Positions 1 through 64,000 of a stretch of DNA of 64,000 nucleotides are shown here, piece by piece (positions within the stretch are counted from its first letter, which is position 1; every line of letters begins with the position of its first letter). Made by a program: the position numbers and the translations under genes. The stretch is from the NCBI GenBank assembly GCA_030272155.1, contig CP126199.1:2542001-2606000 (forward strand), given 5' to 3'. Source of the DNA: Tetradesmus obliquus. Its lineage: Eukaryota; Chlorophyta; Chlorophyceae; Sphaeropleales; Scenedesmaceae. Under the pieces are notes generated by a model. That model did no database searches and was not told the origin of the DNA. It saw nothing but the letters and a program-made list of their open reading frames with translations.

Positions 1-1669
1 CCCACAGAACTGCTCACTGAGCGCTTCCTTCACCCCACCCCAACAAAACATACAACAGCATGCAGATACTTTCTGCACGGCCATGAAACCTGCTGGCAAG
101 ATACCTTGACGAAACGGCAAATGCACCGTCAGCGCCTTTAAAAAGAGTTCGTAACCTCTTGATAGTTGTGTGCCAGCGCATGCGCTGCAACTGTCAAGCC
201 AGTGCAGGGCACAGCACGACCAGCGCAGCAGCAGGCATGGGTAGGAAGATGTGGTGTGCCAAAAGACACCAGTATGATATACGCTGAGGCCAGCTGTGCT
301 GCGTGCGGTATGAAGAGCGTGACACACAGCCTACAATGCGTCATACAAAAAAAAGGCGGTTCGCTCGTGAGCACCGCAGAGCCAATATTCCTGAAGCGCT
401 CGACATCGCAAGCATTGGTGACGGCGCAGCAAACACAAGCACACACTGTCACACACTCCGCATATCTGCAAGTGTGCCTTGCTGTGCTGCAAACACACCA
501 GGAACTACAGCACAAGTCACAAGCAACCATGCCAGCCCTTCGGCAGCAGCCAGAGATACGCACAGGCCCAGCCATTCACATGCCAGCAGCACCAGCGACA
601 AGCCAACAGTGCTGTCCTTCTGTGCACATTTGCAACAGCATGAAACATCCACAACATGTGCAGCTATGTAGGTACAAAGCATGACATCCAGCAAGCCTGA
701 AAAAGAACACAGCACATCAACACAGCTGTGCAACAAGACACGCTGAAGCCTCCAACACAGGCAATGCCGCCAAATCGGCCGGCCTCGGCCATACATACTG
801 TAGCATGCAACGCTCAATTGTCATGTCATATGTGCATGGGCGGCCGTGTCATATCAAAAACCTCCCAAACTGCTGCTGCTGACAGCGCTATGGCCATGGC
901 AGCTGTCTGCAGTGCCACGCATACTGCTGTCACATCCCCCGTCATAACCTGTCATAGTAACATGCCGAGGGAAACAGGAGTAGTACAACATCATCCTGCC
1001 CTGTTTGATTCGCATGCTCATGTAACGATGTAACAATGTTACAAACGCTCAAAAAGCGGCCGCACCAGCTTGCTGGGCTCTGAGCCGATGATGATTGCCC
1101 AATACAGGCCAGCAGAAAGGGAGTCGGATCCAACAGCCATGCGAACTGGCGAGACCAACATGCATCGCTCGACCAAGCAGTAACAGCACAACCGTTACAC
1201 TCCAGCAACGCAACAGCAGTATGTACAAGCCTCTACAGAACCTTCACACAGTCCACAGCGCCTAACATCATCCTGCCAAGTCTTCCCCGCCACAGTACTT
1301 ACACCACACATCACGAAATAGTAACAGCACAAACTGTGTGCTGAGCAACCGCCGCTGCCTGTACACGGCACAATCCCTGCACAATCCCCCGCGTCCTGCA
1401 AGCACAACCCTCAAGCCACGTGCACCCTGCACACCCATCATGTCCGTGCAGCAACGCAACTTGTATGCGGCACACAGCCTGCAACAACCCAAGAACAAAA
1501 GCTTCCACCAACACCCCTGCCTTCCTGCAGATTCTGCAGCATGTCTGCAGCAGCAATCCACAAACCTTGCATCCGGATTCAGATCCCTCCCAACCACAAC
1601 CTGCCATACATAGCAGATGCTCCCATCCAGGACACCCCAAACACCCACAAAAACCCAGCCCAAAAACCC
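1..1669. other. Region without a recognisable gene; 3' flank of the CBM20 gene
   Basis: No open frame here shows a family signature, and the frames seen are short, Cys/His-rich and overlap on both strands. It lies downstream of the minus-strand CBM20 gene, so part should be its 3' UTR. TTACA at 1195-1199 reads TGTAA on the minus strand, the chlorophyte poly(A) motif, about 470 nt past the stop. Confidence 0.5.
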
Positions 1670-4600
1670 CTACAGGTTCACATTCTGCAGCAAGTGGCCG
1701 CCATAATGGTGCACCGCCTGCATTGCAGCTAGCCCAGTTGCAGCCACAGCAGCAGCAGCCACCACAGGATCAGGCACCTGCAGCTGCCCAACCGCCTCAG
1801 GCAAACCGCCAAGCACGCGCGAAACCCCAAACCCTGCAGGCAAGCTTGCGCCGCCACCAGGCACCGCAAACTGCGGCGGCTTCAGCCCGCCAAACAGCTG
1901 CTGCTGCCGCTGCTGCTGCCGCGCTTTGGTGCTGGCATCATGTGCCTCAAGCTCTGCAAGTGCTGCTGCTGCCTGCTGCTCAAGCGCATCAAGGCTTTGC
2001 TTTGCTGATGCAGCACGAACTTCCCAGTGACTCAGCGCTGCTACTGCCCGCTGCGCACGGTCCGCGCGCTGCCTGTTATCCACGCTGCTGCTGCTGCCTG
2101 CTGCGGCGGCGCCAGCAGCAGCGCCAGCAGCTGGCATCACCCGCTGGTGTGAGAGTGCAGCCAGCGCCTGCTTTGCTTCATGTGCCTGCACTGATAGCTG
2201 CTCACGGGCCGCCATAGCAGCAGCAGTGCGCGCGCGCAGCGCAGCGAGCCGGCCTGCAGGGCTTGTGTCCTCCACAAGTGATGGGCAGGTGACAACGCTG
2301 CTGGACCACCGGCCGCGGCGCTCCATGCTACTGCCTGCAGTGTCGCCTGCTGCTGCAGCTGCCACGCCTGCGCCGCTGCTCACAAGTGTGACGGTAGCGG
2401 ACTGCACCAGCCGTGCAGCAGGCAGGGATTTATCGACAACACCAAGCCCGATCACACCTGTTGCCTCATCCATGCTCCGCATGATGGCAGGCCGCGCCAC
2501 AGCAGCACTGGCAGCAGCCAGCGCCGGCACGTCAGCAGCAACTGCCACGCCCGGCGCAGCCACAGCAGCAGCAACTGCCGTCGTGGCGGCGGCAGCAGCA
2601 GCGGCGCCAGCGCTGAAAGACGGGCTGTAGCCGCCGCTGCTGGCAGCTGGCGCTGCCGCGCTGCTGCTGCCGTTGCTGGACAGCGCAGCGACATGCGCTT
2701 TTCGTGCACTTACGCGCGCCTGCAGCTCAGCAATCTTGTCCTTCATCATCAGCATGTCCTGCTGCACATGCAGCGGCAGTGCAGACGCGCCCGCTGGCGC
2801 CGCAGCCAGCGGCCGCGGCAGCAGCATGGCAGCAGCGCTGCCGACGCTGCTGCCGCTGCTGCGGCTGGCAGCAGCAGTGGCAGCGCCCGGGCCGTCTGGT
2901 CCCACCCTGGGAGCTCTGAACGCCCTGCTGCTGCTGTCACTGCTGCCGCTGCCGCCGCCGCCGCCGCCGCTGCTGCTTGGCATTCCTAGCCGGTCTGGCC
3001 TGCTAGGTGGCTCATCAGCCATGACACCTGCCACTGCTGACACTGTTGTGATCGCCTCGCGCTCCCATCGATCTGGCTCTGCTGCTGCTGCTGCAGCTGG
3101 GAGAGCTTGGCTTGGTGATGCCATTGAGCCTGCAGCTGGCACCGGCTGCGCACCTGCTGCATCAGCTGGCATTGCAACAGCGCTGAATGCAGAGCTGCCG
3201 CCGCCAACAGCAGCAGCGGCAATCGCCGGCACAGCAAAGCTATTTGGCGTGCTGCTGCCGCTGCCGCTGCCGCCATGGCCATTACCATAACCATCCACAT
3301 CATCATCCTGATCCTCCACGCGATGCAGCCGCACCCCAGCTGCCGCAGCAGCAGCAGCCGCAGCAGGCGTCGCGCTGTTGCTGCGGCTGCAGACTGCGTC
3401 AGCCAGCAGGGCTTGCTGCTTCAGCGCCGCCTCCTTCTGCAGCAGCGCAGCCTGCATGCGCAGCTGCATTGCCTCCACCAGCTGCCGCACGGCCTTCACA
3501 TCCTCATTTGTAGCATTGCCAGCTGCGCGGCGGCGCTTCATCGCAAGCGCAAGCCCTAGCACACCACCCACATCTGGCACTCCCTCCTCGCCTCCATCCA
3601 TGCTCTCATCCATGCTTACGCTGCTGAGGCTTGCAATGTCTGCAGGCTGCAGCACAGCCTTTGCCTTCTCCTCTAAGATCGCTGCCTGCCGGGTGAGTGC
3701 TGTCATCTGCTTGTGCATGCCGGCTAGCTCAGATAGCAGCTCATTCTCCTGCTGCAGCGCTGCAAGCTCCTGCAGCTCATCTTCAGAAGCACCAGGATCC
3801 TCAGCCTGCGGCACAACCACTGCTGCTGCTGCTGCTGCTGCTGGATCAGCAGAGGGTGCCGCTGCATGGCTGATCTCCACTGCCGTGCCGAGTACATTCG
3901 CATGTGCCTCCTCCTCTTCCTCTGGCACCTGGTGCACCTGATGATGGATCTCATCCACGCTGCTCAAGCTGCTGCTGCTGCTGCTGCTGCTGCCAGCCGC
4001 CGCCACAAGCTCCTCAACTGTCACTACAGCAGCAGCCGGCGGCGCCTCTGTACTGCTGTATGGCAGGCTCACCAGTGCTGACTCAGCGATCTGGCTGGCA
4101 CTGGGCAGGGTTAAACCCTCGTCATGGTAACCCCTGGGCCCTAGGGTTTCACTGCGCACATCCAGGCCGGAAGCCAGCATGCTTGCCTGGCTGCTGCTGC
4201 TGCTGCTGCCGCTGTCAGGGCCGTGTGTGTTGTCATTGTCGTCATCTGAGCTTGCTGACATGTCAGGGCCGGAAGTACTTCCCATCCGCTCAGCTGCAAC
4301 TGACAAATGCACCGCCACATCAGCGACAGCAAGCACCTGCTGCCGCGCCTTGACTGCTGCCGACACAGCAGCAACAGGATCGGCACCAGCGCGCGGCGGC
4401 GGCGCAGCAGCAGCATCCTGCTGCTTCTTGCTGCTCTTGCGGCGGCCGGTCAGCGCAGCAGCCGGCTGCGGGTAGCCATACGCCACACGCGCAGCAGCAG
4501 CAGTAGCAGCGATCGCGGCGGCCTGATCCGACTGCCCGGTTGCCTTCGCCGCCTTGTATGCGTGCTGCTGCATGTTGTACACCAGCGGACTCGCCCCGGC

Positions 4601-5571
4601 GGCTGCAGCCGCCGCCGCAGCCGTCGCAGGCGTCGCGATCGCCAGCGTAACACCCGCCCCGTTAAACGCCGGCTTCGGCGGCTGGCTGCTGCTCCTGCTG
4701 CTGCTGCTGCCATCCTCATCCTCCTCATCCCAGGAGCCATGCTCCAGGTGCCGCTGCCGGCGCTCTGCCAGTGCTGCTGCTGTTGCCGCAAAGTTGGGCG
4801 ACATCACGCGGCTTCGGCTCCACTTCAAATGCGCATACGGCGCGTCGCCGCTCGCACCCACCGGTGCATTACTGGCGGTGCTGCCGATGGGTCTGGGGCT
4901 GGGGCGCACTGCTGGCAGTGCGTCCTGTAGCCACCAGGGAACTTCATCTTCATCTGGCTCGCTCTCACTGCTGCTGTCCTCCTCTTCTTCGAGGCTAGAG
5001 GCCCACTGCATGGCTCGTGCATGCGCAGACATCCACTGAGGGTCTGCATTCTGCTTGGCCCTGGAGCTGCGGGACACACGAGGCTGTTCTGCTGCTGCCG
5101 GCTGGTCTGCGCCAGCCTCCTGCTGCTGCTGCCACAGGTAGGCGTCGCGCTGCTGCTGCAGCTCGCGCTGCTGCTGCAGCAGTGCCTCACGCTCCCGCAG
5201 CAGCGCTTCACGCTCCTGCTGCTGCTGCTCGAGGTAGGCGGCATGCTGCTGCTGCTGCTCTTCCTGCTGCTGCTGAAGCAGGTGCGCCTCGTGCTGCTGC
5301 TGCTGATCCTCATCCTGCTGCTGCTGCAGCATCAGGTGCTCCTCTTGCTGCTGCAGCTGCTGCTGCTGCTCCTCCTGCCAGTGCAGTGGCACATCCTGCT
5401 CCAGGGCACTGTGGAGGTCTGCTGCCACCTCATACTCATGCTGCTGCTGCTGCTCCTCCTGCGGCTGCAGCTGCAGCGCATCCTGCCACAGCAGAGGCTC
5501 TTCTTGCGCGGTGCTGCTGTGATGGTGCCCTGCAACCTCAAACTCATCATGCGCTGCCACCTCATACTCAA

Positions 5572-5619
<48 letters not shown>

Positions 5620-8124
5620 CAAAGATAGTATCAGGAGCAGCAAATGCATGGTATGGGTCTGCACCAACAGCAGCAGCCTCTGCAACCGCCTCTGCACCTT
5701 CTGCTGCCTCATCTGCTGCTGCAGGCATGTGCGTCATCCAGTCAGCAGCCAGATCCTCAGCCGCCACAGGCATCTGGATGTAACCGTTACTAACAACGTC
5801 ATCGCTGTCACTCTGCAGATCATAGCTGCTGGGCACACTGATGCTGATCGGCGCTGACAGCAACTTGGCGCCCCTGCTGCTGCTGCCGCTGCTGCTGTGG
5901 CTCCTGCTGCCTTCGGGGCTAGCGCTCCTGCTGTTGCCAGGGCTGTGTGTCTGCATGAACTGCCGCACCAGCTCAGAGGCATCAGGGCCTGCCGGCTGCT
6001 GCTGCTGCTGCACTGCTGCTGAGCTGGCCTGGGCGGCAGCTGCAGAGGCGGAGGCAGCAGCAGCGCTGGCAGCTGACTGCAGGTTGTCAGCCAGGGCACC
6101 CATCATGGTGTCGTCGTAGCTCTGCAGAGCATGGAGGGCAACCGGAGCAATGTGAGGTTGAATGCCGTGCAGCAGAAAGTCAGGTTGAAAGTCAGGTTCA
6201 TTGGGTGCACCTTCAGGTTGTCGGCCAGGGCATTCATCATGGAGTTGTCATAGCTCTTCAGCGGCGGGCAGGCCGGGTGGGTGCGATGTCAGTGTGGGTG
6301 CGTGCAGTGCCAGGGTCAGCTGAGCAAGTGCACAGCAAAGTGCTAGGCCAGTGTGCAATTGAAGCAGGCAACACACAGTGCAGTTGCTGTGACACACAGA
6401 GCACACAGTCTCAGCGTCACCAAGCACCCGGCGCCTCGACATCACCACCTGCATGTTGCGCTCCGAAGTCAGAGCATACACACGGCACTATCAAGGTCGA
6501 TTAAATCAGTCGCTGACCAATTTGCCCAAACGCTTACATGCAAAAGATGCAATCTCGCTGTCAACTGCACACCGCCGACACCACAAACCCAGCCGTGTAG
6601 CACACCGACTATCTCAGCGCACCTGCACGTGCTGCTCCAGCGCCATCATGCGCCGCTCCAGGCGCTGGTTCTGCGCGATCATGGCCAGCGCCTGGCCCTC
6701 CACAGCCTTCAGGTGGTCTGGCGGGGCGGACAGAAGCGGAAGCAAGGGGCAGCAGCAGCGGGAGCAGCAGCAGGAGAATGAAGCAGAAGGGGGCGGGTGA
6801 GTTGAGTAAGATGTGCAGAGATGCCAGATGCACACACATGGCAAGCAGCACGGTCGGTGAGCCCTGCACGCTGGCCCAACGTTATCCGTCCAAACCAAAG
6901 CAAGCAGCTGGCGCCGGGCTCTGCAACTGCACACCATACAAAGCACGGTACATTACGAACTTCACAGCATGCTGCACTTTCTGCTGACAATATCTCCTGG
7001 CCACTCAACCTTTATAAAGCTGGTCACCAGCACAGCACACCGCACAGCAGTGTTGTCACGCACAGCAGTGTTTGTCACCAAACTCTACCAATGAGTTGTA
7101 ACGTGCTGCCCCACGTCCCCGCACTCACCTTTGATGAAGCTGGACACCACCTTCTTGGCTTCGATCGGCGCCGCTGCCGGAGCAGCAGCAGCAGCAGGCG
7201 ACACACGCGCAGCACGCACAGGCGCTACCTCTGCCGTAACACCTGGCTCCGCTGCTGCAGCAGCCACATGCTCCGCTGCTGCAGGCGTCGTCGGCCCAAC
7301 CACAGACTCCTCGTGCCTTGCAGGAATCACAGGAGCCACAAACTCAGCTGCTGCAGGCACCACCCCTTCAGCAGCAGCAGAAGCAGCAGCAACAGCATGG
7401 TGGTCGCTGTGGTCCTCCTCCCTGCTGCTCATCATGCTGCTGCCAGGGCTCGCCTCAGGGCTGCTCCTCCTGCTGCTGCTGGGGCTGCTACTGCCCAGCA
7501 GCTCAGCCAGCTGGTTGTCCAGTGCTGCCATGCGGTCAGCAAACTCAGCAGTGCCGGGGGCAGGCAGCGGAGCACGTCTGGCGGGCCTCTCCGGGGCAGC
7601 AGCCGGCGCCGCCATGCTGCTGCTGCTGCTGCTGTTGGTGCTGAACTCAAAAGCGTCAGGCGTGGGCGGCTGCTCGTGCAGCAGCTGCTGCTGCTCGTGC
7701 AGCTGGTGAAGCTGCTGCACAGGAGCAGCAGCAGCAGCAGCGGAAGGGCTGCCTGGCGCAGAATCCTCACTCCCAGACCCCAGCCCGACCGGCCTGTTTG
7801 CCGCTGCAAATGCAGCATTCGCTGTCACCTTGCTGGTCCTGAAGGCTGCCGCACTCGGCAGGCTGGCACCATCACCCCCGGCGCTGCTGCCATTCACACC
7901 CTGGCTTTGGTGAGGGTTGCCTTTTGTGCTGCTGCTGCGGAAGCCGATGCCAGTCACGCGCTTGGTCTGGCTGCGTGTGTCAACAGTGCGGTCAAAGTCG
8001 CAGTCAACGAGAACGAGAGCAGCCGTGCCGAGCTCTGGGGATTCAGCAGCGATGGTGATGCTGCGGTTGCTGCCAGACTCCCAGCGAGCAGACTCCGGGC
8101 CGCCGGGACCCGTCACAACGAGCT

Positions 8125-8156
<32 letters not shown>

Positions 8157-8519
8157 GATGGTATAAGACGTTGCATCCAGCCAAACACGGACACGCTGTA
8201 CGCGGCACGCTGCGGCAGCTGTCTGTTTGCACGAGCCAGCAGCCTGTTAAGATGATGCCATCACGGCCGATGGGAGCCGCTGTCGGCTCAGCAACACTGC
8301 TCAGCTGCCTTGTGCGTGCAACCACAGGCGGCCAGCAGCAAGCACCAGCTCAGCAAGCACAACAAAGGCAAGCTGTGTGCATCCACGTACGCGAGTATAT
8401 ACATATGATCATACATGGGCTGTAGCAGCGGGCCCGCACCTTGAAGGGGTATGTGCCTGGGGGCAGGAAGGCTGTCAGCGTCCAGCTGTGGCCCTCGTTC
8501 CACGTCATGGCAGGCGCCT

Positions 8520-8561
<42 letters not shown>

Positions 8562-9345
8562 CAGTGCAGCGCACGCAGAGAGATGTCAGTGCCGTGCGCA
8601 GCTCTGCAAAGGCAGCGCTAGAGGTTTGAGGATGTGCGGATGCGTAGGGGAGGCAGCAGGCAGCAGCACCGGCTGTGCAAGGAGATACAGCTGCATTATG
8701 CACACGCTGTTCATGAGGCATGAGATGAAGCCGTGATGTGCGAGGTAGCAGCGGGTAAACCGTTATAGGCGCATGCAGGAGCATTAGAAGCTTGCAGATG
8801 AGGCCTCTTGTGGTGCATCACCCATGTTTATTGTTGACACTGCTGAAGCAACAGGCAGCGAGGCGCTGCACCTCCCTAGCATGGAAGCAGCGCCACGCTC
8901 CGACACACCACGGCAGAGCTGAACCGGGGCAGCGCGCGTGCCGCACCCCTCACACTACCAACCAGACAGCTCGCTTTCACTTGCCTGCAAGTACTACATG
9001 CCACCTGCAGCACTGCAGACCACATCACAACACACAGCCGCTGTTCTGACACGAAACCACGCACGCTGCTCACCCTGGCTAGGTCCCACTCTCCCAGCTC
9101 CGGCGCACCACCCACCACCTTGAGCTGCTGCCCAAAGGCTGTGGTGTACTGGCACTTCATGTGCACCTTGACTAGGTCTGGTCTGAACTCAGCATCAGCA
9201 GCAAGCTGGTCCTGCAAGGGCACTGCCACTGCGCGCGCTGGGGGCGGCGTGTGTGAGCGCCTGCCCCTGCTGCTGCGCGGGCTGGCCACAGGCGCGCAGC
9301 TGCTGTGGCTGCTGCTGCTGCTGCTCGTGCCATGGAAGGAGGGTC
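1670..9345 (-). CDS. CBM20 starch-binding protein with long Gln/Ala/Ser-rich coiled-coil tail (SAGA-like), 5' end incomplete
   Basis: Predicted to bind starch, probably in the plastid. Exons on the minus strand: 9345-9074, 8517-8440, 8122-7129, 6717-6623, 6255-6211, 6121-1670, all with GT/AG ends and matching phases; about 1,980 residues. The CBM20 domain is built from the first three exons and shows the family signatures TTAFGQQLKVVG, ELGEWD, TWNEGHSW, PPGTYPFK and ARWESGSNRS, including the starch-contacting Trp positions. The residues before it are Ser/Arg/Pro-rich with no acids, as in a transit peptide, but no in-frame ATG precedes the domain. A first exon must lie upstream, perhaps the ATG at 9425. 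After a short coiled coil (MIAQNQRLERRMMALEQ) comes one 4.45-kb exon rich in polyQ, polyA and acidic or Ser runs. N-terminal CBM20 plus long coiled coil resembles Chlamydomonas SAGA1/SAGA2 (pyrenoid starch sheath). I saw no Rubisco-binding motif, so that link is inference. Confidence 0.82.
6211..6255 (-). other. 45-nt microexon duplicating the start of the next exon
   Basis: This exon encodes SYDNSMMNALADNLK. The following exon, starting at 6121, begins SYDDTMMGALADNLQ. Both have AG acceptors, and the microexon ends AAG before a GTGCAC donor. It is exactly 15 codons and phase 0 on both sides, so including or skipping it keeps the frame. It could be constitutive, or a cassette or mutually exclusive exon. 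The intron between is 89 nt. Confidence 0.6.
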
Positions 9346-10810
9346 CTGCAGCGGGGATGACAGCGGGGCAGAACCACACACGGACACCACGCACTACACG
9401 TCAGCCAGCCTCTGCTGATACACATCCGGGGACTGTCAGTGCATGCGCCACAAGAGACGGTCCATTGTTATGTAAAGTCATTATTTTGGTGGTTGAAAAC
9501 AGATAATGCATAATAGGCACCGCAAGTCTGCTCCGTGGGGCTCGCAGCAAAGTGTCGACACGCAGTGCCTCGAGTGCCATATGCGCTCATTTCAGCCAGC
9601 CATCCCGCACCTGAACGTAATGTTCCTGACAAAGACCTTGGAGGAGGCGAGGGCGATCGGGCACGTGCCTGTGCTGCAGTGTGGGCACGGCCGAGCCTGG
9701 TGCTCGCCATGGTGACGTACTACTTGCCCAAAGCTGCCTGGAAATTCAAGCAAAACCACCAAACATATTTGGTGTTGCAAATTGGGCAAAACAGCAACGC
9801 ACTCTTTGTGAATTCCTGCTGGGTGCCGCTACTAACACGTCTGCCCCAGCGCACAGATCATTCAAGCCAATCGGCTTCACAAAGTGCGGAGGTATGGACG
9901 TCTGGCGTACGCAGGGGCAACTGGAGCAAAACTACTACCAGACCCGAGCTAAGGGTTTAACCCTCACCATCCGCGACAACTTGAGCGAACGTGCACACAC
10001 AAATGTTAAATAGCTCCCTTGCCTGTGAAAGGTACAATGGGACTACTAGCCGTAGTCCTGCACGTGTCGGGGACTACAAGTGATGCTACCACTCGGTACG
10101 AACGACGCCCCTGCTGTTGCGTTCAGTGGCAACAGGCTAGGTCCGAAGTGGTGCTGGCTCTGGATCGATCAGCTGCTACAGTCTACTATTCATTTGTCAG
10201 GCAAGCCGGCGCTTGTCTGCTGGCGTCACTGCAGCATGGCTCAGCTGCTGCACCCACCCCTGTTGTCAACACCACCACCGGCTGCCAGCACAGCGCTGTG
10301 CTGCACAAGCTGTACATATATGCAGAGTGACATTCGTCACACTGCACATCATGTGTCCTGCCTGCAATCCAAGCGACTATTCCCAGCCATCCCGGATGCC
10401 ATCCGGGGCCAGTGGCTGGTGGCCGCCACCAGCGGCACCAGCACTGCTCTGCTACCGCCCCAGGCCCTGAGCCTGTTGCAGCTGCATTATTGTTATGTTA
10501 CCAGGGGGGACGAAATCTTGCAGCTGCTCCCAGTCTGAGTGCTGAGCATGCTCACCATGCCTGAACTGGGTCGCCAATATGCCCTTGATTACACGCATAG
10601 CTCATCCTAAGCACTGCGTAGACGCAGACGCTACCTGCGTGCATGCGGCGACCAAGGTTCTGCAACCCCCGCTGTTGCTTGCTTTGCGGCCTGGCCACAA
10701 AACGTGAGGTTACAGCGCTGCTGGTTCAACTGCGGTGCATAGTAGTGCTGCCAATCCTCAACCAATTACGCACAATGCAATGCAATGCACTGCCCTGCTG
10801 CTGCACTGTG
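9346..10810. other. Intergenic: 5' flank of CBM20 gene and 3' flank of bystin
   Basis: No family-level coding signal was found on either strand. The right part should hold the bystin 3' UTR and the left part the first exon and promoter of the CBM20 gene. An ATG at 9423-9425 followed by GTGCGT at 9394 could make a short first exon of the right phase, but the intron would be only 49 nt. Confidence 0.4.
10710..10714 (-). terminator. Candidate poly(A) signal TGTAA of bystin
   Basis: TTACA on the plus strand reads TGTAA on the minus strand, about 97 nt beyond the bystin stop. Motif and distance fit chlorophyte polyadenylation; a chance match is possible. Confidence 0.4.
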
Positions 10811-13800
10811 TCAGTCCTCATCCATCATCGGCACAGGCGGAAGGTTGAACACATCTTCTGACACGTGCTGCCCCACTCTGCTCTCCGCAGCAATGCGCTG
10901 CCGGCCGCCTGCTACTGCTGCTGCTGCTGCTGCTGCCCCATTTGCTGCTGCTGCTGCCGCCCCTTTGCTGTCACGTGGCACTGCCTGCTCCAGCTCCCGT
11001 ACCACCTCAGGGCTCACCTGCGGCAGACAACAACATAACAAACAAATTCAAATTGTGTTACGAACAGACGGTGTTACGCAGCCGCTGTTGGTTGCTGGCC
11101 TTGTGCAACAAAATCCATGTGCTCTACATCAGGAGGATGCCCCAGCAGCACACGAGGATGCACCCCTCCTGCCACACACATTATGACACTCTATTCCCAT
11201 CAAATGCTGCACAGCATGCTGCCGCAACACGCCGCCTCACGCCACATGCACAATCATGCAACATGCTCTTTCATAACCAAAAAAACATCGCACTATCTCA
11301 TTCCAAGCAGTTGCTGCGGGGCTCACCAGGTGGTGGTGCTGCTTGGCTGTCAGCCGCAGCAGGCCGTCCCTGTCAGCAGCGGTGAGCTGGTGCTTGTAGC
11401 GCGTCACAAAGCACAGCAAGCCTTGGTGCCACACCACAGGCATGACGCGCGCTTCACCCTCAAAGGCCAGGAAGTGCGCCGACAGCGCGTCAACCACCTG
11501 CAGGAGCACAGCAAAGTATATGAGCTTCAGCATTGCGTCCAGGTTCGCAGCGAGGTGTTCACCATGTGAACGACAGGAGCATGGATGATCTGTAACCCTG
11601 CATGCGGCCGGGTGATCTGACGAGATGAACAGGGTTGGCATTGGCAGGCAACATCAGAATGCGATTGCAGCATTTGCAACTGCTGCACCGCCTTCCCACG
11701 CATGCAGCAGCACGGCATGCTGCCATGCAGAAAACACACACCAGAGGTGGAAGCTCGCCTGCCTGCATGCAACCTTTTGCAATCACTCTATTGACATACA
11801 CCCCACCTTGTAAGGCAACGCGTACTTCTTGTCCAGCAGCACGCGTATGAAGAAGCTGGTCGTGCCGCAGTACTCCAGCCCAGCCAGCCGCAGCAGCGCA
11901 GCAGCAGAGTGCAGCACAGGCAGGCTGGCGCGGCGCAGCACGCTGCTGAAGATGACGGCCTCGCGCAGGCTGCAGGTGCGGCTGGCACACAGCGGCAGCA
12001 GCAGGCCCTGCAGTACGGCAGCAGTGAAGGGGCAGTGCAGCAGCGTTGAGCAAGGGGTATGGCAGCAAGCTGCTGAGAATCACGGCTTCGCGCAGCGAAC
12101 AGGTGCGGCTGGCGCACAGCGACAGCAGCAGGCCCTGCGGTACGCCAGCAGGAGTGGGGAGGCAGTGCAGCAGCTGTGAGCAAAGGGTATGGCAGCACGC
12201 TGCTGAAGATGACGGCCTCGCGCAGGCTGCAGGTGCGGCTGGCACACAACGGCAGCAGCAGGCCCTGCAGTACGGCAGCAGTGAAGGGGCAGTGCAGCAG
12301 CGTTGAGCAAGGGGTATGGCAGCACGCTGCTGAAGATCACGGCTTTGTGCAGGCTGCAGGTGCGGCTGGCACACAACGGCAGCAGCAGGCCCTGCGGCAG
12401 CAGCAGCAGTGGGCAGGCGGCTCGGCAGCAGTGGAGCAACGGCAACACGCAGCATGCTGTATCAACTGCTCAGCGTTTTGAAGATAAACCCAACAAACCC
12501 CAACACCAAAGCCCTAGGCGCACCTTGTAGAATGCGCCTGCTTTGTAGGTGGCCTTCTTCAGCGCCTGGAACAGCGCAAAGTGCAGCCGCCTGTGCTGCG
12601 CGATGTCGCGGCGCACGCGCGGCAGCAGCACCAGCGCCAGGAAGCGCTGCGCCATGCGCGCGTTGAGGTTGGACACAAACATCTTGGTGGCCACGTACCT
12701 GCGGTGGCGACCGTAGGTAAATAACAAGGTTGTGAATCAAGGGCTTCAAAGGAAAAATTACAGGGGCGGTTGAAGCTTGGGTTCATGCTGGCTGAGGCAG
12801 GGAAAATTCACTTGTTTTACTTGCCGCGCACAGCCATACACTAATATGACTAGCAGAGTGCGACAACACCAACGGCAAAGTCTGTCTACTGCTGCCGCTG
12901 CCGCTGCCGCCGCCGCTGCTGCTGCTGCTGCTGCTGCCGCCGCCGCTGCTGCTGCCGCCGCTCACATGGCGTGCGGGCTCCAGTGCTCTGGGTCAGTCAG
13001 CTGCAGCACCTCCTCCCAGTTGAGCAGGTTGGGGATGATCTTGAACGCCTTGGGCACCTGCGTCATATGACACATAACACATGTTACGCATGTAACATAC
13101 TAACAGCATTGCACGCGAGCACAAAGTAATCCAGCTCATTGCCGTTAGAACGCGGGCGGCTCCGTCGCAACAGCAACTTTGGTTTGTTGGTAACCAGATC
13201 CATAGTCTGACTGAAAGCCAGGACATTTGCTGCTGCTGCTGCTGCTGCTGCTGCCGTCACACACCTTGCCGTTTGTGTACCGCGCCAGCAGCTGCCCCAC
13301 CCCCCGGTACACCTCCACCACCGCCTCGTCCAGGCCCTCAAGCCCGCCAGCCCTGCAGCACGGCAGGAAGTAACACAATAACATGTTAGTATGCATGTTA
13401 CTTGACATGCTGCAGGGGGCGAACCACAAACCACCGTATAGGTGGGGGGGGGGGGACGCGGGGTTCCGAGCTACCCCTACCCCCGAGCTACCCCTACCCC
13501 CTAGTCGAAAAGTGGCTTCCGAAAGGGGAGTGGCTACCGCAAGGCCGGGCTCGTCGAACCCCTACCCCCTATGCGAAAAGTGGCTACGCGTCCCCCCCCC
13601 CCTATACGGTGGTTTGTGGTTCGGCCCCAGTACACCTCCACCACCGCCTCATCAAGGCCCTCAAGGCCACCAGACCTGCAGCACGGCCCAAAGTAACACA
13701 GTACCAAGTCAGTAAGCATGTTACATGACATGCCGCAGTACACCTCCACCACCTCCTTGTCAAGGGCCTCCAGGCCGCCAGACATGCAGCAAGCCAGAGC

Positions 13801-13989
13801 GAAAACGCAGCTGCACGCTGTGATTTAACATGACAGTGCAAAGGAGGGACATAACACAGAGTCGCAATAGGGTGCCTAGCCGACAATGCAGCAAAATATG
13901 GCAGCGGCTGAAGCCAGAACTGCACACATTCCTCTGCAGCCACCAAGCAGCACAGCGCTGCAGCACGCCCTCACCCGAACTCTGCTGGT

Positions 13990-14020
<31 letters not shown>

Positions 14021-16007
14021 TGCCACCTGCTGCCGCACTGCCCAGCTGCTGCTGCTGCTGCTGCAGCCGAGCCATGATGGCATCTGCCAGCGTGCGCTGC
14101 CCTGCTGCGCCTGCGCCCTGCAGTGCTGCCGGGCTCATGAAGGCAGCCAGTGCAGCCTCATCCTCAGGGGAGATGTCGTCAGCCTGCAGCAGCAGCAGCA
14201 GCAGCAGCAGCAGGGGCAGTGTCAGGGGCGCATCGTAGCTCAACCCAGTGTGGCACTAAGGGCGGCATCAACACCCCAGGTCATGTTATAGAGCATCAAC
14301 CTGCTGGGCGTGCGCATACCAGTCACCATACATGATGCCTGAAGAGGATCAACACCAATGACGGTGTTGTGCTGAACGCAATGACTGTGTTGTACTGAAT
14401 GCATGAGTGGCCAGCCGCTTGCGTCATCGCCACCCCACACGCCGTCCGCCTCAGTCACGCCGCCCCAGTCCTCCCCCGGACTCGCTGTCGCTGCTGCAAC
14501 CAAATGCAGAGCTGCTTGCAAAAGCTGCAACAGGTGTAACCATGCTCATCCGCGGCGCTGCTGCCGCACAAGGCAGCAATTCCAAAACGCACATGCGTCC
14601 TGAAGGAGCGCTGCTGTCCCCGACGAATTATAACGTAAATTCTAGACCCTGAACCTGCCACTCACGTCATCGCCGCCCCACACGCTGCCCGCCTCAGTCA
14701 CGCCGTCCCAGTCCTCTCCTGGTTCGCTGTCGCTGTCGTGCAGCTGCTGCAGCGCGGCTGCGATTGCGTTGGCAGGGATCTGTGCGCCAGCAGGAAAGCA
14801 GAGGATAACGTATCGTGTCAGCGTGCAGGTTGAATCAGTGCAGGGGCAGGGGCGGGGCTCGTTTGTGCAGTACTGCCAGTGACGCCGTGCTTCAGTTTGT
14901 TTGCATGTGTGGCTGCCAAATTATGTATACGAGGCTGCATGTGCGGAACTGTTCGGTACTGAAGGGCACCACCAGGGCAAGCCATCTGTCACAGTCCTGA
15001 ATGCGTCACCATCTGCTGCTGCTGCTGCTGCCGCCAACCCCACCTGTGTCGGCCCTGCTGCTGTTGCTGCTGCGCCATCCTCCGCATCCAACTCCTCCTG
15101 CTGTGCGCGCGCCTCGCGCAGGATCCGCGCTGACACATCCTGCGGCACTGCCTGTTGGGGACGACAGCAAGTAACAATTTCAGCACAGGCAGCAGTTGCA
15201 AATGTTGATGGTGGGATATGGCGACGTGATGCGCTGTTTGGGTGTTGCGAGTGACGTGCAAAAGCCGTGCAAGCCAGCAGGGAAGTACGCAGAAGGTGGA
15301 GACGTAACATCCTGCCCTTGCTGCCGCTGCTGCTGCTGCTTCTGCTGCTTTCAAGCCTCCAAGCTTCCATGCAAGCAAAACACACGGCATGTGCTGGCCA
15401 TGTCCAAAGTCACATGCTGGAGCCTGCAGCACTCGACCATGCTGGTGGTTGCCAGACAGCAACCAGGCACAGCAGCCAGTTTCACAATAGTCTGCTTAAA
15501 GGCCCGTGGCTGAATTACTTGTTCATTGTTCACACTGCCTCCCACCTCCTCATCGTCTTCATCTCTCTATGTGGCTGTACTCATTCACATTTCATGGAAA
15601 CATGGAAGCAGCAGCAGATAATTGCAAAGCCTCCCACCTCCTCATCATCTTCGTCTCTCTTGCGGCGCTTCTCAGCGCGTGACTTGGTCTGCGCACCACG
15701 CACACCAGGCACGACCATGTCACGGCATGAAGGTGCACATCACACCGTCAGCTGACACGCCTGAGCCTAGCAAAGCAACATGCAGCTTCCATTGTTTGCT
15801 GTTGTGTTCCAGATGCAGCTGCCGTGTACATTTTAGCCGCAGCTCTCACAGGTGTGCCACAGCAAAAGTGCCGACAACACTTTTACTGTGTCACTGGTTT
15901 GCTGAGCTGCAGCCACTCACCCTTACACCATAAGATTCTGGGTCCTCAATTTGTGCCCCTAAGTCCTGTTTATGCTTGTCTGGCCGCTGCTGCCGTTTCT
16001 TGCCCAT
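10811..16007 (-). CDS. BYSL: Bystin (ENP1/BYSL), 40S ribosomal subunit assembly factor
   Basis: Nucleolar/cytoplasmic factor for pre-40S maturation. Eleven exons: 16007-15927, 15688-15638, 15151-14993, 14779-14666, 14183-13975, 13352-13265, 13057-12966, 12698-12524, 12007-11807, 11497-11327, 11017-10811. All phases join and give about 515 residues (human 437, yeast about 480). Start ATG at 16007 opens [15 protein letters not shown]. Diagnostic blocks in order: [129 protein letters not shown] and [15 protein letters not shown]. The short basic-acidic exon 2 ([13 protein letters not shown]) fits the N-terminal region. A polyQ run in exon 5 is lineage-specific. Introns carry partial copies of exons 2, 4, 6 and 9, listed separately. 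Head to head with A49. Confidence 0.95.
12008..12391 (-). repeat. Three 127-130-bp tandem copies of the bystin exon 9 start with its 3' splice site
   Basis: Reading the minus strand, units start at 12391, 12264 and 12134, and the true exon 9 starts at 12007 (spacings 127, 130 and 127). Each unit begins after an AG acceptor with about 66 nt closely matching exon 9, encoding [14 protein letters not shown] and on to FSS or LSS, then diverges into about 60 nt ending in the next acceptor. Only the last unit continues into the full exon. After the 66-nt segment each unit has GTGCTG, a possible donor. 66 nt is in frame, so skipping or inclusion would both keep reading frame. Confidence 0.85.
13421..13622. 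mobile_element. MITE-like foldback element with about 37-bp terminal inverted repeats
   Basis: The left end, GAACCACAAACCACCGTATA followed by GG and a G-run, is repeated inverted at the right end, where a C-run leads into the complementary sequence. Inside each arm is an 11-12 G tract ending in ACGCG. The roughly 120-bp middle has short direct repeats (GAGCTACCCCTACCCCC) and no coding potential. It lies in bystin intron 5, directly against an echo of exon 6. No clear target-site duplication was seen. Confidence 0.75.
13623..13786 (-). repeat. Two partial copies of bystin exon 6
   Basis: The copies at about 13684-13623 and 13786-13738 encode [17 protein letters not shown] and [17 protein letters not shown], against the parental exon at 13352 ([16 protein letters not shown]). 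The first keeps the CTGCAG acceptor; in the second the AG has become ATG. Neither runs on to the exon donor. Confidence 0.85.
14408..14492 (-). repeat. Decayed copy of the bystin exon 4 end
   Basis: About 85 nt match the 3' part of exon 4 ([17 protein letters not shown]); the copy reads [17 protein letters not shown]. Its donor has changed from GTGAGT to GCAAGC, so it should not be spliced. It lies in intron 4. Confidence 0.8.
15536..15568 (-). repeat. Short copy of the bystin exon 2 donor end
   Basis: The minus strand reads AGAGATGAAGACGATGAGGA followed by G and GTGGGAGG, matching the exon 2 end (RDEDDEE plus GTGGGAGG donor at 15638) with two substitutions. The donor is intact, with no exon acceptor behind it. 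Confidence 0.7.
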
Positions 16008-16620
16008 GGCGGTGCCTCAGAGCTGCTGCCGCCGCTGGCGCTGCTGCTTGTGCTGCTCTGTGTTGCTGTCGATACGCAGCCAAGGTGCGACCAGCTGCAC
16101 GTGAAACGCTGAATCTACGTTGCAGCTACAGGGATTGCTGCGAGCAAAGGCAACCAGCTGCAAGTGACAGCAAGATTTGGCCCTAGTGGGTTGCTGGAGT
16201 GGGTTGCGCCGGCAGGCTGGCGAAACGTTCCTAGATTGCAACTCGGACGAACTATGGTTACTTCATAAAGCAGGATATTGCCTTATGTCGACTGGAGTAC
16301 GCACCAATTCCAAATGACACGCCGCAATGACATGTCAGTCACCGGGTGCCGCTCCGCCAGCCAGCGTTATACTCGGTGCTTGCTGACTAACGATGATGTT
16401 GTGGTGTATAATTGAAGTTGCAGTCGCAAGCAACGCCAACACAAGGTTCGCTTCGCTGATTACAGAGGACTGCAGACGCTGCTGTCATTGGCAACCGTGC
16501 AAAATGCTTAGGTGCGTCCAGGCACCTATACCTGGTGGTGTCTGAATTCAGGATTTATAGTAATAGCAGCAGCAGCTACTGCGCTAGAGCAGCAGCAGCA
16601 GCAGCAACAGCAGTGCCAGC
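16008..16620. promoter_or_regulatory. Shared 613-bp intergenic region between divergent bystin and A49 genes
   Basis: Bounded by the two ATGs (16007 minus, 16621 plus). It must hold both promoters and 5' UTRs. No clear TATA box was seen. CAG-rich sequence precedes the A49 ATG. Confidence 0.6.
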
Positions 16621-16881
16621 ATGGGCAAGCGCAAGCATGCAGAGGCGTCACCAGCAGCAGGTGATGCTGGCACAGCAGCTGAGCCACAAACAGCTGAGAA
16701 GTCATCTAAAAAAGCCAAAAAGGCAAAGCAGCAGCAGGCAGAGGAGCAGCCAGTGGCAGCAGCACCAGCACCAGCAGGTGCTTCAGCCGAAAAGAAGAAG
16801 AAAAAGGACAAGCAGCAGCAGCAACAGGAAGATGAGCAGCCAGCAGCAGCAGCAGTAAAGAAGGAAAAGAAACGCGACGCC

Positions 16882-16928
<47 letters not shown>

Positions 16929-19900
16929 GCCGCCAGCAGCAGGAACACCAAGCACAAAGGAAAAGAAGAAGAAATACAAGCAGAAGCAGCTGCAGCTACC
17001 ACCCGGCCTGCCAGTGCACCAGCTGATTGCAAAAGCCCCAGCTGCTGCTGCTGCTGATGATGATGCTGCTGCATCACACATCAGCATTGCTGTCGAAGTT
17101 CTACGAGACCCCATAGTGAATGAAAAGCAGCTACTCAAAGAAGCCCGGCGAAGCAAGGCAGCAGCAGCAGGCAAGAGCAGCAGCAGCAGCAGCGGCGCCG
17201 CAGGCTTGAGTAATGCTGAGGCGGCAGCAGTGCAGGCGCGCGCTGCGCAGCTGCAGCGGGGTGTTGGCCCTTTTGTGTTTGCACTGGGTGCTGCTGGCCT
17301 ACGGGAGGCTGATGAGCAGCAGCTGGGCTTCCAGGTTAGGGGCGGATTAGCAGTTTTGCAAGGAGGCTTGAGGTGTGCATTCTGTTTGCTTGTTTTGTGT
17401 TTGTGTTTGGGGAAGCAGCTGGCCTAGGGGAGGCTGATGAGCAGCAGCTGGGCTTCCAGGTGAAGGGCGGTTTAGCAGTTGCAACAGGATGTGAAGAAGG
17501 CGTGAGCTGTGCATTTGTTTTGGTAATGGTGTTTGGGGTAGCAGCTGGCCTGGGGGAGGCGGATGAGCAGCAGCTGGGCTTCGCAGTGCGGCCCTGGTAG
17601 ATTGAGTCGACGGAGCAGCATGCCAGGCTGTTGCTTATTCAAGCTTGACTGCCAGGGAACTGAAGTTGCACGTACCCTACATTGCTACAGCAGCACAGCA
17701 CATCAGCAGCGCCAACAAGCGCACTTGCAGCGCAGCGCACCAGCTGCACAATTGCGTGTTGCTGCATTCCTGCCCTGCACATACCAGCGGGTGCCCCAGT
17801 GCCCTTGTACCTGCTTGGATGCTCCAGGCTCTGCACTGGGTTGCGGCATCAGGCATAGCCCCAAAAAGCCTGCTGTGGTGCACTGCTGTGCTTACCATTG
17901 TGGTGCACTGCTGTGCTTACCATTGTGGTGCAGTGCTGTGCTTACCATTGTGGTGCACTGCTGTGCTTACCATTGTGGTGCAGTGCTGTGCTTACCATTG
18001 TGGTGCACTGCTGTGCTTACCATTGTGGTGCACTGCTGTGCTTACCATTGCTACCTTTTGCTGCAGGCGTATGCAGCGGATCCCGCCAAGGAGAGCCACC
18101 CCATGTACCTCGTCAGCAGGCTGGTGAGCAGCAGATGACATGACAGCAGCTGCGCATGTGACTGTACTACTGTATGGGGGACGTGTGTTATGTACATGGA
18201 TGTGATTGATATGGCGAGTTGCATGCACCATGCAAGGTATAGCTTGTGTCTCTTGTGCACAATATTATATATCTTGGCCGCAGCGTGTTGACCTGGTGAA
18301 CAGCATTTATGCCATATGACTTGAAGGCTGTCAGAGGGCGCACCAACACAACACGTGTTACTGACTGCCAGCCACAAACCTGCATGCTGCTGCTGTTGCT
18401 GCCTGCAGCCTGGCGCCAACCTGATTGCCACGACTGAGATGCCAGTGCAGTCAGCAACAGACAAGGCACAGTGAGTGGCGCCCCCAGGCTGTGTATACAA
18501 AACTGCTAGGCAGCAGCTGCTGCAGCAGTGGATGGCACACTGTGGGAGTGCAATGGCTGCTGCTGCAGAGATGTGCACAGCCTCAAATGTTGTGAATTGC
18601 CAGCATCAGCGGCGTGCTCTGCTGCTGCTTAGTGCCGGGCGTTGCTGACAGCAAGCTGCTCAATTTGCCTGCAGTACATGAAAAATTACATATTAGAGTA
18701 CAAGTAGTGAGCACCAGACAGTGACCGCTGTCATTGCACAAGCTGTGTCACTCCCATACCCCAGTTTCACTTGCATAATAAATGCTGCTCTGCTGCCTGC
18801 AGCTATGTGGTGGGCATCCGCAACAAGCGCACTGGGCAGCTGCGCCTGGCCGAGGCAGCCGGCGGCTCGCTGCTGCGCCTGGAGGCCCAAGCGGCGGCAG
18901 TGAATGACGCCGACGTGGCTGGTGTGGTGCGGGCGGCACAGCAGCAGCAGCGAGGCCCTCAGCCGGATGATGTGGCGGCAAGGCGGCTGATGGCCCGCAG
19001 GTGGGAGGGGTGATGGGCCGGGTAACGGCAGAGCAGTGTTGCTTGTGCTTGGCGTGTGGGGCATGTTTGCAAGCTTTAGGGGACAGTGACATGTACGAGA
19101 CAGCCGCATGGCTTGTGCTATGGGCCTGGAAGCGAACGGGGAGGGGACGGGGAGTGAATGACGCTAACGTGGCTGGTGTAGCAGCATTCTTTATCTATTT
19201 CCTATAGTTAGGCTGCACGCGCCGCTCCCACATATGCAACTGCTGCTGCTCCTTCCCGAGTGCTGTTGAGCTGGAATCAATGCGTGAACACACCAACACC
19301 ACCCCTGTACTACTACCAGTTTGAACGCTGCTCTGCATATTGGTTTTCCTTGTCACATGCAGGCTGGTGGAGGCCTTTGGCTCCACGCGCCGCAAGCGCC
19401 AGATGAAGCAGCGCGAGGAGGGCGCAGTGGTGGCGGCACGCAACGCCGACACGGAGCGGCTGGGGCTGCTGCTGGGAGAGGTGGCTGCACGCGCCACAGC
19501 AGCAGGAGAGACACGCGCAGAGGTAAGCAGCGGTTGCAGAAGGTGTGACAGGCGTTGTAGCTGGTGTTGGTTTGAGTTAATGCAGCTTGGGGGCCTGGTG
19601 CTGCTGCTGTGCGAGGTGGCGGCACGTGCCACAGCAGCAGGAGAGACGCGCGCAGAGGTGAGCACCGGTGCAGAAGGTACGGGTGTTACTGCAGGTGTTG
19701 AGGTGGGCTGATGCAGCTGTCAGAGGCTGGTGCTGCTGCTGTGGCATGTGCCGCCACCGCGTCACAGCAGCAGCAGGGGAAACGCGCGGAGTGGCGAGGG
19801 AGGTTAGGGAGGGGTGGGCGTAGGGTAGGGTAGGGTTGGTTGCCATGCCGACATGAAGCGGCCGGGGCTGCTGCTTGGAGAGGTGGCTGCACGTGCCACG

Positions 19901-20119
19901 GCAGCGGGAGAGACGCGCACTGAGGTGAGAGTGGGCCAATGTAGGGTAAAGTAGGCTTGAGCTGAGTTTGTTGCAGCAATGCTGGGGGTACGAGTGATCG
20001 CATATGCGGACGTGCACAAGATCAGTGCGATTGAGGCTGCAGGCCCCCCTTGCTGCTACTGCTGCTGGGCCGTGCCAACCCAGTGCGTTCCTTACTGATC
20101 TCTGCTGCTGCTGCTGTCC

Positions 20120-20155
<36 letters not shown>

Positions 20156-22467
20156 CTGCTGCTGCTGCTGCAGGTGATGGGCAAGCTGGGTCTGCACCGC
20201 AACATCCCCGCACACAACCCCGCAGCCACGCAGCCGCACCTGGCCTACAAGGTGTCGGCCATGTTCCCTGACACGCTGCTGGCGGCCATCAACAGCGGCC
20301 AGATCCTGCACGCGGCTGAGAAGCAGGAGGACAGGCAGCGCCTGGCAGAGAAAAAGCAGGTGGGATGAGGGTTGCTCGTCATCCCTTTGTTTGTTTGCCC
20401 TGAGCAGTACCACGTCATGATTTGGTTGCAGTAAAACAGCAGCAGCAAAGCAGGAGGGCAGGCAGCGCCTGGCAGAGAAAAGGCAGGCAGGAAGGCGCGC
20501 TATTGGTGTGTTGATGTTGCAGTTTTAGAGGATTGTTCTTTTCGTTTCAATTGCTGTGCTGTCAGTATGTTGCAGCGCAAAACGCCACGCAAGTGACCGT
20601 CCTAGCAGATGGCCTCACTCCTGCACGCTTGCTGCTGCTGCTGCTGCTGCTGCTGCACAGGTACCGGCGTATGTGCTGTCGCGCCTGCAGCGTGTCAGTG
20701 ACGAGGCGGACCCTCGCAAGCGGCGGCGGCTGGCCAAGCTGCTGGCACTGCTGGCAGCACTGCTGCAGCTAGCTGGGGCACGCAGCCGGCTGCCGCTGAA
20801 GCCGCCTCGTGCAGCAAAGGTGGGCAGCCCCCTTGCTTGTTGTTCTCTGACCCAGGTGCTTGTTTGCTAGGTCTTTGCTTGAGGGTCCAAGTGCTTTGTG
20901 TGAATCAGCTGCTGAATGCACTGGTGACAAGTATTGTGCCTGGTGATCTATTTGCTGCAGGGCAGCAAGGCAGGTGTATAGTGCAGGCTGTCTACGAGTG
21001 CCATAGATGGACACATGCCTTATGCTGCCATGCACTTAACTTCTTCTTCAGTGTTGCCATGTCATCCACATATGTTGCTGCTGCTGCTGCTGCAGGAGGA
21101 GGGCGGCGCAGCGCGGCCTGGCGGGCTGACTGAGCTGTCGTGGCAGCTGGGCATCCGGCGGCTGGAGGTGCTGGAGCCACTGCTGGATGCCTTCTACAAC
21201 AAGAGCACGTGAGCACTGACTATTGTAAATTTGCATGTACATGTGCATGTGCATGTGCATGTGCATGTGCATTGTCTGCTGCGGATTGCTGTTCAAAGCA
21301 GCCAAGGGGTGCAACTGCCTGTGTGGTTGTTGTCGCTTACACACTATTCAAGTGTTGCGTGTGGCTGCTGCTGCTGCTGCTGCAGTGCCGAGGAGGGCGG
21401 CACGGTGTATGTGCGCGAGGACGCCAAGCGGCAGCTGCTGCTGATGCACGTGCTGGTGGTGGCGCTTGATGCGGAGGGCTGGGCGCTGGCCCCGCCACAG
21501 TTTGAGGCGCTGCGCCAGGAGCTCAAGATGAGCGCGGCTGACGTGGTGGCCAGGTGAGGGAGGTTGTGGCAGGTTTTGTGGCGAGCAGTACTAGAGTGGT
21601 CAAGTGGCAGTGGCGATGGCAGCTGCTGCAGTAGCGGAATGCTGTTTTGGGTGAGGTGGCGAGGATAGTTTGAGGCGCTGCGGCAGGAGCTCAAGATCAG
21701 CGCGGCTGACGTGGTGGCCAGGTGGGCAAGAGCATGTTCATGCACCTGCTGGTTATGCGCTGTGCTGAGATATGACAGTTTTGAGCGTGGTAAATGCAGA
21801 ATTGCGCACCTGCAAGCAATGCTGGACCAGAAGCTGTGTCTTGCGGGTTCTGCCAGCTGCCTGCAAAGTAGCTTGCTGCAAGGGTGTGCAGGATGACACT
21901 GCCGGCTGCCAGCATCATTGTTTAACAACCGCTGTGCTGTGCCATGCGCGCTCTACAAGGTGGGTTGCAAACTAGCTTTGCTGCAAGGGTGTGCAGGAAT
22001 GACACTGCCGGCTGCTGGCTCATGTATCTGCTTGTCTGACCTCACTGTACTGTGCTGTGCAGGTTCCTTGAGCTGGGCTGCATGTGAACGCGGCCAAGCT
22101 GCCTGCCTGCATCTGACTTGCTGATAGTCTGTTACGCTGATCACATCAGTCATTTTCTATGCTGTGCCGTGCGGGTTCCGTGAGCTGGGCTGCGTGTGCA
22201 AGGCGTCCAAGCTGCGCTGTGTTCAATGCTGATACGCTGTGCTGAATTGTTGCGCTCTGCGCTGTGCCGTGCAGGTTCCGTGAGCTGGGCTGTATCTGCA
22301 AGGCAGCCAAGCTGCCTGCAGGCATTTCACCAGACGGCACTCCCAGCGCAGCGCTTGCCAGCTACAGCATCGCGCTGCTGCCTGGTGGACCAAGTGACAC
22401 CAAGACTTTGGAGCAGAGCTTCCCCAAAGCCAAGACAGGCGCCAAGCAGCAGCGCGGCGGGCGCTGA
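16621..22467 (+). CDS. RPA49: RNA polymerase I subunit A49 (RPA49/POLR1E)
   Basis: Subunit of the A49/A34.5 module of Pol I, acting in rRNA transcription in the nucleolus. Exons: 16621-17334, 18067-18123, 18409-18470, 18803-19000, 19363-19522, 20174-20359, 20661-20819, 21096-21208, 21386-21553, 22275-22467; phases join to about 669 residues (human about 420-480). The first about 120 residues are a Lys/Gln-rich basic extension (EKKKKKDKQQQQ) that looks like a nucleolar tail. The dimerisation domain follows, with HYVVGIRNKRTGQLRL matching HFVGILNKTSGQ. Then comes LVEAFGSTRRKRQMKQRE, matching the family block EAFGTTKQKRALN. The C-terminal tandem winged helices show YVLSRLQRV, LGIRRLEVLEPLLDAFYN and FEALRQELKMSAADVVARFRE. 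A small extra exon between 18123 and 18409 cannot be excluded. Echoes of six exons lie in its introns. TGTAA at 22751-22755 may be the poly(A) signal. Confidence 0.88.
17388..17600 (+). repeat. Two copies of the A49 exon 1 donor end
   Basis: The end of exon 1 (GLREADEQQLGFQ at about 17296-17334, donor GTTAGG) recurs around 17418-17466 (GLGEADEQQLGFQ, donor GTGAAG) and 17546-17590 (GLGEADEQQLGF, donor lost, stop TAG at 17598). The first copy has a better donor than the parent, so alternative 5' splice choice is possible. Confidence 0.8.
17874..18048 (+). repeat. 25-bp minisatellite, seven copies
   Basis: The unit TGTGGTGCACTGCTGTGCTT plus ACCAT occurs seven times without gaps, differing mainly by C/G at one position. 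It ends 18 bp before the acceptor of A49 exon 2. No stop occurs in any plus frame, so it makes spurious Cys/Leu/His-rich open frames. The copies are contiguous with no spacers, so it is not a CRISPR array. Confidence 0.9.
19151..19185 (+). repeat. Short copy of part of A49 exon 4
   Basis: GTGAATGACGCTAACGTGGC and the following TGGTGT match the exon 4 stretch encoding VNDADVAGV (about 18900-18930). No splice site is carried. Confidence 0.55.
19594..19923 (+). repeat. Three copies of the A49 exon 5 donor end
   Basis: The parental end (LGLLLGEVAARATAAGETRAE, donor GTAAGC at 19523) is copied at about 19594-19657 (donor GTGAGC), 19727-19793 (decayed, with an internal deletion) and 19855-19923 (donor GTGAGA). 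Copies one and three keep the frame and a usable donor. Confidence 0.85.
20433..20486 (+). repeat. Copy of the A49 exon 6 end
   Basis: AAGCAGGAGGGCAGGCAGCG and the following CCTGGCAGAGAAAAGGCAG match the exon end encoding EKQEDRQRLAEKKQ (to 20359). The donor GT has become GC. Confidence 0.7.
21233..21273 (+). repeat. GCATGT hexamer microsatellite
   Basis: About six and a half perfect or near-perfect copies of GCATGT lie in the intron after A49 exon 8. The alternating purine-pyrimidine run could form Z-DNA; no function is evident. Confidence 0.85.
21665..21722 (+). repeat. Copy of the A49 exon 9 donor end
   Basis: The segment repeats FEALRQELKMSAADVVAR as FEALRQELKISAADVVAR and keeps a GTGGGC donor. 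It lies about 110 nt into the last intron. Confidence 0.85.
22051..22216 (+). repeat. Two copies of the A49 last-exon acceptor region
   Basis: The true exon starts CAG|GTTCCGTGAGCTGGGCTG at 22275. Copies at about 22060-22110 (CAG|GTTCCTTGAGCTGGGCTG, acceptor kept, then stop TGA) and 22170-22216 (acceptor CAG changed to CGG) precede it. Confidence 0.85.
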
Positions 22468-23535
22468 GGCCGGCGTGTTTGAGGAGGTTTTTGGTGGTTG
22501 GTGCGAGTGTGAGTGTGCCTCCGAGGCAGTTGCCTTGGCGTGTTGTTGCACGGCACTGACGGCAGCTGGTTGGAAGTTGGCAGCAGCTAGCTCGGGCCGG
22601 GCTTGGGCTGCTTTAGCTGGGGCCGCTGTAGGCACCCCTGGTAGTGCTCCGCACGCCTGCGCATATGCGGCATGCTAAGAATCGTCCTATTTTTATGCGG
22701 CTTCGTGCGCAGGCTGTAGTTGACCTGCAATGATTGACCTGCTTGCACGTTGTAACACCAATTGAATACTGTAGCCCTAGTGGCACTGTCAGCATGCTCA
22801 CTTGATGAGATGGGGTGCAGATATGCAGGGCTGTAGCTACCCGTGTAACAACGCCGGTTGATGTGCGATGACTCTTTATGAATGTGAACAACGGCACTCG
22901 CTGCCGTGGACGCACCACACAATGTGCACCCTGACGCCTTGTTTGCTGGTACTTGTGCAGTGATACTTGACAGCGTGTCCGATTGACAAACAGTGTTTCA
23001 ACACCATTCTATAAGTTGTTCGTTCGCTTATGTAACTCGTCAGCTGTCCATGGATCCCACCTGGGGGTCGTAGGCAGGTCACTAGCAGGTTGGCTTCAGG
23101 GTACGTTTGTAGCAAAGTACTGCGGCCGCAGTAAGGTCACATATAGAATTGATATTTTGCTGTCGCTGGTCACTGCGGGTAGGCCTAGCTGCAACGAGAG
23201 CAGCAGCAGCAGCAGCAGCACGGCCCTGGGGTTGACACCTGAGAGGCACCGTGCAAACATAGTCAGCAAACCCTTCTTTCTTTGTACTGTTTCATCAGCA
23301 TACATCGTATATTTTGTATCTCAATTGCAGCCATGCTGCAGCACCCTGTGAAATGTGGAGTGTGCAAAAGAGTCACCTGCACTTTCTTTTGAGCAGGTGA
23401 GCAAGGCACAGCTGCCCCATCCCACCCATCTCCACCCCACCAAAGACGAGTGCAGCTGAGCCAATTCAACCAAAAATCTTGTACATACAATTTGACAATC
23501 TGTTCGGCACTGTATGCAGGCGCCTGTGGTCATTA
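22468..23535. other. Intergenic between A49 and metacaspase
   Basis: No supported gene. The left part is A49 3' UTR, with TGTAA at 22751-22755. The right part holds the metacaspase promoter. Confidence 0.5.
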
Positions 23536-26500
23536 ATGGCTGCAAGCACTGGCAATGCAGCAGCAGCAGGCGCAAAAAAAGCTCTGCTGATAGGCTGCAG
23601 CTACCCAGGTGGGATATTTGGGCATTCAAAGCGACTACTGCCATGCATTGCTCAGCTGGCTCGCTGACACGTCACGAGGCGGCTTGCACAAGGTGTGTGA
23701 ATTACAACGGGAGGAGGCTGCTGGGCAGACAGACCGTGTGCTAGCTGCAGCAGCCAGTCACTAGTCAACACATTGACCGCACACCGCTGCTGGTTTATTA
23801 CCCCCACAACAATCTCAACAGTTGCTGCCATCGTTCAACTGTCCATTTGTGCATCAGCAGCTTGCTCCATTCAGCTGATACCCGTGCAGTCTCAACTTGA
23901 ACCCTACCTTGTGCCCCATCCACCACGTGCACAACTATGCTTGACGCTACAAATGGTCCTGTCCTCTGCTGCCTTGCACTGCCTGGCAGGCAGCGACTCC
24001 GCGTTGCGCGGCCCTGGCTATGATGTGAGCTGCATGCAGGCCCTGCTGGCCTCAGCTCTGGGCTTCCCTGCAAACAGCATACGCGTGCTGCGAGATGACA
24101 GCGACAGCAGCAACAGCAGCAGCAGCAGCAGTATGCCCAGCCAGGCGGCTATTCTGCAGGAGTTGGACTGGCTTGTCAGCGGTGCTGCGCAGGTGGGTTT
24201 TATGCTGCTGCAGAGCAGACACAGGCTGAGTATGAGGCAGCCTTCCCTGCAAGCACGCTAGCATCTGCCACCAGCAAAAACAACGCTTTGCACCGCGCAG
24301 GCAGCTCAATGCATGTGCAGTAGTCTGAAGTGCAAGTGGTGCGCTACCGACTGTACAGACTTGTTTGATCTTTGTGCTGCTGCTGCAGGGCTCCAACCTC
24401 TTCCTGTTCTTCAGCGGTGAGCGGCACATGTGGTGCAGAGACGTTGTGGTGCATACCTGGGTACGGCACCAGCCGCTGGTGCAGCAATGAATGTGGTTTT
24501 GGCACTTTCAGCAGCCGGCGGTCACCTACGACTGCAGAAGCAGCCATGCAGACACAAAGCCACTGTCAGGGTTCACCACGTGTTGGGTTTCTGTACAGTT
24601 GGTGGATGCTGCTGTGCTTCCATACTGGCGGTGTAAAGGGGTCACCTCATCTGCATGCATGCAATGCTGCATCCCTGCACAGTGCACAGGCAGCAAGCTG
24701 TTCAGGGACGCTGCTGCTGCCAATGATGAATTGTGTCTGCTTGTGCTGCTGTGTGCAGGGCATGGCTACAAGGCCAGGGACCCTACCAGTAAGATGCGCT
24801 GCCACCAACGATGCACTGAAACAGCATGGCATGCAGAGCTCTCTGTCCACCTCAGCGCTGACAAGCGACAGATGCCATCCCACTCCGCATTTGGTCGTAT
24901 TGACAGTTTGTGTAGTGTAGCTGCGGCTGCAGACGGTGGCAACCATCAAACGTGCTGCTGCGCTGCCGCTGCTGCTGCCGCTGCTGCTGCTGCTGCCTTT
25001 GCTGCTTCTGCTGTTGCTGCTGCCGTTTCCTGCTGTCATAAACACAGGCGAAGAGGCTGACAGGCTAGATGAGTGCATCCTGCCCACTGACTGGCAGCAG
25101 CATGACGGCAGCAGCGGCTACATAAGGGATGGCCAGCTGGCACAGCTGCTGCTGCAGCGGCTGCCGGAGGGTGCGGTGCTGCACACGCTGTTTGACTGCT
25201 GCTTCTCTGGTAAGCCCTTGGCTGCTTTGGAAGGTCAATGTTAAGTGATGTAGTGCAGCCTCACCCTCTGCCAGCTCACTATGCGGCCTAGCAGTGGCTC
25301 GGTCCAGCTATCTGAGTGTATACTGGGTACAATATACGATCGCCTTACGAACAGGATAGCGGCTGGCTTGGCTGGTGCCTGCGGCCGAGTCAGTCCCCGC
25401 AATGTATTGTTGGGTTTATGCGTTGTTGCTTGCACCGCTCTCACGCAGCTGCTGCCTGCTATCTGTGGTTTGCTGCAACAGGCACCCTGATGGACTTGCC
25501 GTACGAAGCTAGGTAAGTTGTGCCGCTTGTCCGAAGTTGTGCCAGCTTGCAGTCTAACTGAAGCTTCCTGATGCTGTCCGCGTCCATGTGTGTTTGTTGC
25601 AACCCAACTGCTCTTGCAGCACAGCATGTATGTGGCAGACTGGCCATGCCTAGCATCCGCACAGATGTTGCTGCAGCAGCCAAAGCGGTTATGCTGAGAC
25701 ACCTGCGCATGCACTGCTGCCCCAGGTACAACGCAGAACAGCAGCAGTCCGGCTGGACACGCAGCAGCAGCATGAACGGCAGCCACAGGTCTGGCTCACA
25801 GGCGCCAACAGCAGGTGCGCAGACACTGCTAAATGGGCCACAAGCCAGGCCACATGCTGCACCGACACTGCTGGCAGCTACAAGCCTCACAGCAGTGCTG
25901 GAGGCTGTACCAATGTGGCAACCTAAGGCCAATTGCCACATCCCTGCCACCAAGCACTGCAGTCCGTAGGCTTGCTGATGCACTGAAGAGAAACACGTCT
26001 CCAGCCACCTGTGCCCGTGTTCTGTTTTTAGGAGTCGAAACAGGTAGGATTGCTGCTGAGGCCGTGTGGTGTTACAGTAACACCTTTATTTCTGTCAATG
26101 CTGCTTGCAGGAGGGACAGTGGTGCAGCTGGGTGCATGTGAGGAGGACCAGACAGCAGTCACCAGCAGGAAGCTGCCAGGAGTGGTAGGCACATACACAG
26201 GTGCAGCCACACACGCATTTGTGACAGCCATCAAGGAGCACGGCCGGCAGCAGTCATATGCCAGCCTGCTGCAGCACATGACGCAGGCGCTGGCTGCTCT
26301 GGGCAAAGTGAGCGATGAGGGGCTGCCAGAAGTGCTGGCGGATGAGGCAGCAGCAGCAGCAGGTGACACAGCAGCAGCAGATGTGTCAAAGGCATCAGAT
26401 GCAGTAGATGCTGACTCAACGGATGCAGGCGTGCTGGCAGGTGAAGTGCAGCGCGCTGCAGCAGCAGAGGTGCCAGAAAACACTACAGCAGCAGGCGACA

Positions 26501-27185
26501 CCAGCCACAGGCCTTGTGATCAGGCCAGGTCCGGTGATGCGGGCCCTGACGTGACTGGCGCGGCAGTGGCTGATGCAGCAGACACGAAGTCGGGTGAGGC
26601 TGCAAAAGCAGCCTTCAGGCAGCAGCAGCCAGGTGTAAGAACTGCAGCCGGCACAGCGGATGCATCAGCAAAAGCAGACCAGGCAGCAGCAGCAGCGCCG
26701 GCTGTTGAGAGCCGCTTTGACAGTTTTGGTGCTCGCGGCCCGCTGCATGATCTGCTGGGACTGCTCACAGGTCGGGAGGCGACTCATAACGCTGGTGAGC
26801 AGGCACGGCAGCGTGTTCGGTTATGGTTTGGTAGGCAGCAAGCAAGTGCACAGCCGAGCCGGTTACGTGCCATTTGCGTGCTGCCTGGAACAGGAAAAAA
26901 GGGCCTGTGCATCACAGCAGCAGCTTCATAATATTTGCTGTAACATGTGCTGATGGCAGCTCCCTTGTAGCCGCCATGGGCAATGCAGCTCCACCACCCA
27001 GGCCTTTGTGCTAGCACACCTGATGGCGGCACTACCAACCAGATCGTACATCTGGCAAAGGACGTTTACTCCTCTGTCTGCCTGACTGCGCTGCGCTGCT
27101 GTCAGGCGGCACTGTCAAGGCGGTGCAGATGCCAGTGCTGTGCAGCAACCGGAGGTTTGACCTAGACTCCCATCTCGTGTTTTGA
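23536..27185 (+). CDS. Metacaspase (caspase-like Cys protease), type I-like
   Basis: Arg/Lys-specific cysteine protease of the C14B family. Exons: 23536-23608, 23990-24192, 24389-24416, 24759-24788, 25048-25209, 25482-25512, 25726-25814, possible 12-nt 26032-26043, 26111 onward, and a last exon ending at stop 27185. Motifs in order: AKKALLIGCSYPG, ALRGPGYDV, LFLFFSGHGY (catalytic His, with the exon join inside SGHG), LDECILPTDW, LFDCCFSG (catalytic Cys; the usual CHSG His is Phe), and GTLMDLPYEA. The C-terminal MPVLCSNRRFDLDSHLVF fits the family end. The frame stays open from 26111 to 26931 through an acidic Ala-rich stretch. A GTGAGC donor at 26308 would remove that stretch, so the insert is either coding or a retained intron. 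There is no prodomain, only about 10 Ala/Gly-rich residues before the p20 start. Confidence 0.85.
26032..26043 (+). other. Possible 12-nt metacaspase microexon
   Basis: TTTTTAG precedes GAGTCGAAACAG and GTAGG follows. Including it adds VETG and keeps frame; skipping it also keeps frame. It may be chance. Confidence 0.3.
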
Positions 27186-27826
27186 GGACGGGGCCGGTAG
27201 GTTTCATGTGGTACGTCTGACAAAGCATAGGTACACTGTGCCAGATTCTGTCCATGGCAGTATGAACCTTCCAATTTGAACTTCACAGTGACTGGCGAGG
27301 AGGGGCGGCCCCAAAGCAGCCTGTTATTCCCGTGTTGCAAGAAGCACTGACTGACAGCTGCCCACTGCAGTCAGGCAGTATCGAAGTGTGGTGTTGGTTG
27401 CCTGCTCAGCTAGGCGATGTAGTGCAGCAGCTGCGTGTCTGTGCACAGCGCCAGTACTGCCGTGCTCGGGGTCGCACACCTCGCAAACCCTACTAAGCTT
27501 CTGGGTTTAAACGCTATTGAATCATGCTATTATGAGCTAATTTTATTGTATAGTTCAACGCACTCCGTTTGTACCTGTCGCGGTGGGATGCCCGACAGGA
27601 CGGAAGATTATGCTGGCACACCGTGACTGACTGGTCACGCTATGTCTGTTTCTGAGGCTGTAATGAGGCTTTTTGGCTCACATCCTTGTTTATGGGCGTG
27701 CTCACGCAGCAGGGCTTGTAATATTATTCCGACACAGCAGACGTAGCACGCACGTACATACAGCACGTGCTGTACAGCAAGTCCTTGGCCCACGTGTTAT
27801 GGCTTACATAGCTCGTAGCTGCTGAA
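27186..27826. other. Intergenic, no gene seen
   Basis: No family signal on either strand. The sequence is less CAG-rich than its surroundings. Confidence 0.5.
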
Positions 27827-29468
27827 ATGGACACTGACATGGACTCCAGTGTGACCTGGGAGTGTGTGGCTGTTGAGATGCTGGCTGCGGAAAGCAGCAA
27901 GCTGCAGGCACTCATGTCAGACCCTGGCACCAGTGCTGATGCAGTGAAATTTGAGCTGTGCAGGTGCGTCTCAGTTGCTGGATAAGGCATGAACTTTGAT
28001 TGAGCTTTTTGTGCAGCTGCAAAGCTACCGACACATGTCAGTTCACAGCATGGAGGCACGATGCGGCTTGCAACTGCAGTCTTGTTGCCTTGGCCGCAGC
28101 TTTCTTGGCATTTGCGGTAGCAGACAAGTTGGTACATCTCCGTGTGGCCATCATGCTATTCAATGGTCATATTTTGCCACATGTGGTGCAGGTTCTTGGA
28201 TAAATATGATCTCACACTGCCCAATGGCCCGGACAAATACAAGAAAGCAGCAGAGTTCCTCATGAACGCTGTCATCATTGGCAGCAATGGCATCCTGCAT
28301 CGTGCATGCAAAGCCAGGGAGGATTTCGAGGGCTGTGCAGCAGAGGCTGAGGTGAGCAGTAACTGAGCGGCTGCGCACCGCCTGCAAGCATCATGCTGTA
28401 AGCAGCTGGCAGGCCTGTGTGCATAGGCTGGGGATGCTTGCACGCGCGTGACTTAGCATGCCGCTGTAGCTGTTTCAGTAATCTTGGCTCCATGCTAGCT
28501 CACAACCTCATGCACAACCCATGTAGGTTCCTGTCTGTCATCTCTAAGGATCTTGCTGTGCCCTGCCCTGCTTCCAAAGGACCTGTCAGAGGACAATAAC
28601 GGAGCCACAGACACAGCAGTGCAGCTTTCAGCAGTGCAGGAAGAGGCAGCGCGCCTGCGGAGGCTGCTAGCAGGCAAGGCACGTCAGGTCTCTGCGCTGC
28701 AGGCAGAGCTTACTAGTGCCCGGCAGTCTGAAGCGTCCGCCTCTGCAGCGCAGCAGCAGCTGAAGCAACAGCTGGCTGCTGCTTTGGCAGCAGGCGTACC
28801 CAAGGCTGAAGAGCAGTCCTCAAAGGGGCAATTGGGCGAGTTGGCACAGCTGCAGCAGCAGCTGCAGGGGCTGCAGGAGCAGCTGCAGCAGGCAAGGCAG
28901 CATGAGGCTGCTGCAATTGCTGACAAGGCTGCGGCACAGCAGATAGCCGCCATGCTTACAGGGCAGGTGCGCAGTGTTGCAAAGATGGATTAGGCTTGTT
29001 TGACGACGTGATGTGATGTAACTATTCTTTTTCGATGTGCCCTGTGCTGATGCAGCCAAACCAAGCCCTTGCAAACAATGATACAGTCGTGTGCACTACC
29101 TTGTGAAGATTGTTCAACAGATGTTCAGCATTGACATGCACGTGCACATGTGCCCACATGATGTGCCCACATGTGCACATTACTCAAACTTACGAGCTTG
29201 ACGATCTGCTAATGCTGCTATGCGGCTGTGTGCTGTGTTCCAACTGCATGCACAGCTCTCAACACAGCAGCGCCGCGTGCGCCAGCTGCAGTCAGAGAAT
29301 GCTGCTGCTCTGTCAGAGCTGGAGACCCTGCGCAGCACAGGCATTGCTGGGCAACGGCCCATTTTTGGTTTCAGTTTTTTAGATTTTAGAATGGTCAGCA
29401 CAGGTTGGCATACGGCCATGCAGTGCAAGAGGCAGTACAGATGTGCGTGCTTGTTGTTTATTCAATAG
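27827..29468 (+). CDS. Unidentified coiled-coil protein
   Basis: I do not recognise this gene. A model starts at ATG 27827 (MDTDMDSSVTWECVAVEM) with exons 27827-27963, 28192-28351, 28580-28966 and 29256 to a stop near 29468; phases join. The second exon encodes FLDKYDLTLPNGPDKYKKAA. The third is a clear coiled coil rich in Gln, Leu and Glu with heptad spacing (LQQQLQGLQEQLQQARQ), continued by RRVRQLQSENAAALSELETL. An optional exon from 28015 would add a hydrophobic helix (SLVALAAAFLAFAVADK), making the layout helix plus coiled coil like BAP31-type ER proteins; that is a weak analogy. The third exon's acceptor AAG is non-ideal and the 3' end is uncertain. Confidence 0.45.
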
Positions 29469-29942
29469 CAGCGCACCTTCACTTGCATGCAGACTTGCTT
29501 TGCATCTGGACGCGCATACCCGCCAACTGGACGCAGTATGCTGCAGCTGGACGTGCCTGGACGTGCCTTGACCTGTGACTTGACTTCTCGGTTACCATTG
29601 TGTGAGCAGCAGCAAGTTGCTGACCAACCTTGGACGACACAGGAGCACCTGTAGTTACCTTGAGCCGAAATCTGAACTAGTTTATTCGCCTTGATTTTCT
29701 TGTGCATCTTGCCAGGATATTTTGACGCCAAGTGATCCGAGGTTGTGTTGCATGGCTCTTCTGACGACCACGCACAGAACAGAACCGCGAGGCCGGATCT
29801 CCGCTCATTGATAGACGCGAAGGATGACATCACAGACCAGACTGCAAAATATTTGACGCCTGCTTGTCAAACCGTAGCTTTCTGCGACAGTGCATCCACG
29901 AGAACACAGCACACCACAGGCAGGGGCGCCTAGCCAACTCGC
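29469..29942. other. Intergenic, no gene seen
   Basis: Between two plus-strand genes. No coding or repeat signal was found, apart from a short CTGGACG(T/C) direct repeat near 29520-29570. Confidence 0.45.
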
Positions 29943-30422
29943 ATGCTGCAGCATCAGCAGTGCGGCGGCAACAGCCCGCATCAGGAGCAGGCAGCTGACA
30001 AAGGGCAGCATGCGGCGCCTGATGACCAGAAGGGCTTGATGAGCTGTACAGCAGCAGCAGCAGCAAACGCAGCAGCAGGAGCAGTGATGCAGCAGACAGA
30101 TAGCACACGCCAGCAACCCTGCAATCCCACTGAGGCAAGCAACATTTTAACAGTGTCTAGCAGCAGCCTGAGCCATGATTGTATGCTTGAGCAGCAGGCA
30201 GCAGGTCAGCAGCAACGGCTGCATGCCATTTTGGACCAAGTACAGACGAGGATGCAGCAAGAGCAAGAAAAGCAACACCCGCAGCAGCAGGACCGGGCGC
30301 AGCCAGCAAAGTCAAAGCAAACGAGCCCAGCGCCAAAACCAAACGAGCATAAGCAGCCGGTAGCACACCAGCAGCATCATGCAGCCGGGGCTGGCAGCGG
30401 TGATGTTTTTGTTTTTGGAAGC

Positions 30423-30479
<57 letters not shown>

Positions 30480-32830
30480 GATGGTGATCGTGGTGCAGGG
30501 TCCCAGGGCCACTGGCCGCCACTGCATGCTGCGTGCTTCCAAGTGGACACGGTGAGCTGATTGGCTGCTGCTGCATGTTGTTAAACCCGCGGCAGTGTGC
30601 AACAAAAGCGCATGCATGCGTCAGGTTGCAGTTAATGTGATTCTTGTATGAACAAGGTAAAGATACAAGGTGCCACTGCAGGGACATGCTGGCTGCCAAC
30701 AGCTTGGAACAAGTGAATGCTGGTACTGTTGCCCTCGACTCTGCTTCTGTTCTTGTTACTCTGTATTGCTTCATTCTGCACCCCACATGCGTACAGGACA
30801 TCCCACCACACCTGTTGCAGCCCAAGCACATGAACAGCACAGCCACCCACTGGGGACTCACCCCTCTGCACATCGCAGCAGCAGCACACAATGCACCAGC
30901 GGTACAGCAGCTGCTGCGCGCCGGCGCCAACCCCAACCAGGTCACACCAACTGGCCTGGCACCACTTCACTTTGCAGCAGTCAGCTGCTTCATCCCAGAC
31001 ATAGCAGCAGCAGCAGATCCTTCACCAGGTGCTGATCATGCAGCAGACAATTATGCAAACAGGCTGGCACAGTTGGTTGCTAGTGCAGCAGCAGACAGGG
31101 TGTACAGTTTCCTGCAAGCCAGCAGTGCTGCCAGCCCCATGTATAAGATGCAGCAGCTGCTGCAGCAGCTGCACAAGTGCCGTAAGCCTGGCGGTAGCCT
31201 TGCTGTAGTACAGCTGCTGCTGGATGCAGGTGCACACCCAAGCGGTGTGGCACCAGCAGCAGCAGCACGCAGCAGCAGCAGCAGCAGCAAGCCGGTTACG
31301 CCGCTGCACCTTGCTGCGTGCTGTGTAGTGCCGGGGGATGGAGCAGTTGGCGCAGATGAGGCAGCACTGCAAGTGGTGGCAGCAGCGGCAGAGGCAGTGG
31401 GCTGGGAAGATGCAGCTGCAGCTGCTGCAGCAGAGGCAGCAGCAGCAACAGCAGTTGACATCTGGGAGTTGCATTGCCCTGCACAGAGGCCGTCTGATGC
31501 TGCAGCTGCAGGCTCAGGGGGCCCAGGAGCTCTTGAGCAGCAGCAGGCGCGGCCGCAGGCTTTGCAGCAGAGGCTTGAGGAGGGGCAGGTGCTGCAGCAC
31601 AAGCTGCGAGATGTGCAGGCGCAGTCTGTGAGGGACATTGCAGGAAAACAGGCGCAGCAGGAGTTTATGAAAAGGAAGCAGCGGGAGGTTGACAAGGTAC
31701 AGCGGCAGCTTGAGGTGGTGGAGGAAATGCTGTCAAAGATGAATGCAGCGCCGGATCTGCAGCAGGCGCAGATGCATGAAGAGAAACAGGATGTGCTGCA
31801 GCAGTTTCAAAGTGAAGGGAGAGATTTTCAGCAAGAGGGTGTGTGCAGCAGCATGCAGCAGGGAGGGCGCAGCAGCACGCAGCCGCAGCGGCTGCAGTTG
31901 CAGAAGATGCGGCAGGAGCAGCGCCAGGGGCGGCTGCAGGTGCTGCGGCAGCAGCGGCTGCAGCAGCAGCAGCAGCAGCAGCAGCAGGCATTTGAGCAGG
32001 GAGCCAGCACCCTCAAACAGCAGCAGGACGTTGGAGCTCCACCTCAGGCAGGCTACGGCGGTGTGACTGGCACAGTCAACAGCAGCCAGATATCAGCGAG
32101 AGACAGCAGGAACAGCAGCAACATCTCTGCCGCTGCTGCTGCCAGCCTCACTCCTGCTCAAGAGCATGCAGCAGTCATATTGGCGCTGCGCCTGGCTGGT
32201 GCAGACCCCAACGCAGCAGCAGGTGGCACCCAGGAGACACCCCTCACTCTTGCTGCATTCAACAGTGCTTGCATGGCTGCTGCTGCCCTGCTGCATGGAG
32301 CAGCTGCAAGCACAGATGATGACCAGCAGCAGCAGCAGCAGCAGCAGCGGTGGGTTGCTGATCCCAACCTGCCAAGGTGGGATGGTAACCGGCCGATTGA
32401 TCTTGCAGCACTGCGTGGATGGCCTGGCTTCGTGATGCTGCTGCTGCAGCAGGGAGCAGTGGCACTGCCAGAGAGGCAGCAGCAACAGCAGCAAGAACAT
32501 GTGCAGAAAGGTTCAAAACCCACAGCACGACAGTTGAGAGACAGCAACAGTAACAGCGGCAGCAGCAGCAGCGGCAGCAGCAGCAGCGGCAGCAGCAGCA
32601 GCAGCAACACAGCTACAGCAGCTGCAGCAGCAACCTGCACTGGCCAGGAGCTGCTGGTCAACCTCATAGGGGCCTCTAACACAGACAGGGAGGCTGATGT
32701 GACGCGTGCTGTGCATCGCCTGCTGGCCCGGGGCTTCCCTGTAAATGTGGTGCAGGCTACACAGGGCGGCACTGCGCTGTGCAATGCTGTCTTACTGCGC
32801 TTTACCGAGGTGAGCCTCACCGGCGGCGGC

Positions 32831-32866
<36 letters not shown>

Positions 32867-34199
32867 GGCTGGGGCTGTGATCTGCATGCATGTAGGAGGG
32901 ACCAGATGCACAGGTGTCTGACACCTTACAGCTAGTGACACATGGGCAGCTGGCACCGGCCTTGCTGCTTGCACCTTGTATCTCTCGAGCTATCCTCCTG
33001 GCATTGCAGTGCTAGTCCTTTAGCTGCTACTACCCTCACTTGTACTGTCGTTTGTCTTGCAGGTGGTGCGGGCTCTGCTTGCTGCTGGTGCTGACGTGGA
33101 CCTGCCCTGGGCCGGTGGGCCCCTGGCCGGCTCACCTCCGCTGTACAGTGCAGCATCGGGGGGCCATGTGGAGCTGATGCGCCTGCTGATAGGTGCGCGG
33201 CAACTGCTGTGGAGTACGCAGCAGCGCTTTTGTAGGAGGTGGTTTTCTATCTAGCCTAGTGAGGGTGTTGTGGGTGGTTACTGCGTTTCTGCGTTACTGC
33301 GTTACATGCACACCTAGCCAATGCTCTGGTTGTGCCTGCAGCCGGACAGCACTGTTGCTGCTCATACATACACTCATTTGCTGGATCGCATGCGGGATGC
33401 ATTTTCTGGCATGTTTGTTGAATTCAGGCAGTGCTCAGCATGTCAGCTGCCACACCTGCTGCTGCTGCTGCTGCTGCCTGCTGCCCTGCAGGCACGGGTG
33501 CGGATGTGCACGCGTCAGCCGCCATCAGCTCCTGCTCCCTGCGCTGCAACCAACTGCTGCGTTTCCTGCTGTAACACCGGTGGCTGCTACTGTGCTACTG
33601 CCATACAGGCGCTGGTGCGGATGTGCATGTGTCAGCCCCCGCTAGCTCTGACAGCTTGGTAGGGGCCTCCATTATGCAGGCAGCAGCAGCAGGGGGACAC
33701 CTGGAGGCGATGCTGCTGCTGGTGGAGGCCGGCGCAGCATGGCGGCCGCCGCGCGGCACGGCTGGCTGCAAGGATGCTGCTGCGCTGTATGCGCTCAAAG
33801 TGCCTGGCTGTAAGGTGAGTGGGGGCTTTGGTGAACTGCAGGGGCTGCTGCTGTTCCTTTCCTTTGCTGCTTGGCATGCTAGCAACCAGCAGGGTGAGCA
33901 TAAGATGATATCAAGCGGATAGACGCACCTCAGTGTGCGGTCTCAGAGCTGTTGCCACTGTACCTTAAATCCTTCCAGTTGCATTGTCGGTCCACTTCTG
34001 GGCTTCTGCCTCTCTTACCCTGTCTGCGTTACAGTCATCACAGCATCTGTCTGTGTCACCATCATCACAGCATCTGTCTGCTGAGCAGAGGCATTGGACA
34101 GTGGAGGCTGCTGCTGCTGCTGCTGCTGCTGTGTGCTCTGCAGGTCAGCTACATAGAAGGTCGGCTCAGGATGGCCGAGCGCCGGGGCAAGCAGCAGCG

Positions 34200-34237
<38 letters not shown>

Positions 34238-34343
34238 CACGAGCCAATGCTGGTGCAGCAGCAAACAGCTCTGCAGCAGGCATAGCTGGCAGGGATGATG
34301 GCAGCAGCATGGCACTTGAAGATGCTGCGCATCAACGCAAACA

Positions 34344-34376
<33 letters not shown>

Positions 34377-34528
34377 TGTGGATGACATCGATGACTTAGT
34401 GGCTGCTATTGATGGCATCAACTGCAAGCAGACCACACCTACGGGCAGTAGCAGCGGCGGCGGCAGCAGCACTAGCAAAGCACAGAGCAAGCGCGAGTCA
34501 AAGAAGAGTCCACAGCAAAAGAAGCTGA

Positions 34529-34574
<46 letters not shown>

Positions 34575-35517
34575 AGGCTGCTTGCAGGACCTGCAACAGC
34601 CACAAGATCAAGTGCCTGCAGGAGGTTTGCTGCTGCCAGCTTCTGAGGTTCTGTCTGGGTCAGCAGGCAGCAGTGACGGTGTGCCTCAGCTGCAGGAGCA
34701 GCAGCCATGTGAGGGCCTGGATGGTGCTGCTACAGATGACGCCTGGCTGTATCTGAGCAGCAGCAGCAGCAGCAGCAGCGATGACGATGATGATCATGGC
34801 AGCTGTCGAAACTCCTTGGAGCTGTTCTCACCAATTGCTGGTGGCAGTGCAGAGCGCCGGCCACCGCCTGTGCTGCACTGGCTTACTCAACCAGCAGCAG
34901 CAGCAGCAGCAGGAGCAGCGAATCATGCCACGCCATCAAGCTTAGAGCAGTCAGCAACACCCTCAACAGCTGGCTGCCAGCAGCCAGCTGAGGAGTCTGC
35001 AGGACATCAGCAGTATGGCTGGCAGGAAGCCACGCCGAAGAGCAGCAGCAGCAGCAGCAGTAGCAGCAGGCTGGAGCTGCCAACAGCCATGAGGCAACTG
35101 CTGCTGAGCTCACCACGACCACCACCACCACCGGCAGCAGCAGCAGCCAGCAGCAGCACAGAGCCTCTGCCTTCAGCAGCAGCTGCAGGGCTCAGCCGTC
35201 CTCACCCTCCAGGGTTTGAACTCAGCAGGACACACGCTGCATTGCTTCAGAGGCCAGTGGGCGAATCCGGCGCCAAACCTTGCAACTGCAGTGGCAGTGT
35301 TGCAGCAAGTACGGCTGATACACCTGCAGCTGGTACAGAAATGGCACAGGCAGAGGTGGCAGCAGGGGCAGATGTGGCGCCTGCAGCTAGGGTGTCATCA
35401 GCTCCCCAGGCTGCTGTGGCTGCTGCTGCTGCTGCTGCTGAGCCAGGGCTGCCTGCAGCGCTGCAAGAGCGCTGGAAGGGCAGGCTGCCTCCTGTGCTCA
35501 TGTACAGCAGGCGGTAG
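29943..35517 (+). CDS. Ankyrin-repeat protein with long Gln/Ser-rich regions
   Basis: Probable scaffold. Exons 29943-30551, 30797-32809, 33063-33192, 33609-33814, 34144-35517 join in phase to about 1,443 residues. Ankyrin units are visible: WPPLHAACFQ; GLTPLHIAAAAHNAPAVQQL then LRAGANPNQ; LAPLHFAAV; VVQLLLDAGAHP then TPLHLAA; ILALRLAGADPNAA then TPLTLAAFNSA; RPIDLAALRGWPGFVMLLLQ; VVRALLAAGADVDLP then PPLYSAASGGHVELMRLL; and IMQAAAAGGHLEAMLLLVEA. Between units lie polySer (30428-30478), a Gln-rich coiled coil (about 31540-32000) and Ser/Gly runs. The last 458 residues are low complexity with a basic KSKRESKKSPQQKKLRQQ-type patch. No catalytic domain was seen. The start is the first ATG of the open frame; an upstream exon is possible. 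Possible poly(A) signals TGTAA lie at 35757-35761 and 35793-35797. Confidence 0.8.
33489..33535 (+). repeat. Copy of ankyrin-gene exon 4 acceptor region
   Basis: CCCTGCAGGCACGGGTGCGG followed by ATGTGCACGCGTCAGCC mirrors the true acceptor at 33608 (CAG, then GCGCTGGTGCGGATGTGCAT). The acceptor is retained, but the reading frame is not continued to the donor. Confidence 0.75.
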
Positions 35518-37149
35518 TGGAGTGCCGCACGCATGCCGCGCACGTTTTTGGTAAAAATTCCGGTTGTGAAATTCTATAGCGTATGGTGTTGGTGGCATGA
35601 TGGATGGATGCGTATGGCTGGAGGGTTGTGCCTGCTGCTGCTGCAGTCACTGCAAATCACGGTGACTTCACCGCAGCTGCTGCTGAGCATAGTTGATGCA
35701 GGACTCGACCAGGCATCACAGCGCCTTACATTTAGCAAAAACAAATTCAACAAATTTGTAAAGGAATCAGCGTCGTAGTTGGCAACGCGCGCTGTAACCA
35801 CATGCTGGGCGGGAAGCTCTCCCGGGCCGGTTGTGGGTAATCGATGTTCAACTTCCAGTGCGAGTAGCGGATTCCGCCTCAATCGTTGTATGAAAACAAC
35901 GTTGGTGCACGTTGAAAGTTGAAAGTGTCTACGCCCTCTTTGCAGGGAGCGGAATTAACGGAGGGCAAAGGACAGGGCCTTAACACCGTGTAACAGTGTC
36001 ACGGGACTCCCGCCCTTCCCCTACGACAAGCTCTGCCATCAGCAATCCATCTAAAACCATATGACTTCCTCCCAAAAAAGCTGCGAGTTCTCTGGGTCTT
36101 CAGAGCAGCAGGCGTCTCCACTGCCCCCTGCTGTGCTGTCGTGGTTCCAGCACGCTCCTCTCGCTGCTTCCGCTAAACACAAGATCAAATGATACCAAAT
36201 GACCACAATGTAGAGCCGTCCCATCAATGAGGCCATGCTAGCAGGCATCAACCCATCACCGCTGCTGCTGCTGCTGCCCACCACATCCAGCACCCCTGCC
36301 ACCCCTTTCCCCAAAGTCCCCCCAGCCCCAGCCATATGCATTGGAGGTAACTATCCTCCCTTCTTTTTCTTGCGTTTTTTGCGCTTGAAGTTGGGTAGTC
36401 TGGGCCCTTGCCTCTTCTGGCCGTTCTTAGCTGCATTGCTGCTGCTGCTGCCGCTGCCGCTGTTTCGCTGTGTTACGTTGGTGCACGTAACAAGTTATGA
36501 AGAGGTGCGAGGCTGCTCACACACCACAACAGACACAATGTATACACCATTTCTATCGAAGGTGCTCCGGATACTTCTATGCAAACTCTCTGTCAAAACC
36601 AGCACCAGCAGCAGTGAGAGTTTGGCAACGCCCGCTGCAACAGGCCCACAGGGGTGGACTCCAATGGGAACTGCTTGTCACTTCGAGCACATGTAAGACC
36701 ACCCCAGGGCGGAGCACCTGCCATGCTGTTGTTACAGCGCTGTGCCCCACTCTGCCATATCATAGTGGTACTGCCCAGTTACTGCTATTGATGAAAAGAC
36801 GAAATGTGTTGTGCCTGGCAGCTGCAGGACAGCTGGAAGCCCGTCAGATGCTGCTGGGCCTGTCAATATCCTGTTGAAACCCACAGCTGGTAACACGTCA
36901 ACACGCTGCACGCACATGCTGGGCGGGGCACGTGAGGCACAGCACCCAGGTTTGTTTGCGTGCTGCAGGCGCTGTTGCTGCACTAGAAACGGCAAGCTCC
37001 GGCCGGCGGTCAGCATGCTTAGCAGCAAGTACCACAGCAAGTGCCCCAGCGCTCCGCACATGTGGTGCTGCAACCACTGCTACAGCAGATTGTGCAGCAC
37101 TGTTGGCAGGTGCCGTGACAGCAGCAGCGCGGCCCTGGATGCTGAGCAT
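35518..37149. other. Mostly non-coding; a basic C-terminal tail frame on the minus strand near 36353-36470
   Basis: No recognised gene. On the minus strand a frame ending at 36353 reads NFKRKKRKKKKGG and is preceded by Ser/Asn-rich residues. It looks like a nuclear-type basic tail, but no partner exons could be joined to it. The rest shows no signal. Confidence 0.3.
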
Positions 37150-39091
37150 CTTTTTTGTGGCAGATGGGCCAGACTATGAACATGCCCACCCATATGCAAA
37201 AGACAGGAATGAGGATATGTATTGTGTAGGTATCCAGGTATCTGTTTGCTGCCATCAAATAAGAAACCACAAGAAAGCTGGCTGCAGCGCATGCTGTCAG
37301 TGCCTGCAGGGCCAATAACGTAGGTGGCCATCTTGCAGCAGCTACAGGCAGCGGCTTGTAAAACAGCAGCAGCACAAGAGCCATTATGAGCAGCACGTGA
37401 CACGGCATGATCACAATAAACAACTCACGAGAGCACTCCTTCAGTCCTAAGTAACATCTCGACGTTTCATCCGGTATAAATTCAAGTGCTGCAGAGGCTG
37501 GGGTGCCTTGGCGCGATTCAACGTCTCTTAAAATCGCAATAGCAGCATGCGGGGCCAGCAACACCGGCTCCACAGTAAGCAGCAGCCCTACAACTGCAAA
37601 AGTACACATGGCCCAAGCATGACCTCAGCTTCGACCCATGCAGGCACTTGTTCAGGGTTGGACGGCTGATCAATGCACTCGCTGCTGCCGATTGCTGCTG
37701 CTGTGCAGCCACCATGTGCCCTACTCTATTATCGATTTTCAAGCAAAAATCCAGAACAACAGAATTGAGCACAACCTGCACGCTGCTGGCCTGGACTTCT
37801 TGTGTGATTGAGAGCATACTAGCAGACAGCAACACCAGGAGAGCTGTGATCAGCTGACACAGAGGTGCGACAAGAACAGCAAGGCACAGCAACCAGTGCA
37901 AGTGGGCCTTGGTCAGGCCTTTAGTGCTGCCGGTGGTGTAGAATACTGGCAGTACGCCCGCCACTGCAGCAGCTACATGGCACAGGGTCGCAGCGCGGCG
38001 CACCTCGTCATGTGCAAACACCGCAACAGCCATGAGAGCCAGCAGGTTCACAAATATAGTTGACATTTGAGTAGTACTCCCCGTGTAGTTCCTGGTGCAA
38101 TGCAATCCCCATATGGAGTTATTTCTGCTCGTACCATTGTTGACGTCATTGTAAACATGTCGGGTGCAGCATCCGGAACATAAGACGCGCTGATTTGGCA
38201 GACGTTGCCTTGCACCACCCAACCACCATCGACCAGGCGCTTCGCAGGCGGCGTGAGTCCTGCATCTAAGCTGTGCATATGTGACTGCTGCCTGCAACTG
38301 CCATTGACCTGCAGTTGATATGCATTCATTTGAGGAAACAGCAGCCCTCGCCCGTATGCTGCTAGTGCAGGTCCTAACTTCTGCACAACACCCTTGCAGA
38401 ACTCCGAGTCCCCCGCGTCCCCAATGTAGCGCCCCCAGTCCCCCGCGTCCTCAAAGCCAAAGCCCACGTCCTCAAAGCCAAAGCCCACTTTATGTTTGAG
38501 GCATGGCTGGGCTTCCTTCCATGTTGGCAGCTCAGCATCTACCACCATTCCTGGGCATGCCATGTTGCCCGGAGGGTCTGTGAAGAATTTTCTTGAGTTG
38601 CCACTGGCAGGCTGTGGCCGTGGCTGTGGCCAGGCTCCCGAGCAATCTGCATGCGCAGCTGCAATGTCTGATATGTTGATGCCCTTCTTGTTCAGCGCTG
38701 TCTGCATCCAGCACAGCTGTCCCTGCAGCTGTCCCATCTGCATCCACATTTTCTCTTGGTCTGTGTCCTTGCTGTCGTTGAGGTCACCAGAGTGCGTCGC
38801 TGCGTACCACAGCAGGCACAGCAGCCCCAGCTGTAGAGCCACCGTAAACAGCAGCCCAAGCAGCATGTGTGCCAGCTGCACACCCCTCACACCTCGCAGG
38901 ACTGTCTTCACTGTTTGGGCATACACGTCGTCAGACAGCTGCTTCACCAGCTGTTCGACACTCACACTGCCAGTGCTGCCGTTACCAGTGCCACTGCTGC
39001 CACCTGTACCGTGCGTTCCAGCGTTAGCATCGCTTGTGCGCGGACCAGTAGTGGCATCAGCGTGTAACTGTTGCTGACCATCACGCTGCAT
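37150..39091 (-). CDS. Unidentified multi-pass membrane protein, gene model unresolved
   Basis: I do not recognise the family. From ATG 39091 the minus strand encodes a Gly/Thr/Ser-rich lead and LSDDVYAQTVKTVL. A membrane helix follows (MLLGLLFTVALQLGLLCLLW), then a likely lumenal domain of about 200 residues with many Cys, ending near 38150. A different frame then gives three helices (FVNLLALMAVAVFA; WLLCLAVLVAPLCQLITALL among them). A third frame below 37600 gives FAVVGLLLTVEPVLLAPHA, VIMPCHVLLIMALVLLLFY, LTACAAASFLVVSYLMA and VFCIWVGMFIVW. The second and third segments can be joined by an intron near 37620-37740. The first frame change (38050-38160) has no convincing intron and may be a frameshift. 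An 18-bp direct repeat near 38450-38490 encodes VGFGFED twice. Confidence 0.45.
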
Positions 39092-39978
39092 ACTCACGGG
39101 CGGGGGAGCGGCCGCTGCAGCTGCTGCAGCAGTAGCAGCACGTACATCGCCGTGCTGCGTAGCAGCAGGAGCCTGTCTTTCGCTGATGAACCTGACGGGC
39201 AATCTTTGCTGCTTTGTATTGCGTTGTACCTGCAAATATCAAGCGGGGTGCGGGGAACAGGACCCAAGTTTGTCGAGAACGCAAAATGAGCAAGGCCAAC
39301 CCATTGGTCATAAGAAGCATCAAGTGACAGCTGTGCAGCAACAGGCATACAGCACGCTATGATCGCAGCTGTCTAGCTCGAAGCCTGCAGTGCCTGCCGA
39401 CTTGATCAAGTGCACACCTTTTTAATCACAGGACCTAGGCGCAAAAGCATTCGGTGGAACAAAATTTGTACGCCATGTTAAGCCAAAGAGCAAGCACGCC
39501 ATCGCACCAGCTGTCTATCGTGGTGGGCTCTGCGTTGAAGACAACCCTATCTCGCAATTGGCCCTCCGACATATGTAGTAAGCAAGCATAATCATATGTT
39601 GATCCTCTTGTTGTGGCCATGGTCGTAACTGGAGGTGCTGTGCTTCGTTTCACAACTTTAGACCGAAGTTCGCAGGGCATTTCCCTTGGGTTCCCGTGGC
39701 AGTGGCACCGCTGCCCTGGGCGCTGAGCCTGCTCTCTGAGCAGTTAACAGTAAGACACAGATTATCAAATGTCGCAGTTGCAGTAAAGTCACTGCAGCGG
39801 GTAGCACAACACGTGCAGCACTTGTCAACAACAACTTGTTGTGACTTGTCAACAACTTTTCTGCCAGTACAGTAAGACAAGCGCACCCCGGATGCGGCCG
39901 CTGCGTGGCCTGAGAAACACACTAGCCTGCTCTCCAGCTGTCCATCACACGCTGACTGCAGCTTACACTGGAACACGG
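39092..39978. other. Intergenic, no gene seen
   Basis: Between two minus-strand genes. It should contain the PyrD 3' UTR and the promoter of the membrane-protein gene. No family signal. Confidence 0.45.
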
Positions 39979-41513
39979 TCAGCTGTTGCTTGCTGCGGCC
40001 TGCTGCTTCATCCGCTCCATGAACTCCTGGTTGATGTCGTAGCACTGCTGCTGCTCTGCGCCCCCCACCAGTGCTACCTGGATGCCTGCTGCCTGCAGCG
40101 TGGCGATGCCTGCTGCCGCAACCAGCGGGTTGGGGTCACCGCAGCCGATGACCACCTGCACGGCAGCAGCACCAGCAGAAGCAGCAGGGAGGTCAATTGG
40201 CAGGGTCAGCCATCACTGCCCACAGCCCTATGCCAGCGAAGCACAGAAGCAGCGACAGGAAGAGAGCAGACATTGCAACAAGGCACACAACATACTGATG
40301 AGAAGTGGCCAATTTGTGGGCAGCGATTGGTAGACAGCAACAATTCAGCACCTGTCAAGTGTTACTGCACAGCCCGCCTTGACCACCATCAACAACAACA
40401 TGTATACACTTGAGTCCCACTCAAGGACACACTGCTGCCTTGTGTTTATCCCCGGACTAACTGGACTAGTTTGTCACTTGGCTTTACTCACCCGCGCCAC
40501 GCCAGCATCCACCAGGGCCTGACTGCAGGGCGGCGTGCGGCCGTAGTGGTTGCACGGCTCCAGCGTAACGTACGCAGTAGCACCCCGCGCAGCAGTGCCT
40601 GCAGGCAGCCAAGCCATATCCACAATGTTTAGCTCCATCAAGCAATCACTGCTTGAACGTTGTAGGCTGAGCAGCTAACAGCAACAAACACAGTACACGT
40701 CATGCCAGGCAGTGGCCTTGCACCACAGGCTTATGCTTGCCGCCGCACCTGCTGCCCTCAGCGCGTACACCTCAGCATGCGGCATGCCTGCCTTGGGGTG
40801 GAAGCCCTCACCAATGACCTGGCAGCAGCAGCAGCAGCAGCAGCATTGACGCACAGCATGATTAGACGTAGGCTTCAGCGTCACCGTCACTGCATGAACT
40901 ACTGGCAAAGCAAGCAGTCAGGTGGCCGCTGCGGCACAATCTGACAGGTCACACAGTTTCCTAGACAGCAGTAACGTGCACTCTTGTCAAGCTGTCTCAC
41001 CTGGCCGTCTTTTACTATGACGCAGCCCACAGCAGGGTTTGGGTGTGTCTTGCCTAGCGCACGCTTTGCCAGCTCCAGGGCTTGCAGCATGTATGCTCTG
41101 TCTTCTTGGCTGACTGCAGTACAGCAAGAAATGAAGTGTAAGCCAAGCAGTCAAGTTGACACGGTGCAGCAGCATGCGCATCATGCCACTTGGGCAGTGA
41201 CAGTGCCTGGTGATCATAGCATGCTTGCTGCTGTCAGCTGTTGGCTGGCGCACAACTGCAGCCAAGTTTGCTGTTTGGGGCCAGGTTAGAGCACTACGAT
41301 GCTTCGTATTCTTAACAGCTATCAAAGAACATGTCGGATACCCTAAGGTGACTTCAGTCGCATCACACCTGCTCCTGTTGGCTGCGCTGTTGAGCGGCAA
41401 GGCGCAACACGCATTCTCAAAAGCTGTTGCTCCTGATGCTGCCACGGTTGTCGCTGCCTGCCATAGCTGCGTGCTGCCCCTCTGGACACGAGGCTGCTGC
41501 TGTTCAGTAGCAT
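39979..41513 (-). CDS. PYRD: Riboflavin pathway pyrimidine deaminase (RibD N-domain, plant PyrD type)
   Basis: Deaminates the 2,5-diamino-6-ribosylamino-pyrimidinone phosphate intermediate in riboflavin synthesis, in plants inside the plastid. Exons 41513-41369, 41113-41001, 40818-40749, 40598-40492, 40155-39979 join in phase to 203 residues. The first exon is Ser/Arg/Gln-rich and nearly free of acids ([20 protein letters not shown]), a likely transit peptide. The deaminase domain shows [49 protein letters not shown] (zinc ligand H and catalytic E in HAE) and [16 protein letters not shown] (two zinc Cys). It ends with [20 protein letters not shown] and a stop about 25 residues later. The reductase domain of bifunctional bacterial RibD is absent, matching monofunctional plant PyrD. 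Divergent from the nucleoporin gene. Confidence 0.92.
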
Positions 41514-41981
41514 GACAAAGCTGACTGCTGCTGCTGCTGTTTCTGCGACACAACCTGCCTGCCTTGTGTCTTGTGCTGCTGCTGCTGCTGACGCTGCTGA
41601 TGCTGATGCTGTGCTGCTGCTCCTTGTGGTGATGCGTTTGACAGAGAGTTTGCTGTGAGTGGCACTGTCAGAGCTCTTATATGCGTCGAAGCAACACAAA
41701 TGGAGATGTAAAGCGTGCCACATTGGAGGTGGCAGGTGAGAGGACACAGCAACACCTTCTGTGACAGGTACGTTGGGGTTGTTTGTGGGTGCACTCTTTG
41801 AAGCGGGTTCGTCCGCTTTCGTCCTCGCAGGCCGTTTTCACTTTGGGGTTGAAGACTGTGATTGCATCAGCGACGCATTCAAGCGATTAGACGACAGCAC
41901 TGCGACATGAGCTGCTGTCGTGTGCCATACTTTTCGCACCACTCCGTAACTCTATGAGCGGGCACAATCTCAAGTAGATCG
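41514..41981. promoter_or_regulatory. Shared 468-bp intergenic region of divergent PyrD and NUP42-like genes
   Basis: Lies between the two ATGs (41513 minus, 41982 plus) and must contain both promoters. The left third is CTG-rich. No specific element was recognised. Confidence 0.5.
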
Positions 41982-44939
41982 ATGGGACCTCGCTGGGGTG
42001 GAGGAGGCGGTGGGAATAGGGGTGAGGTTTACTGCACAGTGTCAACATCAGCAGCAAGCAGCAACAGCAGCAGCAAAGTTATTTGCAGAAGGCACCACCG
42101 ATTACAGCTGCCCAAATCATTCTGCCTGATTTTTTGTTACAGGAGGCTACCAGCAAGACAGAGGTGGCTACCAAGGCGGCAGGGGCGGCGGGGGTGGCTA
42201 CCAGGTACAGCTTCTGCGCTGAAGGCCTGGTCAGCAGCAGCAGCAGCAGCAGCAGCGCTCACACATGGCGCTACAAACATATCTTCTGTGGCCAGCAGAG
42301 CGGTGCAGCATGCTGTTTGCAACAATCAGGGATATGGTAGAGCCCAGGTGGCTGATTGTCGAGTTGCTTAGGCAGCCAGAGCGTGGCCAGTAAAAGCTCC
42401 AAGCAGGATGCAAGTCGTCTGCGTAGCCCTAGCACGCTGCGCCTGATAAGCTAGCCCTCATTGTGCTACTTCCACCAAACATAGCAGCCAGCAGTGCAGC
42501 TGACGTGCCGGCATGGAGATGACTAAAGTGTCAGCCTTCCTGTCTGCCTTGCTGGCCTGTCTGCCACTGCAGCAGGGTGGCCGAGGTGGTTACAACAACC
42601 AAGGCGGTTATAACCAGGGAGGCTACAACCAACAGCAGCAACAGCAGCAGTACGACAACCGCCGCGGCGGCGGCGGTGGTAACAGGGGTGGTGGCAGAGG
42701 CGCCGGTGGCGGTGGCGGCAATCGGTTTGGAGCGTTAGCCAACTATGATGACGGCTATCAACAGCAGCAGCCACAGCAGCAGTACCAGCAGAGTAGAGGC
42801 GGCGGCGGCGGTGGCGGGTTTGGCAGCAGTAGCAGGGGCGGTGGCGGCAGGGGTGGCTTTGGCGGGGGTGGCAGGGGCCAGCAGCAGCAGGAGGCGCCTG
42901 GAAAGCCGCATCAGGACTACCGAGTTGCTGCTGAGCAGGACCTGAGGACAGATAGGCCGCGGTGGCTGCTGAGCTGCTACGCTATTGACAGGGATCAGCC
43001 GAGCGACCTGAGAGGTGGGTGGCTGGATGCTGCGTTATAGTTTGTTCACCACCTTTGCTTGTGTTGTCTGGTGGGCGCAATGCCAGCAGTGAAAGGAGGG
43101 TGTCCTGCTGAGTAAGGAAGGACACATTGCAGCCATGGCAGCAGCAGTGATCGCATCAAAATAATAATATGAACACCCGGCACCTTGGGCTGCCCAGCAT
43201 GACAAATGACTGTACACTCAATGCAATATGTAACTGCCACTTATATCTCAATGCTTGCTGCATGTGCAGGTGACGTGTCGCCCGAGGAGGTGCGCTGGAA
43301 GGATGCAGCAGAGGCGCGCTCAGGCCAGAAGCAGCCCTTTGCACTGAGCCAGGAGCTGCAGCAGGCGGCAACAGCCAAGGAGCAAGACATGGAGGAGATG
43401 CTGCGGGTGAAGTGGCAGGCAAAGCAGCAGCAGCAGCAGGATCAGGAGCTGCATCTTTGGTGGTGATGGGAGTTCAACCGGTGTGGTTGCAGCCGTGCTA
43501 TGTGCTGCTTCTTTGCCTCATCGGTGTAATACGATGTACCCAGGTGTGGCGATGCACCAATCATGTGCTACATTGTGCGGCTGCAAGCGGCTCGTTCACT
43601 GATCACTCGCCTCACACAACTGCTGCTGTTGCTGACACCGCTGCTGCCACACATTTCTTACACAGTTTGTGCGGCAGTACAACAAGCCGCCTGCAGCAGG
43701 TGACCTGCGCAGCAGGCCCAACCCCTACGTGGACCTCTTTGCAGGAGGTGCAGCAGCAGGCACAGCAGCAGCTGCAGCGGCAGCAGGCAAGCCAGTGTTT
43801 GGCAAGGCAGCGCAGCAGCACCAGCACCCCGGAGAAGGCTTTGGGACAGGTGGGTGCAATGAGCAGGCTGATCTGTCTGTTCATGTGTAGGGGCTAAATG
43901 CACACAGATCAGTTCTACTGCACAGCCACACTACAAGCAGCACGTGTCACTGCACAGCTGGAACAGCTGTTCACCAGCACAACTATAGCATCTCTTGCTG
44001 ATGTTACTGCTGATGTTATTGACAAAGATGATGCTGATTTGACTGCACACTCACACACTTGTGCGTGTTTGATCTGCTGACGCCGCAGCTCCTGCTGCTG
44101 CTGGTGGCGCTGTGTTTGGCTCAGCAGCAGCAGCAGCTGGCAGCTCACCTTTCGGAGCTGGGGTTGCCTTTGGGGCTGCTGCTGCTGCTCCTGCTGCTGC
44201 TGGTGGGCTGTTTGGCTCTGCAGCAGCAGCAGCCAACAGCAGCATGGCAGCAGATGCAATGACAGACGCCCCTATGGGTGGCGCCAGCGGTGGCTCAGTT
44301 GTGTTTGGCAAGGCAGCACAGCAGCAGCAGCAGCAGCAAGCTGGAGGAGGCTTTGGCTTTGGCGCTGCAGCAGCAGCAGCAGCAGCAGCACCAGGTGGGT
44401 TTGGTATACCTACGCAAGCAGCACCAGCAGCTGCTGGTGGCTTCGGCAGTTTCAGTTCACAAGCAGCAGCTGGTGCCGGCGCTGCAGGCGGCGGTGTGGT
44501 GTTTGGCAAAGCAGCAGCAGCAGCTGGCGGCGGCGGAGGGTTTGGCTTTGGAGCAGCAGCAGCAGCACCTGCAGGTGGTGCTGGCGGCTTTGGGTTCGGT
44601 GCTGGTGCTGCTGCTGCTGGAGGCCGGCCCAAGGTGCTGTTTGGTGCTCAGATAGATGGTGGAGGGGGAGGAGGGGGAGCAGGGGACGATTGGCTAGCAG
44701 GTGGGGTAGCAGCAGCACCACCGGCAGCAGCAGCAGCAGCACCCTTTGGGTCTCCAGCCCCTGCAGCAGCCCCAGCAGCAGCAGCAGCAGGTGGAGCAGC
44801 AGCAGCAGGTGCTAGTGCTGGCAGCAGTAGCGGGGGCTCTGGTGGGATGAGTGCTGAGCAGATAGCGGCGGCGTGGCAGGCTGAGCGGTTTGATGTGGGC
44901 ATGATCCCGGATGTAGCGCCGCCACCGGAAGTGTGCTGA
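41982..44939 (+). CDS. NUP42: FG nucleoporin of the NUP42/hCG1 (NUPL2) family
   Basis: Cytoplasmic-side FG nucleoporin that anchors the Gle1 mRNA-export step. Exons: 41982-42021, 42143-42204, 42573-43014, 43270 to about 43410, 43666-43849, 44089-44939; phases agree (the fourth donor, CGG|GTGAAG, is the least sure). The N-terminus is RGG/GGYQ-rich instead of the CCCH zinc finger of the animal protein. The middle has the family block (PRWLLSCYAI, then DVSPEEVRWKDAAEA, like ISPEELRLEYHNF). Then come many FG and GFGFG repeats (VFGKAA, GGFGFGAAA, SPFGAGVAFG). The C-terminal Gle1-binding tail reads MSAEQIAAAWQAERFDVGMI and PDVAPPPEVC, like [20 protein letters not shown]. The C-terminal match is the strongest evidence. 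Confidence 0.83.
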
Positions 44940-45138
44940 TGTGCAGTGCTGTATACGGAGTTGCTGTCATAGCACTCTAGGACACACGGTGTTTAGATGT
45001 GGTAGGGTACTGTGGCGGCTGACGTTGGCTTGGTCTATGTCCAGGCCACTGGCGCAAGATGCTTTGGCAGCTTTCTGAATCGGCTTGCTCTTTGTGGGCA
45101 GAGGGAAGCTAAAGATGTTGTAGATGTACACTGTACAG

Positions 45139-45143
45139 TGTAA
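45139..45143 (+). terminator. Candidate poly(A) signal TGTAA of the NUP42-like gene
   Basis: TGTAA about 200 nt after the stop at 44939. Single-motif evidence only. Confidence 0.35.
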
Positions 45144-45310
45144 CAGGCAGTGCCTGGCAAGAACAGCTACATCTGGTTGTACTGCACAGTCTACATCCGT
45201 TGCTGCTGGGCCAGGGGCTGCAGCCATCCTGCTCAACAGGTTAAACGTTTGCTGCCAGACCTGAACGTCACGGTTTGCTAAACGTTTGCTGCCAGACCTG
45301 GCCTGGCATC

Positions 45311-45359
45311 CCTCTGTTAACCCCCTCTGTTAACTCCCTCTGTTAACCCCCTCTGTTAA
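45311..45359 (+). repeat. 13-bp CCCTCTGTTAACC tandem repeat
   Basis: Nearly four copies abut the TTAA-flanked element, and one more copy (TTAACCCCCTCTGTTTA, 46627-46643) continues on the far side. The element therefore appears inserted at a TTAA inside this array. Confidence 0.8.
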
Positions 45360-46626
45360 GGTCAGGCATACCTAATTACAGGGGGTGCACCCCAACGCTG
45401 TTTTCTTGCGGCACCGCCGCCTCGCCGCACAGAGCATGCATCTAAACAACTTATTACATCTTATAGTACACTTCTGCAACACGAGCGGGGCAACAAAGGC
45501 AATCCGGGACCGCAGGCTCCGAGAGCAGTACAGCTCATGACAGCATGGGGAGAGCGGCGATCAGCAGCGAGTGAGCAGGGCCTTCCGCTTGCAATAACCT
45601 TTTCTGCATAAATAAATATGGTATTAAGAGGCACAACGGGGCATCATCACACCTCGAGCGCCAGAGGAGTTCCACTGCTGCTCGATGGTGACTGGACAGC
45701 AAGTGTTCTGTGCATGCAGGCACCGAGGAGGCGTAGGGATGTTTACAAAAGCTTTTGAACGACATTATACTGGATTTGCAGCTATTGTTAGCACGCCAGA
45801 TGCGGCGCCATTTCATTGGTTTGAAGGCATCCATGAGTCCGTAAAGAGCATAGGCCCATGCAGGTGCGACCAACCGTTGCCTAACGTTTCGATACAAACT
45901 TAATGATACTTATAAAGCCCAACGAAAAGGTGTTGAGCTTAAGATCAGCGAGTGCTGTGTTGGGTGCAGGCCAGCACAGGGCCGATGCCGGCTCTCACAG
46001 GGGCATTTAGGTGCCCGCAGGCAGCGTATGAGGGTCAGGAGGCATGGAGGGGTGGTATCAGCGCGGCACGCAGCACAACGCCCCAGTCCGGGACACCGGG
46101 TGAATGCAAATGTACAGCAGCAGAGCAGTAAAAACAGCTCATCAGAAACCGCTTATAGCAAAATATTGGCCACATAGAATCCGTCAAGCCTTGCAGGGCT
46201 TGCCCTACTGAACAAGACCCAGGTCCTACTGCAGCAGTACAAGATTTGGTCGTTGATCCTGCAAGCTCTGGCTCCTACCTCTGTTACTGTGCTGCAAGTG
46301 TTATTTTTAAAACATGGGACTCAGTTCTTCAGGTTTCGAACGACCGGATTTCCTGGGCTGTACTAGGTGGTGGGGTATGTTCAGTACATTAACCCTGCAA
46401 AGTGCCTTCAGAATCCATGTGGCCAGTTATGAGCAATTGCAGCATTCCCATTTTACAGAGGCCCTACAACCCTGCCTAGGGTTTACTGGTTGCCGGCCGC
46501 TAAACCCTTAACCCTGCTGCCACCCAAGCCTTTGAGGTATGGGCTTCATACTGGGGCAGGCCCCACCCCAAACGGAGGGGTGGGTGTGAGAAACCCAGAA
46601 GGGCCCCTAACTAGGTATGCCTGACC
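45360..46626. mobile_element. Non-autonomous DNA transposon with TTAA target duplication (piggyBac-like)
   Basis: The left end GGTCAGGCATACCTA (45360-45374) is repeated inverted as TAGGTATGCCTGACC (46612-46626), a perfect 15-bp terminal repeat. TTAA flanks both ends (45356-45359 and 46627-46630), the target duplication used by piggyBac-type elements. The 1,267-bp inside has no transposase-like frame, so it would need help in trans. piggyBac assignment rests on TTAA alone. Confidence 0.75.
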
Positions 46627-46643
46627 TTAACCCCCTCTGTTTA

Positions 46644-47153
46644 TATTTTTGGACAACGTTGTCCAACGCGTGCCTGGCGCAACTAGCCATGCAATCTGCA
46701 GGCAAACACCAGCATTCCGGCTGCAGACACCCACACAATGCCGCAGTTACAAGGGTGCCAGTAGCTGCGCCTTAAACACGGGGTCACCAGCATGCAGTGA
46801 CCATTCACCGCCTCAACAGTATCTTGATGACATAGAAAGCCATTCAGGGAACACCCGCCCAAGCTCTGCCAGGCTATATGCTAGCCCAAGCATCAGGAAA
46901 CAAGTCGCACATCTGACCCACAAGAACACTCACATACATACACGCTCAGCTGTACAACGTACACACAGCAATTTGGCACAGCTGCGCAGCTGCAGGACTA
47001 GACAATTATGCACATTACGGCGCAACTGCTTTGCTGACATATGGGCAGCAAGGTGCATCATAGCCGCTACATGATCTCCATTATTATGGCCACACCAGCA
47101 GCAAAATCTCGTTTGACACAAAGGACTGCAGTAGTTGCGAGCGCCCTTTGCTA
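46644..47153. other. Intergenic, 3' flank of the EamA transporter gene
   Basis: No gene seen. TTACA at 46747-46751 would be TGTAA for the minus-strand transporter, about 400 nt past its stop. Confidence 0.4.
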
Positions 47154-47551
47154 CTATGACTGCTGCTGCTGCTGCTGCTGCTGCTGGAGGAGGATCTGTT
47201 GCTGCTGCTGCTGGTGGTGAGCACCTGGTGCTGCTGCTCCAGCGCCACGAGCAGACTCCTGCTGCTGCTGCTGCTGCTCCTGCTGCTGCGGTTGTACCAG
47301 TTTGATAGATCCTCCAGCAGAGCTGAAAGATGGCCAAGATGCCCAAGAGGGCTGCGAGCCACGCAGCAGCAGCTGCTGATGCGCATCCATGACGCCTGCA
47401 CCTGCTGACAGTCTTGCGGCACCAGGTGCAGCCATAGCTTCAAGGACAACATGCTGCTGCCCTTCTGCGCTCCCCTGTTGCTGCTGCTGCTGTTGTTCTG
47501 CTGGTATGGCTGCAAAAGGGCCAAGATCATCTTGTGCTCCAGCTGTCTCTC

Positions 47552-47591
<40 letters not shown>

Positions 47592-47785
47592 TGTCTGTGC
47601 CGCCCTGCTACCTGGCTGAGCCGAACCAAACATGGTGTCAGCACTGGCTATGTGCCGGCTGCTGGCCAGCAGCTGGTCAGTTGCCTCGCTACTGCTGCTG
47701 CTGCCACCACCACCACCACCTCCGTTGGTGTCACGCCCGAGCAGCTGCTGCAGCCATGGCGGCCGCCGCAACCCTGCAGCACTCG

Positions 47786-47816
<31 letters not shown>

Positions 47817-49708
47817 ACCGGGCTTGCTCGTTTCCTGCCTAGCCCTGCTCTCCATGCTGCTGCCGTGGCCAGTGTCTATGCTGATGCGTCCCAGCTGCAC
47901 TGACAGCCCATCTGGCTGCTGCTGCTGCTGCTGCTGCCTAGCATCAGTTGCCAGCAGCCCCTGCTGCTCTGCTGCTGCATCACCACCAGGCAAGCTGCTG
48001 CTGTCCGCACCCGCACCATCTGCTTTGCCACGATCAGCACTGCTGCTACTGCTGCTGCTGCTGCTGCCGTGACGCACTGTGACCATGAGCACTCCTGCAA
48101 AAATGAGCACCCCGCCTGCCAGCGTTGGCAGCGTCAGCTGCTCATGGAACACGATGGCACCAAGGATGTGGCTGTAGATGACACCTGCAACGGATTTTAT
48201 AAAGAAGTGGCAGCAAGGCGGCATTGTAACAGCGTTTTAATGCCGTCGACCGCAGCTGAGCGGCAGCGCCTTTAGCTTGGAGGCCACGTGACAGCGGATA
48301 TGAGAATAACAACAGCATTGCAACTGCTCAGTGACACCTGACACAATCCGCCACCCATCCCGCCACCCACCAAGCACCTCACCTGCGAAGCTCACAGCTG
48401 CTGCGCGCGCCGCAGGCATGATCCGATTCATCAGCAGCTGCGCAAGAAGGATGACGTGGCAATACCCAGCAGCAGCAGGCAGTAACAAAGCGCCACCGGC
48501 ACATGCTGCAGCAGGCCCAGCAGCACATCGCAAAAAAATGCCACATCCACCCACCTGCCGACTCTGAGCACCTCAATCCTGTCTCACCCCACACCTAACA
48601 ATACAGGTCAGCCATCAAGCACAGATACCTCACCTGTGAAGCTCACAGCTGCTGCACGTGCCGCCGGCATGATCTGAAACGACCTTGTCATAAGCAGCTG
48701 CGCGAAGAACGATGAGGTGGCAATACCCAGCAGCAGCAGGCAGTCGCGGGGTGCCACTGCCTTGGCATGCTGCGGCAGGCCCAGCAGCAGTGGCCACACC
48801 ATGAGCGCCATGGTTGTGGTATGGAACCACAGAGCCACCACAAGCGCGGGCTCCTTCTGGCCGATTCTGCAAAGAGTGGGCATGCAAGCGAGTCGCGTGC
48901 AGAGGGGCACGAGGGGTATCAGCAGCATCGACAGCAGCAACAGCAGCAGCGGCAGCAGCAGCGGCCACACAATGAGCGCGATGGTGGTGGTGTGGAACCA
49001 CAGCGCCACCACAAGCGCAGGCTCCTTCTGGCCAATCCTGTGGAAACAACAAAGGTGTGTGGCAGGCAGGGGTAGCGCATCAAGGGTGTCAGCAGCAGGC
49101 ACATGGCATGCAAATAAGCAGGTATCCAGGCATCAGAGGGCAGCTGCACCAGCAGGCTGCTTTCAAACACAGCTTGCAGGCTGTCCATGTTGTCTGAACA
49201 TGTGGGGAGGCTGTTCCTTCCATTGCAGAATTGCCCGCTGTGCACCAGCTGCTGCCGAAGCGTGTGTGTGTCAAGCGCAACATCGCCAGGTGCACAGCGC
49301 AAATCAGCGGACAGTGTTTGCTGACACGCCGCACACATATGCTGCTGTTCATCCAGCCAAACACACATGCAAACCGTCTTCATCTACAGTCGCCGCAGCA
49401 AAATGCACTGTGACAGCTTGTCCTGAACAACTCCTTGCAGCGTTTGCATCACATCTGCCACATCAGTGACAATACACACCTGCGGATTGTATACGATGTG
49501 CCGGAAGCAAACAGCGTGGAAGCCACGCCAGCCAGCGTGCCCAGTAGCCGCTGCTGGCCCCAGCTGCTGTGGCCGCCAAACAGAAAGGGCGGGTGCGCCA
49601 GAATGGTCACGCCAGCAACACTGACCAGGCAGCCAGCAGCACCAGTGAGGCCGAGTGGCTCGTTGAGCAGCAGCCGAGCCATGACGGCTGTCACCGGCGG
49701 CCGCATCT

Positions 49709-49772
<64 letters not shown>

Positions 49773-50826
49773 TGCATCCAACTGCAGTCAACCCAATGCA
49801 CGCTGTGCAGTCGTCACCTTCTCAAAACACAGGTGTGCTAAAAACAGCCACCACCCTGATGCCTTGAGCTGCAGCTTTCCCAGACTTAACAGGACTTGCA
49901 GCCGCACTGCACACTTCGCCACATCATGTCAAAACACAACACTTCGCCACCGCGCACGCTGCCCACCTGTGCAATCGTCACCGCATCGCCCAGCGGCAGG
50001 CTCAGCAGCGCGATGTAGCTAGTGGCTATTGCCAGCGTGCCGAAAAAGCCTCGCAGGAACAGCAGCGGGAAGTGCTGGCGCTGGCCGAACAAGGGCCTGA
50101 TGCCGCTGGCTGCGCCTGCTGCGATGCAAGCCCAACTGCGACCAAGGTTATGCCATGGAATGTCCTGCCCTGTGACACTGAGTGCGTCACCACAGCACAA
50201 TAATTTCCACCACCGCACGCCTGCCACCTACCTGTGCAATCGTCACTGCATCGCCCAGCGGCAGGCTCAGCAGCGCGATGTAGCTAGTGGCTATTGCCAG
50301 CGTGCCGAAAAAGCCTCGCAGGAACAGCAGCGGGAAGTGCTGGCGCTGGCCAAACAGGGGCTTGATGCCGCTGGCTGCGCCTGCTGCGATGCTGGTGCAA
50401 AAGGAGATGGAGCTGCGGATTATGCACAGCTGCAGCACCGGCACGCGGCCTCCTGCAAGAGGGAAGCGGCAGGGTTGAGAATTTAAAAGAAACATTCCTG
50501 GGGTTGTAGAGGGTACAGAGAATGAGGGAAGTTTGAGACACGCCGGGAGAAGTGTGCCAGTAACCTGGTGTTTGCTGTGAGGTTTCAAAGCGCAGCGTAT
50601 GCTGCAGATGGTGTACTACCTCAGGAGCAGCATATGCCGTTTGTGTGGTGGCAGCAGCATGCATGGCATCGCAGCATCAAGAACACATTGGCAGCGTGCG
50701 GTTGCAGGCAGCAGCTGGTTGTTGGATAAGCTCGCTGCTTTACCTGTGAGCTTGACCTGCAGGGAGCTGAATGAAAAGATGACACATGCCAGCGATGCAC
50801 ACAAGATGCCGCTCTGCCACAGCGGC
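47154..50826 (-). CDS. EamA/DMT-superfamily membrane transporter (SLC35G-like), 5' end incomplete
   Basis: Multi-pass transporter of the drug/metabolite superfamily; substrate unknown. Exons 50826-50744, 50452-50232, 49706-49480, 48866-48634, 48184-47154 join in phase to about 598 residues; an ATG exon lies upstream but was not found. Helices in order: SGILCASLACVIFSFSSLQV; VLQLCIIRSSISFCTSIA; FLRGFFGTLAIATSYIALLS ending GDAVTIAQ; VTAVMARLLLNEPLGL; AGCLVSVAGVTILAHPP; GTLAGVASTLFASGTSYT; ALVVALWFHTTTMALMVWPL; LLLLGIATSSFFAQLLM; PAARAAAVSF; and YSHILGAIVFHEQLTLPTLA followed by GGVLIFAGVLMVTV. The loop-helix pattern before each EamA half-end (LLLNEPL, IVFHEQL) is typical. A hydrophilic Gln/Ser-rich cytosolic tail of about 290 residues follows. 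Three exon echoes lie in its introns. Confidence 0.85.
48380..48560 (-). repeat. Decayed copy of transporter exon 4
   Basis: The minus strand repeats the exon end (PAARAAAVSFAGE with GTGAGG donor) and degenerate upstream sequence (VILLAQLLMNRIM region). Frame breaks and missing blocks mark it as non-functional. The parent is 48634-48866. Confidence 0.75.
48961..49040 (-). repeat. Copy of the transporter exon 4 start with acceptor
   Basis: The minus strand reads CACAG|G then IGQKEPALVVALWFHTTTIA, like the true exon at 48866 (TGCAG|A then IGQKEPALVVALWFHTTTMA). The acceptor and phase are both right, so it could compete with the parent, but no donor in the right place follows. Confidence 0.85.
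49707..49770 (-). repeat. (CTG)20-21 tract directly upstream of a 3' splice site
   Basis: Uninterrupted CAG on the plus strand, CTG in the sense of the transporter gene, ending in CTGCAG at the acceptor of exon 3. It is one of the longest pure triplet runs in the window. Confidence 0.9.
49983..50127 (-). repeat. Near-identical copy of most of transporter exon 2
   Basis: About 143 nt encoding AAGASGIRPLFGQRQHFPLL through SLPLGDAVTIAQ match 50248-50392 with only a handful of differences. The copy has its own donor (GTGGGC) and an AG at its 5' side. It is the least diverged echo in the window, so a recent duplication or conversion. Confidence 0.88.
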
Positions 50827-52767
50827 CTGCAGGACAGCAGAGAGCATGTGGCAAATGCAGCGGCCTAAAGGACATGACCACGGGTGCATGCTGCTTTGAG
50901 CTGCAGCTGCTTGACGAAAATTAGCGTCAGTTGACAACGCCGCTTTTACAGCATTGAATGCTTGCAGCAAATGAAGCCAGCTTGAGTGCATGCTGGGTGC
51001 GCTTGCTGAGTGTGGCTTTCCATGGCTCCAGCACAGTGCTGGGCTGCTGTTCTAAGCAGCATGCAAGCAGTGTTCACCAGCCTGCATCTGCAGAATATGC
51101 TGCAAAGCATAGCTGAGAGTGACCGGGGCGTGCCTGCGAGCCTTCTCAAGCAAGTCCTTGCTGCTGTGCAGCCACTGCATGCTGCTGGTGCAGCTCTCTG
51201 CTGCCTTGAGAACCTGTGCCCCTTCATCGCAGCCAACAGAGCTGTGATCAAGCCGAACATATGGTTCCGGCATCGTTGTCAGCATCAATGGTAATCAAAC
51301 ATCGGATGTGTGTGCTTCGGTCACAGCGTTCATTCCAAAATCAACCGACACATGTGCACAGCTACACAAGCCTATCTACAGAACCACACGTTCCGCAGAT
51401 CCCTTGACGTCAGCAACACATCGACCCTCATCCCTGTCAAGAACGCGAGGTCAACAGCCTTGTGGCCGGGTCCACGGCTAGGGTTTTGAAGAGGTGCAGT
51501 GCCTGCATGCTGCTGGTTGATTGTCACCGTCACAGCGCCTGTCTTGCAGGAAAGCGCTCCAACAGGACAATGGAACGTCCTTGATCATTTCACGGGCCTT
51601 GCGAGATCTTGAACAGCACAGATATCACTTCTCATGTCAAATTACCAGCCTTGTACACCCCATGACACACTGCGCACATGCAATAGTGAAATTGTGCACA
51701 CATGCAATGGCTATTTGAGGAGATCTGCAGCAGCATACGCTGCTGACTGCAACCACACAGATCTGCACGACAGCTGCCTTACAGCTGCAAGAATAATATT
51801 GGCAGCATCACGTAACCAGGCAGGGGGGCTGTCTCCGATGCAGCTGTGGCTGATTCTGTTCAGGCTTGCAGCTACACAGCAGTACAACAGCTTCCCTCAG
51901 CATACACCTGCCATACATACCTTCACATGCTATATGCAAACAGCACACAACAGCTGTGCACCTGAACACCGTGCACCAGCTCGCAGTTGGCTTATGCAGC
52001 CATGCACCTCACAGCCCTGCCCCTTTTCAGGCAGACACACAAACCCGCCCTCCCATAATACTGGCTGTGGAGTGCCCAAAAGCAGCAGCACAATCAATCC
52101 GACTTGATGAACACCTGGCCCGCGTTTTGTGATCAATCAGCCCGTCAAACATTGTGTGGTTCACACAGCTGGCTTCACCATAGCAGCACACTGTGGTTGC
52201 AACAAGAACTGCTGTAAGGCGCCATGAGATTGCCGCACTCTGCCGAGCAACACACACCACCTATCTACTTGTCACTGCACGCGCAGCGGGCAGCACAGCG
52301 TGCAAAACATGCGCCTTTGACGGCTGGGGGACTTTGTGCTTGCAGTCCCCACAGGCTTCACGCTAATCTAAAGAGGATGTACATCACTGTAATCAGTTGT
52401 CCGAACCCCAGCACACCCGTGCACACATAGCCACACATGCCACTGCAGTAAAGCTGCCAGGTTCACACGGCATCAGCAGTGTGCTGCTGCTGCTGCTGCC
52501 GCCGCCAGCTCATCAGCAGCACTGTGCTTCTGCTGCTGCTGCCGCCAGCTGGTCAGCAGCATTCTGCTGCTGCTGCTGCTGCCAGCTCAACAGCAGCACT
52601 GTGCTGCTGCCGCCAGCTCATCAGCAAAACTCTGCTCCTGCTGCTGCTGCTGCCAGCTCACCACCAGCCCTTCTTGGCAGGTTCAGGGGCTGCTGCAGGC
52701 CCACTGACAAGAGCCGCAGCAGCCCTGGCAGCAGCACCAGTGGGCAGCTGTTGCTGCTGCTGCCAGC
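50827..52767. other. Intergenic; possible coding fragment at 51010-51290 (+)
   Basis: No gene recognised. A plus frame near 51060-51270 (LHLQNMLQSIAESDRGVPAS and on) has a plausible helical composition but no partner exons. 52470-52700 carries degenerate CTG-rich repeats and an echo of the septin end. The first exon of the transporter is expected somewhere just above 50827. Confidence 0.35.
52655..52683 (-). repeat. Echo of the septin C-terminal codons
   Basis: The stretch CTCACCACCAGCCCTTCTTG plus GCAGG repeats the septin stop region (parent at 52768-52793, encoding PAKKGWW and the stop). It lies in the 3' flank. Confidence 0.7.
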
Positions 52768-55700
52768 TTACCACCAGCCCTTCTTGGCAGGTGCGGGTGC
52801 GGGTGCTGCTGCTGCAGGCACTGGCTCCGGCTCAGGCAGCGGTGCAGGCTCGGGTGCTGCTGCTGGCTGTTGCTGCTCCTGCTGCTTCTTGGAGCCCTTG
52901 CTGCCGCGGCGCAGGTGCTTGCTGGCGCTGCTGATCTTGTCACGCACCTGCGGTAGCAGTAGATAGCACATCAGAAGTCAGCAGCAGCCGAGCTGGAGCA
53001 ACCAAAGGATGTGGCAGCAGCCACCACACCAGCTCTTTATCATTTGGCTGCGGCGCACACGTCATGTTGCAGCACACACGTCATGTAGCACAGCACCAAC
53101 TGTAGACTTCATTGCAGCTTGCAGTCAAGGCCGGCGCTGACCTGCTGAGAACCCTAAGAACAGGCTACTGAGTAGACCAGGGCTGCTTTGCCGCGGTATA
53201 ATATTAACACAATGAGTGCGCTAGGGTGTGTGTGTGCTGGCTTGATGTGCGAGCGCACACAACTGTTGTGACTGAGTGATGACGGCCTTGCAGACAAAGC
53301 GAGCTTGACAGCCTTTGATGGAGTAATCTGTGTTGTTCACAACTGTTGTTCACAACTGTTGTCCGTCAAAGACTGTCAATCCAGCAGATGACGGCAGTAC
53401 CAAGGGGGGGGGGGGCACACATGCTACAGCAGATGCGCACCTGCTTGACGTTGATGCCACGCTGCGCACACAGGTAAACCGCGATGGTGAGCACACATAA
53501 CAACCCACGTCCCAAAAAACAAATGCCACAGCAGCTGCCCACCTGCTTTCTCACGTCAATGCCGCGCTGCGCAGCGCACAGCGCCACCGGCAGCACCATG
53601 GTCCGCACACCAAAACAAAACCCACAGCCCAAGAGTCAGATGCCACAGCAGCTGCGCACCTGCTTGACCATAAGACGAAAAACAACACACACAGCCCAGA
53701 ATAGCCCAAAAGGTGCCACAGCAGCTGCCCACCTGCTTGACGTCGATGCCGCGCTGTGCAGCATACAGCGCCAGCGCCACCGGCAGCACCGTGGTCAGCG
53801 CAAAGCGCTTCAGCCGCGTGCCGAAGCGGGGCCCAGCCAGGCGGTGCTTGCGCCACGTCTCGTACCTACACACAGCAAGCCACCAGCAGCAGCAAGTCAG
53901 TGTGAAGTATGTACTTGGGGCTGCTTGCCTACGAAGCCGGGCCCAGCCAGGCGGTGCTTGCGCCACGTCTCGTACCTACACACAGCAAGCCACCAGCAGC
54001 AGCAAGTCAGTGTGAAGTATGTACTTGGGGCTGCTTGCCTACGAAGCCGGGCCCAGCCAGGCGGTGCTTGCGCCACGTCTCGTACCTACCAGCAGTAAAG
54101 ACAACATAACACAATCAGCAGGTGCCTGCAGCTGTGATTTATAGCAGCACATGCGCCAGCTCAAGCAGGCTGCTGTGACTTTAAAAGAGAAGCGCAGCAA
54201 CACGCAACACAGTTTGTCATCTCAGCTGCAGTCTAAAAGACGTGCTGAAGCTCTAGCTGCCGCCCCCACCTGGTGCGCTTGTCCTTGCAGATGTCCTCCA
54301 GTGCCTCCTTCAGCAGCAGCGCCCTGCAGCAGACAAACGAAGCACAGCCGATTCAGCAACCACATTGGCAGTAGCAGCAGCACTGCAGCAGCAGAGTTGT
54401 AGCAGTGCACACACAGCAGCACTTCCAGACGAGCCGACACCGAAACTGGCAACTTCATCCCTTGCAGGATTGCAGCACAGTGATAACTGACAAAAACAAA
54501 CACTGCTCAACATAACACGCGGTACTGCCCTCACCTAAGGTGCAGCAGGTCGCTGTGGTCGGGGTTGAAGGCCTGCGCTGTGCCCCAGGGGTAGCGGCGC
54601 TCCGGCCAGAACACCGGCACCTCCATCTGGTTCATCTCCTCGTTGATGTCGTTGCTGGCAATGACCTGGCAGTCAAAGCGCGGTCAAAGTGTGGTCAGCA
54701 GTTGGTCAAAGTGGATTCAACATGCCCCAGCTGGGGTCAGAATAGGTGTGATTGAAATGCGTTAGCGCCGCAACCTTGAAGGGGGTGCAGTGATTGACCG
54801 CCAAAGAGCAGATAAGCCAGCATAAAAGGCTGCGCTCATACAGCACAGACTATAAAGCATGCTGCAGGTTGACCAGCAGCTGCGCACAGTGCTTGCGGGC
54901 ACAAGATATCTGGAATATGTGCAGCGGGTTCGGCTGCAGCGTAATCAACAACCGCAGCTGCTCCAGCCCCACCCAAATGCAAACAGCAGAGCTCCCTGTC
55001 CGCACTCTCTCTGCGCTCACCAGGAAGGGCGGCGTGTTGCTGCCCGCTGCGTCGCCCATGCCTGCACGCTCCAGCGTCTCCTTGTCGAAGCGGAAGGTGT
55101 TGATCTTGCCACGCACGCCGTGCACGTTGGGGTTCTGCAGCAACATGATGGGGGGTTCAGAAGCGACAGCGACAGTCAACCAGGCACAAAGCAGGATGTG
55201 GCGTAAACAGAAGATAAGGTTGATATGCTGCGTGCTGCTGCTGCTGCTGCGCACAGTAGCCTGCGTCAACATGGAAGACGCGCAGAACGCACTGCACTTG
55301 GCAGCCTGCTCACAACCACCGCCTCACCTGCAGCCTGCTGAAGACCTCCTGCTTGTAGTTCTGCGCCTCGCGGATGGTCATGGTGTCGGCTTTGGTGATG
55401 ACGGGGATGATGGGCACGGCCTTGCCCAGCTCGTACATGTACCTGGGCGCAGCAACAACAGCAAAAGCTTCAAGGCATGCTCTCACAACCACTAGAGATT
55501 GCAGCAGGCAGCAAAACAAGGTCCTACTCCGTTGCTGTGCTTGAGCCACACCAACTGGGTGCGCCACTATGCGAATCCTTGCAGCAGCTGTCACAGCTGC
55601 CTGCTGCGTTATTGTCAGCTGCAATCTGCAGCTGTGCTGAGCTGTGTGCCGCAGCTCTGAGCGCGCCACCACCACGAAACAGTGTGTCACAATGCACAGC

Positions 55701-58129
55701 ACGTGCCCTGCCCAACACCCCATATGCAAATGCGCACCTGATGTCGATGGGCCTCAGCCTGTGTGGTGGCACGCAGAACAGGCACACATCAATGCGAGGG
55801 TCCTCCACCTGCACCGCACAACGCAGCAGCAGACACAATAGCAGATGTTGGCCTTATGATTTATTTGATCTGACCAGCTCAAGCATTCTACCTTACCACA
55901 TGTATCATCCGTCAAACCCTGCCTGCAGTGCCATCGCAAGCTGGCAGAATACCTGAGTTGTGTCATGCATGCCCACTGGCCGTCGCCGCACAGGGCTTCA
56001 CCAGGTGGACACGCCAGGTCGCAGCAGTGAGAAGCACAGACCGCATGAACAAAACACGAGAATGACAGCAGTGAAGCCCCAAACAGTGCGCCGCACCTCT
56101 GTGAGGTCCTGGCTGCGGTCGCGCGCGGACTCCAGGCTGAGCCACTTCTCGTTGCAGGCGTTGATGTGGCCGTTGATCATGTTGATGTGGTTCATGATGT
56201 CCAGGTCGTCGCCGTAGCCGGGAGTGTCCTGCATTCACAGACACAGCAGCAGCAGCTTGAAGATTGATGTGGTTCATGATGTCCAGGTCGTCGCCGTAGC
56301 CGGGCGTGTCCTGCACAGCACCAACAGAAGACAGCAGCCGCAGGAGCAGCAGCAGCAGCAGGAGCTGAACATTTGGGATGTCTTGTTGTATGCAGCTCTA
56401 CAAGCAGCACGACTATGACATGCCTCACATGTGTGTCTGCCGACGGCTGCCCACCTGGATGCGGTACACCCAAAACATGGTCTCCCTCGTGCTTCCAGAT
56501 CAGATCAAACGCTGCAAGCCCCTACAAGGAACAAAGCACACCCGCCCCAGCAGACACACAGCCATGCGCCCCCACCCACCTGGATGCGGTACACCCAGAT
56601 CACCCTGTCCTCCTCGTCCTTCCAGGTCACCGTGGAGCACAGCGAGTCCGGGTCCTTCACAAACTGGTCCGCGGGCGTGTAGGTGCCGTCGTGCACCTGC
56701 GGCAGCAGCAGCATGTGGAACACCAGCCTAAGCAGCAGTTGGTTGTGCCTGAAGAGGCCCGCTGGACCCCAGCAGCTGTGTACGAACGTGAAGCTGCACC
56801 AGCTGAGCGCAGCCGGCCTGCAGTGCAGTATACACTTGAACCAGGGCCGCACTTTGGTCCATTGCTGTAAGAGCACTGCAAGCTGCGCCCGACGTGCCTC
56901 AATCAAGCTTATGCGCTGCTGCTGTTCAACTGCGTCACTGCTCCGCCGCACCTGCAGCCTCTCGCCTGGTGTGCTGAGCAGCGTCTTGACCAGCGTGGTC
57001 TTGCCCAGGCCGCTGTCACCCACAATCAGCACCTGCAGCAGCAGCAGCAGCAGCAGCAAAGGTCAGAATGGAGGACTCTCAACGAAACGGTTGCGTGATC
57101 CTGCAGCTGCTGCATCTGCTGTCTGATCTTACAATGGCTGATGCTGGCAGTGCAACTGATGGTGAAGCAGTGCTTTGCTTTCCCACATCATACATATCTG
57201 CAGCCGGCTGAATCCCCGCACCTTGATGAACTTCTTCTTCCAGATCTTGTGTGGGCGCGGCCTGCGCGGGCCCAGCAGCGCCTGCTGGTTCACGCGGCTG
57301 TCGTACATGCGGCCCGAGGCGCTGGTCATGCTGTTCAGCCGGTCTGCAGCGGCGCAATGCATGCAGGAAGCACAAAAGGGTACAGGTACAGGTGAGCTTG
57401 CACGCAGTAACTTTGCTCAGTATATGTGCCAGAGGCAGGCAGAGGCTGCGCCATGATGTCCAGGATGCAGGCGTGCACATGCGTACGTGGACGCGTGCTT
57501 CTATATGTGCAAGAGCAACAGGAGCACGGGGTGAGCATTCCACACCAGTTTCCCACACCAGTTTCGCGGCGGCAGCGGCTGTGCAGCTGCCACAAAGCAC
57601 CCCAACGGAAATCACTAGTGCTGCTGCAAGCCAGACTGCTACGAGCTGTGATGATACCAACAGCTGTGCAGGCTGTTCACCTGGGCGCCTTGAGGCCATG
57701 TCACCATTGACATAGCCGTCATAGTCGCCACCATCTGCAACGGACAACAGCGCAGCACAATGCAGCAGCAGCAGCAGCAGCAGCAGCGGCGGCGTGAGGA
57801 TGACAACAAGAATGCAGGCGCAGCTGGCATGCTGGCTCCTACGGCTGCTTGGCATGATCATTTGCAGCCTGGGTTAAGCCATCTCCGTGAAGCACTGCTG
57901 TTGCTGCTGTGCCAGCACAGACAGCTGACAGGCAACAATAGCTGCATATACACGCTGTGTCATGCCGGGTACCGCCTCAGTCAAACGCACCAGCAGCTGA
58001 CTGGCGCTTGCTGCCCATGTCCAGGGACTGCATGGGGTTGGCCCCCTCAGTCAGCACCTCAGAGGTGCGGGCGTTGCGAGATGCTGAAAAGGCTGAGGTC
58101 ATTGTGCCATACATGCTGCCAGCTGTCAT
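52768..58129 (-). CDS. SEP1: Septin GTPase with C-terminal transmembrane segment
   Basis: Filament-forming GTPase. Thirteen exons: 58129-57991, 57734-57681, 57343-57222, 57032-56952, 56696-56580, 56228-56097, 55808-55738, 55442-55328, 55134-55021, 54665-54535, 54323-54270, 53865-53733, 52947-52768; all phases join to about 480 residues. In order: a short N-terminus with MTSAFSASRNARTSEV; the polybasic membrane-binding stretch RRPRPHKIWKKKFIK; P-loop GDSGLGKTT; G3 DTPGYGDDLDIMNHIN; CLFCVPPHRLRPID; G4 PVITKADTMT; NTFRFDKET; and the septin unique element PVFWPERRYPWGTAQAF with LLHLR. A hydrophobic segment follows (FALTTVLPVALALYAA), then a Pro/Ala tail ending AKKGWW. A septin with a C-terminal membrane helix is known from Chlamydomonas. 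Start: first in-frame ATG; an upstream exon is possible. Eight exon echoes sit in its introns and 3' flank. Confidence 0.94.
53440..53680 (-). repeat. Three copies of the septin TM-exon donor end
   Basis: The parent exon ends AAQRGIDVKQ|GTGGGC at 53733. Copies read AQRGINVKQ|GTGCGC (about 53440-53480), VLPVALCAAQRGIDVRKQ|GTGGGC (about 53538-53605) and a short VKQ|GTGCGC (about 53655-53676). All keep a GT donor. Confidence 0.85.
53932..54088 (-). repeat. Two copies of the septin TM-exon acceptor end (110-bp unit)
   Basis: TAG|GTACGAGACGTGGCGCAA and the next 30 nt (YETWRKHRLAGP) occur at 53865 (true exon) and again from 53975 and 54085, spaced exactly 110 bp. The intron between the first two repeats is duplicated too and is nearly identical. 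All three acceptors are intact; only the last leads to the full exon. Confidence 0.9.
56250..56313 (-). repeat. Copy of the septin G3-exon start
   Basis: Repeats TGCAG|GACAC then PGYGDDLDIMNHIN from the exon at 56228, acceptor intact, then diverges. Inclusion would duplicate the G3 motif and break the frame soon after. Confidence 0.85.
56449..56480 (-). repeat. Copy of the septin exon 5 donor end
   Basis: WVYRIQ|GTGGGC echoes the exon end at 56580 (WVYRIQ|GTGGGT). Confidence 0.75.
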
Positions 58130-59066
58130 GCCTGCAGGAAGGCGGTTGACCCGTGGTAGGTCAAGTCAGGCAGCAGGCACAGCAGGCAGGCAGCAGGTGA
58201 GCAGCCGCTGGGCCTGGGGCATTCCAAATGTTGCTGTAAATGTGTATTCTGCGCAGCACTGTATGCTTGTACAGCATGGAAGCAGGGAGGCCTTGGCAAT
58301 ACGGCTGGCCTCTTTTTGGCGCTGCGTTCAACTGCAAATGTTCAGAAGTTGGCTCAGATACATGCAGCAAGATTGCGCTGCGTTGATCGTTTGATTGTCA
58401 CAAGATCAGTCGCTTCCATGTGCACGGCTGCGTGATGAGCTGCTTTTCAGCCAACAGCCTGGTGGTGGCCAGGAGCCCTCGCTGGCAGCTGACTGTGTTG
58501 CTTGCCTGCGTCTCCGTTGGAGTTGTTGTATGAGTACATCCACTGGAGATGTATCGCTTGACGGTCTGCGCCTGCAGAGAGCTGCTACCAACAACTAGGG
58601 TGTTGTAAAGAGACCAGAAGACACACGCACGACCTTCAAAACAATCAGACACTACTGTTGCTTCGATCGCACCTGGCGTTAAGCCCCATACGGTTGTCTG
58701 TCTTCACAAGGTACAACGTTGTCAGTTAGGCCTAACCTAATGTTCAAACTTCGCGACAGAGGGACCGCTGGATTACTCAATCACTTGCGGCTCTAAATAG
58801 CAGAACGCTTACAACTTGTTATTATGAGCCTGCTGCTGTTGATAAGTGACCACTGTATGCCATCCAATTCGTACTGGTAGGAGAAGTCCGTCTGCACTCA
58901 GTGCAGTGACTGATGGATCAAGTCGGCCACAAATGCGCCAATCATCAGGCCATACGCACCTGCTCAAGCATAGCACTGTGTACGCCACACATGTTGCCGG
59001 CGGTGAGATGCCACCACAGAGGCCACACAAAGCTACCATCGTCACCCCTCCCTGCACCACCCACAG
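58130..59066. other. Intergenic: septin 5' flank and hydrolase 3' flank
   Basis: No gene seen. TTACA at 58809-58813 gives TGTAA for the minus-strand hydrolase, about 255 nt past its stop. Confidence 0.45.
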
Positions 59067-61564
59067 TCAACCAGCAACATGCTGCAGGACATCACTGACT
59101 GTGCTCAGCAGCAGCTGAAGATCGTGTTTCCTGGACAGCCGGTGGTCCCCATCTTTCACCAGCGTCAGTGCCATGTCCCTCGCAGGAAGCTGCTCGAACA
59201 GCTGCTGCGAGGTGGCGACTGGCACAGTGTCATCCTGCACCACAGATGGGTAAAAGCATAACAACATTCAAGGTTAGCAAGCCTGCTACTTGCCTTACTG
59301 GTGACACTAGCTATCAATGCAGTTGTGTGACACGTGGTTGCTTTGTGTCCACAGCTGACCTCGAAACCCTAGTGACATTGTGCTGCTTCAATGCAGTTGC
59401 GCGCAGAGATCCAAGCCAACGCAACTTTGCATGCATCAGCATCTCAAGCGCAGACAGCAGAGCTGGCTAAGCAACAACAGCATCCTGCGCACCCACCTGC
59501 ACCCCATGCAGTATGCGCACAGGGCAGGACACCTGCAGCTGCTGCAGCTTGTCCAGCAGCAGGAAGGGCTTTGCTGCTTCAAAGAACTGCATCTTCACCA
59601 TGATCTGGCCATCATCCATGTAACTGCTTCCCAATGAGACACGGCCCTGCGCATCAAGAAGATTATGGTTTTAACAAAAAGCTCGTCCTCGTGTCCAGCT
59701 GGAGCCAGTGACAGGCCTCTTTGGGCACGTAGAGCAACACACACCGCAGTGCATTATCAGAAATGCAATGCTTGCGACATGCACTGCGCAGCCTGGTCTA
59801 TGCTGTTGCGCGACAATGCTGTCGCTGCCGTCATGACATACTGCTGCGTGCAGTGGCTGGTGATACTAAGGTTGAACGTCAGAGTGCTTTACTTTGCCAT
59901 GCACATTAACATTCACGCTACTGCACTTGGCACATGCTGCAAGACAGCACATGCAATTAAACTAGGCATCCACACCTACTCACCGTTTGCTGTGCCTGCT
60001 GCTGCTGCTCTGCGCTCAGGCCATGCCAGAACTGCTGCGTGATGTCCAGCGCTGGCGCCACCAGCACCAGGCCAGCCACCTGCTGCGGCTGCTGCACTGC
60101 CAAGTGCAGCGCTTGCCAGCCGCCAAAGCTGCTGCCTGCGGTTTGACGGCAAACACGTTACTAGCAGCTGTGTAAACACCAGCCACCTGCTGTGGCTGCT
60201 CGACTGCTAAGTGCAGTGCTTAACAGCCGCCAAAGCTGCTGCCTGCGGACGGCAAATGAGTTTGCTGACATAACAGCAACCCTCATGTTCGCTGCTGGTG
60301 TGCATAGCATGCGGCAACGGCGAGGTTGCATATCACTTGCTCGGCAGCCAGAAACAATGCAATCATTCTGTCAAAACACGTGCAGCTTTAGTTCTGCGCA
60401 GAGGCTCCACGGTATCACCTAGCATGCAACTGTCCGCGCCCTGTGCACACACCTACAAGGACGTGCCGCTTGCAGGGTGCCAGTGACATGGCCGTGACGG
60501 CGTCTTGGTACCAGTGCTGGATGTCTGTGTCTTCAAACTTGTCGGATGAGCTGCATGTGGCAGCAGCCGCAGCAGCAGCAATGCGCAGCGACACACAGAG
60601 CTTCACAGCCCGCCAGCGTATTTCACAGAGAAGCAGCACTTGCCTGTGGAGGTGCAAGTCAGGGTCCTTGGAGAGTGCTCTGCTGACGCATGTGGGCACA
60701 GGAGTATGAACACTTCTGCACATTTCAATGCAGCATCTGTTGCCTTGCCGCTGTAAGTGCCTGCTGCTGGCATCAGGCAAGCTGTGTAACAAATAAGGTA
60801 GTGCCGCTGAGCACTGTGCGCTAGCAGCGCTGTGCTGTCTTGTGCCGCTGTGGCATCCCACGCGTACAGCTGCCTGCCTTGCTGTGAAGTGCAGAAGCTG
60901 CGTAAGGCACTGCAGTTTTGTAGATGATCACGGCCGAATGTGAAGCCGTCCTTTGATGTGGGAACACACCTGCCATGCCCCCTGGCATCATAACAGAGGT
61001 AGCCAAAGCCATGCCGCTGCGCATGCTGCTCCAGCGCTCTGGCTTTGGTGCTGCATGTGCAAGTGGCGGACACCAGCTTAGGTCTTTGCAACGCCCAGGT
61101 GATGCATTTGCAAGTTGACCATTGCACTTGCACTGCATGATAGGAGCAAACACGGCAGCCTGTGCCAGCAAGCACAGCAGCCTGTCAGCAGCTCAACTGC
61201 TGTCAGTCCTGCAAGATCAAGCTGGTAGTGCTACTGGTGAACTGGTTGTTGCGATGCCGACAGTCTGAAGAAACACTTGTGCAGCCATCCAGCATACCAT
61301 GGCATTGCTGTGCAGGTCATATTGCTGCACGTTTGCAGTGAGCGCTCACCCGCTCATGTCACTGCATAGGCCATGCAAAAAGATCACATCCACGTCGTTT
61401 TGACTCCTGGGAGCTGTTACACGATAGGCGATGTGGCCTCCACCAGGCAGGTCATGCCGCAACTGCCTGGTACTGCCATTAGCTGATGTGGCAGCAGCAG
61501 AAGTTGCTGCCATCCTCAGTCTGCTGCTGCTGTTGGTGGACCTGATCAGCGCGCGATGCAGCAT
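59067..61564 (-). CDS. ABHD10: Alpha/beta-hydrolase of the ABHD10 type
   Basis: Likely mitochondrial serine hydrolase; the animal homologue is an acyl-protein thioesterase/esterase, substrate here unknown. Exons 61564-61350, 61050-60970, 60550-60453, 60135-59984, 59646-59497, 59234-59067 join in phase to 287 residues (human 306). The first about 40 residues are basic and Ser/Ala-rich (MLHRALIRSTNSSSRLRMAA), a likely mitochondrial presequence. Then HIAYRV, VIFLHGLCSDMSG (oxyanion region), GFGYLCYDARGHG, DIQHWYQDAVTAM, the nucleophile elbow VGSSFGGWQALHLAV split by an intron after VG, LVLVAPALD, CPVRILHGVQDDTVPV with the acid Asp, and LVKDGDHRLSRKHDLQ with the catalytic His. Divergent from the CYP97 gene. 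Confidence 0.87.
60181..60252 (-). repeat. Decayed copy of the hydrolase nucleophile exon
   Basis: Begins CAG|GCAGCAGCTTTGGCGGCT like the exon at 60135 (GSSFGGWQ), acceptor included. TGGCAA has become GTTAAG, which creates a TAA in the exon's frame. Inclusion would truncate the protein at the catalytic Ser. Confidence 0.85.
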
Positions 61565-61991
61565 CTGTTCAGCAAGTCTATTTCTTTTTGAGTTTCCTGC
61601 AGGTGTTTGTGAAAGAAATGTTTTATGAACAGGTCTGCTCTGAAGTCACAGCAGTGGCAGTGAACTAGGTACCGAGGTCATCAGGCAATGGTACAGTAAC
61701 TCCGCATCTCAATTCGGTTTGTTATGGTTATTCATAGCGCGAGAGAAGTACTGATTATAGGGGAACTCGTTGCCCATGTGATACACGTCGACAGTCACTT
61801 CATGACAGATCTGTCAGTCAAAGTTACTCGCGCACCTTGAGCGAAAATCTTCGCAGAGCATAGAGTAATTGTTGTCCTGGTCAATGTGCTGGGTTCTGCT
61901 GAGGCTCGCCACACACAGCTGTTCAAGAACTTGAAGTGCGAAGACAGCCACCAGGGACTTGTTTGGCTTACAAACACAGCAGCCAATCGCG
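61565..61991. promoter_or_regulatory. Shared 427-bp intergenic region of divergent hydrolase and CYP97 genes
   Basis: Between ATG 61564 (minus) and ATG 61992 (plus). No defined element was recognised. Confidence 0.5.
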
Positions 61992-64000
61992 ATGCTGCTT
62001 CAGCGGCGTCAAGTAGCTGTTGCAGCAGGCGCAGGCGGCAGATATTGCCCAGCCAGGCCCCACAGCACCAGCAGGACCAGCAGGCTGTTAGTAGCAGCAG
62101 CAGCAGCAGCAGCAGCAGTAACAGCACGCAGGCCCTTATCCAACGGACTATCCCTGGTGTCCCCTGTTGCTTTCAGCCCCAGCCTGTCACGTCTCAGCTC
62201 TTCCTGCAAGCCTCAGCAGCTGCAGCAGCGCTGCAACCGCCGGAGCGTGCACACCCAGGCCTTTGACTCTGGCACAGCCCTAGGCGTCGCCCTCTTCTTC
62301 ACCCCAAGCATCCTGGCAGTCATCTATGCGTACTTCAAAGGCAAAGGAAACATCAGCGATGGCCTCAGCCGCATGCTCACAGAGTTCAGCCAGGGATACT
62401 TCCAGCCTGATGTAGGCGGCAAGAACATCCCTGTGGCACAGGGCGAGCTGTCAGACCTTGCAGGAGACGAGCCGCTGTTCAAGGCATTGTACCAGTGGTG
62501 AGTGGTGCCAATTTATTTTGCCGATGTTGCCGCTGTTTGATTGGCTTCAGCAGCAGCATTCAGAGCAGCATCAGGAGCAGCCGGAGCAGCAGGAGCCGCT
62601 GTTCAAGGCACTGTACCAGTGGCGAGGGGCGCTGCTGCTGTTCGCAGTTTTGCATTGGGTTCTGCAGCTGCTGACTGCTCAGCATCAGCAGCATTTGCCA
62701 CAGCAGCAGGAACATCAGCTGGGTCAGGCACGCTAACAGGCTGGGGGCTTGTGTAGGGCCGCGCTGCTGATACTAGGCACTGCACCAGCCGCTGTTTAAA
62801 GCACTGTACCAGTGGCGAGGGGCGCTGCTGCTTTCTTCAGGGTTTGTTGGAGCTCCTTGCTTGTCAGCAGCAGCATTCAGAACAGCAGCAGGAGTGGCGG
62901 TTGGCTGATGAGCAGTGGGCGCACTGGCGTTGGTGTCGTGCTGAGCCATGCAGGTGCAGGAGCAGATGAGTGGTGCTGCATGCAGGCTTTGGACTTGGGC
63001 TGAACTGTGGAGCAGCAGCAGCAGCAGCAGTTGATTCTTTTGGTAGATGCTAGTCATCTCAGCAGCATTAGCAGCTCACCAGCACAGAGCAATTGCTGTG
63101 TGCTGTTGAAAGCGGCAGGAAGCCGCTCGGGTGGCAGCTGACTAATGGTGCACATTATAGCAGGCACAGCAGCATGCACCAGCAGCAAACAGAGGTGGTA
63201 GTGCAACTGGGACGAGCATGCGACCCCCAGCTGTACTCAGCCAGCGAAACATGGCAGCAGCTGGGACATGGCAGTGCATGTACCTGCTCCTGTGCCGTGT
63301 TCGCATTCACACTGGATGTGAGTACGGAGCTGCCTCTCAAACAAGCCTGAAAGGCCTAAACTACCCGCTGCTGCACGTCATTGGGAGCGGCGGCGTCTCC
63401 AAGCTGGACTTAGGGCCCAAGCCTTCACTTGTGTGTCATGTACCTAATAGCCCTGAACTGAGCCTGGTGCTGTTGCTGCTGCTGCTGCTGCTGCTGCAGG
63501 TTCATTGAGAGCGGTGGCGTGTACAAGCTGGAGTTTGGGCCCAAGGCCTTCATCGTGATCTCAGACCCAGTGGTGGTGCGCTACCTGCTCAAGGTGAGAC
63601 CTTGGGGGTGGTGTATCTTTGAACACATTGCATATTACATAGGCATCTGACAGTCAGCTTTACGCATAAGTTTGTGTATCAGACGTTGGATCCAAGCACT
63701 GCTGCACCCTGCTCAAAACCCCGTTGAACCCTGCCAACGACACTGCTGCACCCTGCAGGAGAACGCGTTCAACTACGACAAGGGCGTGCTGGCGGAGATC
63801 CTGGAGCCCATCATGGGCAAGGGCCTCATCCCCGCTGACCTGGACACATGGCGCGTACGCAGGTGCGCTGTTGCAGCAGGCCACTCTTAGGAAGCGACTG
63901 GTGAGTTGCGCCGCAGCGATGCCATGTGTGTACGTACCCATCTGCATGTATGGCCTTGGTGCAGCAGTCTGCTGCCTGCTGAGGCTTGCTCTGAAATGGT
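61992..64000 (+). CDS. CYP97B: Cytochrome P450 CYP97B-like, 5' part only
   Basis: CYP97 enzymes are plastid P450s; A and C members hydroxylate carotenoid rings, B is less defined. Exons seen: 61992-62497, 63500-63593, 63759-63862, phases joined; the rest, including the heme Cys, lies past the window. The first exon starts with a long basic Ala/Ser/Arg stretch without acids ([18 protein letters not shown]), fitting a transit peptide. A hydrophobic helix follows ([20 protein letters not shown]), then [20 protein letters not shown]. The next exons give [20 protein letters not shown] and [20 protein letters not shown], then [10 protein letters not shown], a block I recognise from plant CYP97B. 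Three echoes of exons 1 and 2 lie in the first intron. No continuation after 63862 was found before the window ends. Confidence 0.87.
62590..62830 (+). repeat. Two copies of the CYP97 exon 1 donor end
   Basis: [10 protein letters not shown] with donor TG|GTGAGT at 62498 recurs at about 62593-62628 and 62786-62818. In both, the donor is mutated (TGGCGAGGGG), so they read on. A flanking CAGCAGCATTCAGAGCAGCA-type segment is repeated as well (about 62548 and 62869). Confidence 0.85.
63373..63425 (+). repeat. Copy of the CYP97 exon 2 start
   Basis: GTCATTGGGAGCGGCGGCGT and the next 28 nt read [17 protein letters not shown], echoing [17 protein letters not shown] of exon 2 (63500-63593). The CAG acceptor is lost (CACGTC). 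Confidence 0.85.

Follow-up and report, generated by a model that had tools for sequence, protein, structure and literature searches.

Introns of several genes of Tetradesmus obliquus were found to carry partial copies of their flanking exons, hereafter echoes, which probably arose by plain tandem duplication of units spanning a single splice junction and then decayed neutrally. They were studied in a window of 64 kb (the whole stretch of DNA analysed, 64,000 nucleotides of contig CP126199.1). Plain duplication and decay does not fit the near-identical (at least 93%) spaced pairs, for which an additional copying step is weighed below.

Partial exon copies in introns

The exon maps of the bystin, RNA polymerase I subunit A49 and septin genes were obtained by spliced alignment to the proteins P0001, P0214 and P0121, respectively, with exon 1 of A49 taken from a gene finder. 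The exons of the EamA transporter, CYP97B and ABHD10 genes came from our own gene finder with no homologous protein, and the ankyrin gene was handled without an exon map. In the three genes mapped by homology, 13 of the 62 sense pairs of an intron and a flanking exon matched at SW of at least 150 and 8 of 62 at SW of at least 200. At the lower threshold the controls gave far fewer matches (1/62 for antisense pairs, 1/242 sense and 2/242 antisense for non-flanking exons, and 3/186 for shuffled introns), and at the higher one every control gave zero. The initial annotation had described partial exon copies within introns and had proposed self-alignment against shuffled introns as a check; on both thresholds this comparison confirms the copies in the three genes.

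Counted individually, 32 echoes reached SW of at least 95 and 24 of them at least 150, the eight weaker ones lying inside the control range. The match extended exactly to the junction in 29 of the 32 alignments and to within 2 bp of it in the other three, a result favoured by the probe, which consisted of the 90 junction-adjacent exon bases. The GT or AG at the junction was kept in 15 of the 24 echoes with SW of at least 150, as counted by eye. The exon-intron junction lay inside the duplicated unit, with the exception of one internal piece in A49. The gene-wise counts of the initial annotation agreed with ours for bystin (seven), EamA and CYP97B (three each), and ABHD10 and ankyrin (one each), and for A49 to within one of the ten claimed, while septin yielded six echoes and not eight.

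Echoes of the individual genes

The bystin gene (11 exons, 10814-16007, minus strand; P0001 is named as T. obliquus bystin) contained six echoes with SW of at least 150, distributed over introns 4, 5 and 8, and a seventh with SW 122. Three copies of the start of exon 9 (12007-11807) together with its acceptor lie at 12062-12391 with a period of about 127 bp and identities of 85-99%, and two copies of the start of exon 6 (13352-13265) with the acceptor region lie at 13625-13783, the nearer of which retains homology for 63 bp into the intron. Besides, the end of exon 4 (14779-14666) is copied at 14411-14512 with the donor GT changed to GC, and the end of exon 2 (15688-15638) is weakly copied at 15546-15597 (the echo with SW 122), all on the minus strand.

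The A49 gene (10 exons, 16621-22467, plus strand) contained nine echoes with SW of at least 150, in introns 1, 5, 6 and 9, and a 30-bp internal piece of exon 4 (19150-19179) which, as aligned, stops short of the junction. On the same strand, two copies of the end of exon 1 occupy 17400-17586, three copies of the end of exon 5 (19363-19522) occupy 19579-19929 with the donor GT in two of them, and two copies of the start of exon 10 (22275-22467) occupy 22063-22219. The end of exon 6 (20174-20359) is copied at 20448-20487 with 95% identity, ending 1 bp beyond the junction, and the end of exon 9 (21386-21553) at 21667-21724 with 96.6% identity, ending 3 bp beyond it. The second exon 1 copy (17526-17585) forms the first exon of the public model P0214, whose start inside an echo is taken to be a misannotation.

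This same echo bears on whether the copies could be an assembly artefact. Assemblers are known to have difficulty with tandem copies, which speaks for such an origin. However, the copies have diverged to many different degrees and contain frameshifts and stops, and echo 17526-17585 is translated in P0214. As P0214 derives from a contig of 5,903,853 bases and the contig used here has 5,902,500, another assembly or version also holds this echo. An artefact is thus extremely improbable.

The septin gene (13 exons used, 52765-58131, minus strand) had echoes with SW of at least 150 in introns 5, 11 and 12, five in number, and a sixth with SW 128; a further short 5' exon with a weak donor, outside the 13 used, aligned at 58506-58539. 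Two copies of the end of exon 12 (53865-53733), with SW 197 and 128, lie at 53441-53609, and a young 110-bp tandem array at 53932-54089, 99% identical, holds the acceptor and the start of the same exon. The start of exon 6 (56228-56097) is copied at 56264-56315 (98% identical, ending 5 bp beyond the junction) and the end of exon 5 (56696-56580) with its donor GT at 56450-56502, all on the minus strand. The septin protein P0121 (seven members on seven contigs, none longer than 2732 bases) agrees with an exon map that leaves the echoes out, and comparison of septin-like proteins with the window revealed nothing on use of the echoes.

In the EamA transporter gene (minus strand), the end of an exon placed at 50451-50232 by the gene finder and sequence reading is copied with its donor at 49947-50127. 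The near-identical copy cited in the initial annotation at 49983-50127 is real, with 98% identity over 145 bp, and its intron flank is strongly diverged. Two more duplicate pairs lie within 48376-49040 of the same strand (48376-48525 with 48627-48789, and 48792-48869 with 48963-49040). The start of the ABHD10 exon 60135-59976 is copied along with 18 bp of intron at 60179-60256 (minus strand). On the plus strand, the end of CYP97B exon 1 (the exon ends at 62497) recurs in two decayed copies at 62538-62894 (SW 159 and 144) and the start of the gene's exon 63500-63593 is copied at 63378-63450, and the ankyrin gene region has a weak duplicate pair at 33481-33648 with an offset of 117 bp and 80% identity.

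Local tandem duplication as the probable source of the echoes

When simple repeats were masked, BLAST of the window against itself returned 43 direct repeats (36 with at least 50 bits) against 9 inverted ones (2 with at least 50 bits) at offsets below 500 bp, and none direct against 4 inverted at 500-1500 bp; among the matches listed, direct-repeat offsets ranged from 67 to 431 bp. The same bias was seen in 25 ten-kb loci, where repeat pairs less than 1 kb apart numbered 183 direct and 7 inverted; of the direct pairs, 165 were separated by 50-500 bp, and 18 of the loci contained one or more. In the ORF lists of 11 loci, no association of echoes with a kind of gene or with intergenic DNA emerged.

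Homology reached far into the intron for bystin exon 6, A49 exons 1 and 5 and septin exon 12. Over 22 of the 24 echoes (two short units were skipped), identity 7-20 bp beyond the junction was 0.74, against 0.745 in a simulation of neutral tandem duplication with 11-38 runs accepted for each echo; unrelated junctions gave 0.62 on the donor side and 0.69 on the acceptor side. At 21-40 bp beyond the junction the identity of 22 window echoes was 0.65 against 0.75 simulated (Fisher p=0.085), no better than at unrelated junctions (0.61 donor, 0.66 acceptor), which weighs against plain duplication and decay. Of the one-junction and intron-only events, 14 of 16 by hand count spanned a junction, against 62% predicted by random placement of units (p=0.026), a mild excess which could be explained by slower decay of exon-anchored pairs. 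The homology-based exon maps behind this explanation are those of three genes.

Under this explanation, short tandem duplications would arise frequently along the genome, mostly 50-500 bp apart. A unit that begins in an exon and ends in the adjacent intron, or the reverse, would place an extra exon piece in the intron together with its splice junction and part of the intron flank; splicing would continue to use the outer junction and would remove the inner copy with the intron. Duplications entirely within coding sequence would presumably be purged by selection, so that those which survive are intronic or span a single junction. Less securely, some echoes may later have had their exon part rewritten from the functional exon, by gene conversion or template switching; near-identical copies whose edges lie close to the splice junction would result. 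As the initial annotation pointed out, copies of acceptors are found upstream of the exon and copies of donors downstream, an order that tandem duplication across one junction makes unavoidable. Its picture of a continuing local process, with copies from near-identical to decayed, likewise agrees with the identities of 99% down to about 70%.

Decay of the echoes

Between exon and echo, 114 differences were counted in 22 echoes of four genes, distributed as 28/22/64 over the three codon positions. Their synonymous share of 0.491 is compatible with the 0.449 predicted when the exon is constrained and the echo free (p=0.40) and departs from the 0.289 expected if both were free (p=6e-6), though copies of one exon are not independent in these tests. 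All seven gaps in echoes shift the frame and two new stops were present. In 20 echoes of three genes, relatives agreed with the exon at 40 differences, with the echo at none and with neither at 10. The echoes therefore behave as dead sequence while the exon stays conserved.

These data weigh on the alternative that selection maintains the echoes as functional exons, either alternative or mutually exclusive. Retention of the GT or AG in 15 of 24 echoes (by eye) would suit it, as would the EamA pair 48792-48869/48963-49040, in which all nine differences fall at third codon positions in an assumed frame (seven synonymous, two replacements). However, the pooled synonymous share fits a free echo, every gap breaks the frame, two stops have arisen and the septin protein fits an echo-free model. 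This one EamA pair apart, the pooled test did not find both copies kept as open, constrained exons, as in mutually exclusive exon duplication, and selected exons are a very unlikely account of the echoes. The proposal of the initial annotation that they supply decoy or alternative splice sites thus stands in part: most of the stronger echoes keep the dinucleotide and the public A49 model starts in one, but the septin protein matches the map without echoes and the pooled echoes lack coding constraint.

Near-identical spaced copies

From 35 pairs with at least 93% identity, 17 passed the filters for length, arrays, spacers and simple repeats, and two of these were set aside as short-period arrays (at 17874 of the window and at 7310 of locus L023, the latter by eye), leaving 15. 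Flank similarity was lower than in any of the ten neutral simulations run for the pair in 16 of the 17 (one only just), or 14 of the 15 without arrays, and the flanks were about as similar as unrelated sequence in 12 of 17 (10 of 15). In 14 of the 15, similarity beyond the exon part was thus lower than duplication of an entire unit would leave, which plain duplication and decay does not explain and which suggests, rather than proves, later copying from exon to echo by gene conversion.

That gene conversion or template switching keeps re-copying the real exon into old echoes with long-diverged flanks, as a step added to tandem duplication, is quite possible, though less likely than not. The flanks of 14 of the 15 pairs are far too diverged for the identity of their exon parts, five of the 15 retain residual flank homology on at least one side (shuffle p<=0.04), and of the three copies at L026:6454-6738 the first and third exon pieces are almost identical by eye while the middle one is decayed. 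The A49 exon 6 echo, with both of its two differences being replacements, points the same way. On the other side, an older tandem duplication is not evident in the 10 of 15 pairs with unrelated-looking flanks, and the window echoes overall do not need re-copying next to the junction.

The edges of the 15 copies lie near splice sites above chance at moderate but not at strict score thresholds. At a score of at least 6, a splice site with the exon inside was present in 13 and one with the exon outside in 5 (random segments: mean 7.4, maximum 13 in 300 sets); at a score of at least 7 the counts were 10 and 4 (mean 5.8, maximum 11) and at 8 or more they were 6 and 3 (mean 4.4). The ends of 141 repeat pairs gave a weak signal, with 88 exon-inside and 52 exon-outside of 564 at a score of at least 7 within 10 bp, against 0.118 and 0.094 for random interior positions.

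Such edges could also reflect copying delimited by the splice sites themselves, for example on splicing intermediates or nascent RNA, which would insert the end or the start of an exon into an adjacent intron. Edges 1, 3 and 5 bp beyond mapped junctions in three window cases accord with this, as does the finding that none of the three spacers searched, of which two belong to the 15 pairs, is a dispersed repeat. Nevertheless, most donor-junction copies include by eye the GT and several intron bases, unlike a spliced exon end, other echoes carry long intron flanks, and chance would account in part for a match of 6-8 bases to a splice consensus, with the edge result weakening at strict thresholds; such copying is improbable. 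We tentatively consider that exon edges may be copied recurrently, in splice-bounded form, into the neighbouring intron, the copies being refreshed duplicates produced by exon-anchored gene conversion or by a copying step linked to splice sites.

An introner or mobile-element origin of the spacers was not supported by the three searched, as no family of many near-identical copies appeared among the matches listed: one spacer, that of the A49 exon 9 copy, matched the genome only at its own site, one had at least two partial copies beside it and one had at least three weak partial matches elsewhere.

Intron length and intron gain

In the 31 introns of the three mapped genes, those bearing echoes averaged 556 bp (n=10) and the others 280 bp (n=21; p=9e-5). 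Subtraction of the duplicated units, whose lengths were entered by hand with 150 bp used for a 25-bp array in A49 intron 1, brought the echo-bearing introns to a mean of 248 bp and all 31 from 369 to 270 bp, so that short tandem duplications make up 27% of intron sequence in these genes. By this arithmetic the extra length of echo-bearing introns is that of the duplicated units, in line with the earlier suggestion that duplication lengthens introns.

The accompanying suggestion of intron birth by duplication across an AG|GT found no counterpart: the in-register signature (intron start resembling the start of the next exon, or intron end the end of the previous one) was seen in 0 of the 31 introns, the best score being 0.53 against a null 95% value of 0.50 and a null maximum of 0.60. 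A new intron from a one-junction duplication was likewise not encountered in the three genes, and P0001 and P0121 fit one-copy models and contain no internal repeats of at least 7 residues. Such repeats occurred in 2 of 218 homologous proteins (P0181 and P0194).

Relation to known systems and significance

Junction-crossing duplication is already known from single genes. In the potato RdRp gene, which also has an 83-bp intron-only duplication, Ma, Lan and Niu 2016 (PMC4974935) describe a tandem duplication across an intron-exon boundary that made a new intron, backed by reads and relatives. As there, the units found here cross one intron-exon boundary and carry splice signals into the copy; unlike there, the exon piece stays inside the old intron (in 10 of the 31 introns that the three mapped genes contain), and new introns were not encountered. 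The echoes resemble AGGT-duplication intron gain, as outlined in a review (PMC3443670), in being short local tandem duplications that copy splice sites, but the signature of that system was absent from all 31 introns. Intragenic duplication as a common process is shared with internal gene duplication (Gao and Lynch 2009, as cited in PMC4974935). Introners, as described in PMC9860276, also add intron sequence at genome scale, green algae included, whereas none of the three echo spacers searched belonged to a dispersed near-identical family. What is new here is the density of the echoes, their effect on intron length and the splice-bounded young copies.

Dead partial exon copies lengthen introns and can mislead gene annotation, as in the public A49 model. 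In Table 1 of PMC5966456, where the T. obliquus genes were predicted with AUGUSTUS by its authors, the introns of this species average 462 bp against 230-302 bp in four other algae, and tandem duplications offer a simple account of this length. If the splice-bounded young copies hold genome-wide, a copying process beyond plain duplication would be needed. As each event can add a competing splice site, the genome offers natural experiments on how splice sites are chosen and material from which new introns may arise.

Partial exon copies and their origin

The source genome comprises 104.66 Mb in 17 contigs, and the window lies on contig 9 (2,542,001-2,606,000). Exon maps of bystin (11 exons), septin (13 exons) and the RNA polymerase I subunit A49 (10 exons) were obtained by spliced alignment to the public proteins P0001 (named T. 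obliquus bystin), P0121 and P0214 (listed for T. obliquus as a hypothetical protein and carrying the Pfam domain PF06870) respectively; exon 1 of A49 is based on the gene finder, not on protein alignment, and the name A49 was taken from relatives among the matches listed. The septin model from the window showed 100% identity to P0121 across 421 residues, a rounded value, as at least one residue differs.

The initial annotation had described about 30 partial exon copies, termed echoes, in the adjoining introns of seven genes, and the excess of sense matches over controls bears this out. In bystin, septin and A49, the alignment score (SW) of introns against their flanking exons in sense reached at least 150 in 13/62 pairs and at least 200 in 8/62. 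At SW≥150 the controls gave 1/62 for antisense flanking exons, 1/242 (sense) and 2/242 (antisense) for other exons and 3/186 for the shuffled introns that had been proposed as a check, while none of these controls reached 200. Among the 32 echoes listed, 24 reached SW 150 and the 8 weaker ones (SW 95-150) were indistinguishable from background.

These echoes probably represent ordinary tandem duplication across a single splice junction followed by neutral decay. A duplicated unit beginning in an exon and ending in an intron would force the second exon piece into the intron, junction included, such that a downstream intron would receive the exon end with its donor and an upstream intron the exon start with its acceptor. 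The side rule of the initial annotation, with acceptor copies upstream and donor copies downstream, therefore holds as a pattern but is a consequence of tandem geometry and not a separate finding. Homology reached 63 bp into the intron for the bystin exon 6 echo; for septin exon 12, ~66 bp of each 110-bp unit is matching intron sequence, and for the echoes of A49 exons 1 and 5 the match takes in the greater part of the unit. As an exception, a 30-bp piece of A49 exon 4 stops short of the junction as aligned. Identity 7-20 bp past the junction was 0.74 (22/24 echoes) against 0.745 in neutral simulation and 0.62-0.69 at unrelated junctions. At 21-40 bp it was 0.65 (22/24 echoes) against 0.75 simulated (p=0.085); this equals the unrelated junctions (0.61-0.66), so the expected homology is absent there on average, and our confidence in tandem duplication is slightly lowered because of it. 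In our reading, bystin intron 8 grew stepwise, by duplication of a ~127-bp unit and then of a ~257-bp pair of units.

As a group, the echoes behave like dead sequence. The 114 exon/echo differences in 22 echoes of four genes fell 28/22/64 by codon position, and their synonymous share was 49%, against the 45% expected if the exon is constrained and the echo free (p=0.40). All seven gaps were frameshifting and two differences created stops. At amino acid differences (20 echoes, three genes), relatives agreed with the exon in 40 cases, with the echo in 0 and with neither in 10. Owing to the common history of copies of one exon, none of these counts is fully independent. Unlike the other echoes, the pair at 48792-49040 in the EamA transporter gene may be two working exons, with 9/9 differences at third codon positions and 7 synonymous in the assumed frame. 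By eye, GT or AG was retained at the junction in 15/24 echoes, so these could, judging from sequence, compete in splicing.

Near-identical copies with diverged flanks

Under plain duplication, near-identical pairs should keep closely matching flanks. We considered 17 spaced, non-array pairs of at least 93% identity, or 15 after removal of two short-period arrays. Flank similarity was lower than in any of ten neutral simulations for 16/17 pairs (14/15 without the arrays), and flanks resembled unrelated sequence in 12/17 (10/15). Later exon-to-echo conversion within old duplications would give such copies, because the exon is what stays constant; in favour of it, residual flank homology was left in 5/15 pairs (one or both sides at p≤0.04; about one expected), and in a three-copy family at the sampled locus L026 the outer copy is fresh and the middle one decayed. 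None of the three spacers searched (two from the set of 15) is a dispersed repeat.

A bolder reading would be that splice sites delimit the copying itself. A splice site scoring at least 6 lay at the patch edge with the exon inside in 13/15 pairs and outside in 5/15 (300 random sets: mean 7.4, maximum 13); the values were 10/15 and 4/15 at a score of at least 7 (mean 5.8, maximum 11 in 300 sets) and 6/15 and 3/15 at 8 or more (mean 4.4, maximum 10 in 300 sets), a moderate, threshold-dependent effect in a small sample. The edges of the A49 exon 6, A49 exon 9 and septin exon 6 echoes lie 1, 3 and 5 bp beyond the mapped junctions, and the EamA echo matches the final 90 bases of its exon at 99% identity, with a weaker match continuing for ~20 bp beyond the donor.

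Local duplication across the genome

We sampled 25 further 10-kb loci on 17 contigs (20 at fixed coordinates and 5 from a random-start list). The local duplication proposed initially is supported by the dominance of direct repeats, both in the window (43 direct vs 9 inverted at offsets <500 bp, and no direct repeats at 500-1500 bp, simple repeats masked) and in the 25 loci (183 vs 7 at ≤1 kb, counted as pairs, therefore with multi-copy arrays entering more than once). Direct pairs were present in 18/25 loci and absent from 7/25; local duplication is patchy yet widespread.

Locus L018 carries a satellite-like array (1-3956; period ~275 bp, ~4 kb covered), and L019 a ~4.28-kb repeat, two units of which each contain ORFs of 336 and 310 residues that start alike. 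At L007 (1759-1936) we noted by eye an exon end copied in tandem, the copy having its own acceptor-like and donor sites and a ~42-bp spacer; this copy would keep the reading frame, possibly as a newborn intron or a cassette exon. Among the open-licence papers listed, judged by titles and opening lines of abstracts and with several lists capped, our search found none on partial exon copies in green algae and no description of exon-edge copies as a genome-wide algal feature, which is weak evidence of absence.

Consequences for introns and annotation

Intron birth through duplication of an AGGT exon segment would leave an intron whose start resembles that of the following exon or whose end resembles that of the preceding exon. 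This signature was found in 0/31 introns (best 0.53; null 95% 0.50, maximum 0.60), which speaks against the suggested link to this process. As the potato RdRp gene illustrates, a duplication crossing a single boundary can create an intron (PMC4974935); none such was found in bystin, septin and A49.

The lengthening of introns by local duplication, also suggested initially, is well matched by the lengths in the three genes, where mean length was 556 bp for the 10 introns with an echo and 280 bp for the other 21 (p=9e-5). Once the duplicated units, whose lengths were entered by hand, were subtracted, the echo-bearing introns had a mean of 248 bp, and the mean over all 31 introns fell from 369 to 270 bp; duplications make up 27% of intron sequence. 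Greater length would in itself let an intron take up an echo more easily, yet the length arithmetic closes without this effect. In a published table, mean intron length is 462 bp in T. obliquus, against 230 bp in Raphidocelis, 302 bp in Monoraphidium, 284 bp in Chromochloris and 270 bp in Chlamydomonas (PMC5966456 Table 1).

Intron 1 of A49 also holds a 25-bp minisatellite (17874-18050) of ~7 copies, 97% alike. A long first exon of this gene is predicted at 16621-17334; the public model P0214 (OEZ86_001668) starts instead inside the echo at 17526-17585, whose translation gives its first 20 residues, an example of echoes misleading annotation.
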